This document shows, piece after piece, positions 1 to 64,000 of a stretch of 64,000 nucleotides of DNA (position 1 is the stretch's first letter; each line of letters opens with the position of its first letter). Source of the stretch: Elioraea tepida (GTDB lineage: Bacteria; Pseudomonadota; Alphaproteobacteria; Acetobacterales; Acetobacteraceae); NCBI RefSeq assembly GCF_019203965.1, contig NZ_CP076448.1, positions 1,255,001-1,319,000 of the forward strand. Reading direction: 5' to 3'. The notes under the pieces were generated by a model. That model was not told the DNA's origin. It searched no databases and worked only from the letters and a program-made list of their open reading frames with translations. The translations under genes and the position numbers were made by a program.

Positions 1-876
1 CGCGCCGGCGCCGAAGCCGGCGACGAGGTGACGCTGTAGGAGGGCGAACAGGATCGCCATCGGAACCGTCATCAGCACCGAGGAGGCCATCATCAGGCCC
101 AAGTCGACATGCGTTCCGTCGAAGAAGTGCATCACCCCGACCGTCAGCGGAAGGTTCTCCATCGAGTTCATGAACCCCCGCCCGAACAGGTAGTCGTTCC
201 ACGATACGATCAGGGAGAAGATCGCCGCCGCGACGATTCCCGGCCAAGCCGTCGGCAGCACGATCTCGAAGAACACGCGCAGCCGCGAGGCGCCATCGAC
301 CAGCGCCGCCTCCTCGATCTCGACCGGAACCCCGCGGAAGAAGGCCCACATCAGCCACATGCAGAAGGGAAGGGTGATGCAGACATAGCCGAGCACGAGC
401 GACAGGAGCGTGTCGGTTAGCCGGAGCTCCACCATCACAAGGAACATCGGGAAGACGAAGATGATCGAGGGCACCATGTAGCCGACGAGCGCGAGATAGG
501 GCACCGCCCTCTGGCCGGGGAAGCGGAAGCGCGTGAGCGAGTAGGCGGCGAGGGTCGAGACCACCGTGCTAATCGCGGTGGTGCCGAGCGCGACCACCAC
601 CGAGTTGAGGAACCAGTCGAGGAAGAAGGCGGAGGGCGGCATAGCCGTCGCGGTCGCGCCGCCGGCCTGGAAATAGGCGTCCTTGCCGGCGAACAGGGCG
701 CGGTCGTTCTCGAGGGTCCAGGCCTCGGGCAGGAGTGTGGGCGGCCAGGCGAAGATCTCGTCCTTCGGCTTCACCGAGGTGAAGAACGCCCACAAGAGCG
801 GGAAGCAGACGACGAAGGTGACGGCGAGGAGCAGACCGTAGAGCAGGGCCCGGCCGAGGAGGGCGCGCGTCGTCAC
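1..876 (-). CDS. Carbohydrate-type ABC transporter permease (MalG-like), 3' end cut by window edge
   Basis: Inner-membrane permease of a binding-protein-dependent ABC importer, second of the two permeases. From a GTG at 876 the frame stays open to base 1, giving 292 codons. A first hydrophobic span sits near residues 8-30. The cytoplasmic EAA loop that docks the ATPase is near residues 185-205 (EEAALVDGASRLRVFFEIVL, then LP). A C-terminal QRHLVAGFGAGA-like tail suggests only a few residues are missing. The GTG overlaps the TGA of the upstream permease by four bases (GTGA), so translation is probably coupled. The substrate cannot be read from sequence. The ATPase gene is not in the window. Confidence 0.88.
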   Translation of the reverse strand, partial: MTTRALLGRALLYGLLLAVTFVVCFPLLWAFFTSVKPKDEIFAWPPTLLPEAWTLENDRALFAGKDAYFQAGGATATAMPPSAFFLDWFLNSVVVALGTTAISTVVSTLAAYSLTRFRFPGQRAVPYLALVGYMVPSIIFVFPMFLVMVELRLTDTLLSLVLGYVCITLPFCMWLMWAFFRGVPVEIEEAALVDGASRLRVFFEIVLPTAWPGIVAAAIFSLIVSWNDYLFGRGFMNSMENLPLTVGVMHFFDGTHVDLGLMMASSVLMTVPMAILFALLQRHLVAGFGAGA

Positions 877-1819
877 GCGGGCTTCTCCTCCGCCCCGAAG
901 CCCGAGACGCGCACGTCGACGATGCTTCCCGCGAGCAGGAGCACGATCATCCCGACGCCGGTCGCTGCGGCCACGCCGAGGCGGAGGTTCGCCATGCCCT
1001 GCTCGAAGGCGTAGACGGCGAGGTTGACCGTGCTCGTCCCGGGCCCGCCGCGGGTCAGCAGGTAGATCTCCTCGAACGTGTTGAAGGTCCAGATCGTTCG
1101 GAACACGACGACGACGACGAGCACCTCTTGAGCAGCGGCAGTGTGATGTCGAGGAACCGCCGCAGCGCCCTCGCGCCATCCACCTTCGCCGCATCGTCGA
1201 GCTCGGTCGGGATCGTCTGCAGCCGCGCGAGCACGCAGATGATGACGAACGGCGTGTACGTCCACACGTTGAGGAGGATCGCCGAGGCCATCGCCATCGC
1301 CGGCGTCGAGAGCCAGGCGATGTTCTCCTCGATCACCCCGGCCTGCAGCAGCACGTGGTTGATGATCCCGATCTCGCGGTTGAAGATCCAACGCCAGTTC
1401 AGTGCGATCACCACCGTCGGCACGATGTAGGGGAACAGCAGGAGCCCGCGGAACACGGCGATCGCCGGGAGTTGCGTGTGCAAGAGAAGCGCGAGGCCGA
1501 CGCCGAAGCCGGTCTGCAGGACGATCGACCAGCCGGTCCAGATCAGGGCCTGGGAGAAGCTCTCCCAGAACAGCGGGTCGGCGAAGATGGCCTCGAAGTT
1601 GCGCAGGCCAGCGAAGCGCACGTCGTCCGGCCGCAGCGGGTTATAGGCGAGGAAGGCCATCCGTATGGCCTCCACCACCGGCCAGATCATGAAGGCGCCG
1701 GCGGTGAGGATGAACGGCAGCATGAAGAGCAGGCCGACCTTCGTGTCGGAGAGGCGCAGGCCGGCGGCACGGCGGGCGCGGCGCGGGCTGCCGCGTGCGG
1801 TCGCGGCCCGCGCCGCCAT
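873..1819 (-). pseudogene. ABC transporter permease (MalF-like), frameshifted
   Basis: First permease of the same importer. The N-terminal part (residues 1 to about 230 from ATG 1819) has LLFMLPFILTAGAFMIWPVV as its first membrane span and an EAA loop (ELDDAAKVDGARALRRFLDI, TLPLL). The frame then becomes low-complexity serine and stops. The expected continuation (VVVVFRTIWTFNTFEEIYLL, then TRGGPGTSTVNLAVYAF) is found in another frame ending at 873. One missing base around 1121-1130 would restore a 315-residue protein, and the locus length of 947 nt is one short of a multiple of three. The break lies just after the EAA loop. It may be a real inactivating mutation or a sequencing error in the repetitive gtcgtcgtc tract. 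The start lies one base from the binding-protein stop. Confidence 0.85.
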
Positions 1820-1820
1820 C

Positions 1821-3182
1821 TCAGCCGACGAGCAGGCGCGCGTTGTCGGAGCGGATCGCCTCGAACTGGCGCTGCCCCCACTCCGCCGCCTGGCGCGGCG
1901 TCGCGTTGTTCAGAAGCATCCGCTGCACGGCCTGCGCCCAGACGCTTCTCCCGTGCGCGATGCCGGCGAGTGGGTTGACGCCCTTCTTGAGCTCGTAGCC
2001 CGTGTTGCACTGGTGCGGCACGCTGTCAACGAAGATCACGTCGAGGGACCGCTTCTTCGACTGGTAGAACGGATGCGCGAGCATCGCCGGCGCGGTCGCG
2101 ACGTCCTTGAACACGGGGCCGACATTCGGCATCAGGCTCTGGCTGTAGCGGACCATCCACTCGGTGCTGTTGCAGACCTAGGCGACCGCCTCCTTCGTCT
2201 CGCGGATGTAGGGGTTGTCGCGGCGCGGGATGGTCCAGCCGTTGATGTCGGTCCAGCTCCGGCGCATCCCGGTGCGCGGATGCGCCGGGTTCAGGTAGTA
2301 CTCCATCCTGTCGAAAATCGGCTTCGCTTCCTCCGCGGCGCGGCCCATCGTGCGCCCCCAGTAGGCGGACATGCCGGTGCGGCCGGTGACGTGCTGGTCG
2401 ACCACCTGGAGGAAACTGAACTCGACCGCGCTGCGCGGCATGTAGGAGAACATCCGGCGAATGAAGTCGAACGCTTCGACGGTCGCGTCGGAGGCGAACA
2501 CAGTGCGGAAATTGGCAGACGGGTCCCACGTCATGCCGCCGGCCTGCCAGATCAGCTGGGTGATGTGGTAGTCGGCGCAGAGATTGCGCCCGAGCGCCAT
2601 CGTGTAGCCCGCCATCCCGGGTTTCCGCTCCGAGATCGCCCGCGCTGCGTTCGCGAGCCCGTCCCAGGTCCACTGCGCCGGGTTGCCGAGGGCGAGCTCG
2701 TCGATAATGTCCTGCTGCACCACGAGCAGGCAGGCCTGGTGGTGCAGAGGCACCGCGAACTGGGTTCCCTTTCCTGCCCCGAATGATGCGAGCGTGAAAC
2801 CGTCAACCAGCCGCCCCTCGGCATTGATGGCGCGGCAGACGTCATCGACCGGCTCGAGCAGCCCCTCGGCGGCGAGCTGGTAGGCGATCGGGCTTTCGAC
2901 CGAGATCAGGGCGGGTGGGCGGCGGGCGGCGAGGTTGGTCGTCAGCTTCACCGTCACGCCGTCCTACGGGATCTGCTCGATCTCGATACGGATATTGGCG
3001 TTGTTGCGCTGCGCCCACTCGTTCATGCCCTGGACGAACACGCCGCCATAGGGGCCCGGCTCGCCCCACACGCGCGCGACGCGCGGCGCGCCCTGGGCGA
3101 TCGCGGGCGCGGCGAGCGCGGTTGCCGCGGCGCCGGCGAGCAGGGCGCGGCGGCGAACACCTCGGCGGTTCGCGTGCGTCAT
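1821..3182 (-). pseudogene. ABC transporter extracellular substrate-binding protein with two in-frame TAG codons
   Basis: Family-1 type periplasmic solute-binding protein feeding the two permeases downstream. A single frame of 454 codons from ATG 3182 to TGA 1821 is interrupted by TAG at 2966-2964 and TAG at 2180-2178. Segment 1 has an arginine-rich, Tat-like signal (RRRALLAGAAATALAAPAIA) and the start of the mature domain. Segment 2 (75 codons later) carries the body, including ISVESPIAYQLAAEGLLEPV. Segment 3 carries the C-terminal lobe. Both stops sit where tryptophan (TGG) would fit (IP-W-DGVTVKLT and AVA-W-VCNSTEW), so each is one G-to-A change away. A good ribosome site, AAGGGAG, lies 8 bases before ATG 3182. 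Without suppression only a 72-residue fragment is made. Confidence 0.85.
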
Positions 3183-3243
3183 CGGACTGTTCTCCCTTGG
3201 CTGTTGAACCGGCCCTGTCGTTGCGGGCCGTTACGCAAGGAAG

Positions 3244-3272
3244 CCTAAGGAAGCGGGATCGTCGCGTGTCAA
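3244..3272 (-). promoter_or_regulatory. Candidate promoter of the ABC transporter operon
   Basis: On the minus strand TTGACA (3272-3267) is a perfect -35 hexamer overlapping the stop codon of the upstream transferase gene. A weak -10 (CTTAGG at 17-base spacing, or TTAGGC at 18) follows. It lies about 60-90 bases before ATG 3182. The -10 match is poor. Confidence 0.3.
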
Positions 3273-4348
3273 CTCGCAGCCGGACGCGACCAGGCGCCGA
3301 TGCCTGCGCGCCGCGCCCGCGCGGCGACCCAGAACGCATAGGCCACGAGCACCGCGAGCACGACGGCGTAGAGCGCGAGCTTGCGCGGCGGCGACAGCGC
3401 GACGAAGCGGAACGCAACGACTCCCATCGCCGCTGTGAAGCCCCAATGAAGCAGCGTCACGCCCGCGCGCGGGAAGCCCGTGCGGTCCAGCACCTGGTAG
3501 AGGTGGCCGCGATGCGCCTCCGTCAGACGCTCGCCGGCGATGGCACGGCGCACGAGCGTGAAGGCGACGTCGAACAGCGGCAGCGCGAGCAGAAGCGGAA
3601 CGATGAAGAAGCTCACCTGTGTGGCCTCGAACCCCGCGGCGGCGATCGCGAGCACCGCGAGCATGTAGCCGATGAACTGGCTACCGACATCGCCGAGGAA
3701 GATCCGCGCCGCGGGAAAGTTGAACGGCAGGAAGCCGAGGCAGCCCGAGCAGAGGAACAGCGAGGCGGCATAGACGAAGGCGCCGCCCTCGATGAGAGCG
3801 ATCGCGGCAAGGAAGCCGGAGGCGATCGCCGCCATCCCCGCACAGAGGCCGTCGAGACCGTCGATGAAGTTCATCGCGTTCGTCACGAACACGATCCAGA
3901 GGAGTGTCAGCGGCACCGCGAGGGGCCCGAGCGGGACCGGGCCGACGAAGGGCAGGAACAGACGCTCGAGCCGAAGCCCGAAGGCGATCGGAAGGGCAGC
4001 GGCCGCCACCTGGGCGGCGAGCTTCCAGCCGAAGGGGAAGTCGAGCGCGTCGTCGGCGAGAGACACGGAGGCGATCGCTGCCGCACCCGCGATCACGGCG
4101 AGGAAGTAGGGGTCGGCGATCCGGGCGACGCGCCCCTCGAGATAGAGCACGACGAGGCCCGCAAGCGTGGCCACGACGACGCCCAAACCGCCGCCACGCG
4201 GTGTCGGCACCGCGTGGGCGGAACGATCGTTCGGCACGTCCATCAGCTTGAGCGCGATCACGAGCCGGACGACGAGAGCTGAGAGAAGCGCGAGCCCGAG
4301 CGCGAAAGCGAGATGGCCGGCGAGCGCAGCGGGCGTGATCGGTGGCAT
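3269..4348 (-). CDS. Glycosyltransferase family 4, undecaprenyl-phosphate sugar-1-phosphate transferase (WecA/MraY superfamily)
   Basis: Integral membrane enzyme of 359 residues that transfers a sugar-1-phosphate from a UDP-sugar to undecaprenyl phosphate, starting O-antigen, capsule or exopolysaccharide units. Family motifs are in order: DVPNDRSAHAVPTPRGGG near residue 37, the Mg-binding ADDALDF near 98, NAMNFIDGLDGL near 157, FLGDVGSQFIG near 217 and the HRGHLYQ loop near 280. About ten hydrophobic spans alternate with these loops. It is more like WecA/TagO/RgpG than MraY because it lacks MraY's longer conserved tail. It is upstream of the ABC operon and follows rsmD by 51 bases on the same strand. 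The exact sugar is not predictable. Confidence 0.87.
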   Translation of the reverse strand: MPPITPAALAGHLAFALGLALLSALVVRLVIALKLMDVPNDRSAHAVPTPRGGGLGVVVATLAGLVVLYLEGRVARIADPYFLAVIAGAAAIASVSLADDALDFPFGWKLAAQVAAAALPIAFGLRLERLFLPFVGPVPLGPLAVPLTLLWIVFVTNAMNFIDGLDGLCAGMAAIASGFLAAIALIEGGAFVYAASLFLCSGCLGFLPFNFPAARIFLGDVGSQFIGYMLAVLAIAAAGFEATQVSFFIVPLLLALPLFDVAFTLVRRAIAGERLTEAHRGHLYQVLDRTGFPRAGVTLLHWGFTAAMGVVAFRFVALSPPRKLALYAVVLAVLVAYAFWVAARARRAGIGAWSRPAAS

Positions 4349-4399
4349 GGCCTGGGCTCTCTGCCTCAGGCGAGGGGGTGGGGCAAGGCCGGGGCCCGC

Positions 4400-4957
4400 T
4401 CAGCCGGCGCGCAGGAACAGGACCTGCGCCGCGCCCCAGCGTCGCATGTCAAGCAGGGTCAAGCCGGCAAGATCGGGCAGGGCCTCCCCGCAGCCGAGTT
4501 CGGCGACCACGAGCGCTCTAGGAGCGATCCAGCCGGCATCGGCCAGAGCGGCAAGCGCCGGCGAGACAAGCTCCCGCCCATAGGGCGGGTCAAGGAACAG
4601 GAGTGTCGCCGGGCGGGCGGCGTGAGGCGGGCGGAGCGCGTCAGCCGCGAGCACCGTCGCGCGCCCTTCTGCGCGGCAGGCCGCGATGTTGGCGCGGAGA
4701 GCCGCGAGCGCCGCACGGTCGCGCTCGATGAAGTGTGCCTCCGCCGCACCGCGCGAGAGCGCCTCGAGCCCCATCGCGCCGGTGCCGGCAAAGGCGTCGA
4801 GAACGCGCGCCTGCTCCAGCGCTGCGCGTCCGGCGAAGGGGGCGTGGGCGATCACGTCGAAGATCGCCTGGCGGGCACGGTCGGCCGTCGGGCGCGTCGC
4901 ATCGCCGGGCGGTGCGACAAGGCGTCGGCCGCGCCAGGCGCCGGCGATGATCCGCAT
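4400..4957 (-). CDS. rsmD: 16S rRNA (guanine(966)-N(2))-methyltransferase RsmD
   Basis: SAM-dependent methyltransferase of 185 residues that methylates G966 of 16S rRNA during small-subunit assembly. It begins MRIIAGAWRGRRL, typical for RsmD, followed by RPTADRARQAIFDVI. The SAM-binding glycine loop VLDAFAGTGAMGLEALSRGA is near residue 52, and the catalytic DPPYGR motif is near residue 123. Length and motif spacing are normal. The gene starts 6 bases after the rluB-like stop on the same strand, so the two rRNA-modification genes are probably one transcript. Confidence 0.93.
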   Translation of the reverse strand: MRIIAGAWRGRRLVAPPGDATRPTADRARQAIFDVIAHAPFAGRAALEQARVLDAFAGTGAMGLEALSRGAAEAHFIERDRAALAALRANIAACRAEGRATVLAADALRPPHAARPATLLFLDPPYGRELVSPALAALADAGWIAPRALVVAELGCGEALPDLAGLTLLDMRRWGAAQVLFLRAG

Positions 4958-4963
4958 CCCGGC

Positions 4964-5731
4964 TCAGGGCCGCCGCCGCGTCGGCGCCGCTGCGCCGAGC
5001 TGCTCGCGGAGCACCCTCGCCGGCACCTCCTCGACGGCACCGCGCGGCAGGAGGCCAAGCTGGAACGGGCCATAGGCGACGCGGATCAGCCGCAGCACCG
5101 GCAGCCCGAGATGCTCGAGCACGCGTCGTATCTCGCGGTTCTTGCCCTCGCGCAGCGACACGGTGAGCCAGGACACCTCGTTCTTCACCGCATCGAGCCC
5201 GGCCTCGATCGGCCCGTAGCGTATGCCGTCGATCGTGATCCCGTTCGCAAGCGAGGCGAGCACCCCCGGGTCTGGCCGGCCGTGAACACGCACACGGTAG
5301 CGACGCACCCAGCCGTTCTTCGGGTGCTCGAGCTGCCGCGCGAGCCCGCCATCGGTGGTGAGCAGGAGGAGCCCCTCCGAGCCCATGTCGAGCCGGCCGA
5401 CCGAGACCACACGCGGCATCGAGGCCGGCAGCTTCTCGAACACGGTCGGCCGTCCTTGCGGGTCGCGCGCGGTGACGAGAAGGCCGCGCGGCTTGTGGTA
5501 GCGCCAAAGCCGGGCACGACCGGGAGGGTCGACCGGGACGCGATCGACCGTGACCGTGTCACCCGGCTCGACCAGCACCGCCGGGTCGGCGAGCCTGCGC
5601 CCGTTCACCGCGACGCGCCCCTCGGCGATCAGCCGCTCGGCCTCCCTCCGGCTCGCCACCCCGGCGCGGGAGAGCCACTTGGCAATCCTCTCGCCGCCCG
5701 CCCCCTCGCCGACCGTGCCTGCGCGCCGCAT
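4964..5731 (-). CDS. rluB: 23S rRNA pseudouridine synthase, RluB/RsuA family
   Basis: 255-residue pseudouridine synthase. The N-terminal S4 RNA-binding domain (ERIAKWLSRAGVASRREAER, then LIAEGRVAVNG) spans about residues 13-75. The catalytic domain carries the aspartate motif GRLDMGSEGLLLLTTDG near residue 112 and the REGKNREIRRVLEHLGLPV helix near 194, both typical of the RsuA/RluB/RluE/RluF group. The target is most likely U2605 of 23S rRNA by similarity to RluB, but paralogue assignment from sequence alone is tentative. It is divergent from tadA, with 38 bases between the start codons, so the two promoters must overlap. Confidence 0.88.
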   Translation of the reverse strand: MRRAGTVGEGAGGERIAKWLSRAGVASRREAERLIAEGRVAVNGRRLADPAVLVEPGDTVTVDRVPVDPPGRARLWRYHKPRGLLVTARDPQGRPTVFEKLPASMPRVVSVGRLDMGSEGLLLLTTDGGLARQLEHPKNGWVRRYRVRVHGRPDPGVLASLANGITIDGIRYGPIEAGLDAVKNEVSWLTVSLREGKNREIRRVLEHLGLPVLRLIRVAYGPFQLGLLPRGAVEEVPARVLREQLGAAAPTRRRP

Positions 5732-5769
5732 CGATTGCCTTTCCTCGCTTGCAATGTGATGTAGCGCGG

Positions 5770-6228
5770 ATGGCGAAAGGCGGCGAGACGAGCCCGATGC
5801 GTCGTGCGCTGCTCGAGGCGCAGGCGGCGGCGGCGCGGGGCGAGGTTCCGGTCGGCGCGGTCGTGCTTGGCCCGGACGGGTCGGTGCTCGCCGCCGCCGG
5901 GAACCGTGTGCAGGAGCTTGCCGACCCGACGGCGCATGCGGAGATTCTCGCTTTGCGCGCCGCGGCGGCGGCGCGTGGCCAGCCGCGCCTGCCCGATTGC
6001 GACCTCGTGGTGACGCTCGAGCCCTGCCCGATGTGCGCCGCGGCGATCTCCCTGTTCCGGATCAGGCGGCTCGTGTTCGGCGCCTATGACCCGAAGGGAG
6101 GCGGGGTGGAGCATGGGCCAAGGATCTTCTCCCAGCCGAGCTGCATGCACAGGCCCGAGGTGATCGGCGGCGTTGCGGAGGCAGACGCCGCCGCCCTGCT
6201 GCGGTCCTTCTTCGCCGCACGCCGCTGA
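5770..6228 (+). CDS. tadA: tRNA-specific adenosine deaminase TadA
   Basis: Zinc-dependent deaminase converting A34 to inosine in tRNA-Arg(ACG). The 152-residue protein has the deaminase signature: PTAHAEILALRAA (zinc ligand His and catalytic Glu) near residue 52 and LEPCPMCAAAI (two zinc-ligand cysteines) near residue 82. The start at 5770 (MAKGGETSPMRRAL) gives the usual length. An in-frame start at 5749 would only add seven unsupported residues. A GCCGCC/GGCGGC hairpin follows the stop. A broader nucleoside or guanine deaminase role cannot be excluded, but the length and the C-terminal FFAARR tail favour TadA. Confidence 0.9.
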   Translation: MAKGGETSPMRRALLEAQAAAARGEVPVGAVVLGPDGSVLAAAGNRVQELADPTAHAEILALRAAAAARGQPRLPDCDLVVTLEPCPMCAAAISLFRIRRLVFGAYDPKGGGVEHGPRIFSQPSCMHRPEVIGGVAEADAAALLRSFFAARR

Positions 6229-6231
6229 GAA

Positions 6232-6249
6232 GCCGCCGACTGAGGCGGC
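6232..6249. terminator. GC hairpin between convergent tadA and Bug-type gene
   Basis: GCCGCC and GGCGGC form a six-base-pair stem with a six-base loop, four bases after the tadA stop and upstream of the converging gene's stop at 6325. No clear U-tract follows, so termination strength is doubtful. Confidence 0.4.
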
Positions 6250-6324
6250 GTTCGGCGCCACGCCCCGCCCGAGAACGCAGCGGCGGCCGATCCTTTGCGG
6301 GGCGGTGCGGGCAGGACGCTGCCG

Positions 6325-7302
6325 CTACAGCCTCAGGCCCAAACGCTGCACCATCGTCTTCTCGTTCTCCGTCAGCTGCGCGGCGAAGGCGGCATACTCG
6401 GCGCTCGAGAGATACCAGGGCTGCATGTCGAACCGCTCGAGAATCGAGAGGTGCCCGGGGTCGTCGATCGCGCGGCGGAACGCCTCATCCAGCGTGCGCA
6501 CCACCGGAGGGTCCATTCCCTTCGGGCCGCCGAAGCCGTACGGAGAGGCAGAGACGATGTCGTAGCCGAGCTCCTTCAGCGTCGGCACGTCGGGGAAGCT
6601 CTTCGCCCGCTCCGCCCCCCAGGTAACGAGAAGCCTGAGCTTGCCGTCGCGCACGAGCTGCGCCCAGCCGGAGCTGTCGGCAGAGGCCATCACCGTTCCC
6701 GCGAGCAGGGCCGTCTGGTTTTCGGCCACGCCGCGGAAGGGAACGTGCAGGAACTCCACCCCCGCCTTCAGCGCGATCTGCTCCATCGTGATGTGCAGCG
6801 TGGAGCCGACGCCGGGCGTGCCGTAGGTCAGCTTGCCGGGATTCGCCTTCGCCCAGGCGATCAGGTCGGGGAAGGTGCGGAAGGGGCTGTCGGCGCGGAC
6901 GACGACGCCGAACAGATAGCCCGTGATGTGGCTGATGAAGGTGAAGTCGGTCAGCGGGTTCCACTGCGGGGTCGCCTGCATGAACGGGTAGCGGAACACC
7001 GTGATCGGCAGTTGCGCGAGCGTGTAGCCGTCAGGCCGCGCCTGGAGCAGGGCGACGGCGCCGAGTGTGCCGCCAGCCCCCGGGCGGTTCTCGACCACCA
7101 TTGGCTGGCCGAGGATCTTCCCGGCCGCTTCGGCGATCGCGCGCATCTGCAGGTCGGTCGAGCCCCCCGCCGTCCAGGGGCAGATCAGGCGTATCGGCCG
7201 GTCGGGGAAGGTCGCGGCGCGGGCGATGGCAGGCGCGCTGAGCGCCGCCGCGGCGGCGAGAAGCGACCGGCGCGAGAGCTGCGCTGTCGGACGATCGGTC
7301 AT
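6325..7302 (-). CDS. Tripartite tricarboxylate transporter (Bug-type) substrate-binding protein
   Basis: Periplasmic solute-binding protein of 325 residues for a TctABC-type secondary importer of a carboxylate. ATG 7302 is preceded by GGGAGGGAACAGGG and opens a twin-arginine-like signal (RRSLLAAAAALSAPAIARA). The mature part starts FPDRPIRLICPWTAGGSTDL, a Bug hallmark, and contains GKILGQPMVVENRPGAGGTL and a YGTPGVGSTLH ligand-loop region. The two membrane subunits (TctA, TctB) are not nearby, as is common for Bug proteins. It occupies the place just downstream of ctaG where coxC often lies in related oxidase operons. The ligand is unknown. Confidence 0.9.
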   Translation of the reverse strand: MTDRPTAQLSRRSLLAAAAALSAPAIARAATFPDRPIRLICPWTAGGSTDLQMRAIAEAAGKILGQPMVVENRPGAGGTLGAVALLQARPDGYTLAQLPITVFRYPFMQATPQWNPLTDFTFISHITGYLFGVVVRADSPFRTFPDLIAWAKANPGKLTYGTPGVGSTLHITMEQIALKAGVEFLHVPFRGVAENQTALLAGTVMASADSSGWAQLVRDGKLRLLVTWGAERAKSFPDVPTLKELGYDIVSASPYGFGGPKGMDPPVVRTLDEAFRRAIDDPGHLSILERFDMQPWYLSSAEYAAFAAQLTENEKTMVQRLGLRL

Positions 7303-7383
7303 CCCTGTTCCCTCCCAGAGAGCCGCACTTGGCGCGCGGCGTTTCGCGGGAGTGTGGCGACAGGCCGCGCGCGCGCGCAAGCC

Positions 7384-8028
7384 TCAGCGGAGGGCGCGGC
7401 CGCCTGGTCCCGGGGGGGCGGTGTTCGGCGTGAAGCCGCCGACATGCGGCCCGGCCGAGGCGAGCGCACCGGCCCGTTCGGCAGCGCCGAGCGAGCGGAA
7501 GAAGCTGTAGCTGATCGTGATCACGCGCAGGTCGCGCGTGGCAGGGTCGTCGAACAGCTTCGGGTCGACCCAGAAGGCGAGCGGCATCTCCACCTCCTGG
7601 CCTGGCGCGAGCGTCTGTTCCGTGAAGCAGAAGCAGGCGATCTTGTTGAAGTAGCGCGCGGCCTTCTCGGGCGTGACGTTGTAGGTGCTGATGCCGGTCA
7701 CCGGCTCGGCGGCGTCGTTCCGCGCCCGATAGAAGGCGAGCCCCTCCTCCGCCCCGCGCAGCGTCACCGACCGCTGGGCGGGCCGGAACGTCCAGGGCAT
7801 GCCCGCCTGGACATTGGCGACGAACTCGACGCGGATCGTCCGCGGGTCCTCGACGGCGGGGCGGTCGGCGTTCATCATGGGCGTGCCGCCGAAACCGGTG
7901 ACACGGCAGAACAGGTCGTAGAGCGGCACCGCCGCGAAGCTGAGCCCGACCATGCCGGCGACGAGGCCGGCGAGGCTCAGCGCGAGGGTGCGGTTCGAAC
8001 GGGAGCGAGCCCGCCCGGGCGTGACCAT
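7384..8028 (-). CDS. ctaG: Cytochrome c oxidase assembly protein CtaG/Cox11
   Basis: Membrane-anchored copper chaperone that delivers Cu to the CuB site of subunit I. It has 214 residues with one N-terminal membrane helix ([20 protein letters not shown]), then PLYDLFCRVTGFGGTP, a conserved Cox11 stretch. The periplasmic beta domain carries the copper-binding CFCF motif (KIACFCFTEQTLAPGQEVEM) near residue 132. It is the last oxidase gene of the ctaC-ctaD-ctaB run and overlaps the preceding small gene by 52 bases. The GC-rich C-terminal tail (GFTPNTAPPGPGGRA) is not conserved. Confidence 0.92.
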   Translation of the reverse strand: MVTPGRARSRSNRTLALSLAGLVAGMVGLSFAAVPLYDLFCRVTGFGGTPMMNADRPAVEDPRTIRVEFVANVQAGMPWTFRPAQRSVTLRGAEEGLAFYRARNDAAEPVTGISTYNVTPEKAARYFNKIACFCFTEQTLAPGQEVEMPLAFWVDPKLFDDPATRDLRVITISYSFFRSLGAAERAGALASAGPHVGGFTPNTAPPGPGGRALR

Positions 8029-8255
8029 TCGCGCGGATCCCCGATCTGCGACATGCGGCTTAACGTGATGGCGAAGAAGAGCGCGACAAGCCCGAGCAGG
8101 ACGACGAGCATCACCCGGTTCCGCGCCTTCTGACGCGCGCGGAGCTCGCGCGTCTGCTCCGGCGTGAGGTCGGGCCCGCGCGTCACCGCTTGCGGGTCAT
8201 GTGGCGCAGGGCGGGACTGGACACGGTTGCCCATGCGTCCGTCCGCCACCGTCAT
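7977..8255 (-). CDS. Small single-span membrane protein between ctaB and ctaG (CoxF-like position)
   Basis: 92-residue protein with a basic, polar N-terminus ([20 protein letters not shown]) followed by one membrane helix ([20 protein letters not shown]). Its start overlaps the ctaB stop by four bases (ATGA), and its 3' end overlaps ctaG by 52 bases. Small one-helix proteins at this place in alphaproteobacterial oxidase operons are often called CoxF and are presumed assembly or stability factors. That role is inferred from position only. A shorter start at residue 8 (MGNRVQS) is possible. Confidence 0.72.
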
Positions 8256-9235
8256 GGCACGAGGAGCCCAGCGTTCGCGACCAGACGGTCGGCCGCCAGT
8301 GCGCCGAACAGAAGGAACAGGTAGGTGATCGAGAAGCGGAAGCAGGCCTTGGCGGCGGCATCCTTCACGAGACTCGCTCCGGCCTCATCCTGCGGTTCGC
8401 GCAGCACAGCAAGCGCGTGGCGCAGGAAGTTTGCGCCGAGCAGGGCCGCAGTGGCGCCATAGAGCCAGCCGGCGAAGCCCAGGACGACAGGCAGGAGCGT
8501 GAGCGGCACAAGCAGCGCGGTGTAGAGCAGGATCTGCCGGCGCGTCTCGCGCGCGCCCGCGACCACGGGAAGCATCGGCACGCCGGCGCGGGCGTAATCG
8601 GCGTGGGCGAACAAAGACAGCGCCCAGAAATGCGGCGGGGTCCAGAAGAAGATGATCGCGAAGAGGACAAGCGGCGCCAGCTCAACCGACCCGGTCACCG
8701 CCGCCCAGCCGATCACAGGCGGGAAGGCGCCCGCAGCGCCGCCGATGACAATGTTCTGTGGCGTGCGGCGCTTCAGCCAGATCGTGTAGACGACCACGTA
8801 AAAGCCGATCGAGAGCGCGAGGATCGCCGCCGCCGTCCAGTTCGCGGCGAGCCCCATCAGAAGCACGGCGAACACCGCGAGCGCGACCCCGTAGCCGAGC
8901 GCCGCCTCGGGCGCGATCCGCCCAGAGGGGATCGGGCGCGAGGCCGTGCGCCGCATCAGCGCATCGATGTCGCGGTCATACCACATGTTGATCGCGCCCG
9001 ACGCCCCGGCGCCGATCGTGACGGCGAGGATCGCCGCAAGGCCGAGCACCGGGTGGATCGGCTCGGGCGCGACGATCAGCCCAACGAGGGCGGTGAAGAC
9101 CACGAGCGTCATCACCCGCGGCTTCAAAAGAGCGATCCAGTCGGCGGGAACCGACCCGAGCAAAGCGTCGGGCGCCTCCCCGCTGTCGGGGAAGCGCCCC
9201 GGCGTGCCGGCCGTCGCCTCCGAGCTTCCGCGCAT
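8252..9235 (-). CDS. ctaB: Protoheme IX farnesyltransferase (heme O synthase)
   Basis: Polytopic UbiA-family prenyltransferase of 327 residues that farnesylates heme B to heme O, the precursor of the heme A used by the neighbouring oxidase. The first aspartate-rich motif [20 protein letters not shown] near residue 83 and the loop [20 protein letters not shown] near 155 are diagnostic, and a second polar loop ([15 protein letters not shown]) follows. About nine membrane spans are visible. The first 30 residues are polar and may be unstructured. It lies 31 bases downstream of ctaD, in the same transcript. Confidence 0.95.
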
Positions 9236-9266
9236 CAGCCCGTGAACCGCTCCGCGCCGCCCCGCC

Positions 9267-10904
<1,638 letters not shown>

Positions 10905-11843
10905 TCACTGAGAGGTGCTTCCGCGGCGTGCTTCCGCAAGCCGCAGCCCCACCTCGCCCGCTTCCCCGTCGCCGGCCGCGACAAGCGGCAGCGGGCGGGT
11001 GTTGTCGTTCGCGAACCGGCGCTTCGCCTCCTTAACCCACGCGGTGAACTCGGCTTCCGGCACCGCGCGGATCACGACCGGCATGAAGGCGTGGTTCACA
11101 CCGCAGATCTGGTTGCACTGGCCATAGTAGACGCCCGGCCGGTCCGCCCGGAACCAGGTTTCGAGGGTCCGGCCCGGAATGCCGTATTTCTGCACCCCGA
11201 GTGCCGGCACGAACAGAGAGTGGATCACGTCGCGGGAGGTGACCAGGACGCGGATGTCCTTCCCCGCAGGCACGACGACCTCGTTGTCGACGTCGAGCAG
11301 GCGGAGCTGGCCGGGGCGGAGCTCCTCCGTCGGGATCATGTAGCTCTCGAACTTGATCCCGTCATGGTCGGGATACTCGTACTCCCAAGCCCACTGGAAC
11401 GCCGTCACCTTCAGCGTCATGTCGGGCTCCTTCGCCCGGTCCATGAAGTAGAGCAGGCGGAAGGACGGCACACCGATCGCGACCAGGATGAGAACCGGCA
11501 CCACTGTCCAGATCACCTCGAGGGTGGTGTTGTGGGCGGTGCGCGAGGGAACCGGGTTCCGCTGCGCCCGGAACCGCACGACCACGTAGGTCAGGAGCGC
11601 GAGCACGAAGATCGTGATCAGGGTGATGATCACGAGCAGGAAGTTATGCAGGCTGTGGATCCGGTCCTTCACCGGGCTCGCAGAGGCCTGCATGCCCATG
11701 CCCCAGGGCACGGGCGCGCCCACCTCCGTCGTGGACGCGTCCGCCGCCCCGACCGCCAACACCATCGCGGCGAGGCCGGCCAGCGCCGCCACCCCCAAAA
11801 CACCCCGCACCGTCTGGCGGCAGCGCCCTTGAGCCCGCATCAT
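10905..11843 (-). CDS. ctaC: Cytochrome c oxidase subunit II
   Basis: Electron-entry subunit of 312 residues. It has a signal-like N-terminus, two membrane helices (FLLVIITLITIFVLALLTYV and LEVIWTVVPVLILVAIGVPS), then a periplasmic cupredoxin domain. The CuA site is seen in the conserved histidine of VTSRDVIHSLFVP, in GQCNQICGVNHAFMP (two Cys, His, Met), and the aromatic electron-entry patch is FQWAWEYEYPD. In the CuA loop the usual glutamate (CSEIC/CSELC) is glutamine here. ATG is doubled at 11843/11840, and longer starts lack support. It is first in the oxidase operon. Confidence 0.95.
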   Translation of the reverse strand: MMRAQGRCRQTVRGVLGVAALAGLAAMVLAVGAADASTTEVGAPVPWGMGMQASASPVKDRIHSLHNFLLVIITLITIFVLALLTYVVVRFRAQRNPVPSRTAHNTTLEVIWTVVPVLILVAIGVPSFRLLYFMDRAKEPDMTLKVTAFQWAWEYEYPDHDGIKFESYMIPTEELRPGQLRLLDVDNEVVVPAGKDIRVLVTSRDVIHSLFVPALGVQKYGIPGRTLETWFRADRPGVYYGQCNQICGVNHAFMPVVIRAVPEAEFTAWVKEAKRRFANDNTRPLPLVAAGDGEAGEVGLRLAEARRGSTSQ

Positions 11844-11991
11844 TCGACCCGTCCCGACCGGTTTCACCCGCCGCGCGGCCCGTGCTGCACCGCGACGCGT
11901 GGACGGAGAGTTGGCGCGAACGCGCCCCCGGGTCAAGTATTCGATCTCGCGCAGGAACGGTCGCCGCCCGTCCGGCCTGCAAACCGGCCGC

Positions 11992-13044
11992 TCAGCCCTG
12001 CTCCTCGGGGCGTCGCTTCCGTCCCGAGAGCGGCACCCACCCCTGCCAGGCATGTCGGGCGCGGGCCATCGGGCCCTCCTCGGCTGTCTTGATCAGGCTC
12101 AGGAAGATCGAGCCGCCGATCAGCGTCGCGGTGATGGCGAGCGCCACCTCCACGGGGAGGAATTTCTCGCCCCAGCCATTCACCTTCCAGACGTAGTTGC
12201 CGATCATCTTGATGCCGACGACAATCAGCACGATCGACAACCCATATTTCAGGTAGTGGAACCGGTGGATGATGCCGGCGAGAGCGAAATACATCGCGCG
12301 CAAGCCCAGGATCGCGAACACGTTCGCCGTGTAGACGATGAACGGGTCGGAGGTGATGGCGAAGATCGCGGGAATGCTGTCGAGCGCGAAGACGAGGTCG
12401 GTGGTCTCGATCAGCACGAGGACGAGGGCCAGGGGGGTGAAATAGAGAACGCCATCCCGGCGGACATAGAAATGGTCCTTCACATAGGTCTCGGTCACTC
12501 TGTACCGCGACTTCATCCACAGCAAGATGCGGTTGTTGTCGAGGTCGGGCTCCTCGTCCACCGCCTTCAGCATCTTCCACCCGCTCCAGATCAGGAACAG
12601 GCCGAACCCGATCATGATCCACTGGAAGTGCTGGATCAGCGTCGTGCCGAGCAGGATCAGCGTGCCGCGCATCACGAGCGCGCCGATGATGCCCCAGAAC
12701 AACACCCGGTGCTGCACCGCCGCGGGCACCTGGAAATGGCTGAAGATCAGGACGAAGACGAAGATGTTGTCGACCGAGAGCGACCACTCGATCAAATAGC
12801 CGGTGAGGAACTCGAAGCCTTTCTGGCTGCGTTCCTCGGGCGTCTCGCCGTAGAGGGCGAACAAACCGGCGCAGAAGATCATCGCGAGCGTGAAGAACGC
12901 GCCTGACCGGAGCAGCGCCTCCTTCACCGGGATCGGCCGGTCGCGCCGCGTCAGCACGCCGAGATCGAGCAGAAGCAGGAACAGGATGAACGCGTTGAAC
13001 GCGACCCAGAACCACCACGGTGCCGACACGAGGCTCCACTCCAC
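11992..13044 (-). CDS. TerC/Alx-family integral membrane protein
   Basis: Polytopic protein of about 350 residues with around nine membrane spans and the two TerC acidic motifs: LIEWSLSVDNIFVFVLIF near residue 82 and LIETTDLVFALDSIPAIFA near residue 190. The family includes E. coli Alx and Bacillus MeeF/MeeY, linked to manganese export and metallation of secreted proteins. A manganese-efflux role is a family-based inference. The start is uncertain: GTG at 13044 puts the protein directly into the first helix (WWFWVAFNAFILFLLLLDL), whereas the frame stays open to 13215 with an unconvincing polar extension. It is divergent from tatA. Confidence 0.82.
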   Translation of the reverse strand: MEWSLVSAPWWFWVAFNAFILFLLLLDLGVLTRRDRPIPVKEALLRSGAFFTLAMIFCAGLFALYGETPEERSQKGFEFLTGYLIEWSLSVDNIFVFVLIFSHFQVPAAVQHRVLFWGIIGALVMRGTLILLGTTLIQHFQWIMIGFGLFLIWSGWKMLKAVDEEPDLDNNRILLWMKSRYRVTETYVKDHFYVRRDGVLYFTPLALVLVLIETTDLVFALDSIPAIFAITSDPFIVYTANVFAILGLRAMYFALAGIIHRFHYLKYGLSIVLIVVGIKMIGNYVWKVNGWGEKFLPVEVALAITATLIGGSIFLSLIKTAEEGPMARARHAWQGWVPLSGRKRRPEEQG

Positions 13045-13363
13045 GCGCGCCGCGACGAATGACCAGTGAGGCGGGTGCCCGCCGGATGGTCCGACATCGC
13101 GGTTTCCGGGCGCGGCCTGGGCGCAGCGGCCGCGCCGAACCCTCCCGCCAGAGGGGCCCGGACCCAGCCTCGCGAAGTGGTGAAGCGCTTCCCACGTTGC
13201 AACCTCTGCCCGCAAACGCCAACCGGACGCGCGGCTGCACTCTCGCCCTTTGCCGGGGGGTTCCTTTCCGCTACTGTCCCCACCACATCAGCGGCCGGGT
13301 TCGGCAGGGGCCGGCCCGGGCGAACCACCAGAACGCAAACGGCGCAGGACGGACGCACGCAGG

Positions 13364-13612
13364 ATGGGGACTTTCAGCATCTGGCACTGGCTTGTCGTGC
13401 TCCTGGTCATCCTGCTGCTGTTCGGCAGCGGCAAGATCAGCAGCCTGATGGGTGACCTCGCGAAGGGCATCAAGTCCTTCAAGCAGAACATCAAGGAAGA
13501 CGAGAAGCCGGCCGATACGGCGGCTGACCAGAAGCCCGCCGGAAGCCTCGCCGGGCCGGAGGCTCAGGCCACCGCCCGCACGACCGAGACCTCCTCCGCC
13601 CCTCGCGGGTAA
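13364..13612 (+). CDS. tatA: Sec-independent protein translocase subunit TatA
   Basis: 82-residue Tat pore-forming subunit: a short N-terminal membrane helix ([20 protein letters not shown]), the Phe-Gly hinge, then the amphipathic helix [18 protein letters not shown] and an acidic, Pro/Ala-rich tail. The start at 13364 gives the canonical MGTFSIWHW beginning, and only a minimal AGG precedes it. TatB and TatC are not adjacent, so this is a stand-alone tatA. It is relevant to the window because the formate dehydrogenase alpha subunit and its companion small protein carry twin-arginine signals. Confidence 0.9.
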
Positions 13613-13680
13613 GGCAGCGGCTGGAGCGCCGCCCCCGCCCGGGCGGGGCAACGCACCTCCCCCCGCTGAAGGAGGATCTC

Positions 13681-13776
13681 ATGGAGGCGCCGCCCGCGCG
13701 CGGGGAGAGCGACGGCCCGATCGACCTCCGAACGGCGTGCTGTTGCGCGTTGCGCAGCCCGCGCACCCCCATCTAG
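13681..13776 (+). CDS. Possible 31-residue leader peptide with three consecutive cysteines
   Basis: ATG 13681 is preceded by GAAGGAGG with a five-base spacer, one of the best ribosome sites in the window. The reading frame runs 31 codons to TAG 13774-13776 and encodes RTACCCALRSPR near its C-terminus, with consecutive codons TGC TGT TGC. It ends about 85 bases before the fused TRAP permease start. Short frames with runs of one amino acid can act as attenuation sensors. No obvious alternating hairpins were found downstream, so it may equally be chance or a short expressed peptide. Confidence 0.4.
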   Translation: MEAPPARGESDGPIDLRTACCCALRSPRTPI

Positions 13777-13863
13777 TGTGACCTCGTGGCAGAAGAGCCC
13801 GCGTCGCGCCGGCGCTGACCTTCGCGCCCAGGGGCAGCGGGCCGTCGCGTGAGGGGGGGGCGG

Positions 13864-15891
13864 ATGAGGAGTGGGGCGTCCACGCGCGCGGGCGAAGCGC
13901 CGCCAGGGACCGGAGAGCGCGAGGCGGTCGCCGCCTCCGAGACGAGGCGCATCGAGGACATGGAGTCCGCCTCGAGCCGACGCGTGCTTCGCGGGCCGGT
14001 CGGCCTCGCGCTGCGGTGGGCGGGGATCGCCTTCGTCGCCTTCCATCTCTGGGTGCTGCTTGTCTCCCCGATCGACCCGCTGACGGCGCGCGCGCTGCAC
14101 GTGTTCTGCGGCGCGGCGATCGGGCTTGCCACCTTCGCCGCCTCCCCGCGGTCACGGCTCGACCGGATCGCCTGGTACGACTGGCTTCTCATGGCCGCGT
14201 CGATCGGGGTGGTGTTCCACTTCATGCTGGACGCCGACGGGATCGAGCTGCGGTCCTTCATCGGGCCGAACCTGCGCGACACCGTCGTCGGCCTCGCCGC
14301 GCTCGCGATCCTGCTCGAGTTCACCCGGCGCACGGCGGGGCTTGCGATGCCGATCATCGCCGCCGTGTTCCTCGCCTACATCTTCGCGGGACCTCTGCTT
14401 CCCGGGGCGCTCTACCATCGAGGCGTGCCGTGGCGCGAGGCGGTGAACTTCATCGCCGGCACCGAGGGGATCTTCGGCATCACCACCTCGGTCTCGGCCA
14501 CCTTCATCATCATGTTCGTCACCTTCGCCGCCTTCCTTCAGGCCTCGAAGGCGGGCGACTACTTCAACGATCTCGCGATGTCGCTGGTCGGCTGGGCGAG
14601 GGGTGGCCCTGCCAAGGTGGCGGTGATCTCATCCTTCATGTTCGGCACCGTCTCCGGCTCATCGGTCGCGAACGTGGTCGCCTCCGGCACCTTCACCATT
14701 CCGATGATGAAGCGCGCGGGCTACGACCCCGACACTGCCGGCGCCGTGGAGGCGACCGCCTCGACGGGCGGGCAGATCGCGCCCCCCGTGATGGGCGCGG
14801 GCGCCTTCATCATGGCCGAAGTGCTCGGCCGCCCCTATCAGGAGATTTTGGTCGCCGGGCTGATCCCGGCCGTCCTCTACTACATCGCCTGCTTCACCCA
14901 CGCCGACCTGCACGCTCTGAAGGCGAAGCTGCGCGGCCTGCCGCGCGAGGAGCTGCCGCCGCTTTTGCCGCTCCTCAAGAAGCTCTACCTCTTCTCGCCG
15001 CTCGTGATCCTGATCGTCGTGCTCTTTTCGGGGTTCTCGCCCTTCCGCGCGGCCGGGCTCGGGATCGCCGCGACGATCGTGATCATGGCCGTGACCTTTC
15101 TCGCGCACCGGCTCGTGCTGCAGCGGCAGAGCCCGATCGCCGCCGTCGCGGGCGCAGGTGGCGAGCTCTTCCGCGCGATCGCCGAGGCGCTCGCCAGCGG
15201 GTCGCGAGAGGCGCTGCAGCTGATCGCCGTCTGTGCCACGGCGGGAATCGTCGCGGGCGTGATCGGGCTCACCGGCATCGGCGGCCGCTTCGCCTCGATC
15301 CTGCTCGCCCTCGGCGGCGACGTGCCAATCCTCGCGATCAGCTTCGCCGCCGTGGTGGCGCTGATCCTGGGCATGGGTGTGCCGACCACGGCGGCCTATG
15401 CGCTCGCCGCGGCGGTGGTGGCGCCTGGGCTGATCCGCATGGGCGTGCCGCCGCTCGTCACCCACATGTTCATCTTCTATTACGCGGTTCTGTCGGCCAT
15501 CACCCCGCCGGTCGCACTCGCCTCCTTCGCCGCCGCCGGTCTCGCCCGCGGCAGCCTTTGGGGCACCAGCCTCAAGGCGGTCAAGTTCGGCATGGCGACC
15601 TTCCTCGTGCCCTACATGTTCTACATGAATCCCGTTCTGCTCGCGCAAGGAGCCGCCGCCGACGTGCTTCAGGCCTTCCTCACCGCGATGGCGGGGGTCG
15701 TGCTGCTCGCCTTCGCGACGGAAGGCTACATGCTGGGCCCCCTCGCCGCGCCGCTCAGGCTCGTCGTCGGTGCGGCGGCGCTGATGTGCATCGTCCCCGA
15801 GGCGAAGACCGACCTCGCCGGCATCGCCCTCGGTGGGGCCGTGTTGCTCTGGCAGTGGCGTGCCGGCCGGCGCGGTGATGCCCCCGCCTGA
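13864..15891 (+). CDS. Fused TRAP transporter permease (4TM-12TM, DctQ-DctM type)
   Basis: 675-residue membrane protein joining the small (about 4 TM) and large (about 12 TM) subunits of a TRAP importer, the architecture usually partnered with TAXI-type binding proteins. Recognisable parts are the large-subunit signatures SSFMFGTVSGSSVANVVASG near residue 260, DTAGAVEATASTGGQIAPPV near 290, and LILGMGVPTTAAYALAAAVV near 500, with a TPPVALASFAAAGLA repeat counterpart near 550. ATG 13864 follows a GAGGGGGGGG tract. A GTG at 13849 is a possible alternative. No binding-protein gene is adjacent. The stop overlaps the exoD start by 14 bases. Confidence 0.9.
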   Translation: MRSGASTRAGEAPPGTGEREAVAASETRRIEDMESASSRRVLRGPVGLALRWAGIAFVAFHLWVLLVSPIDPLTARALHVFCGAAIGLATFAASPRSRLDRIAWYDWLLMAASIGVVFHFMLDADGIELRSFIGPNLRDTVVGLAALAILLEFTRRTAGLAMPIIAAVFLAYIFAGPLLPGALYHRGVPWREAVNFIAGTEGIFGITTSVSATFIIMFVTFAAFLQASKAGDYFNDLAMSLVGWARGGPAKVAVISSFMFGTVSGSSVANVVASGTFTIPMMKRAGYDPDTAGAVEATASTGGQIAPPVMGAGAFIMAEVLGRPYQEILVAGLIPAVLYYIACFTHADLHALKAKLRGLPREELPPLLPLLKKLYLFSPLVILIVVLFSGFSPFRAAGLGIAATIVIMAVTFLAHRLVLQRQSPIAAVAGAGGELFRAIAEALASGSREALQLIAVCATAGIVAGVIGLTGIGGRFASILLALGGDVPILAISFAAVVALILGMGVPTTAAYALAAAVVAPGLIRMGVPPLVTHMFIFYYAVLSAITPPVALASFAAAGLARGSLWGTSLKAVKFGMATFLVPYMFYMNPVLLAQGAAADVLQAFLTAMAGVVLLAFATEGYMLGPLAAPLRLVVGAAALMCIVPEAKTDLAGIALGGAVLLWQWRAGRRGDAPA

Positions 15892-16528
15892 GGCGGGAGA
15901 GCATCCGGCCCAGGCCAAGGCGGAGCCGCGTCGGCGCGCCTCTGAGCTCCTGCTCGATCTCGCCCGCGCCTGGCCTGCGGAGCGGATCAGCGTCGGCGAG
16001 CTCCTCGCCGCTCTCGGCGACCGCGGCTACGGCCTCGTGATGCTCGCCCTTGCCCTGCCGAACCTGATTCCGGTGCCGATCCCTGGCCTCTCCGGCGTCC
16101 TCGGCACACCGATCATCCTCCTCGCGCTGATGATGCTCGCGGGCTATCCCGAGCCGGTGCTGCCGAGGTTCATACGCGACCGCTCCTTCCCGCGCGCCGG
16201 GTTCGAGGCGGTGATGCTGCGGGCAGAGCCGTGGCTTCAGTGGCTCGAGCGTTTCACGCGCCCCGGCACGCTGAGGCTGCCGAACCGCGCCGTCGAGATC
16301 CCGGCCGCGCTCCTGATCGCCGTCAACGCGGTGCTGCTCGCGCTGCCGATCCCGTTCGGCAACCCCGCCCCGGCTCTCGCCATCGTGCTCACCTCGGTCG
16401 CGCTCATCGAGGCCGACCGGCGCCTGTTCCTCGCCTCGATCCTCGTGATGCTCGCCGCGATCGCGATCGACCTCGCGATCGTCCTTGCGATCATCGGCCT
16501 CGGCAGGGCGGTGGCCGAGCTCTTGTGA
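15878..16528 (+). CDS. exoD: Exopolysaccharide synthesis protein ExoD family
   Basis: 216-residue membrane protein of the ExoD family. After a polar N-terminus it has ISVGELLAALGDRGYGLVML, the conserved ALALPNLIPVPIPGLSGVLG loop and several hydrophobic spans ending IDLAIVLAIIGLGRAVAELL. ExoD of Sinorhizobium affects exopolysaccharide production and alkali tolerance, but its molecular activity is not known. The start (ATG 15878) lies 14 bases inside the TRAP gene, so expression is translationally coupled. A functional link between the two is not otherwise known to me. Confidence 0.85.
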   Translation: MPPPEAGEHPAQAKAEPRRRASELLLDLARAWPAERISVGELLAALGDRGYGLVMLALALPNLIPVPIPGLSGVLGTPIILLALMMLAGYPEPVLPRFIRDRSFPRAGFEAVMLRAEPWLQWLERFTRPGTLRLPNRAVEIPAALLIAVNAVLLALPIPFGNPAPALAIVLTSVALIEADRRLFLASILVMLAAIAIDLAIVLAIIGLGRAVAELL

Positions 16529-16544
16529 CCGCCGAAGCGCGGTC
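16527..16544 (+). terminator. Terminator-like hairpin at the exoD stop
   Basis: GACCGC (16527-16532) and GCGGTC (16539-16544) form a six-pair stem starting in the exoD TGA. A short TGCGCTTGACC follows rather than a U-run, so this is at best a weak or Rho-assisted site. Confidence 0.3.
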
Positions 16545-16630
16545 GGCGTCTGCGCTTGACCCGCCGCGTCCAGCCCGGCGAGAACCAAGCGCCCCCGGGC
16601 TGCCGGCCCGGGCGGCAGGGGACGAGCGTG

Positions 16631-17638
16631 ATGATCACCACCTATAGGGTCGAGGCCGGGCAGATGCGCGTGGGCGACCTGCTGCCGGTCCCGCCGGGGC
16701 CGGGAGAGGCCGCCGCGACTCCGTCCGCCCTGCCGATCTGGATCGACCTGATGCAGCCCACGCTCCAGGAGGAGCGGCTCGTCGAGCAGCTGATCGGTGT
16801 CGAGCTGCCGACGCGCGAGGAGATGCAGGAGATCGAGGCCTCCTCCCGGCTTTACCGCGAGGGCGACGTTCTGTTCATGACGGCGAACTTCCTCCATGGC
16901 GCCGACACCGGCGAGGTCGGCTCCACGCCGATCACCTTCGTGCTGACCACCCACTGCCTTGTCACGATCCGCCACGCCACGCCCAAGGCCTTCGGCGTGT
17001 TCGCCGCGCGCGCGGCCAAGAACCCCTCCCTCGCGAGCACGGCGGACGGGGTGATGCTCGGCCTGTTCGAACAGGTGGTCGACCGGCTCGCCGACATCCT
17101 CGAGCGCATCGGCGCCGACATGGACCGCACGAGCCAGGCCGCGTTCCGCGCCGCCCGGAGCAAGGAGGTCGCGTCGAAGAAGGAACAGGCGCTGAAGGAG
17201 GCGCTGATCGCCCTAGGCACGGTGGGTGAGATCACCGCCCGCACCTCCGACACGCTGCTTGGCCTCTCCCGAATCCTCGCCTTCATCGCTGCCGAGAGCG
17301 ACAGCTGCATACGCCGCGAGAACAAGGGCAGGATCAAGACGCTCGCGCGCGACGTGCGCAGCCTGATGGACCACGGCAAGTTCCTCAACGACAAGGCCAC
17401 CTTCCTGCTCGATGCCGTGCTCGGCATCATCAATATCGAGCAGTCGGCGATCATCAAGACCTTCTCGGTCGTCGCGGTGGTGTTCCTGCCGCCGACGCTT
17501 GTCGCCTCGATCTACGGCATGAACTTCGAGGTCATGCCGGAGCTGCAATGGACGCTCGGCTACCCCCTGGCACTCGGGCTGATGGTGTTCTCCGCCGTCG
17601 CCCCGCTCTGGTACTTCCGCCGCAAGGGCTGGCTCTGA
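16631..17638 (+). CDS. corA: Magnesium/divalent cation transporter CorA
   Basis: 335-residue 2-TM-GxN channel. It has a long cytoplasmic N-terminal funnel with an extended helical region (residues 150-275), then two C-terminal membrane helices. The first ends in the selectivity motif YGMNF (LPPTLVASIYGMNFEVMPEL, near residue 295), and the second is PLALGLMVFSAVAPLWYF followed by the basic tail RRKGWL. CorA mediates Mg2+ uptake, but Co2+/Ni2+ or efflux (ZntB-like) roles cannot be excluded. ATG 16631 is preceded by GGGGACGAG. It converges on the M20 hydrolase gene, 27 bases away. Confidence 0.92.
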   Translation: MITTYRVEAGQMRVGDLLPVPPGPGEAAATPSALPIWIDLMQPTLQEERLVEQLIGVELPTREEMQEIEASSRLYREGDVLFMTANFLHGADTGEVGSTPITFVLTTHCLVTIRHATPKAFGVFAARAAKNPSLASTADGVMLGLFEQVVDRLADILERIGADMDRTSQAAFRAARSKEVASKKEQALKEALIALGTVGEITARTSDTLLGLSRILAFIAAESDSCIRRENKGRIKTLARDVRSLMDHGKFLNDKATFLLDAVLGIINIEQSAIIKTFSVVAVVFLPPTLVASIYGMNFEVMPELQWTLGYPLALGLMVFSAVAPLWYFRRKGWL

Positions 17639-17665
17639 ATCGCCGCGAAGAGGGGCGCGTTCCGC

Positions 17666-18766
17666 TCAGAGCGCAGCGACGCGCTCGGCAAGCGCCACAA
17701 GCGTGGCCGGAGCCGCCTCGAGTTCGGCGAGCGCGATGCCCTCGCCAGGGCGATGCGCCTCCGAAACGTCGCCCGGGCCGAGCACGATGCAGGGGGCGAT
17801 CGCCTGAAGCTCCACAGCATCGGTGCCGTAAGGCGCGGTGGTGGCGGGATGGCCGGTCACCGCCACCGCGGCGGCGACGAGCGGATGGTCCTCCGCGAGT
17901 TCGGGTGGTGTGCCTTCCCAGGCCTCCTCGAGCGTGATGCCGTGGCGCGAGGCCGCCTCGCGCACCGCTGCGACGATCGGCATCGGATCCACACGCCGGG
18001 AGTAGCGGAACTTGATGTGGGCGGTGGCGCGCGCCACCGTGACGTTCGCCGCCGTGCCGTGGTTGTCGATGACGATGTTGAAGTCGCTGAAGGGCGGCGA
18101 ATAGGCCGGGTCCTGCCAGGCAGGGTCGGTGCGCAGCCGGTCATGCACCGGCAGGATGGCGTGCAGGAAGCGGATCAGCGCGAGATTGGCGTTCACACCC
18201 TCGCCGGTGGAGGAGTGCGCCTGCACGCCCAAGGCGGTCGCGGTGAACTGCACGTGCACGCGGTGCCCGCGCACGCAGCGCATCCCCGACGGCTCGACCA
18301 CGACAATCCCCTTCGGCGCGGCACGTCGCGCGAGCGCGCTCTGCTCGGCGATCAGCCGCGCGCCCGCCTTCGTCGTCTCCTCGTCGAAGGTGAAGAGAAG
18401 TGTCACCGGCAGCCCCTCCGGAGCGGCTTTGGCGGCGGCGATGCTCGCCGCGAGCGGCCCCTTCATGTCGCAGGCGCCAAGGCCCTCGAGCCGCCCGTCG
18501 CGGATCGAGGGGGACCACGGGTCGGTCGTCCAGCCGGTGGCGGGAACCGTGTCCATGTGGGCGCTGAACGCCACCCCGGGCCGCATCGGCCCGCGATGCG
18601 CGACGAGGGCGCGCTTCGCCACCCCTGCCGGGTCGGTGAAGTCGAGCCGCTCAATCTCGAAGCCCCCAAGCTCGGCCTCGATCCGGTCGGCGACAGCCCG
18701 GTTCGACTGGCTCGAGCGGCTGTCAAGCGCAACGAGATCGCGCGCGAGTGCGACGACGTCCGTCAT
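17666..18766 (-). CDS. M20 family metallohydrolase (ArgE/DapE/ACY1 type)
   Basis: 366-residue di-zinc amidohydrolase or peptidase acting on N-acyl amino acids or small peptides. The metal site is visible: the His of FSAHMDTVPATGW near residue 70 with its Asp, the second Asp in GLGACDMKGPLAA near 99, the general-base Glu pair in LFTFDEETTKAGARL near 129, and a C-terminal ligand in VSEAHRPGEG. A dimerisation lid with the GVQAHSSTGEGVNANLAL loop is present. It is related to acetylornithine deacetylase, but an arg-pathway role is not supported by the neighbours. It is divergent from the threonine-synthase-like gene across a 66-base spacer holding a strong palindrome. Confidence 0.87.
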   Translation of the reverse strand: MTDVVALARDLVALDSRSSQSNRAVADRIEAELGGFEIERLDFTDPAGVAKRALVAHRGPMRPGVAFSAHMDTVPATGWTTDPWSPSIRDGRLEGLGACDMKGPLAASIAAAKAAPEGLPVTLLFTFDEETTKAGARLIAEQSALARRAAPKGIVVVEPSGMRCVRGHRVHVQFTATALGVQAHSSTGEGVNANLALIRFLHAILPVHDRLRTDPAWQDPAYSPPFSDFNIVIDNHGTAANVTVARATAHIKFRYSRRVDPMPIVAAVREAASRHGITLEEAWEGTPPELAEDHPLVAAAVAVTGHPATTAPYGTDAVELQAIAPCIVLGPGDVSEAHRPGEGIALAELEAAPATLVALAERVAAL

Positions 18767-18793
18767 GGTTCGATCCCCTCACCTCGCCCGAGC

Positions 18794-18820
18794 CTTGCAA
18801 GCGGCGGCCGCTTGGGCAAG
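18794..18820. promoter_or_regulatory. 27-base palindrome in the divergent M20 / threonine-synthase-like promoter region
   Basis: CTTGC-AAGCGG (18794-18804), a CGG centre, then CCGCTT, two bases and GCAAG (18808-18820). The two arms match perfectly apart from the extra GG. The site sits centrally between the divergent start codons at 18766 and 18833, the typical place for a dimeric repressor or activator. No regulator gene is adjacent. Confidence 0.5.
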
Positions 18821-18832
18821 CCTTCGCCGCCC

Positions 18833-19987
18833 ATGCCCGCCCCGACCTCGATCTCCCCGCGCTACCTCGATCCAAGATCCGGGCGGACCTGGCCGGTCGA
18901 CCCGCCGCGCTGGCGCGCCGATGACGGGGCGCCGCTGATGCTCACCCCGATGCCCGGGATCACGCGGCGCGAGATCGCAAGCGGCACGCGAAGCCTCTGG
19001 CGCTATCGCCGCGCCCTGCCGGTTGCGGACGATGTCGAACCGGTCAGCCTCGGCGAGGGCTGCACGCCGCTGATCGTGCGCGAGGTCGCCGGCGCGCGCG
19101 CGCATCTCAAGCTCGAGTGGTTCGCCCCCACCGGCAGCTTCAAGGACCGCGGCGCCTCGGTGATGCTCACGGCGCTGCGCGCGCAAGGGGTCACCGCCGT
19201 GCTCGAGGACAGCTCCGGCAATGGCGGTGCGGCGATCGCGGCGTACGCGGCGGCGGCTGGAATGGCGGCGACGATCCTCGTCCCCGCCTCGACGTCGCCC
19301 GCGAAGATCGTGCAGATGAAGGCCGCCGGCGCGACGATCGAGCTCGTCCCCGGCACGCGGCAGGACTGTGCCGAGGCCGCCCTCGCCCGCGCCGAAACGA
19401 TCTTCTACGCGAGCCACAACTGGCACCCGTTCTTCCTGCAGGGAACGAAGACGCTCGCCTACGAGCTGTGGGAAGACCTCGGCTTCCGCGCGCCCGACAA
19501 CGTGATCATCCCCTGCGGCGCAGGCTCGAACGTGCTCGGCTGCGACCTCGGCTTCGGCGAACTGCTGCGTGCAGGCGAGATCGACCGCCTGCCGCGCCTG
19601 TTCGCCGTGCAGCCGGCGAATGTCGCGCCGATCGCGGCCGCCTTCGCCGCCGGCTCGGATGCGCCGGTTCCCTGCACGATCGCATCCACCATCGCCGAGG
19701 GAACCGCGATCGCACATCCGATACGCCTCGCCGAGGTGCTCGGGGCGATCCGGCGCTCGGGCGGCGCGGCGGTCACGGTGACGGAAGCCGAGATCGAGGC
19801 CGCCCTGTTCGCTCTTGCCCGCAGCGGCCTCTATGTCGAGCCGACCTGCGCGACCACCGCCGCTGCCTTCGCCAACCTGCTCCTTGACGGAACGATCGGC
19901 CCTGAGGAGACCACGGTTCTCGTGCTCACCGGCACGGGGCTCAAGGCGACGCAGCGGATCGCGGCGCTGATGGGGATGGAGGTCTGA
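18833..19987 (+). CDS. Threonine-synthase-like PLP-dependent enzyme
   Basis: 384-residue fold-type II PLP enzyme. The lysine motif is FAPTGSFKDRGASVML near residue 98 and the phosphate-binding SSGNGGAAIAAYAAAAGMAA near 126. A serine or threonine near the C-terminus (VLVLTGTGLKAT) would bind the pyridine nitrogen. Overall order matches class II threonine synthase (phosphohomoserine to threonine). Genomic context with M20, M81 and a D-amino-acid-type enzyme suggests a paralogue used in catabolism rather than the housekeeping thrC. It is immediately followed, after four bases, by the MlrC gene. Confidence 0.8.
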   Translation: MPAPTSISPRYLDPRSGRTWPVDPPRWRADDGAPLMLTPMPGITRREIASGTRSLWRYRRALPVADDVEPVSLGEGCTPLIVREVAGARAHLKLEWFAPTGSFKDRGASVMLTALRAQGVTAVLEDSSGNGGAAIAAYAAAAGMAATILVPASTSPAKIVQMKAAGATIELVPGTRQDCAEAALARAETIFYASHNWHPFFLQGTKTLAYELWEDLGFRAPDNVIIPCGAGSNVLGCDLGFGELLRAGEIDRLPRLFAVQPANVAPIAAAFAAGSDAPVPCTIASTIAEGTAIAHPIRLAEVLGAIRRSGGAAVTVTEAEIEAALFALARSGLYVEPTCATTAAAFANLLLDGTIGPEETTVLVLTGTGLKATQRIAALMGMEV

Positions 19988-19991
19988 GAGC

Positions 19992-21560
19992 ATGGCCAAG
20001 GGGCCGCCGCCGCGCATCGCCGTGCTCGGCTTCTCGATCGAGTGCAACGCCTTCGCCCCGCCGGCCACACGGGCGGATTTCGAGGCCTCTGTGTGGCTCG
20101 AACGCGACGCGATCACGGCGGATGCGCGCTCCGCCACACCGGTGGCACTGCCCGAGACGGCGGGTTTCTACGCCGCGATGGACGCGACCGGCCCCTGGCA
20201 GCCTGTGCCGATCCTGCTTGCGATGGCCGAGCCGAACGGGCCGGTCGAGGAGCCGCTGTTCGCTGAAATGATGGCGATCTGGCGCAAGGGGCTCGAGGCG
20301 GCGAGGCCGCTCGACGGCGTCTACCTCTGCCTGCATGGAGCGGGGCTGACCACCGCCCGCGAGGACCCGGACGGGGATCTCTGCGCGATGGTGCGCTCGG
20401 TCGTCGGCCCGGACGTGCCGATCGTCGCGACCCTCGACCTGCACGCCAACGTCTCCGAGGCGATGGTCGCGAACCCCGATGTCTTGGTCGGCTACCGCAC
20501 CAATCCGCACATCGACATGCGCGAGCGCGGCGAGGAGGCAGCGGTTCACCTGCGCGCGCTCTTGCGCGGCACGCGCACCGTCCGGCGCTTCATCCGCCTG
20601 CCGATCGTTCCGCCGACGACGACGATGCTCACCGGCCCCGACGCGACCGACCGTCCTTTCGGCGAGATGATCGATCTCGGCCAGAGGCGTGCCGCCGAGA
20701 GCGATTGTGCCGGGCGGATCATGAACGTCTCTGTGATGGGCGGTTTCGCCTACTCCGACACGTCGAAGAACGGGCTTGCCGTCGTCGTCACCGCGCGCGA
20801 GGGAGACGCAGAGGAGGCAGAGGCGCTCGCCGTCGAGATCGCCGAGCTCGGCTGGACGAACCGCGAGCGCTTCCGCCCGCGGCTCACAAGCCTCGAGGAC
20901 GCAACCGCGCTCGCCCTTGCGACCGGCGCCGATCCGGGGAAGCCCGCCCAGTGCTTCGCCGATGTCGCCGACAATCCGGGCGGGGGCGGACGCGGCAACA
21001 CGATGTGGGTCATCGAGGCCTTCCTCAAGGCGGGCGTTCAGGACGCGCTCGTCGGCCTCATCAACGACGCCCCGCTCGCGGCCGAGGCGCACCGGCTCGG
21101 CCTCGGCGCGCGCTTCACCGCCCGGTTCAACACCGCGGAGACCAACACGTTCTCGAAGCCGCTCGAGGCGGAGGCCGAGGTGGTCGCGCTCGGAGACGGT
21201 CACGTGGTCGGACGGCGCGGCATCTTCGCCGGCCGCGAGATGCGGCTCGGGCCTTCGGCAGCGCTTCGTGTGGCGGGGCTCACCATCGTCGTCGTCTCCA
21301 ACCGCACGCAGTGCGCCGACCCTGCCTTCTTCGAGATGCTCGGCCTCGACATCCGCGCGGCGCGGTCGGTGGTGGTGAAGTCGCGCGGGCATTTCCGCGC
21401 CGGCTTCGACGAGTTCTTCGGCAATGACCGGATCACCGAGGTGGACGCGCCGGGCCTCACCTCGCCGATCCTCTCCCGCTTCACCTGGAAGCGCCTGCCG
21501 CGGCCGGTGATCCCGCTCGACGAGAACGTCACCTGGTCGCCGGCCGACCTGCGCCTCTGA
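19992..21560 (+). CDS. M81 family metallopeptidase (MlrC/microcystinase C type)
   Basis: 522-residue protein of the MlrC family, zinc-dependent peptidases named after the last step of microcystin linear peptide breakdown but far more widespread than that toxin. The N-terminal domain begins RIAVLGFSIECNAFAP. It includes YLCLHGAGLTTAREDPDGDL near residue 108, VATLDLHANVSEAMV near 140 and VGYRTNPHIDMRERGEEA near 163, which hold the metal-ligand His/Asp residues. The C-terminal domain (NPGGGGRGNTMWVIE near 330) is also typical. It sits in a run with the threonine-synthase-like and D-threonine-aldolase-like genes. The substrate is unknown, probably a small peptide or amide. Confidence 0.85.
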   Translation: MAKGPPPRIAVLGFSIECNAFAPPATRADFEASVWLERDAITADARSATPVALPETAGFYAAMDATGPWQPVPILLAMAEPNGPVEEPLFAEMMAIWRKGLEAARPLDGVYLCLHGAGLTTAREDPDGDLCAMVRSVVGPDVPIVATLDLHANVSEAMVANPDVLVGYRTNPHIDMRERGEEAAVHLRALLRGTRTVRRFIRLPIVPPTTTMLTGPDATDRPFGEMIDLGQRRAAESDCAGRIMNVSVMGGFAYSDTSKNGLAVVVTAREGDAEEAEALAVEIAELGWTNRERFRPRLTSLEDATALALATGADPGKPAQCFADVADNPGGGGRGNTMWVIEAFLKAGVQDALVGLINDAPLAAEAHRLGLGARFTARFNTAETNTFSKPLEAEAEVVALGDGHVVGRRGIFAGREMRLGPSAALRVAGLTIVVVSNRTQCADPAFFEMLGLDIRAARSVVVKSRGHFRAGFDEFFGNDRITEVDAPGLTSPILSRFTWKRLPRPVIPLDENVTWSPADLRL

Positions 21561-21663
21561 GCCGTGCCGCGCCACGCTCGAACGCGCCGGCAAACCAGAA
21601 CCGGAACGATCTGACGATGCCCCACCTCGCGCTCCCCCCCACCCGCGAGCTCTGCCGGCCCTG

Positions 21664-22770
21664 ATGCGGATCGCGGACCTCCCCACGCCGTCGCTTCTGC
21701 TCGATCTGCCGAAGCTCCGGCGCAACCTCGCGGCCATGGCCACGGCTGCGGCGCGGCACGGCGTGTCGCTCCGCCCCCATCTCAAGACGGCGAAGTCGGT
21801 CGAGGTCGCGCGCCTTGCGACCGAGGGCCAAGCGGGCGGCATCACCGTCAGCACGCTCGCCGAAGCCCGCGCCTTCGCCGAGGCCGGGTTCCGCGACCAG
21901 ATCTACGCCGTCGGCATCACGCCGCAGAAGCTCGACGCGGTCGCCTCACTGAACGCCCGCGGGGCCGACGTGAAGGTGATCACCGATGACCTCGACGTCG
22001 CCGAGGCGATCGCCGCGCACCCGGGCCGCCTGGGCGCGCTGATCGAGGTGGATGCCGGCGAGCACCGCGGCGGGATTGCGCCGGATGACGCGCGCCTTGT
22101 CGCCATCGCGCAACGGCTTGGGACGCGCTTCGCCGGGCTCCTCGCCCACGCTGGCCATTCCTGTGCGGGGCGGAGCGTGGCCGAGCTCGCGGCGATCGCG
22201 GAGGCCGAGCGCGCGGGGCTGGTCGCGGCGGCCGCGCGCGTGCGCGCCGCGGGGCTTGAGGTGCCGATCGTCTCGATGGGCTCCTCGCCCACAGCGCTGC
22301 ATGCGGAACGACTTGAGGGCATCACCGAGCTCCGCGCCGGCGTCTACATGTTCGGCGATCTGCTGCAGTGCCAGATCCACACCAGCGCGCTCGAGCACAT
22401 CGCCGTCTCGGTACTCGCCTCGGTGATCGGGCGTCGCCCGGAACAGAACCGCCTCCTTCTCGATGCCGGCGCGCTCGCCCTCTCGAAGGACCGCAGCACC
22501 GAAGCCGCACCGGAAGACTACGGCTTCGGCCTCGTGGTCGATCTCGAGGGCCGGCCGAGCCTCGGCAGGGCGATCATCCGCCGCACCTGGCAGGAGCATG
22601 CCGTGGTCGAAAGCGACCGGCCGCTGCCCTTCGAGCGCCTGCCCGTCGGGGCGAAGCTGCGCGTCCTGCCGAACCATGCCTGCCTGACCGCTGCTGCCTA
22701 TCCGGCCTATCATGTGCTCGATGGTGGCGACGAGGTGGTCGCCGTCTGGCAGCGGGTGAACTACTGGTAG
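21664..22770 (+). CDS. D-threonine aldolase / D-serine dehydratase-like PLP enzyme
   Basis: 368-residue alanine-racemase-fold (type III) enzyme of the DSD1/D-threonine aldolase group. It opens DLPTPSLLLDLPKLRRNLAA. The PLP lysine lies in LRPHLKTAKSVEVARLA near residue 40, and VSMGSSPTA is a phosphate-binding loop. The C-terminal metal site PNHACLTAAAYP provides the conserved His and Cys. Reaction: aldol cleavage of D-beta-hydroxy amino acids or dehydration of D-serine. The start ATG 21664 lacks a strong ribosome site. Its stop codon abuts the stop codon of the converging MFS gene. Confidence 0.85.
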   Translation: MRIADLPTPSLLLDLPKLRRNLAAMATAAARHGVSLRPHLKTAKSVEVARLATEGQAGGITVSTLAEARAFAEAGFRDQIYAVGITPQKLDAVASLNARGADVKVITDDLDVAEAIAAHPGRLGALIEVDAGEHRGGIAPDDARLVAIAQRLGTRFAGLLAHAGHSCAGRSVAELAAIAEAERAGLVAAAARVRAAGLEVPIVSMGSSPTALHAERLEGITELRAGVYMFGDLLQCQIHTSALEHIAVSVLASVIGRRPEQNRLLLDAGALALSKDRSTEAAPEDYGFGLVVDLEGRPSLGRAIIRRTWQEHAVVESDRPLPFERLPVGAKLRVLPNHACLTAAAYPAYHVLDGGDEVVAVWQRVNYW

Positions 22771-23985
22771 TCAGCGTGCTGGTGCGGCGGCGTCGCGCGC
22801 GGCCTGCGCCGTTCCGGCCGCGAGCACGGCCCCGGCAAGGCAGAGGGCGGAGGCGACGAGGCTCAGCCCGGGCAGGCCGAGATCGATGAGCGCGCCGAGC
22901 GGGGCGGGGACGATCGCCTGGCCGAGCGGCAGCCCGGCCGAGACGAAGCCGAACACCTGGCCCGCAGTTCCCGGGGGGGCGGCCTTGCGCACCAGCATGT
23001 CGCGCGCGGGCATCAGCACGCCGAGCATCACGCCGGCGATCGCCGCAGTGGCAACCAGCCCGAGCGCCCCCATCGGCAGGAGGCCGAGCGAGGCGACGAG
23101 CGCCGCACAGCCGACGAGCATCACCCCGACCGTCGCGGCGTGGCGGCTCGTGCGGTCGGCGAGCCAGCCGCCCGCGAGCGTTCCTGCGGTGCTGCCCAGA
23201 AGCCAGGCGGTCAGCGCCGTCGCAGCGGCCGGCACGCTCACCCCGTGCACGAGCGGCAGGACCGTGACGAGGAAGGTCTGCACGCCGGAGCCGCCCATGG
23301 CGAGAAGCGTCATGAAGGCGAACAGGAGCAGGATCGGCCGTGCCGTGAGCACGGTGACGGGGCTGCTTGCCGCGCCCTCCCGGCGCGCCCTCTCGCTCCT
23401 GAGGGCCGGCGCGAACCATAGAAGCGCCGCCGCCACGGGCAGGCAAAGCAGCCCGACCACGATCAGCGCCCCACGCCAGCCGACCAGCGCCTCGAGGCCG
23501 ATCGCAACCGCAGGCGCTGCCGCGAACCCGGCATAGCCCGAAGCCGTGTGCAGCGAGAAGGCCCGCCCCATGCGGTTCTGGCTCACGGAGCCCGAGAGGA
23601 TCGCGTAGTCGGCCGGGTGGATGGTCGCATTGCCGAGCCCGGAGACGAGGGCGGCGGCGATGAAGATCCACCAGCCCGGCGCCAGGCCCATGGCGATGCT
23701 CGCAAGCCCCATCAGCGCGGTGCCGCCGGCGAGCCACGGCGCCGCGCCGGTTCGGTCGATCCAGACGCCGATCGGCGTCTGCCCGAGAGCGGTGACGGCG
23801 GAGAGCAGCGCGACCGCGCCGCCAAGCGTCGCATAGGAGACGCCGAGGTCCTCCCGGATCATCGGGAAGAGCGGCGGGATCGCGAGAATGGTGAAGTGGC
23901 TGATGAAGTGCGCCGCGCCGATCAGCGCGATCACCACGGCATCGGCCGAGGCTGGCTTCGGCGGCTCGTCGGTCGCGGCGCGCAT
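22771..23985 (-). CDS. Major facilitator superfamily transporter
   Basis: 404-residue carrier with twelve predicted membrane helices in two six-helix halves. Loop 2-3 carries GQTPIGVWIDRTGAAPW (a variant of the G-x-x-x-D-R-x-G motif), and the matching loop in the second half is LAGGWLADRTSRHAAT. HISHF-type residues in helix 1 and NRMGRAFSLHTASGYAGFA in helices 4-5 resemble fosmidomycin-resistance/cyanate-type porters. Substrate is not predictable. Context suggests transport of an amino-acid or peptide related compound. It ends exactly one base after the converging neighbour ends. Confidence 0.83.
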   Translation of the reverse strand: MRAATDEPPKPASADAVVIALIGAAHFISHFTILAIPPLFPMIREDLGVSYATLGGAVALLSAVTALGQTPIGVWIDRTGAAPWLAGGTALMGLASIAMGLAPGWWIFIAAALVSGLGNATIHPADYAILSGSVSQNRMGRAFSLHTASGYAGFAAAPAVAIGLEALVGWRGALIVVGLLCLPVAAALLWFAPALRSERARREGAASSPVTVLTARPILLLFAFMTLLAMGGSGVQTFLVTVLPLVHGVSVPAAATALTAWLLGSTAGTLAGGWLADRTSRHAATVGVMLVGCAALVASLGLLPMGALGLVATAAIAGVMLGVLMPARDMLVRKAAPPGTAGQVFGFVSAGLPLGQAIVPAPLGALIDLGLPGLSLVASALCLAGAVLAAGTAQAARDAAAPAR

Positions 23986-24081
23986 CCCCCGAGCCTAAGG
24001 CAGATCGCCGCGGCCGGAAATCAGCCGACGGCGTGAGAACGATCACGCAGACCGGCCGGAGCAGGACCGAGGCGTGGAGCC

Positions 24082-24099
24082 CACCCCCCGGCCGGGGTG
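24082..24099 (-). terminator. Hairpin downstream of the DUF2076 gene
   Basis: CACCCC and GGGGTG flank a six-base CCGGCC core that is itself self-complementary, giving a very stable stem about 40 bases after the DUF2076 stop. No U-tract is visible. Confidence 0.4.
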
Positions 24100-24136
24100 C
24101 GCGCGGAGGAAGCTTTCCCCCGCCGCCGCCCTCCCG

Positions 24137-24640
24137 TCAGAGAAGCTCGTCCTCGTCGAACACGGCACTGTCGAAGCCCGAGGGCTCCGGCAGTTCGGTG
24201 GGCGGCTCCGCCGCCTGGGCGGCCCCGCCGAGCCCGAGCATCGAGGCAAGAGCGCTGCCGAGCAGGATTCCACCCATCACGCCTATGGCGGTGCTCGCGG
24301 CCGTGCCGAGGAAGCCGGGGCGGCCCTGGTCGAACAGCCCAGGCCGGTAGCCCGGAGCATGCACAGGCGCCGGCGGCACGCTCTGGCCGGCGCCGAACAG
24401 GCCGCCGAACAGCCCCTTCGGCTGGTTCGCCTGGTGCTCGAGCTCGGCGATCCGGTTCCGCGCCTCGGCAAGCGCGTGCTCCTGGAAGAAGGCAAGCTGC
24501 GTGATCCGGTAACGCGCCTCCGGGTGCTTCTCGAACAGCTCCTTGAGCAGCGCATCGGCTTCGGGGTCGATGGTCTCGCCGCCGGCCTGCACCGTGCGGG
24601 TGACGAAGTTCGTGATCAGATCGCGTTCCTCGTTCGTCAT
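24137..24640 (-). CDS. DUF2076 domain protein
   Basis: 167-residue DUF2076 protein. ATG 24640 with GGAGAG upstream gives the family start MTNEERDLITNFVTR. The N-terminal helical part (to about residue 70, with YRITQLAFFQEHALAEARNR) is followed by a Gly/Pro-rich linker, a glycine-zipper-like hydrophobic stretch (FLGTAASTAIGVMGGILLGS), and an acidic C-terminus ending FDSAVFDEDELL. Related proteins are described as periplasmic ligand-binding sensor-like or membrane-associated stress proteins, with no defined biochemical role that I know of. The glycine-rich stretch suggests membrane association. Confidence 0.85.
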   Translation of the reverse strand: MTNEERDLITNFVTRTVQAGGETIDPEADALLKELFEKHPEARYRITQLAFFQEHALAEARNRIAELEHQANQPKGLFGGLFGAGQSVPPAPVHAPGYRPGLFDQGRPGFLGTAASTAIGVMGGILLGSALASMLGLGGAAQAAEPPTELPEPSGFDSAVFDEDELL

Positions 24641-24722
24641 GCCTGCTCTCCCTGCATGTGCGCCCGAGGTGGCCCGTGCCGTGGCACCGTTCAAGCGGCC
24701 TTGGGCGTTCGTCACACACGCG

Positions 24723-25157
24723 TCATCGGAGCGGGCCGAGGACGCCGAGGCGTGGCCCTTCGATCGCTGGGCAGCGGTCCATCACCACGTCGAGGCCGGC
24801 TGAGCGGGCGCGGGCGGCGGCGGCAGGATCGACCACGCCGAGCTGCATCCACACCGCGCGTGCGCCGCGCGCGATCGCCTCGTCCACAACCGCCCCTGCC
24901 TCCTCGCTGCGTCGGAAGATGTCGACGAGGTCGATCCGCCCCAGCACGTCGGCGAGCGAGGGGAAGACGGTGTGGCCTGCGATCGCCTCGCCCGCGAGAA
25001 GGGGATTGACGGGAACGACCTCCCAGCCGCGGGCAAGCAGCCAGAGCATGACCCGGTGCGAGGGGCGGTCGGGCTTCGCCGAGGCGCCGACGAGCGCGAT
25101 CCGCCGCGCGGTCGAGAGGATGCGGCGGATGGTGGCGTCGTCGTTGCCGTCGTGCAT
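24723..25157 (-). CDS. CoA-binding domain protein (YccU family)
   Basis: 144-residue Rossmann-fold protein of the CoA_binding_2 family. Recognisable elements are RRIALVGASAKPDRPSHRV near residue 18, the GWEVVPVNPLLAGEAIAGH strand-loop near 45, and ARGARAVWMQLGVVD near 97, followed by VVMDRCPAIEGPRLG. Members bind CoA in vitro, and the physiological role is unknown. ATG 25157 (MHDGNDDATIRR) is preferred over an upstream frame extension that has a basic, unconserved N-terminus. Divergent from the S49 protease gene. Confidence 0.87.
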   Translation of the reverse strand: MHDGNDDATIRRILSTARRIALVGASAKPDRPSHRVMLWLLARGWEVVPVNPLLAGEAIAGHTVFPSLADVLGRIDLVDIFRRSEEAGAVVDEAIARGARAVWMQLGVVDPAAAARARSAGLDVVMDRCPAIEGPRLGVLGPLR

Positions 25158-25233
25158 GGTCGGCCTGTAGCCGATCGCGCCCTGGAGCGGAACTCGCCTT
25201 GTCGTCCGGCGCCGCGTCGGCATCTATGCCGCC

Positions 25234-26061
25234 ATGGCAGGGCTCTCTCTTCCCGGGCTTCTCACCCGCTCGCCCGTCGTCGGCGTGATCCGGCTTGCCG
25301 GGCTGATCTCCCCGCCGGGGGGCTTACGCACCGGCGCGCTCTCGCTCGAAACCATGGCCGAGCCGATCGCGCGCGCCTTCGAGGTGCGGCGGCTCGCCGA
25401 GGTGGCGCTTGCGATCAACAGCCCTGGCGGCTCGCCCGTGCAGTCGAGCCTGATCGCCCAGCGGATCCGCGCGCTCGCCGAAGAGAAGAAGGTGCGTGTG
25501 ACAAGCTTCGTGCAGGACGTCGGCGCCTCGGGGGGCTATTGGCTCGCCTGCGCGGGCGACGAGATCCTCTGCGACGAGAGCTCGATCCTCGGCTCGATCG
25601 GCGTCGTCTCGGCCGGGTTCGGCTTCGCCCGCGCGCTTGCCCGGATCGGCGTCGAGCGGCGCGTCTACACGGCCGGGGCGCGCAAGATGCTGCTCGACCC
25701 CTTCGGCCCGGAGCGGGAGGAGGAGGTCGCACGGCTGCGCGCGGTCCAGGCCGACATCCACGAGAGCTTCAAGGCCTGGGTGCGCTCCCGCCGGGGCGAC
25801 CGTCTCAGGGCATCGGAGGAGGAGCTGTTCTCGGGCGAGTTCTGGACCGGCCGTCGCGCCGTCGCCCTCGGGCTTGCCGACGGCATCGGCGAGCTGCGGG
25901 CGACGATGCGGGAGCGTCACGGGGAGAAGGTGCGGTTCGCGGTGTTCGGCGCGCCGCGCCGTCCGTTCTGGACACGTTTGTTTCCAGGGTCGGACAGTCT
26001 TGCCCAGGCCGCCGCCGACATCATCGCCGAGCGCGCCGCCTTCGCCCGCTACGGGCTCTGA
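25234..26061 (+). CDS. S49 family serine peptidase (SppA/SohB-like)
   Basis: 275-residue ClpP-fold peptidase that would cleave signal-peptide remnants or membrane proteins. The oxyanion region is ALAINSPGGSPVQSSLIAQR near residue 65, the catalytic serine lies in VGASGGYWLACAGDEI near 105, and the catalytic lysine is most likely the one in AGARKMLLDPFGP near 155, the usual order for this family. A moderately hydrophobic N-terminus (VVGVIRLAGLI) is present but no clear anchor. Its last 13 bases overlap the 3' end of the converging ppsA gene. Confidence 0.9.
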   Translation: MAGLSLPGLLTRSPVVGVIRLAGLISPPGGLRTGALSLETMAEPIARAFEVRRLAEVALAINSPGGSPVQSSLIAQRIRALAEEKKVRVTSFVQDVGASGGYWLACAGDEILCDESSILGSIGVVSAGFGFARALARIGVERRVYTAGARKMLLDPFGPEREEEVARLRAVQADIHESFKAWVRSRRGDRLRASEEELFSGEFWTGRRAVALGLADGIGELRATMRERHGEKVRFAVFGAPRRPFWTRLFPGSDSLAQAAADIIAERAAFARYGL

Positions 26062-28481
26062 AGGGAAGCGGCCGCGCCAGCGCCTCCGCCCTGGCGCGCC
26101 TCGGCTTCCGCCACGGCTTGGGCGGCGGCGACGAAACCGTCTGGGTTGAGCGAGATCGAGTCGATCCCGCAGTCGACGAGGAAGGCGGCGAAGTCCGGGT
26201 GGTTCGAGGGCGCCTCGCCGCAGAGGCCGACCTTCACGCCGGCCTTGTGGGCGCGCCGGATCACATCCGCGATCATTGCCTTCACCGCCGGGTCGCGCTC
26301 GTCGAACAGCCCGCGCAGCTCCGCCGAGTCGCGATCCACGCCGAGCACGAGCTGGGTGAGGTCGTTCGAGCCGATCGAGAACCCGTCGAAGCGCTTGGCG
26401 AACTCCTCGGCGAGGATCACGTTCGAGGGGATCTCGCACATCATGTAGATCTGAAGCCCCCCCTCGCCGCGCCTCAGCCCCTCCTCTGCCATCAGCGCGA
26501 GCACGCGGTCCGCCTCGGCCGGGGTGCGGCAGAAGGGGACCATCAGGATGATGTTGTCGAGGCCGATCTCCTCGCGCGCCATCCGCATCGCGCGGCACTC
26601 GAGCGCGAAGCCCTCGCGGTAGCGGGCGGAGTAGTAGCGTGCCGCACCGCGCAGCCCGAGCATCGGGTTCTCCTCCTCGGGCTCGAAGGCCGCCCCGCCG
26701 ACAAGATGGGCGTATTCGTTGCTCTTGAAATCGGAGAGGCGGACGATCACGGGCTTCGGGTGGAACGGGGCGGCGATGCGCGCGACTCCGCGCGCGAGTG
26801 TCGAGACGAAATACGCGGCCTTGTCCGGCCAGCCGCGCGCGAGCCTCGCGATCTCGGCCTTGGCGGAACGATCCGTTAGCGTGTCGAAATGGAGAAGCGC
26901 CATCGGGTGGGCGCGCACTACGGCGGAGATGATGAACTCCATCCGCGCGAGCCCCACCCCCTTCGCGGGCAGCCTCCAGGCGCGCAGGGCCGAGGCGGGG
27001 GTTGCGATGTTCAGCATCAGCGCCGTGCGCGTGCGGGGGATCGCGCCGAGGTCGAGCTCCGTCGCCTCGAAGGGGATCGCCCCCTGATAGACCCGCCCCT
27101 CGTCGCCTTCGGCGCAGGAGACGGTGACGATCTCGCCGTCCGCGAGCGTCGTCGTCGCCGCCCCGGTGCCGACCACCGCCGGCAGGCCGAGCTCGCGGCT
27201 GACGATCGCGGCATGGCTTGTCGCCCCGCCCTGGTCGGTCACGATCGCGGCGGCCTTCTTCATCAGCGGCACCCAGTCCGGGTCGGTCGCCTCCGCGACC
27301 AGAACCGCGCCTTCAGGGAAGTCCTCGCTCGCCGCCGGGTCGCGCACGAGCCGCGCGGGGCCGGAGGCGATCGCCTCTCCGACCGCGGCGCCGCGCAGGA
27401 GCACCCGCCCCTTGCCCTTCAGACGCCAGGTCTTCAGCGTCGCGCCGCTGCGCGCCGAGTGGACCGTCTCCGGCCGCGCCTGGACGATCGCGAGCGCTCC
27501 CGTCACCCCGTCCTTCGCCCACTCGATGTCCATCGGCCGCCCGTAGTGCCGCTCGATCGCCACCCCCCAGCGGGCGAGGGTGAGGATCTCGGCATCGTCG
27601 AGAACGAAGCGGTTGCGCTCGCGTGCGGTGGTCTCGACCGTCGCGGTTCGGGCCGAGCCGCCCTCGGCAAGCACCATCTTCACCCGCTTCTCGCCGCAGC
27701 GCTTATCGAGGATGGGGGTCTTCGCCGGGTCGGCGAGCGGCGGCTTGAAGACGAGATAGCGGTCAGGGTTCACCGCCCCCTGAACGATCGGCTCGCCGAG
27801 GCCCCAGTTGGCGGAGATCACGACGACGCCCGGGAAGCCGCTCTCCGTGTCGAGGGTGAACATGATCCCTGCGGCCCCGCGATCGGCCCGGACCATCACC
27901 TGCACGCCGACCGAGAGCGCCACCTTCTCGTGCGCGAAGCCCTGAAGCTCGCGGTAGCTGATGGCGCGATCGGTGTAGAGAGAGGCGAAGCAGTGCCGGC
28001 AGGCCTCGAGCAGGGCGCGGGCGCCGACGACGTTGAGGAAGGTCTCCTGCTGGCCGGCGAAGGAAGCGGTGGGCAGGTCCTCTGCGGTGGCGGAGGAGCG
28101 GACGGCGACGGCGGGCTCGGGCGTGCCCACCCGTTCGCCGAGCCGGCGATAGGCGTCGGCGATCGCGCGAGCGGTGGCCTCGGGGAACTGGCCGTCAAGG
28201 AACAGACGGCGTATCGCCGCGCCGGTCTCGGCAAGGCTCGCCCGGCCCGCGTGGAAGGCCTCGAGCCGTTCGGCAAGGCGTGGCCCGATTCCGTTGGCGG
28301 CGACATAGTCGCGGAACGCCGCAGCGGTGGTGGCGAAGCCAGGCGGCACCGCTACCCCGGCGGCGGAGAGGGACCGAATCATCTCGCCAAGCGAGGCGTT
28401 CTTACCGCCGACGCGAGCGACGTCGGCAGCACCGACCTCATCGAACCAGAGCACGGGGTGATCAGGCAGCGTATTGGGCAT
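26049..28481 (-). CDS. ppsA: Phosphoenolpyruvate synthase
   Basis: 810-residue enzyme making PEP, AMP and Pi from pyruvate and ATP, used in gluconeogenic growth. The N-terminal ATP-grasp domain begins WFDEVGAADVARVGGKNASL and includes VRSSATAEDLPTASFAGQQE. The mobile phosphohistidine domain has DQGGATSHAAIVSRELGLPA near residue 430. The C-terminal TIM barrel has FSIGSNDLTQLVLGVDRDSA and ends with VGLCGEAPSNHPDFAA. ATG 28481 is chosen for a perfect GAGGAGG eight bases upstream. A pyruvate phosphate dikinase gene 4 kb away offers the parallel PPi-linked route. Confidence 0.95.
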   Translation of the reverse strand: MPNTLPDHPVLWFDEVGAADVARVGGKNASLGEMIRSLSAAGVAVPPGFATTAAAFRDYVAANGIGPRLAERLEAFHAGRASLAETGAAIRRLFLDGQFPEATARAIADAYRRLGERVGTPEPAVAVRSSATAEDLPTASFAGQQETFLNVVGARALLEACRHCFASLYTDRAISYRELQGFAHEKVALSVGVQVMVRADRGAAGIMFTLDTESGFPGVVVISANWGLGEPIVQGAVNPDRYLVFKPPLADPAKTPILDKRCGEKRVKMVLAEGGSARTATVETTARERNRFVLDDAEILTLARWGVAIERHYGRPMDIEWAKDGVTGALAIVQARPETVHSARSGATLKTWRLKGKGRVLLRGAAVGEAIASGPARLVRDPAASEDFPEGAVLVAEATDPDWVPLMKKAAAIVTDQGGATSHAAIVSRELGLPAVVGTGAATTTLADGEIVTVSCAEGDEGRVYQGAIPFEATELDLGAIPRTRTALMLNIATPASALRAWRLPAKGVGLARMEFIISAVVRAHPMALLHFDTLTDRSAKAEIARLARGWPDKAAYFVSTLARGVARIAAPFHPKPVIVRLSDFKSNEYAHLVGGAAFEPEEENPMLGLRGAARYYSARYREGFALECRAMRMAREEIGLDNIILMVPFCRTPAEADRVLALMAEEGLRRGEGGLQIYMMCEIPSNVILAEEFAKRFDGFSIGSNDLTQLVLGVDRDSAELRGLFDERDPAVKAMIADVIRRAHKAGVKVGLCGEAPSNHPDFAAFLVDCGIDSISLNPDGFVAAAQAVAEAEARQGGGAGAAASLQSP

Positions 28482-28606
28482 CGGACGGTCCTCCTCAAGC
28501 ATCAGAGCATGCCGCCCGCCCGGCCGGCCTTGATCTGGCGCATGGGGTGGCGCTTGCGGCGGTGCAGCGTCGCGCCTAGACAGGCGCGGCAACCTGAGGA
28601 GACGCC

Positions 28607-28945
28607 GTGATCCGAATCCTCCTGCTCGGCCTCGTGCTCGCCGGTGTCTGGTATCTTTACCGGATGGTGACGCAGCAGGGCGCCAAGGCCGGCACGCCGG
28701 CGACTCCCGCGACGGAGGACGGCACGGCGAGCCCGGCTTCCGGAGATGGGGAGGCGCAGCCGGAGGCCGAGGCAGCGTCGTCTCCCGAGCCCGCGGCGCC
28801 CGAGCAGCCGGCTGAGGCGCAAGAGATGCTCGAGTGCCCGCTCTGCCACGCCTATGTGCCGGAGGGCGCGCGTGACGGCTGCGGCCGGCCCGACTGCCCG
28901 ATCCCCCTCATCGCGGCGGACCGCCCTGGCCCCGGGGGGACGTGA
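28607..28945 (+). CDS. Small membrane-anchored zinc-ribbon protein
   Basis: 112-residue protein with one N-terminal membrane helix (IRILLLGLVLAGVWYLYRMV), a low-complexity Ala/Pro/Glu linker (residues 25-75) and a C-terminal cysteine knuckle MLECPLCHAYVPEGARDGC followed by GRPDCP, a likely zinc site. The arrangement resembles the PP0621-type small zinc-ribbon membrane proteins. The function is unknown. It lies three bases upstream of glyQ and is divergent from ppsA, so it is probably the first gene of the glyQ operon. Confidence 0.75.
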   Translation: MIRILLLGLVLAGVWYLYRMVTQQGAKAGTPATPATEDGTASPASGDGEAQPEAEAASSPEPAAPEQPAEAQEMLECPLCHAYVPEGARDGCGRPDCPIPLIAADRPGPGGT

Positions 28946-28948
28946 GCG

Positions 28949-29899
28949 ATGCCCGCAGAACCTGCGTCAGACCGTTCCGCTGCCGAGGCGGCCCGGGTGA
29001 TGCCAGCCGGAGCGTCTCCCGTGCGCGAGCCGCCGGCGAGCTTCCAGGAGGTGATCCTCCGCCTCTCCGAGTTCTGGGCGCGGCAGGGCTGCGTGATCCT
29101 GCAACCCTATGACATGGAAATGGGTGCGGGCACCTTCCACCCGGCGACGACTCTGCGCGCGCTCGGGCCCCGGCCCTGGCGCGCGGCCTATGTCCAGCCC
29201 TCGCGCCGGCCCTCGGATGGGCGCTACGGCGAGAACCCCAACCGTCTGCAGCACTACTACCAGTTCCAGGTGATCCTGAAGCCGTCGCCCGAGGACACCC
29301 AGGGCCTCTATCTCCGCAGCCTCGCCGAGCTCGGCATCGACCCGCTCCTGCACGACATACGCTTCGTCGAGGACGACTGGGAGAGCCCGACCCTCGGCGC
29401 CTGGGGCCTTGGGTGGGAGGTCTGGTGCGACGGCATGGAGGTGACGCAGTTCACCTATTTCCAGCAGGTGGGCGGCATCGCCTGCGAGGTGCCCTCGGCC
29501 GAGCTCACCTACGGGCTCGAGCGCCTTGCGATGTACATCCTCGGCGTCGAGAACGTGTTCGAGCTGCCGTTCAACCGCCCCGATGCCGCCACGCCGCTGA
29601 CATATGGCGACGTTTTCCTGCGCGCCGAACGCGAGTTCAGCGCCCACAACTTCGAGCATGCCGACACGGATGTGCTCTTGCGCCACTTCGAGGACGCCGA
29701 GCGGGAATGCGCGCGGCTCCTTGCTGCGGGGCTCGCGCTTCCGGCCTACGACCAATGCATCAAGGCGTCGCACCGGTTCAACCTGCTCGATGCGCGTGGG
29801 GTGATCTCGGTGGCAGAACGGGCGGCCTACATCGCCCGGGTGCGGGCGCTCGCGAAGGCCTGCTGCGAGGCTTGGCTCGCCGGGGAGCGTGCGGCATGA
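28949..29899 (+). CDS. glyQ: Glycine-tRNA ligase alpha subunit
   Basis: Catalytic subunit of the bacterial alpha2beta2 glycyl-tRNA synthetase (class II). The core matches GlyQ closely: [20 protein letters not shown] then [57 protein letters not shown] and the motif-3-like [18 protein letters not shown]. The protein has 316 residues including about 30 extra N-terminal ones ([20 protein letters not shown]) not found in E. coli. An alternative ATG at 29000 would shorten the extension. It is separated from glyS by a vapBC module. Confidence 0.96.
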
Positions 29900-29915
29900 C
29901 CGGCTGCATCGCTTC

Positions 29916-29933
29916 TACCATTGAAGGGTGGTA
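29916..29933 (+). promoter_or_regulatory. Inverted repeat upstream of vapB, candidate operator
   Basis: TACCA (29916-29920) and TGGTA (29929-29933) form an inverted repeat with an eight-base centre, 14 bases before the vapB ATG. TTCTACC also occurs twice (29913-29919 and 29934-29940). This short stretch is AT-richer than its surroundings. VapB or VapBC complexes usually autorepress through such sites. Confidence 0.5.
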
Positions 29934-29946
29934 TTCTACCGACGCG

Positions 29947-30207
29947 ATGGCACGGCAGCTCAACATCAAGTCCGAGGAGGCCTATCGCCTCGCTTCGGAG
30001 CTCGCTGCGCTGAAGGGGGAGAGCCTGACGCAGGCAGTGACGGCGGCGCTGCGCGAGCGGCTTGCGCGGGAGAGACAGAGGGCGACACGCGAAGAGCGGC
30101 TCGCGCGGATCCTCGAGCACGCAGCGGTGGTGCGGGCGAATGTCGCTCCGGGGACGAGCTCCGAGAGCGACAAGGACCTCTACAACGAGGACGGGCTTCC
30201 GACGTGA
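29947..30207 (+). CDS. vapB: Type II antitoxin, VapB family
   Basis: 86-residue antitoxin. The N-terminus MARQLNIKSEEAYRLASELA then ALKGESLTQAVTAALRERLA is a ribbon-helix-helix-type DNA-binding region (residues 1-43) of the PSK/VapB-like family. The rest is a charged helix and tail (ESDKDLYNEDGLPT) that would wrap the toxin. Translation is coupled to vapC by a GTGA overlap. No clear ribosome site precedes the ATG. The frame of the first codons is also compatible with an extension, but position relative to the inverted repeat favours 29947. Confidence 0.88.
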   Translation: MARQLNIKSEEAYRLASELAALKGESLTQAVTAALRERLARERQRATREERLARILEHAAVVRANVAPGTSSESDKDLYNEDGLPT

Positions 30208-30593
30208 TCGTCGACACCTCCGCCCTGCTCGCCATCCTTCTGGGCGAGGAGGAGGCCGCGCGCTTCGCCTCCGCCATCCTCGACGCCCCGAGCGCCGGAA
30301 TCTCGGTCGCGAACGTCCTCGAGACGGCGATCGTTCTGGAGCGGCGCGGCAACGCGCTGGCGCGCAGCCGGCTCGATCCGCTGGTTGCCGATCTCGGCCT
30401 CGCCTTCCTGCCCGTCACCGTCGCCCAGATGCACCGCGCCCGCGCCGCCTTCACTCGGTTCGGCAAGGGCCGCCATCCCGCCGGCCTCAACTTCGGCGAC
30501 TGCTTCGCCTATGCGCTCGCCGAGGAGACGGGCGAGCCGCTCCTGTTCAAGGGCGAGGACTTCGCGCGGACGGACATCGCCCGCGCGCTCTAG
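30204..30593 (+). CDS. vapC: Type II toxin VapC, PIN-domain ribonuclease
   Basis: 129-residue PIN-domain RNase that would cleave tRNA or rRNA when free of VapB. The acidic Mg2+ site is complete: Asp in VIVDTSALLAILLGEEEA (residue 4), Glu in SVANVLETAIVLERR (near 40), and Asp in GLNFGDCFAYALAEETGEPL (near 98), with the terminal KGEDFARTDI supplying the fourth. It starts with GTG at 30204 inside the vapB stop. Its stop is three bases before glyS, so the toxin gene is physically embedded in a housekeeping synthetase operon. Confidence 0.9.
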   Translation: MIVDTSALLAILLGEEEAARFASAILDAPSAGISVANVLETAIVLERRGNALARSRLDPLVADLGLAFLPVTVAQMHRARAAFTRFGKGRHPAGLNFGDCFAYALAEETGEPLLFKGEDFARTDIARAL

Positions 30594-30596
30594 CCC

Positions 30597-32678
30597 ATGC
30601 CCGACCTCCTGCTCGAACTCTTCTCCGAGGAGATCCCGGCGCGGATGCAGGCAGAGGCCGCGGCGTCGCTCGCGAAGGGTGTCGCCGAGGCGCTCGCGCC
30701 GCTCAACGCCCGCAACCTACGCCCGTTCTGGGGCCCCCGCCGGATCGGGCTCGCGGCCACCCTCGACGCTGCGACCGAAGCACGCCGGGTGACGGAGCGT
30801 GGCCCGCGCGTCACCGCCCCCGAGGCCGCGCTCGCCGGTTTCCTGCGCAAGCACGGTGCGACGCGCGAGGCGCTGCGCGAGGAGGGAGGCTACTGGGTGC
30901 TTGAGACGGCGACGGAGGCGGTCCCCGCCGAGGTCCTCGTCGCGGACGCGCTGCCGGGCGTGATCCGTCGCCTCCCTTGGCCGAAGTCGATGCGCTGGGG
31001 CAACGGCAGCATGTTCGCCTGGGTGCGGCCGCTCAGGCGCATCCTCTGCACGCTCGACGGCGCCCCGTGCCCCTTCGCGCTCGCCCAAACCGGCGACGAC
31101 GCGCACGGCCTCGTCGCCTCCACCCTGACCGAGGGCCATCGCTTCCACGCGCCCGGGCCTGTCAGCGTCGGCGGGGTCGACGACTATGTCGCGCAACTCC
31201 GCGCCCATCGCGTGATCGTCGATGCCGCGGAACGGCGTTCGGTGATCGCCCAAGGGATCGCGGCTCTCGCGGCGTCGGTCGGCTGCACCGTCGCCGACGA
31301 CCCCGCCCTGCTCGACGAGGTGACGGGCCTCGTCGAGTGGCCGGTGCCGCTGCTCGGCCGGATCGATCAGGCGTTCATGGACCTTCCCGCCCGCGTGCGC
31401 CAGGTGACCATGCGGGCGAACCAGAGATATTTCACCCTGCTCGAGGCCGACGGCTCGGCCGCCCCCTGGTTCGTCGTGGTCGCCAACATCGAGGCAGCCG
31501 ATGGCGGGGCGGCGATCGTCGCCGGCAACGAGCGCGTGCTTCGGGCGCGGCTTGCTGATGCGCGCTTCTTCTGGGACCAGGACCGCAAGCAGAGGCTCGA
31601 CAGCCGGCTGCCGAAGCTCGAGGCGGTGACGTTCCACGCCCGCCTCGGCACGCAAGGCGCGCGGGTGCTCAGGCTCATGCGGCTTGCGGGCGTGGTCGCG
31701 CCGCTCGTAGGGGCGGAGGTCGCCACCGCCGAGCGGGCAGCGCTTCTCGCCAAGGCCGATCTCGTCACCGGAATGGTCGGCGAGTTCCCCGAGCTCCAGG
31801 GCTACATGGGCGCGCGCTACGCCGCCCATGACGGCGAGGACGAGGCGGTCGCGCGCGCGATCGAGGAGCATTACGCGCCGCTCGGGCAGGGGGATTCGGT
31901 TCCCACCCACCCCGTCAGCGTCACCGTCGCGCTTGCGGATCGTCTCGACACGCTCGCCGGCTTCTTCGCGATCGGCGAGAAGCCGACCGGCTCGGGCGAC
32001 CCGTTCGCGCTGCGCCGCGCCGCTCTCGGCCTCATCCGGCTTGTGCGGGAAAACGGGCTCAGGCTCGATCTGCGCGCTCTGGTCGCGGAAGCTGTGCGGG
32101 GTGTTGCAGGCGCGCTCGGCCTCGGGGCGGCTGATCAGGCCCGGGTCGTGGAAGAAGTCTTTGCCTTCCTCGTCGAGCGGCTGCGGGTGCAGCTCCGCGC
32201 CGAGGGGAGACGGCACGATGTGGTGGCGGCGACTCTCGCCCAGGCCGCCGCGGAAGGCGATCTCGTGCGCCTGCTCGCACGCGCCGACGCGCTCGCCGCC
32301 CTGCTCGGCACGGAGGACGGCCAGAACCTGCTCACCGCCTACAAGCGCGCGAGCAATATCCTTCGGATCGAGGAGCGGAAGGACGGCCGGAGCCATGCCG
32401 GGCCGCCCGACCCCGCCCTTCTGCGCGCGCCTCAGGAAATCGCTCTCGCCGAAGCGCTCGATGCCGCCGAGCCGGAGATCGAGGCGCGCCTTGCGGCCGA
32501 GGACTTCGCCGGGGCGATGGCGTCGATGGGGCGGCTGCGCGCGCCCGTTGATGCCTTCTTCGACGCGGTGACCGTCAACGCGACGGAAACCGATCTCCGT
32601 GCTAATCGGTTGCGGCTGCTCGCGCGCATCCGGTCGGTCACCGCCCGGGTCGCCGACTTCTCGCTGCTCGAAGGGTGA
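30597..32678 (+). CDS. glyS: Glycine-tRNA ligase beta subunit
   Basis: 693-residue beta subunit, which contributes tRNA recognition and appended domains. It starts MPDLLLELFSEEIPARMQAE, the GlyS hallmark, followed by the B3/4-like core (EGHRFHAPGPVSV, MRANQRYFTLL), an HD-type central domain (LVTGMVGEFPELQGYMGARY), the region IPTHPVSVTVALADRLDTLA-like, and an anticodon-binding C-terminus. Length is normal. It follows vapC by three bases and ends six bases before ppdK. Confidence 0.96.
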   Translation: MPDLLLELFSEEIPARMQAEAAASLAKGVAEALAPLNARNLRPFWGPRRIGLAATLDAATEARRVTERGPRVTAPEAALAGFLRKHGATREALREEGGYWVLETATEAVPAEVLVADALPGVIRRLPWPKSMRWGNGSMFAWVRPLRRILCTLDGAPCPFALAQTGDDAHGLVASTLTEGHRFHAPGPVSVGGVDDYVAQLRAHRVIVDAAERRSVIAQGIAALAASVGCTVADDPALLDEVTGLVEWPVPLLGRIDQAFMDLPARVRQVTMRANQRYFTLLEADGSAAPWFVVVANIEAADGGAAIVAGNERVLRARLADARFFWDQDRKQRLDSRLPKLEAVTFHARLGTQGARVLRLMRLAGVVAPLVGAEVATAERAALLAKADLVTGMVGEFPELQGYMGARYAAHDGEDEAVARAIEEHYAPLGQGDSVPTHPVSVTVALADRLDTLAGFFAIGEKPTGSGDPFALRRAALGLIRLVRENGLRLDLRALVAEAVRGVAGALGLGAADQARVVEEVFAFLVERLRVQLRAEGRRHDVVAATLAQAAAEGDLVRLLARADALAALLGTEDGQNLLTAYKRASNILRIEERKDGRSHAGPPDPALLRAPQEIALAEALDAAEPEIEARLAAEDFAGAMASMGRLRAPVDAFFDAVTVNATETDLRANRLRLLARIRSVTARVADFSLLEG

Positions 32679-32683
32679 GGGCC

Positions 32684-35371
<2,688 letters not shown>

Positions 35372-35480
35372 ACACTGGGGGAGAGCTCCCGCCGCGTCTG
35401 TAGGATCGGCAGGTCGCGCCGCTCGTCGCGCCTCGCCCGGCCGGTTCCGGCAATCCAGACCGGCAGCCGCAGCCTGAGGC

Positions 35481-36308
35481 TCACTCCGCCGCAAGCGGTC
35501 GGCGCTCCGCCTCCCGGAAGGGCTGGGTCAGCATCCGGTCGAGGCGGAGCTCGGCAGGGTCGCGGAACGTCTCGAGCCCAATCGTGAACCCCTCCTGCCC
35601 GGCCGCCGGCTCGGCCCGGTAGGTGCCGAACAGGCGGTCCCACACCGAGAGGCAGAAGCCGAAATTGCTGTCGGTCTCCTCCTTCAGCGCGCTGTGGTGA
35701 ACGCGGTGCATGTCGGGTGTGACGATCACCCGCCGCAGTGCCGCATCGACAGGCGCGGGCAGGCGCACATTGCCGTGGCTGAACATCGCGGCCGCGTTGA
35801 GCAGAACCTCGAACAGCAGCACCCCGAGCGCCGGCGCCCCGAGCGCCACCACGACCGCGATCTTGATCAGCATCGAGAGCAGGATCTCGATCGGGTGGAA
35901 GCGCAGGCCCGTCGTGACGTCGAACTCCGTGTCGGCATGGTGCACCCGGTGCAGGCGCCACAGCGCGGGCACGGCGTGGAACAGTCGGTGCTGGGCCCAA
36001 ATCGCGAGGTCGAGCACAAGGATTCCGAGCGGCACGGCAACCGGGGCCGGAACGTCGGCGAGATGGAACAGCCCGACCCCGCGCGCCTCGGCCCAGAGCG
36101 CGGCGCCGACCGCCCCTGCCGGGAACAGCACCCGAACGACCAGGCTGTCGAGCACGACAAGGCCGAGATTGTGCGGCCAGCGCTCGCCACGGCCGCGCGC
36201 CTGGGCGCGGAACGGGCGGCGGAGCTCCCAGGCCGCCATCGCGATCAGAACGGCGACGAAGGCGCCGAGCCGCAACAGCGGCTCCGGAAGGCCGAAGGCG
36301 GTGATCAT
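35481..36308 (-). CDS. Sterol desaturase / fatty acid hydroxylase family membrane enzyme
   Basis: 275-residue integral membrane di-iron oxygenase family member. The eight-histidine type motifs are visible: WAQHRLFHAVPALWRLHRVH, then H near residues 105-125, AAMFSHGNVRLP near 170, and TPDMHRVHHSALKEETDSNF near 195. Three or four hydrophobic segments are present, and an NFGFCLSVWDRLFGTY block follows. Substrates of such bacterial proteins include fatty acids, carotenoids and hopanoid-like lipids. The actual one is unknown. The start overlaps the XRE regulator stop by four bases (ATGA), so they are co-translated. Confidence 0.88.
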   Translation of the reverse strand: MITAFGLPEPLLRLGAFVAVLIAMAAWELRRPFRAQARGRGERWPHNLGLVVLDSLVVRVLFPAGAVGAALWAEARGVGLFHLADVPAPVAVPLGILVLDLAIWAQHRLFHAVPALWRLHRVHHADTEFDVTTGLRFHPIEILLSMLIKIAVVVALGAPALGVLLFEVLLNAAAMFSHGNVRLPAPVDAALRRVIVTPDMHRVHHSALKEETDSNFGFCLSVWDRLFGTYRAEPAAGQEGFTIGLETFRDPAELRLDRMLTQPFREAERRPLAAE

Positions 36309-36751
36309 CCGGGGCGGGGCGGCTCGTCCCGTCGCGCCTCTGCCTCGGCGAGCGCCCGCGCCATCTGAGACAGCGCGAGCTGGTGCCGCTCGTTGCTGAT
36401 CTGGGCGAAGTTCCGCGCGACCTCGAGCCACAGACGCTGCCGCTGCGTCAGCGGCGCCGGCTCCTGGTCGGAATCGAGTCCGTCAAAGAACCAGCTGATC
36501 GGCACGCCGAGTGCGTGGGCGATCTCGTAGAGCCTGCCGGCGGCGATCCGGTTCAGACCGCGTTCGTATTTGTGCGCCTGCTGGTAGGTGACGCCGATCG
36601 CCTCCGCGAGCTCCTGCTGCGACAGGCCGAGCATCAGGCGGCGTTCGCGTATCCGCGCGCCGACATGCCGGTCAATCGCGCCGGGCTTGGGCGTGTGGCG
36701 ACGGCCTTCCTGCGGGACGCGACCGGGCTCTCTTCGAGACACCCTACGCAT
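36305..36751 (-). CDS. XRE-family helix-turn-helix transcriptional regulator
   Basis: 148-residue regulator. The N-terminal 30 residues are basic and disordered. The HTH_3 domain runs VGARIRERRLMLGLSQQELA then EAIGVTYQQAHKYERGLNRI to about residue 92, including a GRLYEIAHALGVPISWFF ending. A C-terminal helix (RLWLEVARNFAQISNERHQL) may dimerise. Similar repressor-like proteins are common in alphaproteobacteria. It is co-translated with the fatty-acid-hydroxylase-like gene, so it may regulate membrane lipid modification. The target site is unknown. Confidence 0.88.
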   Translation of the reverse strand: MRRVSRREPGRVPQEGRRHTPKPGAIDRHVGARIRERRLMLGLSQQELAEAIGVTYQQAHKYERGLNRIAAGRLYEIAHALGVPISWFFDGLDSDQEPAPLTQRQRLWLEVARNFAQISNERHQLALSQMARALAEAEARRDEPPRPG

Positions 36752-36956
36752 GGCCCCCTCCGAGGGTCGTGGTGGGGACGGGGTGACCCCGCCCCGTTGG
36801 CTCCACATAAGACCCCAAACCGTGCCGGAATGCGCGCCGCGCGAGAGAACAATCGCGTGAGCGCGCCTGCCGCGTTCACCGCTGCCGAGCGAAGTCGTGA
36901 TCAGTCAATCGCTTGACCGGTGTTCGCGGCTGCAGCGCACGCGCCTTGCGGAGCCG

Positions 36957-37418
36957 TCAGGAACGCAGCCCGAGGGCGAGATAGAGGCGCTCGCTCGGCG
37001 GCCAGGCGGCGATCACCGCCTCGCGATAGGCATAGGCGCCCCAACCTGCCACCGCGAGCAGAACAACCGTGGCGACCCAGCCGATGAGGGCGGCCGCGGC
37101 AAGCGACCGGGGGCGCGGCGCCCGGTCGTCCTCACCTGCCGCCCGCGCCTCCTCTGCCGGCGGCGCGGATGGGCGTTCGGCGCGGCCCGGATCCGGACGC
37201 GGCGAGTGTGGCGAAGGCGGAGGACCGCCGAGGTCGGTGGCTCCGGGGCGGACCGGCGGCTCCGGCCACGGCACCGGCGTCTCGGGGGCGATGACCGCAG
37301 CGCTTCGGGCGAGCCAGACCGTGCCGCACCGTGCGCAGCGGACGTTCTTCCCGGAGGGGCCGATCACCCCCTCGGCGACCTCGTAGCGCGCAGCGCAGTT
37401 CGGGCAGACGATCAGCAT
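36957..37418 (-). CDS. MJ0042-type zinc-ribbon membrane protein
   Basis: 153-residue protein starting MLIVCPNCAARYEVAEGVIG and KNVRCARCGTVWLA, the MJ0042 finger-like zinc ribbon (CxxC...CxxC), followed by a Pro-rich linker (residues 45-105) and one membrane helix (AAALIGWVATVVLLAVAGWG), then YAYREAVIAAWPPSERLYLA. Proteins of this layout are common near cell-division or lipoprotein genes in alphaproteobacteria, but no function is assigned. ATG 37418 is chosen because the zinc ribbon starts immediately. Confidence 0.85.
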   Translation of the reverse strand: MLIVCPNCAARYEVAEGVIGPSGKNVRCARCGTVWLARSAAVIAPETPVPWPEPPVRPGATDLGGPPPSPHSPRPDPGRAERPSAPPAEEARAAGEDDRAPRPRSLAAAALIGWVATVVLLAVAGWGAYAYREAVIAAWPPSERLYLALGLRS

Positions 37419-37531
37419 CCGGTCCGGCTCCTCAAGCTGCGACTCGGTTCGGTACAGGCGCTCCCCTGCCGCACCATTCCCGTCCGGGCCCAAGCGCGCA
37501 AGGGCGCTGCCGCGGCGTCGTCGCGCGCGCT

Positions 37532-37559
37532 TTGACAACCCCGTTCGGGGCGGCATGCT
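37532..37559 (+). promoter_or_regulatory. Candidate sigma-70-type promoter of the second Bug-type gene
   Basis: TTGACA at 37532-37537, a 16-base spacer, then CATGCT at 37554-37559. A transcript would start near 37566, about 45 bases before ATG 37612. The -35 is perfect, the -10 moderate. Confidence 0.5.
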
Positions 37560-37611
37560 GAGCACCCGCGATCGCAGCTCGCCAGGAAAACAGACAGAGG
37601 ACACGCCGAGG

Positions 37612-38574
37612 ATGACCGCACGCCTAAGCCGCGCCGCAGCCGCACTTCTCCTCGCGCTTTCCGCCGCCCTGCCGGCGGCGGCGCAGGAGCCGCTTCGCCT
37701 GATCGTCTGCGCTCCCGCCGGCTCGACGGTGGACATCACCGCCCGCCTCTGGGCCGAGGCGCTGAAGGACCGGCTCGGCCAGCCTGTGGTGGTCGAGCCG
37801 CGCGCGGGAGCAGGCGGCATGGTGGGGGTCGAGGCCGTCGCCCGGGCCCGGCCTGACGGGCTGACGGCGCTCGTCTGCTTCCCGGGAAGCTTCACCATGC
37901 GGCCGCATCTCGGCCAGCCGATGCCGGTCGATCCGAACACGGCGCTCACGCCGGTCGCTCTGCTCGCGACAGCCCCCTTCGTGTTCGCCGCCGATGCGCG
38001 GCTCGGCCGGACGCTGCCCGAGTTCATTGCGCGCGCGAAGGCCCCGGGGGCCGACCTCTCCTATGCCTCGGTCGGCAACGGCAGCCTCGCCCATCTAGGC
38101 ATGGAACTCTTTAAGGCCCGAACCGGGGTGGCGATGGTGCACGTGCCCTATCGCGGCAGCCCCGAGGCGGTCGCCGACATGCTCGCCGGACGGATCGCCG
38201 CCTTCATCACCCCGCTCTCCGCCGTCGCCGGCCACATCGAGGCGGGGCGGATCGCTGCCCTGTTCACCACCGGCCCCGCGCGCCTGCCGCAGCTCCCGGC
38301 GGTGCCGACAGCGCGCGAGGCGGGGTTGCCGGACCTCACGGTGGTGACCTGGCACGGGCTGTTCCTTCCCGCCGCCACGCCGGAGGCGGCTGTGGCGCGG
38401 CTGTCGCAGGCCGTGCTCGCCGCCGCGCGGGAGGACCAGGCGCTCCGCGACGGCCTCGCCCGCGCCGGCTCCGACCTTCCCGTCACGACGCCAGCGGAGG
38501 CCAAGGCGCATATCGCCGCGGAGAGTGCCATCTGGGCGCGCGTGATCGCCGAAGCGGGGATCAAGGCGGACTGA
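37612..38574 (+). CDS. Tripartite tricarboxylate transporter (Bug-type) substrate-binding protein
   Basis: 320-residue periplasmic binding protein with a Sec signal (LSRAAAALLLALSAALPAAA). The mature domain starts PLRLIVCAPAGSTVDITARL and has DRLGQPVVVEPRAGAGGMVG, SYASVGNGSLAHLGMELFKA and VHVPYRGSPEAVADMLAGRI, all Bug hallmarks. It is only distantly similar to the Bug protein near 7 kb. TctA/TctB membrane partners are absent nearby. The GAGG just before ATG 37612 is close but serviceable. The ligand is unknown. Confidence 0.9.
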   Translation: MTARLSRAAAALLLALSAALPAAAQEPLRLIVCAPAGSTVDITARLWAEALKDRLGQPVVVEPRAGAGGMVGVEAVARARPDGLTALVCFPGSFTMRPHLGQPMPVDPNTALTPVALLATAPFVFAADARLGRTLPEFIARAKAPGADLSYASVGNGSLAHLGMELFKARTGVAMVHVPYRGSPEAVADMLAGRIAAFITPLSAVAGHIEAGRIAALFTTGPARLPQLPAVPTAREAGLPDLTVVTWHGLFLPAATPEAAVARLSQAVLAAAREDQALRDGLARAGSDLPVTTPAEAKAHIAAESAIWARVIAEAGIKAD

Positions 38575-38588
38575 GCTTGCCCGCCGCA

Positions 38589-38607
38589 GAGCCGGCTGCT
38601 CCGGCTC
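38589..38607 (+). terminator. Hairpin downstream of the Bug-type gene
   Basis: GAGCCGG and CCGGCTC pair around a five-base CTGCT loop, 15 bases after the stop. No U-run follows. The remaining sequence to 38856 holds no gene that I can support. Confidence 0.4.
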
Positions 38608-38856
38608 CGGGGTGCGGCATCTGAGGCGCGACCGAAGGCGATCGGCACGTGCGAACCGGGAGGTTCGTTCGGGAGGAGCCGAATACCTCTCGATGAAACG
38701 CCAAAGGAGCCGCCCGTCTCTCGCGCCCAGCCTCGGATCGTCGCCCAATCGGTGCTCCGCCCGTGATCCGGTCGGATCGCGGCGAGCAAGGCCGCGCCCC
38801 CTTGCCCTCGCGTGCGTGATCGGCTGGCATCGCGCCGCACACAAGGGGGCCGAGGC

Positions 38857-39652
38857 ATGGACCTTCACCTGCGCGGGCGGACCGCGCTGATCTCCGGCGG
38901 ATCGAAAGGGATCGGCCGCGCCGCCGCCGAGAGCCTGGCAGCGGAGGGGTGCGACCTCGTGCTGGTCTCGCGCACCCTCGCCACGCTCGAGGAGACGGCG
39001 GTGGCGATCCGCGCCCGCCACCAGGTGTCCGTGCGCGTCCGTGCCGCTGACCTCTCCGTCCAAGGCGCGGCGGAGGACCTCTCCGCGCAGTTCCCCGATG
39101 TCGACATCCTGGTCAACAACGCCGGCGCCATCCCCGGCGGGTCGCTCGCCCAGGTGGACGGCACCACCTGGCGGCAGGCCTGGCAGCTGAAGGTGTTCAG
39201 CTACATCGACCTGTGCCGGGCCTTCTACCCGCTTCTCAAGGCGCGCTCCTCGCCCGCCTTACATTCCCTGCATCGTCAACGTGATCGGCAACGCGGCCGA
39301 GACGCTCGACCACGCCTATATCTGCGGCGTGACGGGCAACGCCGCTCTCTACGCCTTCACCCGCTCGCTCGGGGGGGCCGCGCCGAACGACGGCCTGCGT
39401 GTGGTCGGCCTCTCGCCGGGGCCGGTCGCGACCGACCGGTTGGTTAGCCTGATGCGCCGCAAGGCTGCCGATCGGAGGGGTGATCCCGAGCGGTGGCAGG
39501 AGCTGTTCGCGTCCATGCCCTTCGGCCGCGCCGCGACGCCGCAGGAGATCGGCGACATGATCGCCTTCCTCGCAAGCCCCCGATCCAGCTTCACGAGCGG
39601 CACGATCGTGACGATCGACGGCGGCATGGCCGCACGCTCGCGCGCCTTCTGA
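38857..39652 (+). pseudogene. Short-chain dehydrogenase/reductase, frameshifted
   Basis: NAD(P)-dependent Rossmann oxidoreductase. ATG 38857 opens the coenzyme loop TALISGGSKGIGRAAAESLA and the NNAGAIPGG motif near residue 90, and the frame runs to about codon 130 (YPLLKAR). It then turns into non-family sequence. The second half (IVNVIGNAAETLDHAYICG, then VTGNAALYAFTRSL, with LSPGPVATDR and a final GTIVTIDGGMA) continues in the +1 frame to 39652. A net extra base (or two missing) near 39242-39262 explains this, and the 796-nt length is not divisible by three. The YxxxK-type catalytic residues straddle the break: Y in DHAYICG, and the usual lysine position is N in this subgroup. May be a real mutation or a read error. 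Confidence 0.85.
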
Positions 39653-39662
39653 GGACAAAGCG

Positions 39663-40550
39663 ATGACGCAGCGGACCATCACGACGACCGACGGCGTGCG
39701 CCTCGCCGTCGAGGACACGGGCTCGGGCACGGCGATCCTGTTCGTGCACGAGTTCGCGGGCGACATGCGCAGTTTCGAGCCGCAGGTGCGGTTCTTTTCG
39801 CGGATGTACCGCTGCGTGACGTTCAACGCGCGCGGCTATCCGCCCTCCGACGTTCCGCCGGAGCCGGAGCGCTATAGCCAGGAGCGCGCACGCGACGACA
39901 TCCGCGACGTGATGGACGGGCTCGGCATCCAGGGGGCGCACATCGTCGGCGTCTCGATGGGCGGGTTCGCGGCGCTGCATTTCGGCCTCGCCTATCCCTA
40001 CCGGGCGCGGTCGCTCGTGCTCGGCGGTGTCGGCTACGGGGCGCCGGCGGAGAAGCGGGCGCAATTCGCCGAGGAGTGCGAGGCGGCGGCGCGGCGCTTC
40101 GAGACGCTGCCGATCGCGGAGGCGGCCGCGAGCTACGGCCGCGGGCCGACGCGCGTCCAGTTCGAGAACAAGGACCCGCGCGGCTATGCCGAGTTCCTGA
40201 GCGCTCTCGCCGAGCATGACCCGACGGGTTTGGCGAACACGCTGCGCGGCGTGCAAAAGCGGCGGCCGAGCATCTTCGACCTCGCTGAGGAGCTGCGTGC
40301 CCTCGCCGTGCCGAGCCTGATCATCACCGGCGATGAGGACGACCCCTGCCTCGAGACGAGCCTGTTCATGAAGCGGCAGATCCCCTCCTCCGGCCTCGTC
40401 GTCCTGCCCTGCACCGGGCACACGCTCAACCTCGAGGAGCCGGCCGCCTTCAACGACGCGCTCGCACGGTTCTTCGCTGCCGTCGAGCTCGGACGCTGGC
40501 CGCGGCGCGACCCGCGCTCGACGACGGGAGCGATCCTCGGCGCGCGCTGA
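39663..40550 (+). CDS. Alpha/beta hydrolase
   Basis: 295-residue alpha/beta-fold hydrolase. The nucleophile elbow is GVSMGG near residue 100. The acid is probably an Asp in TGDEDDPCLETS near 227, and the base is the His of PCTGHTLNLEEPAAF near 255. An oxyanion-loop HEF replaces the usual HG-[FW] near residue 29 (LFVHEFAGDMRSF). Related to esterases and C-C bond hydrolases such as 3-oxoadipate enol-lactonase, but the substrate is not predictable. It follows the broken SDR by ten bases and the two are probably one operon. Confidence 0.87.
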   Translation: MTQRTITTTDGVRLAVEDTGSGTAILFVHEFAGDMRSFEPQVRFFSRMYRCVTFNARGYPPSDVPPEPERYSQERARDDIRDVMDGLGIQGAHIVGVSMGGFAALHFGLAYPYRARSLVLGGVGYGAPAEKRAQFAEECEAAARRFETLPIAEAAASYGRGPTRVQFENKDPRGYAEFLSALAEHDPTGLANTLRGVQKRRPSIFDLAEELRALAVPSLIITGDEDDPCLETSLFMKRQIPSSGLVVLPCTGHTLNLEEPAAFNDALARFFAAVELGRWPRRDPRSTTGAILGAR

Positions 40551-40599
40551 GGCAGTCGCCTCGCGGCGTACACGGGCGCAAGCGTCGCGCGCGGCCGCG

Positions 40600-40628
40600 T
40601 TGACACGGGGGCACGCCGCGCCAACCTA
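40600..40628 (+). promoter_or_regulatory. Candidate promoter of the secreted protease gene
   Basis: TTGACA at 40600-40605 is a perfect -35 hexamer. The best -10 (AACCTA, 17-base spacing) is weak and lies only seven bases before ATG 40635, which would make a nearly leaderless message. Confidence 0.3.
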
Positions 40629-40634
40629 GCCGCC

Positions 40635-41816
40635 ATGCGGCCCTTCTTCGCCCTTCTCCTCGCCTCGGCCACGCTCACCGGCGTGCCCGCGCTCGCGGGC
40701 GAGGACAGGCGAGCGGATGCGCCCGACCGAAGCGGCACAGCGGCGATCGATGCTGCGATGGCGACGCTCGCCCAGATGCGTGCCCAGGCCTCAGCGGAGG
40801 CAAGCGAGCTCGTCGCCGCCATCCAGAGGCGGCTCGCGGCTCTCGGCTATGACCCCGGCCCGCCCGACGGCGTGATCGGGGCGCGCACCCAGTCGGCGCT
40901 CGCCGCGTTCCAGAGCGACCGCGGCCTTCCGCCGACCGGCCTGATCGACGGGCCAACCATCGCCGCCCTGCGTTCCGCCGCGCCGGCGGGCAGCGTCGAG
41001 GGCCCTGACGGCAAGCCGCCGCCGATCGCAGCGGCGCCGCGGCAGGGCGCGGCCGTCGTGCCGGGCAAACCACCGCCGCCAACCGGCCCGGACAGGCCGG
41101 AGCCGATCCGCGGCACCGGGGCAGCGACACCGCCGCAGGGGCAACGCCCATCCCCCGTTCCGCAGGACCCGTTCGCCCAGCGCCCGATGCAGCGGGCGAG
41201 CACCGGCACCGGGTTCGTCGTGGCGGAGGTGCGGCTGCTGACCAACCAGCATGTCGTGGCGAACTGCCGGGCGGTGATCGGCGTCTTCCCCGAGAACCGA
41301 CGCCACCCCCTGACCGTTCTCGCCGCCGACGCCCAGCGCGACCTCGCCCTTCTCTCGGCCCCGCGCGACGCCGGCCCTGCGCTTGCCTTCCGCGACGGCC
41401 CGCCGCGCCGTGGCGACGAGGTCGTCACCTACGGCTTCCCGCTCACCGGGATCCTCGGCAGCGGGCCGACGCTCACCACCGGCGATGTCAGCGCGCTCAC
41501 CGGGCTGCGCGACGACCCCAATACCTTCATCATCTCCGCGCCCGTGCAGAGCGGCAACTCGGGCGGGCCGCTGCTCGACCGTTCCGGCAATGTCATCGGC
41601 GTCGTCGTCGCCAAGCTGAATGCCCAGCGCGTGGCGGAGCGGATCGGCGACCTGCCGCAGAACGTCAACATCGCGATCCATGGCCGGGTGGCGATGGACT
41701 TCCTCCGTCGCCACGGCATCACGCCGCGCACCGCGCCCTTCACGGGAACGCGCCCGGCGGCGGAGGTGGGCGAGATCGCACATCCCTCGACCGTCCTGAT
41801 CGAGTGCATGCGCTGA
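40635..41816 (+). CDS. Secreted trypsin-like serine protease with peptidoglycan-binding domain
   Basis: 393-residue exported protein. A Sec signal occupies residues 1-21 (FFALLLASATLTGVPALAG). A peptidoglycan_binding_1 repeat follows near residues 60-115 (AIQRRLAALGYDPGPPDGVI), then a Pro-rich linker, then a chymotrypsin-fold domain. The triad is complete: His in VRLLTNQHVVANC, Asp in AQRDLALLSAPRDA, Ser in VQSGNSGGPLLDRSGN. No PDZ domain is seen. It would be tethered to or act near peptidoglycan, for instance in envelope quality control. Confidence 0.9.
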   Translation: MRPFFALLLASATLTGVPALAGEDRRADAPDRSGTAAIDAAMATLAQMRAQASAEASELVAAIQRRLAALGYDPGPPDGVIGARTQSALAAFQSDRGLPPTGLIDGPTIAALRSAAPAGSVEGPDGKPPPIAAAPRQGAAVVPGKPPPPTGPDRPEPIRGTGAATPPQGQRPSPVPQDPFAQRPMQRASTGTGFVVAEVRLLTNQHVVANCRAVIGVFPENRRHPLTVLAADAQRDLALLSAPRDAGPALAFRDGPPRRGDEVVTYGFPLTGILGSGPTLTTGDVSALTGLRDDPNTFIISAPVQSGNSGGPLLDRSGNVIGVVVAKLNAQRVAERIGDLPQNVNIAIHGRVAMDFLRRHGITPRTAPFTGTRPAAEVGEIAHPSTVLIECMR

Positions 41817-41962
41817 CCGGCGCAGCCGGGCCAATCCGCGACGCGGGATCGTGCCGAAAGGCGACGCATTTACGCGCGCCGCGCCGGGCGTGAGATTGAC
41901 ATGGTGCGCGCGCAAGCAGTGTGCGAGGATGTTTCGCCTGCAGCACTTCTCGGGGTGCGTCC

Positions 41963-43114
41963 ATGCCGACCCGGATCGCCGCCTTCAACGTCGAGAACCT
42001 GTTCGCTCGCGCAAAGGCGCTGAACGCCGACCGTCCGGACGCGCACACTGACATCCTCGAGGCGCACGCTGCGTTGAACCGGCTGATCGACCGCGTGACC
42101 TACACCGATCCGGTCAAGGCCGAGATGCTCCGCCACCTCGGCACGCTTGGCCTGCTTTGGAGCGACACGGCCGAGTTCGCGCGGCTGCGCCGGATCAGGT
42201 GGAAACTGATCCATCGCCCCCGCAACAGCAGTACCCCCGAGATCGTCGCCTCCGGCCGCGCCGACTGGATCGGCTGGTGCGAGCTCGTCGTCGAGCCGGT
42301 GAATGCGCTCGCGATGCAGCACACCGCGCTTGTCATCAAGGAGGTCGCCGCCGACATCCTCGCCATCGTCGAGGCGGAGAGCCGGCCGGTCCTGACCGCT
42401 TTCCAGGAGCAGATGCTCGGCGCCGTCGGCGTCACGCGGGAGGAGGCCTACCGGCGCGTGATGCTGATCGACGGCAATGACCGGCGGGGGATCGATGTCG
42501 GCCTCGCCACGCGCTCCGGCTATCCGATCAGCGCGATCCGAAGCCATGTCGATGATCGCGGGCCGAACGGAGAGCCCATCTTCAGCCGCGATTGCCCGGA
42601 ATACACCGTGTCGACGCCTTCGGGCGAGACGCTTGTTGTGTTGCCGAATCATTTCAAGAGCAAGTTCAGCGGCAATAGCTGCGCGAGCCGCGACAAGCGC
42701 AGGCTCCAGGCGAGAACAGCGGCCGGGATCTACCGGAGGCTCTGCAGCGAGGGGCACGAGAACGTGGTCGTGCTCGGCGACCTCAACGACACAGCCGACA
42801 GCGAGGAGCTCGCCCCGCTCTTCTGCGACACCGACCTCGTCGACGCCGCCCTCCATCCGGCCTTCACCGAGGTCGAGTTCCGGGGAAGGAGCGGCCGCGG
42901 CCTCGGCACGTTCGGGCTCGGCAACGACAGCGACAGGATCGACTACATCCTGCTGTCGCCGGCCCTGTCCCGCCGCATGGTCAGGGGAGGGATCTGCCGC
43001 AAGGGCGCTTGGCCCGGCGCAAGACCCAAGCGCTGGACGGTGTTCCCGACACTGACCGAGACCGTGCACGCCGCCTCGGACCATCATGCGATCTGGGTCG
43101 ATCTCGATCTCTGA
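41963..43114 (+). CDS. Endonuclease/exonuclease/phosphatase (EEP) family protein
   Basis: 383-residue DNase-I-fold hydrolase. Catalytic motifs appear in order: RIAAFNVENLFARAK (Asn) near residue 5, IVEAESRPVLTAFQE (Glu) near 135, the NHFKSKF loop near 228, VLGDLNDTADSEELAPL (Asp and Asn) near 268, and HAASDHHAIWVDLDL (Asp-His) at the end. Activity could be nuclease or phosphodiesterase. No signal peptide is visible. ATG 41963 begins directly with the first strand. TTGACA at 41896-41901 may be a -35 element. The adjacent short chaB gene may be co-transcribed. Confidence 0.87.
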   Translation: MPTRIAAFNVENLFARAKALNADRPDAHTDILEAHAALNRLIDRVTYTDPVKAEMLRHLGTLGLLWSDTAEFARLRRIRWKLIHRPRNSSTPEIVASGRADWIGWCELVVEPVNALAMQHTALVIKEVAADILAIVEAESRPVLTAFQEQMLGAVGVTREEAYRRVMLIDGNDRRGIDVGLATRSGYPISAIRSHVDDRGPNGEPIFSRDCPEYTVSTPSGETLVVLPNHFKSKFSGNSCASRDKRRLQARTAAGIYRRLCSEGHENVVVLGDLNDTADSEELAPLFCDTDLVDAALHPAFTEVEFRGRSGRGLGTFGLGNDSDRIDYILLSPALSRRMVRGGICRKGAWPGARPKRWTVFPTLTETVHAASDHHAIWVDLDL

Positions 43115-43211
43115 CGCGAAGCCGACATCCCCACGGGCGCCCGACACCGGTCGAGTGTGGCACGCTCGAGGGCGCATGCGCTCGCCGCGTCACGTCGTGT
43201 GATCTGCCCCG

Positions 43212-43418
43212 ATGCCCTACGCGACGAACGAGGACCTTCCGCCCGCCGTGCGTCACGCCCTGCCGGAACACGCCCAGGACATCTGGCGGGCGGCTTTCAA
43301 CAACGCCTGGTCACGGCTCCGGCCGGGCGAGGACGAGGCAACGTGCCACCGGATCGCCTGGGCTGCGGTGAAGCGTGTCTATGTGAAGGAGGGAGATGTC
43401 TGGGTCCAGCGTGGATAG
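43212..43418 (+). CDS. ChaB family protein
   Basis: 68-residue ChaB-domain protein. It begins MPYATNEDLPPAVRHALPEH followed by AQDIWRAAFNNAW and CHRIAWAAVKRVYVKEG. The family is named for a putative regulator of the ChaA cation/proton antiporter, but no direct evidence of that role exists here, and chaA is not adjacent. It lies about 100 bases after the EEP nuclease. A CCACGC/GCGTGG hairpin follows its stop directly. Confidence 0.88.
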   Translation: MPYATNEDLPPAVRHALPEHAQDIWRAAFNNAWSRLRPGEDEATCHRIAWAAVKRVYVKEGDVWVQRG

Positions 43419-43722
43419 CCACGCGCAGCCTGTGCGTGGAGATGTGGCGGTCCTGGAACGGCAGGATCGGGCCAGGCGTCGGGACCGCCCCCACCTCTAC
43501 GTCCGGAACGGGGACCAGGAGCCGCGGCCCAGAATCTATCGTCAAACCTCAAGCAGTTCAACGCCTACACGCCAACCGGCCGGGCGGTGTCGACGCGTCA
43601 TTTGACGCTTCGTGCCGTCGCAGCGAGGCGCAAGGGCCCGATTACACCGCCCGGTGATGCCGTGATCAACCCGGCGACCCACGTGCGTCTTTCAGGGACT
43701 GTCGGAGGACGGCGCTGCAGGC
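43419..43722. other. Intergenic stretch without a supported gene
   Basis: Between chaB and the tRNA 3' end. CCACGC (43419-43424) and GCGTGG (43434-43439) form a stem immediately after the chaB stop and may end that transcript. In the remainder no frame has a plausible start, ribosome site and codon bias. I see nothing else. Confidence 0.6.
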
Positions 43723-43796
43723 TGGAGCGGGTAGCGGGAATCGAACCCGCGCATTCAGCTTGGGAAGCTGACAGGCTACCATTACATCATACCCGC
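43723..43796 (-). tRNA. tRNA-Gly (anticodon CCC)
   Basis: Reading the minus strand, the acceptor GCGGGTA (43796-43790) pairs with TACCCGC near the 3' end, followed by discriminator T and an encoded CCA (43725-43723). The anticodon stem TCAGC/GCTGA encloses TTCCCAA, giving anticodon CCC for glycine GGG codons. The T loop GGTTCGAATCC is canonical. Length is 74 with CCA. The gene is divergent from metZ. Confidence 0.95.
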
Positions 43797-43883
43797 CCGT
43801 TGGCGCCCGAAGTGGAATATAGGGTGGCCGGGCTTGACCCTGCAAGTCGCTGCCCCTATCCGACGCGTCGGTGCGTCGGCACC

Positions 43884-43940
43884 CCTCGCGATTTGTCCGG
43901 CCAGCTTGCGGCGAGGTGAAACAAGCGCGCTAAAAGGCCG
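43884..43940 (+). ncRNA. SAM-II (metA alpha-type) riboswitch upstream of metZ
   Basis: Conserved SAM-II elements are present in order: CGCGATTTG (43887-43895), CTTGC (43905-43909), AAACAAG (43919-43925) and CGCTAAAAGG (43928-43937). CTTG pairs with CAAG. CGCG (43887-43890) can pair with CGCG (43926-43929). The TTT and the CTAAA supply the A- and U-rich strands of the SAM-binding pseudoknot. High SAM would repress the downstream methionine gene. The match was made by recall of the consensus, not a covariance search. Confidence 0.85.
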
Positions 43941-43945
43941 CGTGC

Positions 43946-43970
43946 CCCCCGAGCCGGGGGTCGCGACCCC
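43946..43970 (+). promoter_or_regulatory. Mutually exclusive hairpins between SAM-II aptamer and metZ
   Basis: CCCCC (43946-43950) can pair with GGGGG (43956-43960), or the same Gs can pair within the perfect palindrome GGGGTCGCGACCCC (43957-43970). Both stems cannot exist at once. They lie between the aptamer and ATG 44007 and could be an expression platform. Confidence 0.45.
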
Positions 43971-44006
43971 GTGGCCGGGCCCGGAGCGGAGAAGGGTCCG
44001 AGAACC

Positions 44007-45209
44007 ATGACCGCACGCAGCTATCGCCCCGCCACCCTCGCTGTCCATGCCGGGCAGACGCGCAGCCAGCATGGCGAGACGGCGGAGGCGCTCTTCCTCA
44101 CCTCAGGCTTCGTCTACGACAGCGCCGCCCAGGCCGAGGCCACCTTTCTCGGCACGGAGCAGCACTACCAGTATTCCCGCTTTGGCAACCCCACCGTCGC
44201 GATGTTCGAGGAACGCCTCGCCGCGCTCGAAGGCGCCGAGGCCTGCCGCGCCACGGCCACCGGGATGGCAGCCGTCGCCTCCGCCATGCTCGCGCATCTG
44301 AAGGCAGGCGATCGCGTCGTCGCCTCGCGGGCTCTGTTCGGCTCCTGCCACTGGATCGTCTCGACGCTCTTGCCCAAGTTCGGCATCGAGACCGAGTTCG
44401 TCGACGGCAGCGACCTCTCGGCATGGCGCAGCGCCCTCTCACGCCCGGCGCATGCCGTACTCCTCGAGACACCCTCGAACCCTTGCCTCGAAATTGTCGA
44501 TCTCCGCGCCGTCTGCGACCTCGCCCATGCCGCCGGGGCGACGGTGATGGTCGACAACGTGTTCGCCACCCCGCTTCTGCAGCGGCCGCTGGCCTTCGGC
44601 GCCGACGTGGTGCTCTACTCGGCAACGAAGCACATCGACGGCCAGGGCCGCTGTCTCGGCGGGGCCGTGCTCTCCTCGAAGGCCTGGATCGAGGGGACGC
44701 TTCAGGCCTTCCTCCGCAACACCGGCCCGGCGATCAGCCCGTTCAATGCCTGGGTGATGCTGAAGGGACTTGAGACGCTGTCGCTGCGGGTGGCGGCGAT
44801 GTGCCGCTCCGCCGCGCAGATCGCCGATTTCCTTGCGGGGCAGCCCGGTATCACGCGGGTGCTCTATCCCGGGCGGGCTGACCATCCGCAGCACGCACTC
44901 GCGATGTCCCAGATGTCGGCCGGCGGAACGATCGTCTCTTTCGAGCTCGCGGGCGGGAAGGCGGCGGCGTTCCGCCTGATCGATTCGCTACGGCTGATCC
45001 GGATAAGCAACAATCTCGGCGACGCGAAGTCGATCATCACCCACCCGGCGACGACGACGCACCTCAAGATCGGCGCGGAGGAGCGGGCGCGCCTCGGCAT
45101 CTCGGACGGGCTCGTGCGCCTCTCCGTCGGCCTCGAGGACCCGGCCGACCTCGAGGAGGATCTCGCCCAGGCTCTCGCCTCGGCCGCGGTCGCGCGGGCG
45201 GCTGAGTGA
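44007..45209 (+). CDS. metZ: O-succinylhomoserine sulfhydrylase
   Basis: 400-residue Cys/Met-metabolism PLP enzyme that makes homocysteine from O-succinyl- (or O-acetyl-) homoserine and sulfide. It starts [20 protein letters not shown]. It has [20 protein letters not shown], and the PLP lysine is in [20 protein letters not shown] near residue 207. [20 protein letters not shown]-like C-terminal sequence ([19 protein letters not shown]) is typical of MetZ. ATG 44007 is preceded by GGAGCGGAGAAGG-like purine sequence and by the SAM-II riboswitch, which fits a methionine-pathway role and favours MetZ over cystathionine gamma-synthase. Confidence 0.94.
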
Positions 45210-45336
45210 GTCGGCGGAAAGGGGGCGCGCGATGGCGTCACGTCCCTCTTGCCTTCGCGCGCGACTCGGCCGATACCGCCGTCGCGTCGCAGCCGCTGCG
45301 TCAGCCAGCGGTGGCGACCCTGACCCGGGGGAGCCG

Positions 45337-45744
45337 ATGAGTGAGGGCGGCTACAGTGCGACCACACGCGGAATTCGCGTCTCGGTCGAGCCCTTCTTCC
45401 TCGAGGAGCAGTCCTCGCCCGAGGACGGCCGCTACGTCTGGGCCTATCGGGTGGAGATCGTCAACGAGGGCAGCGAGACCGTGCAGCTGACCCACCGCAC
45501 CTGGTCGATCACCGATGCGCGCGGGCGGGTGCAGAAGGTTCACGGCCCCGGCGTGGTGGGCGAACAGCCTGTGCTCGCTCCCGGCGAGAGGTTCGAATAC
45601 ACCTCCGGCGCTCCCTTGAGCACGCCGTCGGGCTTCATGCAGGGCGCCTACCACATGGTCGTGCGCGACACGGGCGAGACCTTCGATGCCGTGATCCCGG
45701 CCTTCTCGCTTGACAGCCCGCATGCGGAGATGCGGCGCCACTAG
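45337..45744 (+). CDS. apaG: ApaG protein
   Basis: 135-residue ApaG-domain protein with an immunoglobulin-like fold, implicated in Co2+ resistance and Mg2+ efflux. The start [20 protein letters not shown] is typical. [60 protein letters not shown] and [10 protein letters not shown] are family blocks. ATG 45337 is preceded by GGGGGAG. It follows metZ with a 127-base gap. Its molecular activity is not established. Confidence 0.93.
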
Positions 45745-45842
45745 CGCGGCAGGCGGGCGGATGAGCGCCGAGCCGTCGGTGCCGCTGCCGTCCGCAGGCA
45801 GGAGCCGGGGGCGAACGGCTCGGGGCAGCCCACCGAAGGCGC

Positions 45843-45910
45843 CTCACGCGTGCGTGAGCGGGCTCTATCTGTCGTGAACGCTTGACGACGCGCTGGGCGG
45901 GAGCACCTTT
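45843..45910 (+). promoter_or_regulatory. Palindrome and weak promoter upstream of folE
   Basis: CTCACGC-GT-GCGTGAG (45843-45858) is a perfect inverted repeat. TTGACG (45882-45887) followed at 17 bases by ACCTTT (45905-45910) could be -35/-10. The whole 292-base gap between apaG and folE holds no supported gene. Confidence 0.35.
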
Positions 45911-46036
45911 GGCATGGTTGAGGAACCGGGGTGTCGGGCGCTTCGCCCGCTCCCTCGCGTATAACCCCGACGGAAGACGCGGGGCGAAAAGAACGGTCAT
46001 CCCGCCACCCGAACCGTCCGGAAGGACACCAGGCAC

Positions 46037-46684
46037 ATGAACATCCACGCACCCGCAGCCCTCTCCGCCGCCTCTGTCAGCCGCCCGCGCCCGACGCGCG
46101 AGGAGGCAGAAGCCGCCGTCCGCACCCTGCTGCTCTGGGCAGGCGACGACCCCGATCGCGAGGGCCTCGTCGACACGCCCGCGCGCGTGGTCCGCGCCTA
46201 CGAGGAGTTCTTCGCGGGCTACGAGATCGACCCGGTCGAGCTCCTCGCCCGGACCTTCGAGGAGACCGACGGCTACGACGAGATGGTTCTCCTGCGCGAC
46301 ATCCGGCTCGAGAGCCATTGCGAGCACCACATGGTGCCGATCATCGGCCGAGCGCATGTCGCCTACCTGCCGCACAAGCGCGTCGTCGGCATTTCGAAGC
46401 TCGCCCGCGTCGTTGAGGCCTATGCGAAGCGGCTGCAGATCCAGGAGAAGCTGACGGCGCAGATCGCCAACACGATCAATGACGTGCTGCAGCCGAAGGG
46501 GGTTGCCGTGGTGATCGAGGCCGCACACCAGTGCATGACGACGCGCGGCATCCACAAGCCGGGCGTGTCGATGGTGACAAGCCGCATGCTCGGGGCTTTC
46601 CGTGACGACCCGGCCACGCGGCGCGAGTTCTTGGCGATGATCTCGATGGGCGGAACCTCCGCACGCACCGCCTCGGAGGCCTGA
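46037..46684 (+). CDS. folE: GTP cyclohydrolase I
   Basis: 215-residue zinc enzyme converting GTP to 7,8-dihydroneopterin triphosphate, first step of folate (and other pterin) synthesis. Zinc and catalytic residues are visible in [20 protein letters not shown] near residue 97 and [20 protein letters not shown] near 165. [16 protein letters not shown] and [16 protein letters not shown] are also typical. ATG 46037 ([13 protein letters not shown]) fits, with AAGGACACC nearby as a weak ribosome site. A hairpin terminator-like structure follows. Confidence 0.95.
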
Positions 46685-46720
46685 GGCCCAGGGCGCTCGC
46701 CACCTGGCCGCAGCAAACGA

Positions 46721-46740
46721 AGGGGGCCATCAGGCCCCCT
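46721..46740 (+). terminator. Terminator-like hairpin after folE
   Basis: AGGGGGCC and GGCCCCCT (46721-46728, 46733-46740) form an eight-pair stem with an ATCA loop, 36 bases after the folE stop. Only GTTC follows rather than a long U-run. Confidence 0.6.
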
Positions 46741-46805
46741 GTTCACATGTATCCCGTTCCCGAGCTGGCCCAGCTGACTTCGGGCAGGGCTGCGCGACCG
46801 AACAC

Positions 46806-47003
46806 TCAGCGCGTGGCGCCCTCACCTGGTAGCGCGTGGAACGCACCCCCGCGCTGTTGCGCGACAGCGGCGGCGTGGGACGCGTGAAGCAGCGTCAGGA
46901 ACGCATCGCCCGCGTGACTGCGACGCTCGGTGACGGCGCCGGCACCGAGCACCACCGCGGCTCCGATCATGGCCGCGACGAGGGGTATGATCAGGCGACC
47001 CAT
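46806..47003 (-). CDS. Small hypothetical membrane protein
   Basis: 65-residue frame with a GGGACGGAG ribosome site three bases before ATG 47003. It has one N-terminal hydrophobic helix or signal (LIIPLVAAMIGAAVVLGAGA), then AVTERRSHAGDAFLTLLHAS and a short tail. No family recognised. Codon use resembles its neighbours. Convergent with folE. It could be chance. Confidence 0.4.
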   Translation of the reverse strand: MGRLIIPLVAAMIGAAVVLGAGAVTERRSHAGDAFLTLLHASHAAAVAQQRGGAFHALPGEGATR

Positions 47004-47270
47004 CTCCGTCCCACCTGGCGCCCTTGTCCGGCCGGCGTGTTGCCGAAGCGTTGACGAGGTCGCTCCGGCCACCGAACACCTCCGCATGGCGGCCATGCGC
47101 CAGCCGCCGCCGCGCCGTGCCGCAGCATGCACCGGGCCGCGGCCGCCCCGAGGTGCGGCTGGTCACACGGCGTCGACCGGAATGGCGGCGGCTGCGGGGT
47201 CCGGGTGTCTATGGGGGCGCGGAAGACCGGGCGGGGGCGGTCGGGACGTCGTCCCCGCTCCCCGCGCCCC

Positions 47271-47660
47271 TTAGCCGACCGCGATGACCTCGACCTCGAT
47301 CGCGCAGCGCGGATCGGCGAGGCCAGAGACGATCACCTGCGTGCTCGCCGGCGGCGTGCCCGGGAACAGGGCGTCACGCCTCTCCTGCCAGGGCCCGCGC
47401 GCCGCCCGCGTCGTGAGATAGGTGGTGAGCTTCACCACATTGCCCCAGCCGAGCCCGTGATGGGCGAGCGCGGCCGTGATGTGCGCGATCACAAGATCGG
47501 CCTGGGCGCCGTAGTCCTCCGGCACCGACCCGTCCTGCGCCACGGGCAACTGGCCGCTGACGAGCACCCAGCGCGACGCGCCCGTGACCTCTGCCGTCAT
47601 GCTGTAGCGCGCAGCAGGTGCGGGCATGCCGGTAGGGTTGGCGAAGGTGACGATCGGCAT
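47271..47660 (-). CDS. RidA family protein
   Basis: 129-residue trimeric-fold protein of the YjgF/RidA family, which hydrolyse reactive enamine/imine intermediates from PLP enzymes. The conserved loop ALFPGTPPASTQVIVSGLAD then PRCAIEVEVIAVG at the C-terminus contains the substrate-binding arginine. RYSMTAEVTGASRWVLVSGQ and VVKLTTYLTT are typical middle blocks. A CGGGGAG ribosome site precedes ATG 47660. The window encodes several PLP enzymes, but no specific partner is indicated. Confidence 0.85.
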   Translation of the reverse strand: MPIVTFANPTGMPAPAARYSMTAEVTGASRWVLVSGQLPVAQDGSVPEDYGAQADLVIAHITAALAHHGLGWGNVVKLTTYLTTRAARGPWQERRDALFPGTPPASTQVIVSGLADPRCAIEVEVIAVG

Positions 47661-47775
47661 GGTCGTACTCCCCGAGGTGACGGCAGGGGGTGCGCGGCGG
47701 CAGCGGTCCGGTCAAAAGGCAGGTGAACGGTAACGTTGCCGTTCCCGCCCGGCGGGCCGCGCCCCTGGCCACGGC

Positions 47776-48054
47776 TCACCCCTCGCGCTCACCGCCCGCG
47801 ATCCGGAGGCGGATCACGCCGCGGATGCCAGCATTCGGGTCCTGCGTCTTCCCCTTGCGGAGGATCTCGACCCGCCCCGCTCGGGCGAGCCGGAGCGCCT
47901 CCTCGCGCACGGGATGCATCAGGAGGCGCCAGACCTTCTCGTCGTCGCCGGCCAGCGCACGCGCCACCTCGGAGGGGCAGATGCTCCGCTCCGGCCCCCG
48001 TGCGGCGCAGAGAGCTAGGATCGTCCGCTCAATCGCGGTGCGGTCAGCCGTCAT
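47776..48054 (-). CDS. DUF3253 protein
   Basis: 92-residue DUF3253 protein, probably a small winged-helix fold. It reads ILALCAARGPERSICPSEVA followed by RALAGDDEKVWRLLMHPVRE and ends with a strand pair (GRVEILRKGKTQDPNAGIRG, VIRLRI). The function is unknown. It starts with ATGA overlapping the photolyase stop (48051-48054), so it is co-translated with a DNA-repair enzyme; similar DUF3253-photolyase pairing could suggest a link, but this is inference. Confidence 0.85.
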   Translation of the reverse strand: MTADRTAIERTILALCAARGPERSICPSEVARALAGDDEKVWRLLMHPVREEALRLARAGRVEILRKGKTQDPNAGIRGVIRLRIAGGEREG

Positions 48055-49544
48055 TCTCCGAGCGGCAGCGGGGCTTGCGCCCCCGCCTTCCGGCGTGCCC
48101 CGACCTGCTTCAGGCCGGACCGGCGGCTGCCATGGCGGCGCTGGATCGCATCCGCAGCGTCGCGATAGGCGCTGCCGCGTCGCACGGCCCAAAGCCTCTC
48201 GCGTGCTGCGCGCGCGAGCGCCTCGTGATCACCAAGCGGTGCCGGATAGGTTTCGACGCCCCCGAAACGCCACGGCATGTGCACGGACCCGCCCGGCAGG
48301 CCGCGCAACTCCGGGACCCAGCGTCGGACGAACACGCCGTCCGGGTCCTGGTCGAGCCCCTGCTTCACCGGGTTGTAGATCCGGATCGTGTTCACCCCTG
48401 TCACCCCGGACTGCATCTGCACCTGGCTCCAGTGGATCCCGGGCTCGTAGTCGGTGAACAGGCGGGCGAGATGGAGGCCGACCGCACGCCAGTCGAGCCC
48501 GAGATGCATGGACGCGACCGAGACGAGCATCGCCCGAGCGCGGAAATTGAGCCAGCCCGTCTCGGCAAGACAACGCATGCAGGCATCGAGGAAGGGCCAG
48601 CCGGTCCGGCCCTCCGCCCAGGCCCGGAACCGTGGGTCGTCCTCCCCCGCTCCGGCGAGCCCGCGATAGGCAGGGTGAAGGGCGCGGCGCTCGATCGCGG
48701 GCTCGGTCTCGATCTTCTGTATGAAATGGCAGTGCCAGGCAAGGCGCGTGAGGAAGCTGTCGATCCCCTTGCGCAACGGTCCCGCGGCGTTGGCGCGCGC
48801 CGACCGCGCGGCTTGGGCCGCCTCGCGCACCGAGAGCGTTCCGGCTGCGAGATGGGGTGAGAGACGCGAACACGCCTCCCACCCGGCGAGCGGCGAGGAC
48901 ATCGCGCGGCGGTAGGTGAGCGCGCGACCGGAGAGGAAGGACGCAAGCAGCGCCTCCGCCGCCGCCCGCCCACCGCGCTGCCGTCCCGGGCAGGGGTCGG
49001 GCGCGAGGCCAAGCGCCTCGGGAGAAGGGATCGTTCCGGGGTCGATGGCAACGGGGGCAAGCGCCTCGGGCGTCGGCACGAGCGGGGCGCGGGTGAAACG
49101 TTCCCACCGCGCCGCCCAGCCGTCGCGCGAGCCGAGAGCGCGGATCGCCCCGTTCTGCCGATGCTCGCGGAAAGGGATGCCGGCCGCTCGCGCCCAGGCC
49201 CGGACCGCGCGGTCGCGCGCGTAGTCGCGCTCGCCGGTGCTCTCCTGGTGTGCCTCGATCGCGCCGATGGTGACCGACGCGGCGAGCGCGCGGAACACTT
49301 CCACAGGCTCGCCGACACGAACGACCAGAGGCTGGCCAAGCGCGGCAAGGTCGGCCGAGAGCTCCGCCGCCGATTCCGCTTGGAACAGGTACTGCCGCGC
49401 GGACGCTTCGGGGGCGCGCCACTGGCCTGGCTCGACGATCCAGAGTGGCAGCACGGGGCCGGACGCCGCCGCGGCGACAAGCGGGGCGTGATCGGCGATC
49501 CTGAGGTCGCGCTTGAACCAGACGATGCTGACGGGGCGGCGCAT
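48051..49544 (-). CDS. Cryptochrome/photolyase family FAD-binding protein
   Basis: 497-residue light-dependent DNA-repair or photoreceptor flavoprotein. The N-terminal alpha/beta antenna domain begins SIVWFKRDLRIADHAPLVAA. The C-terminal FAD domain contains SRLSPHLAAGTLSVREAAQA, EGRTGWPFLDACMRCLAETG, GWLNFRARAMLVSVAS and DYEPGIHWSQVQMQSGVTGV. The tail is long and basic. The class (CPD photolyase, 6-4 photolyase or cryptochrome) cannot be fixed by eye. ATG 49544 gives MRRPVSIVWFKRDLR; an upstream extension is unconserved. It follows moeA by 47 bases. Confidence 0.9.
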   Translation of the reverse strand: MRRPVSIVWFKRDLRIADHAPLVAAAASGPVLPLWIVEPGQWRAPEASARQYLFQAESAAELSADLAALGQPLVVRVGEPVEVFRALAASVTIGAIEAHQESTGERDYARDRAVRAWARAAGIPFREHRQNGAIRALGSRDGWAARWERFTRAPLVPTPEALAPVAIDPGTIPSPEALGLAPDPCPGRQRGGRAAAEALLASFLSGRALTYRRAMSSPLAGWEACSRLSPHLAAGTLSVREAAQAARSARANAAGPLRKGIDSFLTRLAWHCHFIQKIETEPAIERRALHPAYRGLAGAGEDDPRFRAWAEGRTGWPFLDACMRCLAETGWLNFRARAMLVSVASMHLGLDWRAVGLHLARLFTDYEPGIHWSQVQMQSGVTGVNTIRIYNPVKQGLDQDPDGVFVRRWVPELRGLPGGSVHMPWRFGGVETYPAPLGDHEALARAARERLWAVRRGSAYRDAADAIQRRHGSRRSGLKQVGARRKAGAQAPLPLGE

Positions 49545-49591
49545 GGAGGGGAGATGGGGGCCGCGCGCAGGCGCGCCAGCGGGGCGGCCGG

Positions 49592-50848
49592 TCAGGCGAG
49601 CTCGCTGTAGGGCAGGAACGCCACCGTGTCTCCCGGGGCGACCGTGCGCACCTCCTCGCCGAGCTCGACCAGCCCGTCGCTCTCGACCAGAGAGGAGAGA
49701 AGCCCGGCCCCCTCGCGCGGGAACTTTCGCGCCTCCGTCGCGCCGTCTTCCCCCAGGGCGAGGGTGACGCGCACATACTCCCGCCGCCCCGGCTTCTTGC
49801 GATAGGCGAACGCCGCGCGCACCGCGAACCGCGCGGGCGGCGTGACCGTCGCGCCCATCAGCCGCAGCGCGACGGGGCGGACGACATGGGCGAAGGTGAC
49901 CATCACCGCGACCGGGTTTCCGGGAAGCCCGATGAAGGCCGTGCCGCCGACCTGGCCCATCGCCACCGGCCGGCCGGGCTTGATCGCAAGCCGCCACAGG
50001 AACAGAGACCCCGCCGCCTCGACGGCGGCCTTCACATGGTCCTCCTCCCCGGTCGAGACGCCGCCCGAGGTCAGGAGGAGGTCGTGCGCCGGCGCGGCGT
50101 CCCGGAGAGCCGAGGCCACAGCGTCGCGCCGGTCGGGCAGGATTCCGAGATCGGTAACGGCACAGCCGAGGCCGCGCAGAGCCGCGCCCAGCGTGAACCG
50201 GTTGCTGTCATAGAGCCGGCCTGGACCGAGCGGCGTGCCAGGCTCGGCGATCTCGTTTCCGGTCGAGAACACGGCGACACGGAGCGGGCGACGCACCTCG
50301 AGCGATGTGACCCCGATCGACGCGGCGAGGCCGACGTCCTGCGGACGGAGGCGACGTCCCGCGCGCAGGATCACACTCCCCGCAGCGACATCCTCGCCGG
50401 CCGCGCGCGCGTTCGCGCCACGCGCCAGACCAGGCGGAAGGCGCACCCTGCCGTCGGGCAAGGCTTCGGCATCCTCCTGCATGAAGACCGTATCCGCCCC
50501 CTCAGGCATCGGCGCGCCGGTGAAGATCCGGATCGCCTCGCCGGGGCGGATCGGCCTCCCCAGCGACCCACCCGCCGCCACCCTGCCGCCGACGGGAAGG
50601 AGCGTCTCGCCCTCCGGCGCGAGATCGGCGTGGCGGACGGCGTAGCCGTCGACGGCGCTGTTGGCGAAGGGAGGAACGTCGAGCGGCGAGCAGAGATCGG
50701 CCGCAAGCACGCGTCCAGCCGCCTCCGCAAGCCCGACGCGCTCCGTGCCGCTCACCGGCGGAAGACGCTCGGCGACCAGGGCGAGCGCTTCCTCCACACG
50801 CATGAGCGCGCCGCCGAAGGCAAAACAATCGTCGCTCAACTGGGCCAC
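49592..50848 (-). CDS. moeA: Molybdopterin molybdenumtransferase MoeA
   Basis: 418-residue enzyme inserting molybdate into adenylylated molybdopterin. The start MRVEEALALVAERLPPVSGT (after a short N-terminal tag) and PFANSAVDGYAVRHADLAPE near residue 60 are hallmarks. RIFTGAPMPEGADTVFMQED near 105, VFSTGNEIAEPGTPLGPGRL and LLTSGGVSTGEEDHVKAAVE near 255 line the active site, and FIGLPGNPVAVMVTFAHVVR follows. It is downstream of mobB and the formate dehydrogenase genes in the same direction, so it probably supports the dehydrogenase's cofactor. Confidence 0.95.
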   Translation of the reverse strand: MAQLSDDCFAFGGALMRVEEALALVAERLPPVSGTERVGLAEAAGRVLAADLCSPLDVPPFANSAVDGYAVRHADLAPEGETLLPVGGRVAAGGSLGRPIRPGEAIRIFTGAPMPEGADTVFMQEDAEALPDGRVRLPPGLARGANARAAGEDVAAGSVILRAGRRLRPQDVGLAASIGVTSLEVRRPLRVAVFSTGNEIAEPGTPLGPGRLYDSNRFTLGAALRGLGCAVTDLGILPDRRDAVASALRDAAPAHDLLLTSGGVSTGEEDHVKAAVEAAGSLFLWRLAIKPGRPVAMGQVGGTAFIGLPGNPVAVMVTFAHVVRPVALRLMGATVTPPARFAVRAAFAYRKKPGRREYVRVTLALGEDGATEARKFPREGAGLLSSLVESDGLVELGEEVRTVAPGDTVAFLPYSELA

Positions 50849-50860
50849 GCCGAGGATCCT

Positions 50861-51370
50861 TCAGGATTGGCGGCAGCGCAGCACCGCCTGCTCGATCACG
50901 AAGGCGGCGATCGCCTCGACATCGTCGAGGTCGAACACCGGCACGGTGCAGCCGGGCACGGCGCCGTCGGAGGCGACTGCCACCACGCTCGGATCGTCAG
51001 GCCAAAGCGGCGGCTTGCCGACGGCGGCGCGCCAGACCTCAAGCTTGCGGTGGCGGGACCGCTTGAACCCCTCGACCAGCACGAGATCGACCGGCGAAAG
51101 CCGAGCGGCCAGTTCCTCGAGCGTCAGCTCCGGCGCGCCGCGCAGCTCGTGGATGAGCGCGTATCGCGCGGCCGAGCTGACCAGAACCTCGGTCGCCCCC
51201 GCACGCCGATGCGTGTGGCTGTCCTTGCCAGGCGTGTCGAGGTCAAAGCCGTGATGGGCGTGCTTGATGGTCGAGACGGTGAGCCCGCGCGCGACCAGCG
51301 CCGGGATGAGCTTCGCAAGCAGCGTCGTCTTGCCGGAGCCGGACCAGCCGGCGATCCCGAACAGCGTCAT
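50861..51370 (-). CDS. mobB: Molybdopterin-guanine dinucleotide biosynthesis adaptor MobB
   Basis: 169-residue GTP-binding P-loop protein aiding bis-MGD formation by MobA. The Walker A is GIAGWSGSGKTTLLAKLIPA (residues 5-20), followed by TIKHAHHGFDLDTPGKDSHT and a Walker-B-like DLVLVEGFKRSRHRKLEVWR. ATG 51370 starts just downstream of a strong hairpin and no Shine-Dalgarno sequence is seen, so translation initiation is unusual. It is 12 bases from moeA and in the formate dehydrogenase operon. Confidence 0.93.
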   Translation of the reverse strand: MTLFGIAGWSGSGKTTLLAKLIPALVARGLTVSTIKHAHHGFDLDTPGKDSHTHRRAGATEVLVSSAARYALIHELRGAPELTLEELAARLSPVDLVLVEGFKRSRHRKLEVWRAAVGKPPLWPDDPSVVAVASDGAVPGCTVPVFDLDDVEAIAAFVIEQAVLRCRQS

Positions 51371-51382
51371 GGAAAGAGAATG

Positions 51383-51411
51383 GGGGCTGGCGGAGGCCCT
51401 CCGCCAGCCCC
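51383..51411 (-). terminator. Strong hairpin between formate dehydrogenase gamma and mobB
   Basis: On the minus strand GGGGCTGGCGGA pairs perfectly with TCCGCCAGCCCC across a five-base centre, followed by CATTCTCTTTCC. This looks like a Rho-independent terminator or attenuator, 23 bases after the gamma-subunit stop and 12 bases before mobB ATG. Confidence 0.7.
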
Positions 51412-51434
51412 GAGGCACATTGAGGTGGCCTGTC

Positions 51435-52460
51435 TCAGTCGGCGCCGGCCTTGCTGGCGCCGCGCGGAACAGAAGCGCCCCGTCCGCCGGACATCACCTC
51501 CTCGACCCACAGGCTGTGATGCTCCTTGGCCCAGTTCAGGTCGACCTTGCCGCTGCCCATCGCGGCGAAGGCTCCCTCCATGCCGACCGAGCCGATGTAG
51601 ATGTGGGCGAGGATGATCGCGATCATCAGGAGAGCGATCACACCGTGAAGCTGGGTCGCGAGCTGCATTCCCTCCATCGTGGTCACGAACTGGAAGGGGA
51701 ACATCATGATGAACCCGGTTACCGCGATCGCGCCGCCGCCGAGCACGACCAACCAGAAGATCACCTTCTGCCCGCCATTGAACTTCCGCGCGGGCGGATG
51801 TCCATGCCCGATCAGCCCGCCGCCGGCGGCGAACCACTTCACGTCGTCGCCGTTCGGGATGTTGTCCTTGATCCAGATGACGAGCATCAGGAGCACGCCG
51901 AGCGTGAAGGGGAAGGACAGGTAGTTGTGCGCGATCTTCCCCCACTGCGACCAGGCGGCGAACGCCTCCGGCCCCATCAGCGGCAGAAGCAGCTCCCGCC
52001 CGAAGCTGATGTTCAGCCCGGTGATGCCGAGGATGATGAAGGTCGAGGCGGTGAGCCAGTGCGCGAAGCGCTCGAGCCCGTTGAAGCGTTCGATCGTGCG
52101 CCCCGACAGCCCCGCCTCGACGCGAACCTTGCCGCGGATGAGGTAGAACAGCACGAGGACGGCGAGCATGCCGCCGATCGCGACACCGCCGATCCATTTC
52201 AGCGTGGTGCGCCAGAAATGCTGGAAGTCTCGCCCCCGGGGCTGGATCAGCAGCGCCGACTTCTGGTCGGGGATCGTCACGCGACCCTGAACGCTGCCCT
52301 GAAGATAGTTGAAGAGCATCTGCTCGTTCGCCGCCGAGGGCGACGCTGGCGCCTGGGCGGCCGCGGGGGGGAGCGAGGCCGGCAGGCTTGCCGCGGCAAG
52401 CCCGAGGCCAAGCAAGAGAGCGGCGACAACGCCGCGAAGCCGCTTGAGAAGTGGTCTCAT
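51435..52460 (-). CDS. Formate dehydrogenase gamma subunit (membrane cytochrome b)
   Basis: 341-residue membrane subunit passing formate electrons to quinone. It has an N-terminal signal-like segment (VVAALLLGLGLAAASLPASL), a periplasmic region to about residue 80, then four to five membrane helices with histidines in GLERFAHWLTASTFIILG, IAHNYLSF, QLHGVIALLMIAIILAHIYI that would ligate two b hemes, as in FdnI/FdoI. ATG 52460 has GGAG six bases upstream. Gene order alpha-beta-gamma on the minus strand, with an 85-base gap after the beta subunit. A hairpin follows its stop. Confidence 0.93.
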   Translation of the reverse strand: MRPLLKRLRGVVAALLLGLGLAAASLPASLPPAAAQAPASPSAANEQMLFNYLQGSVQGRVTIPDQKSALLIQPRGRDFQHFWRTTLKWIGGVAIGGMLAVLVLFYLIRGKVRVEAGLSGRTIERFNGLERFAHWLTASTFIILGITGLNISFGRELLLPLMGPEAFAAWSQWGKIAHNYLSFPFTLGVLLMLVIWIKDNIPNGDDVKWFAAGGGLIGHGHPPARKFNGGQKVIFWLVVLGGGAIAVTGFIMMFPFQFVTTMEGMQLATQLHGVIALLMIAIILAHIYIGSVGMEGAFAAMGSGKVDLNWAKEHHSLWVEEVMSGGRGASVPRGASKAGAD

Positions 52461-52545
52461 CGGAAGCTCCTGCCGCTGTGCTTTGCTCTGGTGGCGGAGG
52501 CCGTTCGCCGGCACTCCGGCCACCACGCTGTCCTCCGCAACCGGT

Positions 52546-53142
52546 TCAGCCGGTCGTCATCTCCTTGTAGGCGGTGCGCCAGCCCCACGCCCCGGAGCCG
52601 TAGCCACGGCGTGTCACACGCTCGGCATAGATCTGCGCGATAATGTCGCCGTCACCGGCCAGCAGCGCCTTGGTCGAGCACATCTCGGCGCAGATCGGGA
52701 GCTTGCCCTCGGCGAGCCGGTTCGCGCCATACTTCGCGAACTCCGCCTGCGTGTTGTCGGCCTCCGGGCCGCCGGCGCAGAAGGTGCACTTGTCCATCTT
52801 GCCGCGGGTGCCGAAGTTGCCGAGCCGCGGGTATTGCGGCGCCCCGAACGGGCAAGCATAGAAGCAATAGCCGCAGCCGATGCACAGGTCCTTCGAGTGC
52901 AGCACCACGCCGTCGGCGGTAGTGTAGAAGCAATCCACCGGGCACACCGCGGCGCAGGGCGCGTCGGTGCAGTGCATGCAGGCCATCGAGATCGAGCGCT
53001 CGCCCGGCTTGCCGTCATTGATGGTGACGACGCGCCGGCGGTTGATGCCCCAGGGCACCTCGTTCTCGTTCTTGCAGGCCGTCACGCAGGCATTGCACTC
53101 GATGCAGCGGTCGCTGTCGCAGAGGAACTTCATGCGGGCCAT
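52546..53142 (-). CDS. fdh3B: Formate dehydrogenase beta subunit (four-cluster ferredoxin-like)
   Basis: 198-residue Fe-S subunit wiring the alpha subunit to the membrane gamma subunit. Four cysteine groups bind [4Fe-4S] clusters: CDSDRCIECNACVTACKNE, CMHCTDAPCAAVCPVDC, CIGCGYCFYACPFGAP, and KCTFCAG...CAEMC. Unlike E. coli FdnH there is no C-terminal membrane helix, matching the shorter FDH3-type beta subunits. It is 26 bases from the alpha subunit. It has no signal of its own and would be exported by hitch-hiking with the Tat-signal alpha subunit. Confidence 0.94.
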   Translation of the reverse strand: MARMKFLCDSDRCIECNACVTACKNENEVPWGINRRRVVTINDGKPGERSISMACMHCTDAPCAAVCPVDCFYTTADGVVLHSKDLCIGCGYCFYACPFGAPQYPRLGNFGTRGKMDKCTFCAGGPEADNTQAEFAKYGANRLAEGKLPICAEMCSTKALLAGDGDIIAQIYAERVTRRGYGSGAWGWRTAYKEMTTG

Positions 53143-53168
53143 GGTCGTGTCTCCCCTCTCCTACCCGC

Positions 53169-56123
53169 TCACGCTGCGCGAATTTGGCACAGCGTGCACT
53201 TGGTCTCCTGCATCGAGGTGACCGGATCGAAGCCGTAGGTCGTGACCGTGTTCACGCTCTCGCCGAGCACGATCGGGTCGGTGCCGGCGGGATACTTGCG
53301 CCTCTGGTCCTCCTGCATGAACCAGCCGGCGAAGTGGAACGGCATGAACGCCACGCCGCGCCCGACCCGGTCGGTGACGAGCGCCTTGACGCGGATGAAC
53401 TTGCCCTGTGGCATCTCCGGGCCGTTCACGAGCACCCACTGGCCATCGCGGATGTTCCGCTCCGCCGCATCCTGGGTGTTGATCTCGATGAACATGTCCT
53501 GCTGCAGCTCGGCGAGCCACTTGTTCGAGCGCGTCTCCTCGCCGCCGCCCTCGTATTCGACGAGGCGCCCCGACGTCAGGACGATCGGGAAGTTGCGCGC
53601 GACGTTGTTCGCTACCGCACGCTCCTGGATCGTCTTGCCGATGTTCCGCACCCGATGCGCCATGAAGTTGTCGCGGGTCGGGTACTGCGCCACGAGGTCG
53701 GGGCGGGGGCTGTAGATCGGCTCGCGGTGCACCGGGATCGGGTCGGGCAGGTTCCAGGCGTTCGCCCGCGCCTTCGCGTTGCCGAACGGCGAACAGCCGT
53801 GCTTCAGCGCCACGCGGATGATGCCGCCCGAGAGGTCGGTCGCCCAGCTCACGCGATCGGCGTTCGCGCCGCCGATCCGCTCGATGGTCGCCCGCTCCGC
53901 CTCCGTCAGGTCCTTGTCCCAGCCGAGACGCTTGAGCACGGCGTAGGTGAACTCGGGGTAGCCGTCGGTCAGCTCAGAGCCCTTGGAATAGCTGCCCTCG
54001 GCGAGCAGCGACACGCCGTTGCGCTCGACGCCGAAGCGCGCACGGAACGTTCCGCCGCCGTCCATCACGTGCTCGTTCGTATTGTAGAGGATGTGCGTTC
54101 CGGGGTGGCGAAGCTCCGGCGTGCCCCAGCATGGCCAGGGCAGGCCGTAGTAGTCCCCCCTCACCTCGGGAGGCGCGTCGGGCTTGGCGCGCAGCGTGAC
54201 GATGTCGAAGGCGCCCTGATTGGCCATGTGCGCCTTCAGACGCTCGGGGCTCTGGCCGGTGTAGCCGGTCGACCACGCGCCGCGGTTGATCTCCCGCAGC
54301 ACGCTCTCGGGTTCCGGAACCTTGGCCTTGACCGTGATGTTCTTGAACATCTCGTTGGCGAAACCGAGCTTCTCGGCAAGACGGTAGATCACCTCGTAGT
54401 CGGTCTTGCTCTCGAAGATCGGCTCGACGATCTTCTGGCCCCACTGAACCGAGCGGTTGGAGGCGGTGCGGCTGCCGTCGCACTCGAACTGGGTGCAGAT
54501 CGGCAGGAGGTAGGTGTTGTCGCGCCGGTTCGCGAGCACCGCGAAGGTGGTCGGGTGCGGGTCGGCCACCACGAGGAGGTCGAGCTTCTCGAGCCCCTTT
54601 GCCGCCTCGGGCATCCGGGTGACAGTGTTGCCGCCATGACCGAACACCAGCATGGCGCGGAAGTTCGGCTGCCCGGCCACAAGGTTCGCGGTGTCGCCCG
54701 ACCCGGGCTCGAGGAGGATCGCGTCGAAGTAGCGCGTGGTGGTGATGCCGGGCATCTCCATCATGCGCTTGCGCGCCGCGTCATCCGCGTTGGGCGGGCC
54801 GAACCGGCCGCGAAGATACTCATAGGAGACATCCCACACCCGGCCCCAGTGACGCCACGCGCCCTCGTCGAGCCCGTAATAGGCTGGGAGCGTGGTCACA
54901 TCGAGACCGAGGTCGGTCGCCCCCTGAACGTTGCAGTGGCCGCGGAAGATATTCGCGCCCGTGCCGGGGGAACCGACATTGCCGGTGGCAAGCAGGAGGA
55001 TGCAGGCCGCGCGCACGTTCGCCGTGCCCACGGTCTTCTGCGTCATCCCCATGCACCAGACGAGGGTGGCGGGCTTTTGCTTCGCGAACATCTCCGCCAC
55101 CTTGCGAAGCTGCGCGCCGGGAACGCCGCTGACGCGCTCGACCTCGGCCGGCGTCCACTTCGCCACTTCCTTCCGCACGTCCTCCATCCCGTAGACGCGC
55201 TGGCGGATGAACTCCTTGTCCTCCCAGCCGTTCTCGAAGATGTGCCAGAGGATGCCCCACAGCACGGGGATGTCCGTGCCGGGGCGGAACCGGACATACT
55301 CTGTGGCGTGCGCCGCGGTGCGCGTGAAGCGCGGATCGGCGACGATCAGGTTGGCGCGGTTGATCTCCTTGCCCTGGAGAACGTGCTGCAGCGACACCGG
55401 GTGCGCCTCGGCCGGGTTGCCACCCATGATCAGGATGGTCTTGGCGTTGCGGATGTCGTTGTAGCTGTTGGTCTGCGCCCCGTAGCCCCAGGTATTGGCA
55501 ACCCCCGCGACCGTCGTCGAGTGGCAGATGCGGGCCTGATGGTCGACGTTGTTGGTGCCCCAGAACGCGGCGAACTTGCGGTAAAGATAGGCGCCTTCGT
55601 TCGAGAACTTGGCCGAGCCGAGCAGGAACACCGCGTCGGGGCCGGCCTTGGCGCGGATATCGAGAAGCTTGTCGCCGATCTCGTTGATAGCCTGGTCCCA
55701 GCTCAGCCGGGTCCACTGGCCGTTCACAAGCTTCATCGGGTACTTCAGGCGCCGGTCACCGTGCACGAGCTCGCGCACCGCGGCGCCCTTGGCGCAGTGC
55801 GTCCCGCGGTTGATCGGGCTCTCCCAGGCCGGCTCCTGGCCGACCCACACCCCGTTCTGCACCTCGGCGATCACGGTGCAGCCGACCGAGCAGTGGGTGC
55901 AGATGTTCTTCCTCTTCACCACCGCCACGCCGGGCTGCATCGGCCCGGCGTCCGCCTTCTTCACCGTGCCAGCACCGAGCGCGCCGAGCGCGCCGAGACC
56001 AGAGGCGACGATCCCCGACTTGCGGAGGAAGCCGCGACGGTCCATCGCCCCGCCGGAAAGGCCGGCGAAGGCCGAGGCGAGACCCGTGCGCGAGACCTTG
56101 CCCTCGCTGCGCTTGATCAGCAT
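53169..56123 (-). CDS. Formate dehydrogenase alpha (catalytic, molybdopterin) subunit
   Basis: 984-residue periplasmic catalytic subunit oxidising formate to CO2 at a Mo- or W-bis-MGD centre. ATG 56123 has GGGAGG five bases upstream. The Tat signal (MDRRGFLRKSGIVASGLGAL) is at residues 27-46. The proximal cluster is NICTHCSVGCTVIAEVQNGV plus NRGTHCAKGAA. The metal ligand is a cysteine, not selenocysteine: VDHQARICHSTTVAGVAN near residue 190. GHGGNTVTRMPEAAKGLEK and the long FRARFGVERNGVSLLA region are FDH-type, and the C-terminal dinucleotide-binding domain includes FPIVLTSGRLVEYEGGG. It ends with a CTLCQ motif, which may be chance. Preceded by a Tat-signal small gene. Confidence 0.96.
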   Translation of the reverse strand: MLIKRSEGKVSRTGLASAFAGLSGGAMDRRGFLRKSGIVASGLGALGALGAGTVKKADAGPMQPGVAVVKRKNICTHCSVGCTVIAEVQNGVWVGQEPAWESPINRGTHCAKGAAVRELVHGDRRLKYPMKLVNGQWTRLSWDQAINEIGDKLLDIRAKAGPDAVFLLGSAKFSNEGAYLYRKFAAFWGTNNVDHQARICHSTTVAGVANTWGYGAQTNSYNDIRNAKTILIMGGNPAEAHPVSLQHVLQGKEINRANLIVADPRFTRTAAHATEYVRFRPGTDIPVLWGILWHIFENGWEDKEFIRQRVYGMEDVRKEVAKWTPAEVERVSGVPGAQLRKVAEMFAKQKPATLVWCMGMTQKTVGTANVRAACILLLATGNVGSPGTGANIFRGHCNVQGATDLGLDVTTLPAYYGLDEGAWRHWGRVWDVSYEYLRGRFGPPNADDAARKRMMEMPGITTTRYFDAILLEPGSGDTANLVAGQPNFRAMLVFGHGGNTVTRMPEAAKGLEKLDLLVVADPHPTTFAVLANRRDNTYLLPICTQFECDGSRTASNRSVQWGQKIVEPIFESKTDYEVIYRLAEKLGFANEMFKNITVKAKVPEPESVLREINRGAWSTGYTGQSPERLKAHMANQGAFDIVTLRAKPDAPPEVRGDYYGLPWPCWGTPELRHPGTHILYNTNEHVMDGGGTFRARFGVERNGVSLLAEGSYSKGSELTDGYPEFTYAVLKRLGWDKDLTEAERATIERIGGANADRVSWATDLSGGIIRVALKHGCSPFGNAKARANAWNLPDPIPVHREPIYSPRPDLVAQYPTRDNFMAHRVRNIGKTIQERAVANNVARNFPIVLTSGRLVEYEGGGEETRSNKWLAELQQDMFIEINTQDAAERNIRDGQWVLVNGPEMPQGKFIRVKALVTDRVGRGVAFMPFHFAGWFMQEDQRRKYPAGTDPIVLGESVNTVTTYGFDPVTSMQETKCTLCQIRAA

Positions 56124-56134
56124 CGACGCCTCCC

Positions 56135-56347
56135 TCACTGCTCGTAGCGGTTGGTGCGGTAGAAGGCCTGGATGTGCGGGCTGTTCGGCTGGTAGCGCCG
56201 CTTGCGCGCTTCCTGGGCGCTCTCGCGTGCGGCAGCCGGCGTCGCCAGCAGCGGCGCCGAGACAGCGGCCGCTCCGGCGGACAGCCCGAGCGACTTGAGG
56301 AACCCACGCCGCGCCGGCGCGGCGTCAGCCTTCTCTGTCTTCATCAT
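56135..56347 (-). CDS. Formate-dehydrogenase-linked small Tat-signal protein
   Basis: 70-residue protein of the type annotated as formate dehydrogenase region TAT target. It has a twin-arginine signal (ARRGFLKSLGLSAGAAAVSA) and a short mature part ending SPHIQAFYRTNRYEQ. Its role is unknown; it always accompanies the dehydrogenase genes. Its TGA lies 11 bases before ATG 56123 and overlaps an alternative GTG start of the alpha subunit. The mature peptide would be about 30 residues. Confidence 0.9.
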   Translation of the reverse strand: MMKTEKADAAPARRGFLKSLGLSAGAAAVSAPLLATPAAARESAQEARKRRYQPNSPHIQAFYRTNRYEQ

Positions 56348-56414
56348 CCCTCACTCCGTACCGATCCGTTCCTCATCACCGGGAAGCCTTGGCCCCGACC
56401 TCAGGGGTTTCCCC

Positions 56415-57050
56415 TCAGGCAGGAAGCGTGGCCGCCTCAGCTTCGATCTCGACGAACACGCGCCCGAGCCGGCCGACCGCCCGGTAGAACCGGGCGTGCT
56501 CGGCCGTCTCGAGATCCCGAAAGAAGGTCCCCGCCCAGGGAGCGATATGGCGCGCGAAGAACCGCGGCGCCTCCTCGGCCCCCGCCTCGAACGCGCCGGA
56601 GAGGAGCCCCGCCATGATCTCGGCAAGTGTTGCGATATGGTCCTCCGGTTCGCCCACCCCGTCGGCGCGGGCAAGCCCGAGCCGCTCCATGTCCGCCCGA
56701 ACTTTGGCGAGCGGCTTCTCGTGCAGGAAGCCCGTGAGATAGTAGCTCGCATAGGGCAGAAGCTCGCCGCGCCCGAGCCCGATGAAGAGATCGTGGAACT
56801 CGCGCGCAAGCGCGGCTTCGTTCGCCTCGCGGGCGGAAGCGGCCAGCATGCCGCGCGCCGCGCCAAGCGGCGTCTCGTCCGCCTCGAGCGACGAAAGCTG
56901 TTCAAGAAGCTCCTGTCCAGGTGGGCGGAACAGAAGCGTGGAGAGCAGGGACCAGTGCCGCGCCCGCATCACATCCACGGGGTCGACCGCCGCGTCGCGG
57001 CTGCTCTCCGCACCAGGGCCAAGCCGTGCCACGGCAAGCTGTTCGGCCAT
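56415..57050 (-). CDS. TorD/DmsD-family chaperone
   Basis: 211-residue cytoplasmic chaperone that binds the Tat signal of a molybdoenzyme until the cofactor is inserted. The family stretch GELLPYASYYLTGFLHEKPL then AKVRADMERLGL near residue 100 is followed by GEPEDHIATLAEIMAGLLSG, the E-P-x-D-H motif near residue 135. ATG 57050 with GAGGGG upstream is preferred; a GTG at 57101 would add 17 residues. The partner is most likely the formate dehydrogenase alpha subunit encoded next. The gene is the first behind a promoter-like sequence at 57203-57230. Confidence 0.88.
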   Translation of the reverse strand: MAEQLAVARLGPGAESSRDAAVDPVDVMRARHWSLLSTLLFRPPGQELLEQLSSLEADETPLGAARGMLAASAREANEAALAREFHDLFIGLGRGELLPYASYYLTGFLHEKPLAKVRADMERLGLARADGVGEPEDHIATLAEIMAGLLSGAFEAGAEEAPRFFARHIAPWAGTFFRDLETAEHARFYRAVGRLGRVFVEIEAEAATLPA

Positions 57051-57202
57051 CAGAACCAGCCCCTCAGCGACCCAAAGCCTCGCCGCGCTGGAGGCCAGCA
57101 CAAGCCCTGACTTGCACCGTTGTTCGGCGCTTCCGCCGCTTGCATCCGTGTCGGCACCAAGGCCAGCACGTCCCCGTTCCTCCCTACCTCGATGTGTGAG
57201 AG

Positions 57203-57230
57203 GCTATGCCCCAGCCGGCATGTCGGTCAA
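57203..57230 (-). promoter_or_regulatory. Candidate promoter of the torD-formate dehydrogenase unit
   Basis: TTGACC (57230-57225), 16-base spacer and CATAGC (57208-57203) on the minus strand. A start near 57196 would give a leader of about 145 bases before ATG 57050. The gap 57051-57339 otherwise holds no supported gene, so a separate transcription unit starts here. Confidence 0.45.
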
Positions 57231-57339
57231 TAGGCCGTGACCTGGGTTGCGGTGGCCGTGTCGGCCCGAGCGGAGCGCCTCCGCAAGGGCTCATCGTCTC
57301 GGAACGATGCGGGGACAGCCGTTTTTCCGACCTGCACGC

Positions 57340-58080
57340 TCAGGTAGGGGTCGCGCCGCCGTGACGCGGCCGCCGCGCCCCGCCCCTGCTCGCCTGACCA
57401 TCGGCCGGCGCCTCGAGGCTCGCGGGAACCGCGGGAGCCGTTGCCGGGGGGATGGCGTCGGGCGCGGTGACCACCCGGCCCGCCGACTCGGAGAGGCGAA
57501 TTGCTGCCTGGGGCGGCGAACCGGCTCCCTCCGCCCCGCCCGCGTCGGGCGCTTCCCCTGCCATGCCGTCGCTCGGGCTTCCGGGCTTGTCCTCGGCACG
57601 CTCGCGGCGAACGAGGCCAAGGATCCGGTCCGCCAAAGCCTCCACGTCCGGCCCGGTTGCGATCTCGGCCACGTAACCCGGCGCCCCCCCCGGCACGTTC
57701 CAGTCCCACGCATAGTCGGCCGGGCCGATGAAGTCGCGGATGGTGGGATCGAGGCTCCAGACCCGCCGAAGCGCGGCATTCCGAAGCGCTGCCGGAACCC
57801 CCTTGCGGAGGAAGACGCTGATGTCGCTCTCGGCCGTGAGCGTCTCGATCGGCGGCAGGGAGGAGAGGTCGAGCTCGGGCTCGGGCTCGGGCTCGCCGAC
57901 GGCTTCGGCCCGCGCCGCGACGGGGGGCGGCGGGACTGGCTCGGTGGCGGGCGCGACCCCCGACGGCGCGCCCGGGGTGACGGTCGGAGGCGGCTCCTGG
58001 CGGGATCGCTCCCCGCCCGAGCGCTTGAGCCGCGACCAGCGGGCGAGGAAGCCTTCGCCGGAGCGCTCCTCCTCAGACAT
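57340..58080 (-). CDS. DUF3306 protein, formate dehydrogenase accessory
   Basis: 246-residue DUF3306 protein. The N-terminal FLARWSRLKR motif (residues 10-19) is conserved in the family. A Pro/Glu-rich linker contains EPEPEPELDLSSLPPIETLT. The core SDISVFLRKGVPAALRNAAL then RRVWSLDPTIRDFIGPADYA and WDWNVPGGAPGY is highly family-specific. The C-terminal third is low complexity. No signal or membrane helix, so cytoplasmic. Its start overlaps the DUF3305 stop by eight bases. Function unknown; always found with formate dehydrogenase genes as far as I know. Confidence 0.9.
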   Translation of the reverse strand: MSEEERSGEGFLARWSRLKRSGGERSRQEPPPTVTPGAPSGVAPATEPVPPPPVAARAEAVGEPEPEPELDLSSLPPIETLTAESDISVFLRKGVPAALRNAALRRVWSLDPTIRDFIGPADYAWDWNVPGGAPGYVAEIATGPDVEALADRILGLVRRERAEDKPGSPSDGMAGEAPDAGGAEGAGSPPQAAIRLSESAGRVVTAPDAIPPATAPAVPASLEAPADGQASRGGARRPRHGGATPT

Positions 58081-58576
58081 CGCGCGCGACCCGTCGGCGC
58101 ACCCCGAGGCTCTCGGGGTCAGCACGATCACGCTTGCGCTTGTGGAAGCCGCGCTCGACGTGATGCGCGGCGACGAACGCCTCGAGCGCCTCGCGGATCT
58201 GCCCCGGCATCGGCACGGTCTCGATCACGTCCGACCCGGCGGTGGTCATCGCCTCCGCTTCGCCAGGATCGGCGAGCACGGCCACAAGCTCCATCCCTGG
58301 CGGAGTGCTCGAGGGCCTGAGCACCACCCAAAGCACCGGCGCCCCGCTCTCGAGGTTCGACTTGTAGTTCGGCGTCTCGGAGGAAAAGAAGCTCACCGTG
58401 GTGCTGCCGGCGATGTAGGCGGTGAGCCCTTTCTCTTTGCGCAGGACCGTCCACGGCGCCGCCGCGGTCTCGCCCGGCAGCACCGCGACCGGCACCCAGA
58501 GATCCTCGGCCCAGGGCGTCGACCCGGCACGACGTTCCACCACGACGGCGACGGGGTGATGCTCCTCGGCCAGCAT
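58073..58576 (-). CDS. DUF3305 protein, formate dehydrogenase accessory
   Basis: 167-residue DUF3305 protein. Core: VAVVVERRAGSTPWAEDLWV followed by PVAVLPGETAA, a beta-rich region (FFSSETPNYKSNLESGAPVL, WVVLRPSSTPPGMELVAVLA), then MPGQIREALEAFVAAHHVER and a basic C-terminus. No known catalytic motif. Co-translated with DUF3306. Role unknown; probably works in cofactor handling or assembly of the dehydrogenase, inferred from context only. Confidence 0.9.
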   Translation of the reverse strand: MLAEEHHPVAVVVERRAGSTPWAEDLWVPVAVLPGETAAAPWTVLRKEKGLTAYIAGSTTVSFFSSETPNYKSNLESGAPVLWVVLRPSSTPPGMELVAVLADPGEAEAMTTAGSDVIETVPMPGQIREALEAFVAAHHVERGFHKRKRDRADPESLGVRRRVARDV

Positions 58577-58586
58577 CGCTTCCGCC

Positions 58587-59624
58587 TCAGGCGGCCTGCG
58601 CCTGCCGAAGCGGCAGGCCGGCGAGCAGGTTCTGCGGCTTCATCCGCACCGTTCGCGCCGGCGTCATGGCAAGAGCGAGATAGACCGGGCGGCCGGCAAC
58701 GCGGGGCAGCATCTCGGCAGGATCCTCGAACTCGAGGCGGAACAGGGCGAGGATCCGGCCCAAGTCCTCCGCCCCCACACGCTCGCCGTGCCAGAGCCGG
58801 GTGCAGATCGCCGTCGCCTCCTGATCGAGGCCGACATACCAAGCCCAGGCCTCGTCATGGATCGTCTGCAGCGGCTGGACCGAGACGCGCACGCCGACGA
58901 GATGACGCACCCAGGCCTCGATCACGCGCGCGAGCGCGTCCTGGCCGTCGCGCCCGAAGGTCAGGTCGAGCACGGTATCGAACCGGTCCGACCGGTCCCA
59001 GTAGATCGCGGCATTGTCGCGCGACAGAACGTCGAGCTCCACCGAGCGAAGCTTCGCCCCGGCTTCGGCGATCATCTGCCCCAGCACGCCGAGGCCGGCG
59101 TGGCGCTCCCGCGCCTCTCCGGCCGCCGCCTGGACCGTCTCCTCGTCGGCGAGCAGGAGGTTGCCGCCCTCGGTCGAGACACGCTGCGGGCGGAAGAACA
59201 GCTCCGCCGCGCGCAGCCGGATCGGGTCGTCGGTCTCGTCGAGGATGTTGCGCAGGATCAGCTGCGCGAGCTGGGCGAGGAACAGCGGCGGGGTGCCGCG
59301 AAGGTCGCCGCGGAACAGCGCCGTGTAGGCCGACTCGACCGTCGGGTGGGCGAGCAGGTGGTCGCGGAACGCGAGCCAAGCCTGCCAGTTCTCCCGCGCA
59401 TCGGCATCGGCGATCGCCTCGACCTCGACGGCAGCGACGCCGCGGCGCGGATTGGCGAGCAGGGAGGCGTGCAGAGCGCGCTCCGCCGCGCAGGCCTCTG
59501 CAGGCGGCACGAGCTCCGGCCGGGCGAGCCAGGCAGCAATGAGGGCGTCCGTCACCGCAAGCCCCCCCGCCTCGGTTCGCTCCACGAGGTGATGGCCGCA
59601 CGAGAGCCAGAAATCGGGCCGCAC
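58587..59624 (-). CDS. DUF6352-type protein of the formate dehydrogenase cluster
   Basis: 345-residue cytoplasmic protein with no recognised catalytic motif. It begins MRPDFWLSCGHHLVERTEAG and is largely helical (LFLAQLAQLILRNILDETDD, AAELFFRPQRVSTEGGNLLL). Later blocks include LRSVELDVLSRDNAAIYWDR and LRTF-like VSVQPLQTIHDEAWAWYVGL. The family name is from memory and should be checked. It is 10 bases upstream of DUF3305 in the run. Whether it is a chaperone or scaffold cannot be told from sequence. Confidence 0.75.
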   Translation of the reverse strand: MRPDFWLSCGHHLVERTEAGGLAVTDALIAAWLARPELVPPAEACAAERALHASLLANPRRGVAAVEVEAIADADARENWQAWLAFRDHLLAHPTVESAYTALFRGDLRGTPPLFLAQLAQLILRNILDETDDPIRLRAAELFFRPQRVSTEGGNLLLADEETVQAAAGEARERHAGLGVLGQMIAEAGAKLRSVELDVLSRDNAAIYWDRSDRFDTVLDLTFGRDGQDALARVIEAWVRHLVGVRVSVQPLQTIHDEAWAWYVGLDQEATAICTRLWHGERVGAEDLGRILALFRLEFEDPAEMLPRVAGRPVYLALAMTPARTVRMKPQNLLAGLPLRQAQAA

Positions 59625-59635
59625 GCCGCTCCTCC

Positions 59636-60184
59636 TCAGCCGTTCGCCCGACGCACGAGTGCGACGAGATCGACCCGCTCCGCGCGCTCCTCCGCCGCGT
59701 CGTCGCTGCGCACGAGGCCGATCACGGGCAGAGCCTGCGGGGACCCCCTGCGCCTGAGGGTGCGGAACCGCTCCCGAACCCCCTCCGCTTCGACGCTGCG
59801 GCTGAGCGCGATCACCGTTCCCGGCTCATGCCCGGAGGCGAGCTCCTCAGAGAAGGCGAGCTCCTCCTCGGCGACGGCGAGCGCCGACGCATCGTCGGGA
59901 GCGCCGAACTGGTCGCGCAGACGTGCGGCGAGAGAGGCGGCCGCAGCCGCACGCTCCTCCTCCGTGACCGAGCCCACACTGACGAGGGTCGAGAACCCGA
60001 AGGAGCCGAGGCCGAGGAAGCCCGAGCGGAAGGCTTGGCGCGCCCGGCCCGTGAGCGCGGCGGGGTCCACGTCCCAGAACATGAAACTGCCGACCACCGC
60101 GATCTCGCCCGGCTCGGCGGCGCGATCGAACACCACCGTGTCGGAGGGGTCGAGCCTAAGGGTGCGCAGGATCCGCCGTGTCAT
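59636..60184 (-). CDS. DUF6505-type protein of the formate dehydrogenase cluster
   Basis: 182-residue protein starting MTRRILRTLRLDPSDTVVFD, then RAAEPGEIAVVGSFMFWDVD and a hydrophobic block GFLGLGSFGFSTLVSVG. The C-terminal half contains VIALSRSVEAEGVRERFRTL. No motif recognised; the family name is tentative. The start overlaps the stop of the BPL-like gene by four bases (ATGA), and DUF6352 follows after 11 bases, so all are expressed together. Confidence 0.72.
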   Translation of the reverse strand: MTRRILRTLRLDPSDTVVFDRAAEPGEIAVVGSFMFWDVDPAALTGRARQAFRSGFLGLGSFGFSTLVSVGSVTEEERAAAAASLAARLRDQFGAPDDASALAVAEEELAFSEELASGHEPGTVIALSRSVEAEGVRERFRTLRRRGSPQALPVIGLVRSDDAAEERAERVDLVALVRRANG

Positions 60185-60903
60185 GCGACGAGATCGAGCC
60201 ATTGGGGGGCGGCGAGCGCCTCGGCAAGCGGCCGTCGCGTCTCCACCCCTGCCTCGTCCACCAGCACAAGGTCGCCCGAGGGGTCGATCCCACGCCGCGC
60301 CGCCTTCGGCTCCTCGAGGCGCAAGAGATACTGCTCCGCCACCGGGGCGAGGCCCTCGTCCTGCCAGGTGTAGAGCCCGACCATGAGATGCCGCGCGAAG
60401 CGCTCGGCGAGCCGGGCCCCGTCCTGGTCCTCGAAGCCCTGCTGCTCGAGCGAGGTGCGGTCGGGGAAATGCCCGGTCTCGATTCCGGGCGGTTCGGCGA
60501 GCCTGAGCGCGGCGTGCAGGACCATCCAGGCGGGGGCCTGGAGCTCGCCCGCGACGGGGGCCCAGGCGAGCCGCATGCCGCCGAGCCGGGCGCCGTCGAC
60601 GCGGATGAGATCGGGCCAGACGAAGCCGATCGGGTGCTCGGGCGGAGCGGCGACGGCAAGAGCATCGGCGAGCGCAGCCATGCCGACATAGAGGGCGAGC
60701 CGCGCGCGGGCGAGCGGCATCGCGGGTTCGAGCACCACCGCGCAGTCGAAGGTAAGGCCGCCACGGGCGAGCACCAGCGTCCCCGCCCCCGCCTCAGGCG
60801 CGATCGCGCAGGCGTGGCGGAAGGCGTCCCCGCCTTCGCGCAGAGTCACGCCCCTGAAAAGGGGGGGAAGGTCGAGTCGTCGGTCAAGCTCGGCGGCGCG
60901 CAT
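60181..60903 (-). CDS. Biotin/lipoate-protein-ligase-like protein with altered catalytic lysine
   Basis: 240-residue protein of the BPL/LplA/LipB superfamily. The segment IGFVWPDLIRVDGARLGGMR near residue 95 aligns with the ligase signature (KWPND...K-x-x-G), but the catalytic lysine position reads R (ARLGG) and WPND reads WPDL. The C-terminus (RGIDPSGDLVLVDEAGVETR) resembles the small SH3-like domain following BPL cores. It may be a binding-only derivative or an enzyme with changed chemistry. First gene of a run leading to DUF6505, DUF6352, DUF3305 and DUF3306, divergent from the Fe-S protein gene. Confidence 0.78.
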   Translation of the reverse strand: MRAAELDRRLDLPPLFRGVTLREGGDAFRHACAIAPEAGAGTLVLARGGLTFDCAVVLEPAMPLARARLALYVGMAALADALAVAAPPEHPIGFVWPDLIRVDGARLGGMRLAWAPVAGELQAPAWMVLHAALRLAEPPGIETGHFPDRTSLEQQGFEDQDGARLAERFARHLMVGLYTWQDEGLAPVAEQYLLRLEEPKAARRGIDPSGDLVLVDEAGVETRRPLAEALAAPQWLDLVA

Positions 60904-60945
60904 GGCGTCGTGGGCTGCCCCCGCTGGCGGTCGTGGTCGCGCCGT

Positions 60946-60953
60946 CATATATG
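60946..60953. promoter_or_regulatory. Palindromic AT-rich box in the divergent formate dehydrogenase accessory promoter
   Basis: CATATATG sits midway in the 102-base spacer between start codons at 60903 and 61006, an AT-rich island in GC-rich DNA. It could serve as a -10 element in both directions or part of a regulator site. No clear -35 partner was found. Confidence 0.35.
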
Positions 60954-61005
60954 CGCGGGGCGGTCGGTTTCCCAGGCGGGCGCCGGCAGGCTCCGGGGGA
61001 GGCGC

Positions 61006-63063
61006 ATGGCAGAGTCAGAGCGGCGCGTGTTCGTATGCTCCTGCGAGGAGACGATGCCGCTCGACCTCGGCGGCATCGCCCGCGTCTGCGCCCGCGCGCT
61101 TCCCGGCGCAAAGGTCGAGGAGGCGCGCCAGCTGTGCCGGGCGGAGCTCGCGCGTTTCGAGGCGGCTCTCGGCGGGTCGGACGTGCTTGTGGCCTGCACC
61201 CAGGAGGCGCCGCTCTTCGCCGAGCGGGCGGAGGAGGCGGGGCACCGGGGCCGGCTCGATACCGTCAACATCCGCGAACAGGCGGGCTGGAGCGACGAGG
61301 CGAAGGCGGCGACACCGAAGATCGCCGCGCTGATCGCCGCCGCCGCCGTGCCGATGCCCGAGACCGCGATCGTCACCTACACCTCGGAGGGGGTGACGCT
61401 CGTCTACGGCCGAGACGAGACAGCGATCGAGGCGGCGCGCCAGCTCGAGAACCGGCTGAACCTCACCGTTCTTCTCACGCGGCCGAAGGACGTGCTGCCG
61501 CCGCGCACAACCACCTTCCCCGTCCTCAAGGGGACCATACGCTCGGCGCGCGGGCATCTCGGCGCCTTCGAGCTCGTGGTCGATGACTACGCCGCCCCCG
61601 CCCCGTCCTCCCGCGCCGCGCTCGTCTTCGGCCCGCCCCGCGACGGGGCGAAGAGCCGCTGCGACGTGATCCTCGACCTCTCGGGCGGGGCGCCCCTGTT
61701 CCCGGCCCATCATAAGCGTCCGGGCTATCTGCGCGCCGACCCAGGCGACAGGGCGGCGGTGCAGAGAGCGATCTTCCAGGCGGCGGAGCTCGTCGGCACC
61801 TTCGACAAGCCGCGCTTCGTGACCTTCACCGCGAGCCTCTGCGCGCATTCCCGCAACAAGCGCACCGGCTGCACCCGCTGCCTTGACCTCTGCCCGGTCG
61901 GCGCGATCGCTCCTGCGGGTGATCATGTCGCGATCGACACGAACATCTGCGCCGGCTGCGGCTCCTGCAGCGCCGTGTGCCCAACAGGGGCGGCCTCCTA
62001 CGCGCTCCCGCCGGCGGATGCGCTTCTGCGCCGGCTGCGCGCGCTCCTGCTCACCTATCTCGAGGCGGGGGGGAAGCGGCCAGTTCTGCTCCTGCACGAG
62101 GACGAGCATGGCGCGCCGCTGATCGAGGCGCTCGCGCGCCATGGCCCCGGCTTGCCGGCGCGCGTGCTTCCCTTCAACGTGAACGAGGTGACAGCGTTGG
62201 GTCTCGAGCTCATCGCTGCCGCCTTCGCCTACGGCGCGGCAGAGCTCCGCGTTCTGATGGGCGCGCGCCCGCGCGACGACACCGCCGCACTCGACCGGAC
62301 GCTGACGCTCGCCGATGCGGTGCTACGTGGCCTCGGCTTCGGTGAGGAGCGGGTCGGGGTGATCGCTGCGGATGACCCGGACGCGCTCGCCGCGGCGCTG
62401 CGCACGCTGACGCGTCGTGACGGTGTGGCGGAGCCGAGGCGCTTCCTCGCGATGGGCGACAAGCGCGGCGTGCTGCAGACGGCACTGAAGGAGCTCGGCA
62501 AGGCAGCGCCCGCCCCTGCGGCGATCATTCCGCTTCCCGAGCGCGCTCCCTTCGGCACGCTTCGGGTCGACACCGCGGGCTGCACGCTCTGCCTCTCCTG
62601 CGTCTCCGTCTGCCCGACCGGGGCGCTGCGCGACAACCCCGACCGCCCGATGCTCACCTTCACCGAGGACGCCTGCGTGCAATGCGGCCTTTGCGCCGCG
62701 ACCTGCCCGGAGAAGGTGATCGTACTCGAGCCGCGGCTGAATCTCACGCCGGAGGCCGCAGAGCCGCGGCTCATCAAGGAGGAGGAACCGTTCGCCTGCA
62801 TACGCTGCGGCACCCCGTTCGGCACGAAGAGCACGATCGAGCGGATCGCGGCGAAGCTCTCGGCCTCGCACTGGATGTACAAGGGCTCGGCGGCGAATCT
62901 CGATCTCATCCGCATGTGCGCCGATTGCCGCGCCATCACGGTGACGGAGACGGGCGGGCTCGACCCCTATGCGGCCGGGGAACGACCGCGGATCGTCACG
63001 ACCGACGACTACCTCGCCGCGCGCGGCGAAGGCGCCCCCGACGACCCGAAGAAGCTGAACTGA
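61006..63063 (+). CDS. Multi-cluster Fe-S protein of the formate dehydrogenase locus
   Basis: 685-residue soluble iron-sulfur protein. After VFVCSCEETMPLDLGGIARV and VACTQEAPLFAERAEEAG there are four ferredoxin-like cysteine groups: TGCTRCLDLCPVGAI and ICAGCGSCSAVCPTGA near residues 285-325, then GCTLCLSCVSVCPTGAL and ACVQCGLCAATCPEKVI near residues 525-580. Two more Cys pairs (FACIRCGTPFGTK, MCADCRAIT) lie at the end and may bind a further metal. ATG 61006 has GGGGGAGG three bases upstream. Related to 4Fe-4S proteins of the HybA/NrfC-like double-cluster type; redox partner unknown, probably electron transfer linked to formate dehydrogenase. Divergent from the BPL-like gene. Confidence 0.88.
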   Translation: MAESERRVFVCSCEETMPLDLGGIARVCARALPGAKVEEARQLCRAELARFEAALGGSDVLVACTQEAPLFAERAEEAGHRGRLDTVNIREQAGWSDEAKAATPKIAALIAAAAVPMPETAIVTYTSEGVTLVYGRDETAIEAARQLENRLNLTVLLTRPKDVLPPRTTTFPVLKGTIRSARGHLGAFELVVDDYAAPAPSSRAALVFGPPRDGAKSRCDVILDLSGGAPLFPAHHKRPGYLRADPGDRAAVQRAIFQAAELVGTFDKPRFVTFTASLCAHSRNKRTGCTRCLDLCPVGAIAPAGDHVAIDTNICAGCGSCSAVCPTGAASYALPPADALLRRLRALLLTYLEAGGKRPVLLLHEDEHGAPLIEALARHGPGLPARVLPFNVNEVTALGLELIAAAFAYGAAELRVLMGARPRDDTAALDRTLTLADAVLRGLGFGEERVGVIAADDPDALAAALRTLTRRDGVAEPRRFLAMGDKRGVLQTALKELGKAAPAPAAIIPLPERAPFGTLRVDTAGCTLCLSCVSVCPTGALRDNPDRPMLTFTEDACVQCGLCAATCPEKVIVLEPRLNLTPEAAEPRLIKEEEPFACIRCGTPFGTKSTIERIAAKLSASHWMYKGSAANLDLIRMCADCRAITVTETGGLDPYAAGERPRIVTTDDYLAARGEGAPDDPKKLN

Positions 63064-63204
63064 GGCGGCAGGGGCCCGCGCGCCGGCGCATCGCCCGTCC
63101 GACGGCCGGCGGCGGCGTTCCGAGATCTGGGAACGGGTCGGCTGAGGCGGCCTGCCCGCCCCGCGCCGACCTATGGCGAGCCTCGGCGGCCCTAGGCGCC
63201 CCCG

Positions 63205-63815
63205 TCAGCCGCGGCGGCGGAGTGCGAGGCCGAGGCCGACCAGCGCGGTGCCGAATAGGGCGAGCGCCCCTGTCACGGGCACGGCCGTCGTGAAGCTGTA
63301 GGTGATGTCGTTGATGCCACTGTCGTCCGGCCCGAACAGGATGAAGCCGGTCGAGGAGGTGGCGTTGATGGTCACCACGAGCCCCGTCCCGCCGGGGACA
63401 ATCGAGGTTTGTTGGGCGACGGTGCTGTCGTCCGTGAGGTCCCTTACGCGCCAAAGGACGCTACGGTCCTGTGATTCAGCCAGGCGCCCAGGAAGAAGCT
63501 CTTGAGCGTCACCGTGCTGCCTGGGGCCACGGTCAGGTCGAGCCGACAGTCGGCCACCGCCGTGCACGACGCCGCCTGCCGGCGGGAGTAGTCCAGACCG
63601 TTCCAGTTCAACAGGCGCTGGAATGGGGACACGGCTGCGCCCCAGTCCAGTGTCACCGGGCCGGCGCTGCCGAAGCCGGGACGCGCAGTCTGGACCAAGT
63701 TGCTGTCGGTGGTGAACTCCATGTCCTCGACTTTGACCACAATGGGCGCCGCCGCGGCGAGGCCGGACGCGAACACCCCCGCGACAACGGCCGATGTCAG
63801 GAAACCCAGTCGCAT
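63205..63815 (-). pseudogene. PEP-CTERM-like exported protein, frameshifted
   Basis: ATG 63815, preceded by GGGAGAAGG, opens a signal peptide (LGFLTSAVVAGVFASGLAAA) and runs to TAA at 63446-63444. The rest of the protein (WRVRDLTDDSTVAQQTSIV) continues in another frame to 63205 and ends with VPVTGALALFGTALVGLGLA then RRRG, a PEP-CTERM-like sorting signal (helix plus basic tail). The locus is 611 nt, one short of a multiple of three. The simplest repair is one added A in CCAAAGG at 63451-63457. The function of the mature protein is unknown. The break may be real or a homopolymer read error. Confidence 0.75.
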
Positions 63816-63821
63816 CACCTT

Positions 63822-63861
63822 CTCCCTCGGTTCTTCTCGTCCTCCCTCGGTTCTTCTCGTC
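63822..63861 (-). repeat. Tandem 20-base duplication upstream of the PEP-CTERM-like gene
   Basis: CTCCCTCGGTTCTTCTCGTC occurs twice head-to-tail (63822-63841 and 63842-63861). On the minus strand it contains GAGGGAG, so a purine-rich ribosome-site-like element is doubled seven bases before ATG 63815. Confidence 0.9.
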
Positions 63862-64000
63862 CTGCACGAGCCGATCAGCGCTGGGCCCGTGGATGAAGAA
63901 GGTCCGAAAAACAGATGCCAGAATGGAGGTCCTTGAAAAGCCATGGCTTTCAAAGCCCCTTTCATCGAAGTGTAAAATCCGCCGAGATCGCCTTTCAGGC

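Follow-up and report, generated by a model that had tools for sequence, protein, structure and literature searches.

The island at positions 49592-63063 of the window (the whole stretch of 64,000 nucleotides of the Elioraea tepida contig that was analysed) likely encodes an FDH3-type formate dehydrogenase together with its own cytoplasmic maturation line, for which we infer the biochemical steps of the accessory proteins. The gene content, the strict co-occurrence of the accessory families with the enzyme, the conserved coupling of neighbouring genes, their genomic context and the loss of a catalytic lysine were observed directly. Most likely, judging from the predicted proteins, the six accessory proteins reside in the cytoplasm and build the metal centres of the catalytic subunit FdhA before its export.

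Searches with Pfam and NCBIfam profiles recovered all the genes of the formate dehydrogenase island and its accessory set that had been named in the first-pass annotation. The structural genes lie on the minus strand and encode FdhX, a small protein with a Tat signal that belongs to formate dehydrogenase regions (56135-56347; TIGR02811 formate_TAT, 38.5 bits and under the cut-off of 48.45), the molybdopterin catalytic subunit FdhA (53169-56123; Pfam Molybdopterin, 4.4e-46), the beta subunit FdhB (52546-53142), and the cytochrome b gamma subunit FdhC (51435-52460; Pfam Ni_hydr_CYTB, 4.2e-25), the latter scoring 150.7 bits against TIGR01583 (cut-off 115.85). FdhB passes the curated cut-off of the FDH3_beta model NF038355 (339.3 bits, cut-off 240) and so resembles the FDH3-type enzyme, and in a Sinorhizobium meliloti record the homologue is named fdh3B and the gene order equals that of the window. 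FdhA scored 476.7 bits against the general equivalog TIGR01591 (cut-off 666.25), and as no model for the FDH3 alpha subunit is listed, this failure excludes the general equivalog only. A Tat motif, RRGFL in the window, is present in FdhA of 36/36 loci, as is the Cys-His motif ARICHS, which we take to be the active site; the motif GHxNVQG was also considered as active-site motif and was dropped in favour of ARICHS because it varies (D, C or T). The enzyme of the island is thus a predicted membrane-bound FDH3-type formate dehydrogenase. FDH3 itself is already known as a curated NCBIfam family, from which the accessory genes are absent. Tungstate genes occur near some clusters, and the two that were scanned, both in one locus (L055), scored below the cut-offs (TupA 182.9 of 400 bits, TupB 165.6 of 320 bits), so that tungsten use by FDH3 clusters is a lead only.

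Downstream of the structural genes on the same strand are those for MobB (50861-51370; PF03205, 1e-50) and MoeA (49592-50803; MoeA_N, 8.8e-48), and upstream is a TorD-family chaperone (56415-57101, with possible starts at 57101, 57050 or 56969; PF02613 NarJ/TorD, 2.8e-29). Further upstream, also on the minus strand, follow DUF3306 (57340-58080; PF11748, 5.8e-21), DUF3305 (58073-58576; PF11749, 2.2e-37), DUF6352 (58587-59624, 345 residues; PF19879, 1e-73), DUF6505 (59636-60184; PF20115, 1e-52), and a protein resembling biotin protein ligases (BPL-like, 60181-60948; PF16917 BPL_LplA_LipB_2, 2.9e-52). The gene fes for a multi-cluster Fe-S protein of 685 residues (61006-63063; Pfam Fer4 families) is on the plus strand and divergent from the operon. 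The tight overlaps of 4-8 bases noted earlier were confirmed for BPL/DUF6505 (4 bases) and DUF3305/DUF3306 (8 bases), and an overlap of FdhX with FdhA, of 4 bases, exists only when the GTG at 56138 is the start of FdhA. When start codons of relatives were picked closest to the start of the window gene, the DUF3305/DUF3306 overlap was kept in 32/35 and 43/47 relatives, and the BPL/DUF6505 overlap in 11/17 and 39/48. The left edge had been placed at 47776, and this did not hold, because the DUF3253 gene (47776-48192) and the photolyase gene (48051-49604) have homologues in 0/35 other FdhA loci and 0/80 DUF6352 loci and are therefore considered to be outside the island. Beyond the right end of the window, a gene for a WD40-cytochrome c protein and two MoeA-type genes follow, which may be members of the island.

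In order to see how the accessory families are distributed, 259 genomes of Pseudomonadota were surveyed. DUF3305 and DUF3306 are present in exactly the 35 genomes that have an FDH3-type FdhA, and the genomes with DUF6505 (19) or DUF6352 (13) all fall inside these 35. Hypergeometric values for this co-occurrence ignore relatedness; the co-occurrence persists inside the families that have both states (f1, f2, f8, f12). For PF16917, the best 19 of 152 matching genomes entered the count (E up to 4.7e-27). The match of the 19th (G016) is partial (41-182 of 183), lies in a frame of 753 residues at a distance of 868 kb from FdhA and may be a different subfamily. From another genome (G231), one of two DUF6352 pieces was entered. 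No match to DUF3305, DUF3306, DUF6352, DUF6505 or PF16917 was obtained in the E. coli control genome. The BPL-like protein, DUF6505 and DUF6352 were detected mainly in Alphaproteobacteria, DUF6352 in part of the lineages. Among 37 FdhA matches, 36 loci were compared; the one left out is the second FdhA of a genome (G240) with a single DUF3305 and a single DUF3306, both beside its other FdhA copy and neither near this one.

Conservation of gene order alone could be explained by joint transfer, in which case the cluster would have been inherited horizontally as a unit, and some DUF proteins in it would have a function unrelated to formate dehydrogenase. Among 72,556 plasmid records, 88 do carry a DUF3305 gene, in several genera, and one of these has the complete cluster. 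However, DUF6352 lies more than 100 kb from FdhA in 4/13 survey genomes and all 13 have FdhA, and in the genome with the distant PF16917 match DUF6505 and DUF6352 are scattered and FdhA is still present. When 30 of 36 DUF6352 loci lacking FdhA were used as a further sample, leaving out six cut contigs with neighbouring accessory genes (L082, L103, L114, L125, L128, L137), FdhA was detected elsewhere in 29/30 genomes, the sole candidate for DUF6352 without FDH3 being a metagenome-assembled genome of 2.2 Mb (L142); in this locus survey 2 of 44 FdhA calls are fragments (L145, L151). Inheritance as a mere block is therefore regarded as very improbable. The families track FdhA across genomes even when unlinked, which strongly supports the proposal of a dedicated module, and the distribution that would have spoken against it, families mostly in genomes without formate dehydrogenase genes, was not what the 259 Pseudomonadota genomes displayed.

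The genomic context points to the cofactor pathway. In one locus (L164) the genes are arranged as FdhD-MobA-DUF3305-DUF3306-TorD, in a second (L168) as FdhD-MobA-DUF3305-DUF3306, and a DUF3306-TorD fusion was detected in a single case (L070). The TorD-family gene, with its PF02613 domain, lies beside its enzyme, as is characteristic of TorD/NarJ chaperones (REMPs). NCBIfam possesses a model for MobA-DUF3305 proteins (NF011058), and although 118/318 Alphaproteobacteria match it at 1e-45, mostly over the MobA part alone, 0/318 exceed its cut-off as a fusion. In the genome of the window, the FdhD and MobA genes lie elsewhere, outside the island. In loci with scattered DUF6352 or DUF6505 (L041-L045), no neighbour related to Mo cofactor was recognised by eye. 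FdhD is present in 35/35 genomes with FdhA.

DUF6352 had no relative in the PDB by sequence up to an E of 10, and for its confident model (pLDDT 93.8) the best Foldseek E was 2.0 and the best VIA Z 2.4 (233 chains). For DUF3305, the best PDB match by sequence had an E of 1.1, and the model (pLDDT 91.8) gave a best Foldseek E of 0.34 and a best VIA Z of 2.6 (998 chains). These weak fold matches are not proof of new folds, and neither predicted fold points to a cofactor. By hhalign, DUF6352 showed no homology to TorD (probability 0.8%) and DUF3305 none to DUF6505 (0.2%). The best PDB match of DUF6505 by sequence had an E of 0.29.

The BPL-like protein belongs to a common family with the PDB structure 3bfm (E 4.2e-91), a biotin protein ligase-like protein that was solved without a function and for which the literature searched showed no link to FDH3. 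An active lipoate or biotin ligase modifying a subunit or the Fe-S protein might be expected from its membership in PF16917 and from its alignment with BirA proteins in the PDB (E about 3e-6). However, at the position of the catalytic lysine (K183 of BirA) the window protein has R, the residues across 18 sequences are R, L, V, S or E, and Lys is still never found there when 52 further sequences are added (0/70); 3bfm also lacks the lysine in the alignment. Furthermore, no lipoyl or biotinyl domain is listed for the scanned window proteins. Because the catalytic lysine is missing, an active ligase was rejected as extremely unlikely, and the BPL-like protein is, as read from its alignment, a pseudo-ligase, which probably forms a pair with DUF6505.

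The Fe-S protein contains two ferredoxin-type dicluster regions and a C-terminal CxxC...CxxC site. A homologue is found near FdhA in 34/36 loci and is missing there in 2/36, and 19 Cys are conserved in 34/34 homologues. Such an equipment, and the divergent transcription of fes in the window, as a separate unit could have it, would fit a cytoplasmic electron-transfer or regulatory branch, in which the Fe-S protein, with the DUF proteins as partners, draws electrons from formate oxidation or reports on it. Since the Tat motif of FdhA in 36/36 loci suggests that the enzyme works outside the cytoplasm, away from the Fe-S protein, which has no signal peptide, this branch is ranked lower and considered unlikely. 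In addition, fes is part of a single-strand run DUF3305-DUF3306-fes-TorD-FdhXABC in loci outside the class of the window (such as L073 and L075-L078), and inspection by eye of 11 loci, gene by gene, showed no flavin, NAD or hydrogenase gene that recurs. An ApbC/NUBPL-like gene occurs in 13/36 FdhA loci; by parsimony its distribution on the FdhA tree takes 4 gains or losses, in a reconstruction for which the presence labels of five loci (L046-L049, L070) were set by hand from genome-level results and the WD40 gene of the window was added. None of the 80 DUF6352 loci nor the window contains such a gene, and the genome of the window has one clear ApbC far from the island. Of the two roles proposed earlier, an assembly or an electron-transfer module, assembly is favoured by the FdhD/MobA/TorD context, the fusion and ApbC, electron transfer being less supported.

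Before the Tat system exports an enzyme of the FdhA type, an Fe-S cluster and bis-MGD (with Mo or W) with its sulfur ligand have to be inserted in the cytoplasm. In the maturation line that we propose, FdhD and MobA, encoded elsewhere in the genome, would provide the finished cofactor together with MobB and MoeA, DUF3305 and DUF3306 would act in the hand-over from MobA/FdhD to FdhA held by TorD, and the Fe-S protein, accompanied by an ApbC carrier in some lineages, would give electrons or clusters at this step; the pseudo-ligase with DUF6505, and DUF6352 in part of the lineages, would be further factors. Consistent with a location in the cytoplasm, no long hydrophobic stretch was detected in the DUF3305, DUF3306, DUF6352 and DUF6505 proteins of the window, and the BPL-like and Fe-S proteins have one borderline hydrophobic window each. 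A more detailed version, a cofactor-insertion machine of a new sort, is possible but doubtful: the nucleotide-and-ring pocket of the pseudo-ligase, with DUF6505, might have been adapted to carry bis-MGD, which DUF3305/DUF3306 might pass from MobA/FdhD to FdhA bound by TorD. The polyferredoxin, joined by ApbC in some lineages, might provide the electrons and clusters for sulfuration and closure of the Mo/W site in air, and FdhE would be replaced. FdhE is a formate dehydrogenase accessory factor of E. coli; no match to it (PF04216) was found in 34/35 genomes with FdhA, including that of the window, nor by Pfam among the window proteins. FdhD and FdsC are bis-MGD chaperones, dedicated cytoplasmic factors for the insertion of the formate dehydrogenase cofactor, and no Pfam FdhD match occurs among the DUF proteins.

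The suggestion that the system is undescribed stands in part. The link of DUF3305/DUF3306 to formate dehydrogenase is already in print, as excerpts of PMC4464133 describe both adjoining fdhGHI operons with a NarJ-family chaperone gene and a hybA (4Fe-4S) gene; the excerpts also give a 60% figure for dmsD-linked operons. There, DUF3305/DUF3306 are termed putative membrane proteins and no role is given, whereas the window's proteins lack a hydrophobic stretch, and these excerpts contain no mention of DUF6352, DUF6505 or the BPL-like protein. The S. meliloti record already labels these genes by family, and the literature text retrieved by family name or 3bfm yielded passing mentions and no biochemical role for the accessory families, nor any mutant or binding result for the DUF proteins. 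In Shewanella oneidensis, SO4503-SO4506 and SO4509 all had lowered expression in a regulator mutant, according to the section of PMC2535785 consulted. FdsC is named in the excerpts of PMC11540253 and PMC13396061; in the former, membrane formate dehydrogenase mutants of Cupriavidus may lack a growth phenotype when a soluble enzyme is present, and in the latter, maturation of the catalytic subunit is reported to be the major bottleneck in producing Me-FDH1, an enzyme of another type, in E. coli.

Formate dehydrogenases are sought for CO2-to-formate chemistry, and if the accessory proteins are the missing factors of FDH3, they could be provided as a defined set of genes. If true, the proposed maturation line would assign a function to each of five families and to the PDB structure 3bfm.

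The genome of Elioraea tepida is a single contig of 3.37 Mb, and the window corresponds to C1:1255001-1319000. On the minus strand the genes follow the order BPL-like (60948-60181, head of the run), DUF6505, DUF6352, DUF3305, DUF3306, TorD, FdhX, FdhA, FdhB, FdhC, MobB and MoeA, the last ending at 49592. The gene for the multi-cluster Fe-S protein (fes, 685 residues) begins at 61006 on the plus strand, and its start lies 57 bases from the divergent start of the BPL-like gene. As the nearest of the best 80 of 549 confirmed matches to the DUF6352 profile among named genomes comes from an Elioraea MAG (82% identity), the window's class is inferred to be Alphaproteobacteria. The first-pass annotation had drawn the left border of the island so as to include a photolyase and a DUF3253 protein, but homologues of these were found at 0 of the 35 other FdhA loci and 0 of the 80 DUF6352 loci (best 80 of 549), and both are taken as neighbours outside the island. 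At 46851-46946 ARAGORN predicts a tRNA-like structure whose anticodon has four bases and to which no amino acid is assigned; it is probably spurious.

Beyond the right end of the window, in the locus fetched as L161, a minus-strand gene (L161 1520-2791, window coordinates about 64019-65290) encodes a protein with WD40 repeats and a cytochrome c domain at its C-terminal end, with homologues at 10/36 FdhA loci and 26/80 DUF6352 loci (best 80 of 549). This protein is a candidate periplasmic electron partner of the formate dehydrogenase. It is adjoined by a gene for a fusion of MoeA to a PBP-like domain (L161 2788-4740), and a second MoeA-like protein is encoded nearby (L161 4743-5639). Beside the island, reading frames at 63205-63965 show by eye a PEP-CTERM/VPLPA-like tail and are possibly one gene split over two frames.

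With respect to enzyme type, FdhB scores above the threshold of the curated FDH3_beta model and FdhA below the general FDH-alpha cut-off, and a Tat motif and ARICHS are present in FdhA at all 36 loci examined. The annotation of plasmid pB of Sinorhizobium meliloti LMB1 displays the gene order of the window under the names fdh3B, DUF3305, DUF3306, DUF6352, DUF6505, 'biotin/lipoate--protein ligase family protein' and TorD; MobA and FdhD are annotated at a distance of a few genes from this cluster. In the E. tepida genome, MobA and FdhD are adjacent at G000:C1:2022681-2024070, about 0.7 Mb from the island. The fdh3DABC enzyme of M. extorquens PA1, possibly the same enzyme, is termed periplasmic in the available text of PMC12180729.

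The survey for these families covered 259 genomes drawn evenly from the Pseudomonadota (FdhA threshold E up to 1e-100). FdhA, DUF3305 and DUF3306 were each found in 35 genomes, and these are the identical 35; all 36 DUF3305 and all 36 DUF3306 matches lie at most 12 kb from an FdhA. DUF6505 (19/259 genomes) and DUF6352 (13/259) occur exclusively in genomes with FdhA; within 12 kb of it lie 18 of the 19 DUF6505 matches and 9 of the 13 for DUF6352. The first-pass annotation had seen in the DUF proteins a possible assembly or electron-transfer module of the enzyme, and the distribution that would speak against it, families mostly in genomes without formate dehydrogenase, was absent. Since families f1, f2, f8 and f12 have members with and without the gene set, common descent alone is insufficient as an explanation. 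Among the best 80 of 549 DUF6352 loci, 44 contain FdhA, two of these FdhA matches being fragments; for 30 of the 36 remaining loci the whole genome was searched, and 29 of these 30 genomes possess FdhA elsewhere, the exception being a 2.2 Mb MAG. The dependency of DUF6352 on FdhA thus stands without linkage and is the strongest single result of this analysis.

From 35 genomes, 37 FdhA loci were found and 36 compared; the 37th, the second FdhA of survey genome G240, has neither DUF3305 nor DUF3306 nearby. DUF3305, DUF3306, TorD, FdhA, FdhB and FdhC are present at all 36 loci and fes at 34. As fes lies inside a single-strand run (DUF3305-DUF3306-fes-TorD-FdhX-FdhA-FdhB-FdhC) at loci from outside the window's class, L073 and L075-L078 among them, it is part of the core and not of an adjoining unit. 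BPL-like and DUF6505 are additions in the window's class and one other family (f41); DUF6352 is added in a part of that class and in a few others. On the FdhA tree DUF6505 requires 2 changes and DUF6352 requires 5, below the minima of 500 shuffles (8 and 6, respectively), and therefore both are lineage-bound. Small related proteins adjoin FdhC in L047, L048, L053 and L079; that of L047 has by eye a secreted-like N-terminal start, and a Pfam scan of it returned no family.

Two genomes from the class of the window carry a run of FdhD, MobA, DUF3305 and DUF3306, which in one of them continues with TorD. In this arrangement the DUF3305/DUF3306 pair stands between the proteins that complete the cofactor and the chaperone that holds the apo-enzyme. 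One genome encodes a DUF3306-TorD fusion in a single frame of 365 residues. MobA-DUF3305 proteins have their own NCBIfam model, but a search of 318 alphaproteobacterial genomes gave no match above its cut-off. FdhD is present in 35/35 FdhA genomes and FdhE in only 1/35, the E. coli control being positive. The window's DUF3305, DUF3306, DUF6352 and DUF6505 proteins lack a long hydrophobic stretch, which in the case of the first two counts against the term 'putative membrane proteins' in the available text of PMC4464133; BPL-like and fes each have one borderline hydrophobic window. The accessible part of PMC2535785 reports lowered expression of SO4503 (labelled FdhD), SO4504 and SO4505 (hypothetical), SO4506 (Fe-S) and SO4509 (FdhA) in a Shewanella oneidensis regulator mutant, and from gene order we infer that SO4504/4505 are DUF3305/DUF3306. 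According to the portion of PMC3623810 at hand, deletion of SO4508 or SO4512, described as formate dehydrogenase accessory proteins and presumably FdhX, moderately slowed growth, as did deletion of either FdhA.

PF16917, the family of the BPL-like protein, occurs in 152/259 genomes, and its strongest matches (E up to 4.7e-27) in the same 19 genomes as DUF6505, although in G016 the match is partial and distant from FdhA. The unlinked DUF6505 gene of G016 (L045 5733-6218) lies near a gene that by eye resembles formate-tetrahydrofolate ligase. BPL-like is accompanied by DUF6505 at 18/18 FdhA loci and at 48 of the 52 DUF6352 loci having it (best 80 of 549; exceptions L088, L090, L112 and L115), mostly as overlapping genes. 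The BirA-aligned position, which we take to be the catalytic lysine site, is R in the window's protein; 18 sequences have R, L, V, S or E there and 52 more never have K, and therefore BPL-like cannot be classified as a working ligase. That a fold for nucleotide-linked ring compounds is retained next to MGD genes although its chemistry is lost points to a possible function as a carrier. The protein belongs to the family of PDB 3bfm, deposited without known function. Predicted structures of DUF6352 (pLDDT 93.8, pTM 0.91) and DUF3305 (pLDDT 91.8, pTM 0.80) gave no credible match in the PDB; this result does not establish that the folds are new, nor does it reveal a function.

In fes, 19 Cys are kept in 34/34 homologues; the protein has a canonical 8-Cys dicluster region (residues 526-567), while residues 279-325 include 7 of the conserved Cys and residues 598-641 hold a CxxC...CxxC pair. 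A search with one seed detected a gene for an ApbC/NUBPL-like Fe-S carrier ATPase at 13/36 FdhA loci (L046, L055-L057, L062-L066, L069, L071, L072, L079), a distribution that takes 4 changes on the FdhA tree, each a gain or a loss, and at none of the 80 DUF6352 loci (best 80 of 549) nor in the window; two examples scanned contain NUBPL-type NTPase and FeS_assembly_P domains. Near the cluster, TupB-like permease genes were seen in L046, L051, L054, L055, L062, L064 and L065 and TupA-like genes in L051, L054, L055 and L062; the L055 pair scores under the curated tungstate cut-offs.

Enzymes of the FdhA family are synthesized with a Tat signal and then held by TorD, and bis-MGD is made and sulfurated by MoeA, MobB, MobA and FdhD. 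In the route proposed here, TorD would hold newly made FdhA with its Tat signal while these four proteins would provide sulfurated bis-MGD, and DUF3305 and DUF3306 rather likely mediate the transfer to TorD-FdhA. Somewhat doubtfully, fes might supply electrons or clusters during this step, and there is an even chance that BPL-like with DUF6505, and DUF6352, act as further factors. Finally, FdhA would be exported and join FdhB and FdhC.

The association of DUF3305/DUF3306 with fdh operons is already published (PMC4464133, available text). In the 5.39 million non-subscription papers searched, the names DUF6352 and DUF6505 are absent, '3bfm' occurs only in an unrelated paper, and, in the texts as accessible, PF16917 is named only in a paper on Wolbachia biotin ligases and DUF3306 is found elsewhere only as a peptide match. 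Our verdict is that the island's accessory genes probably encode dedicated maturation factors of molybdo-enzymes, of a kind already known, and this prediction merits bench work, being precise and concerning organisms amenable to experiment.
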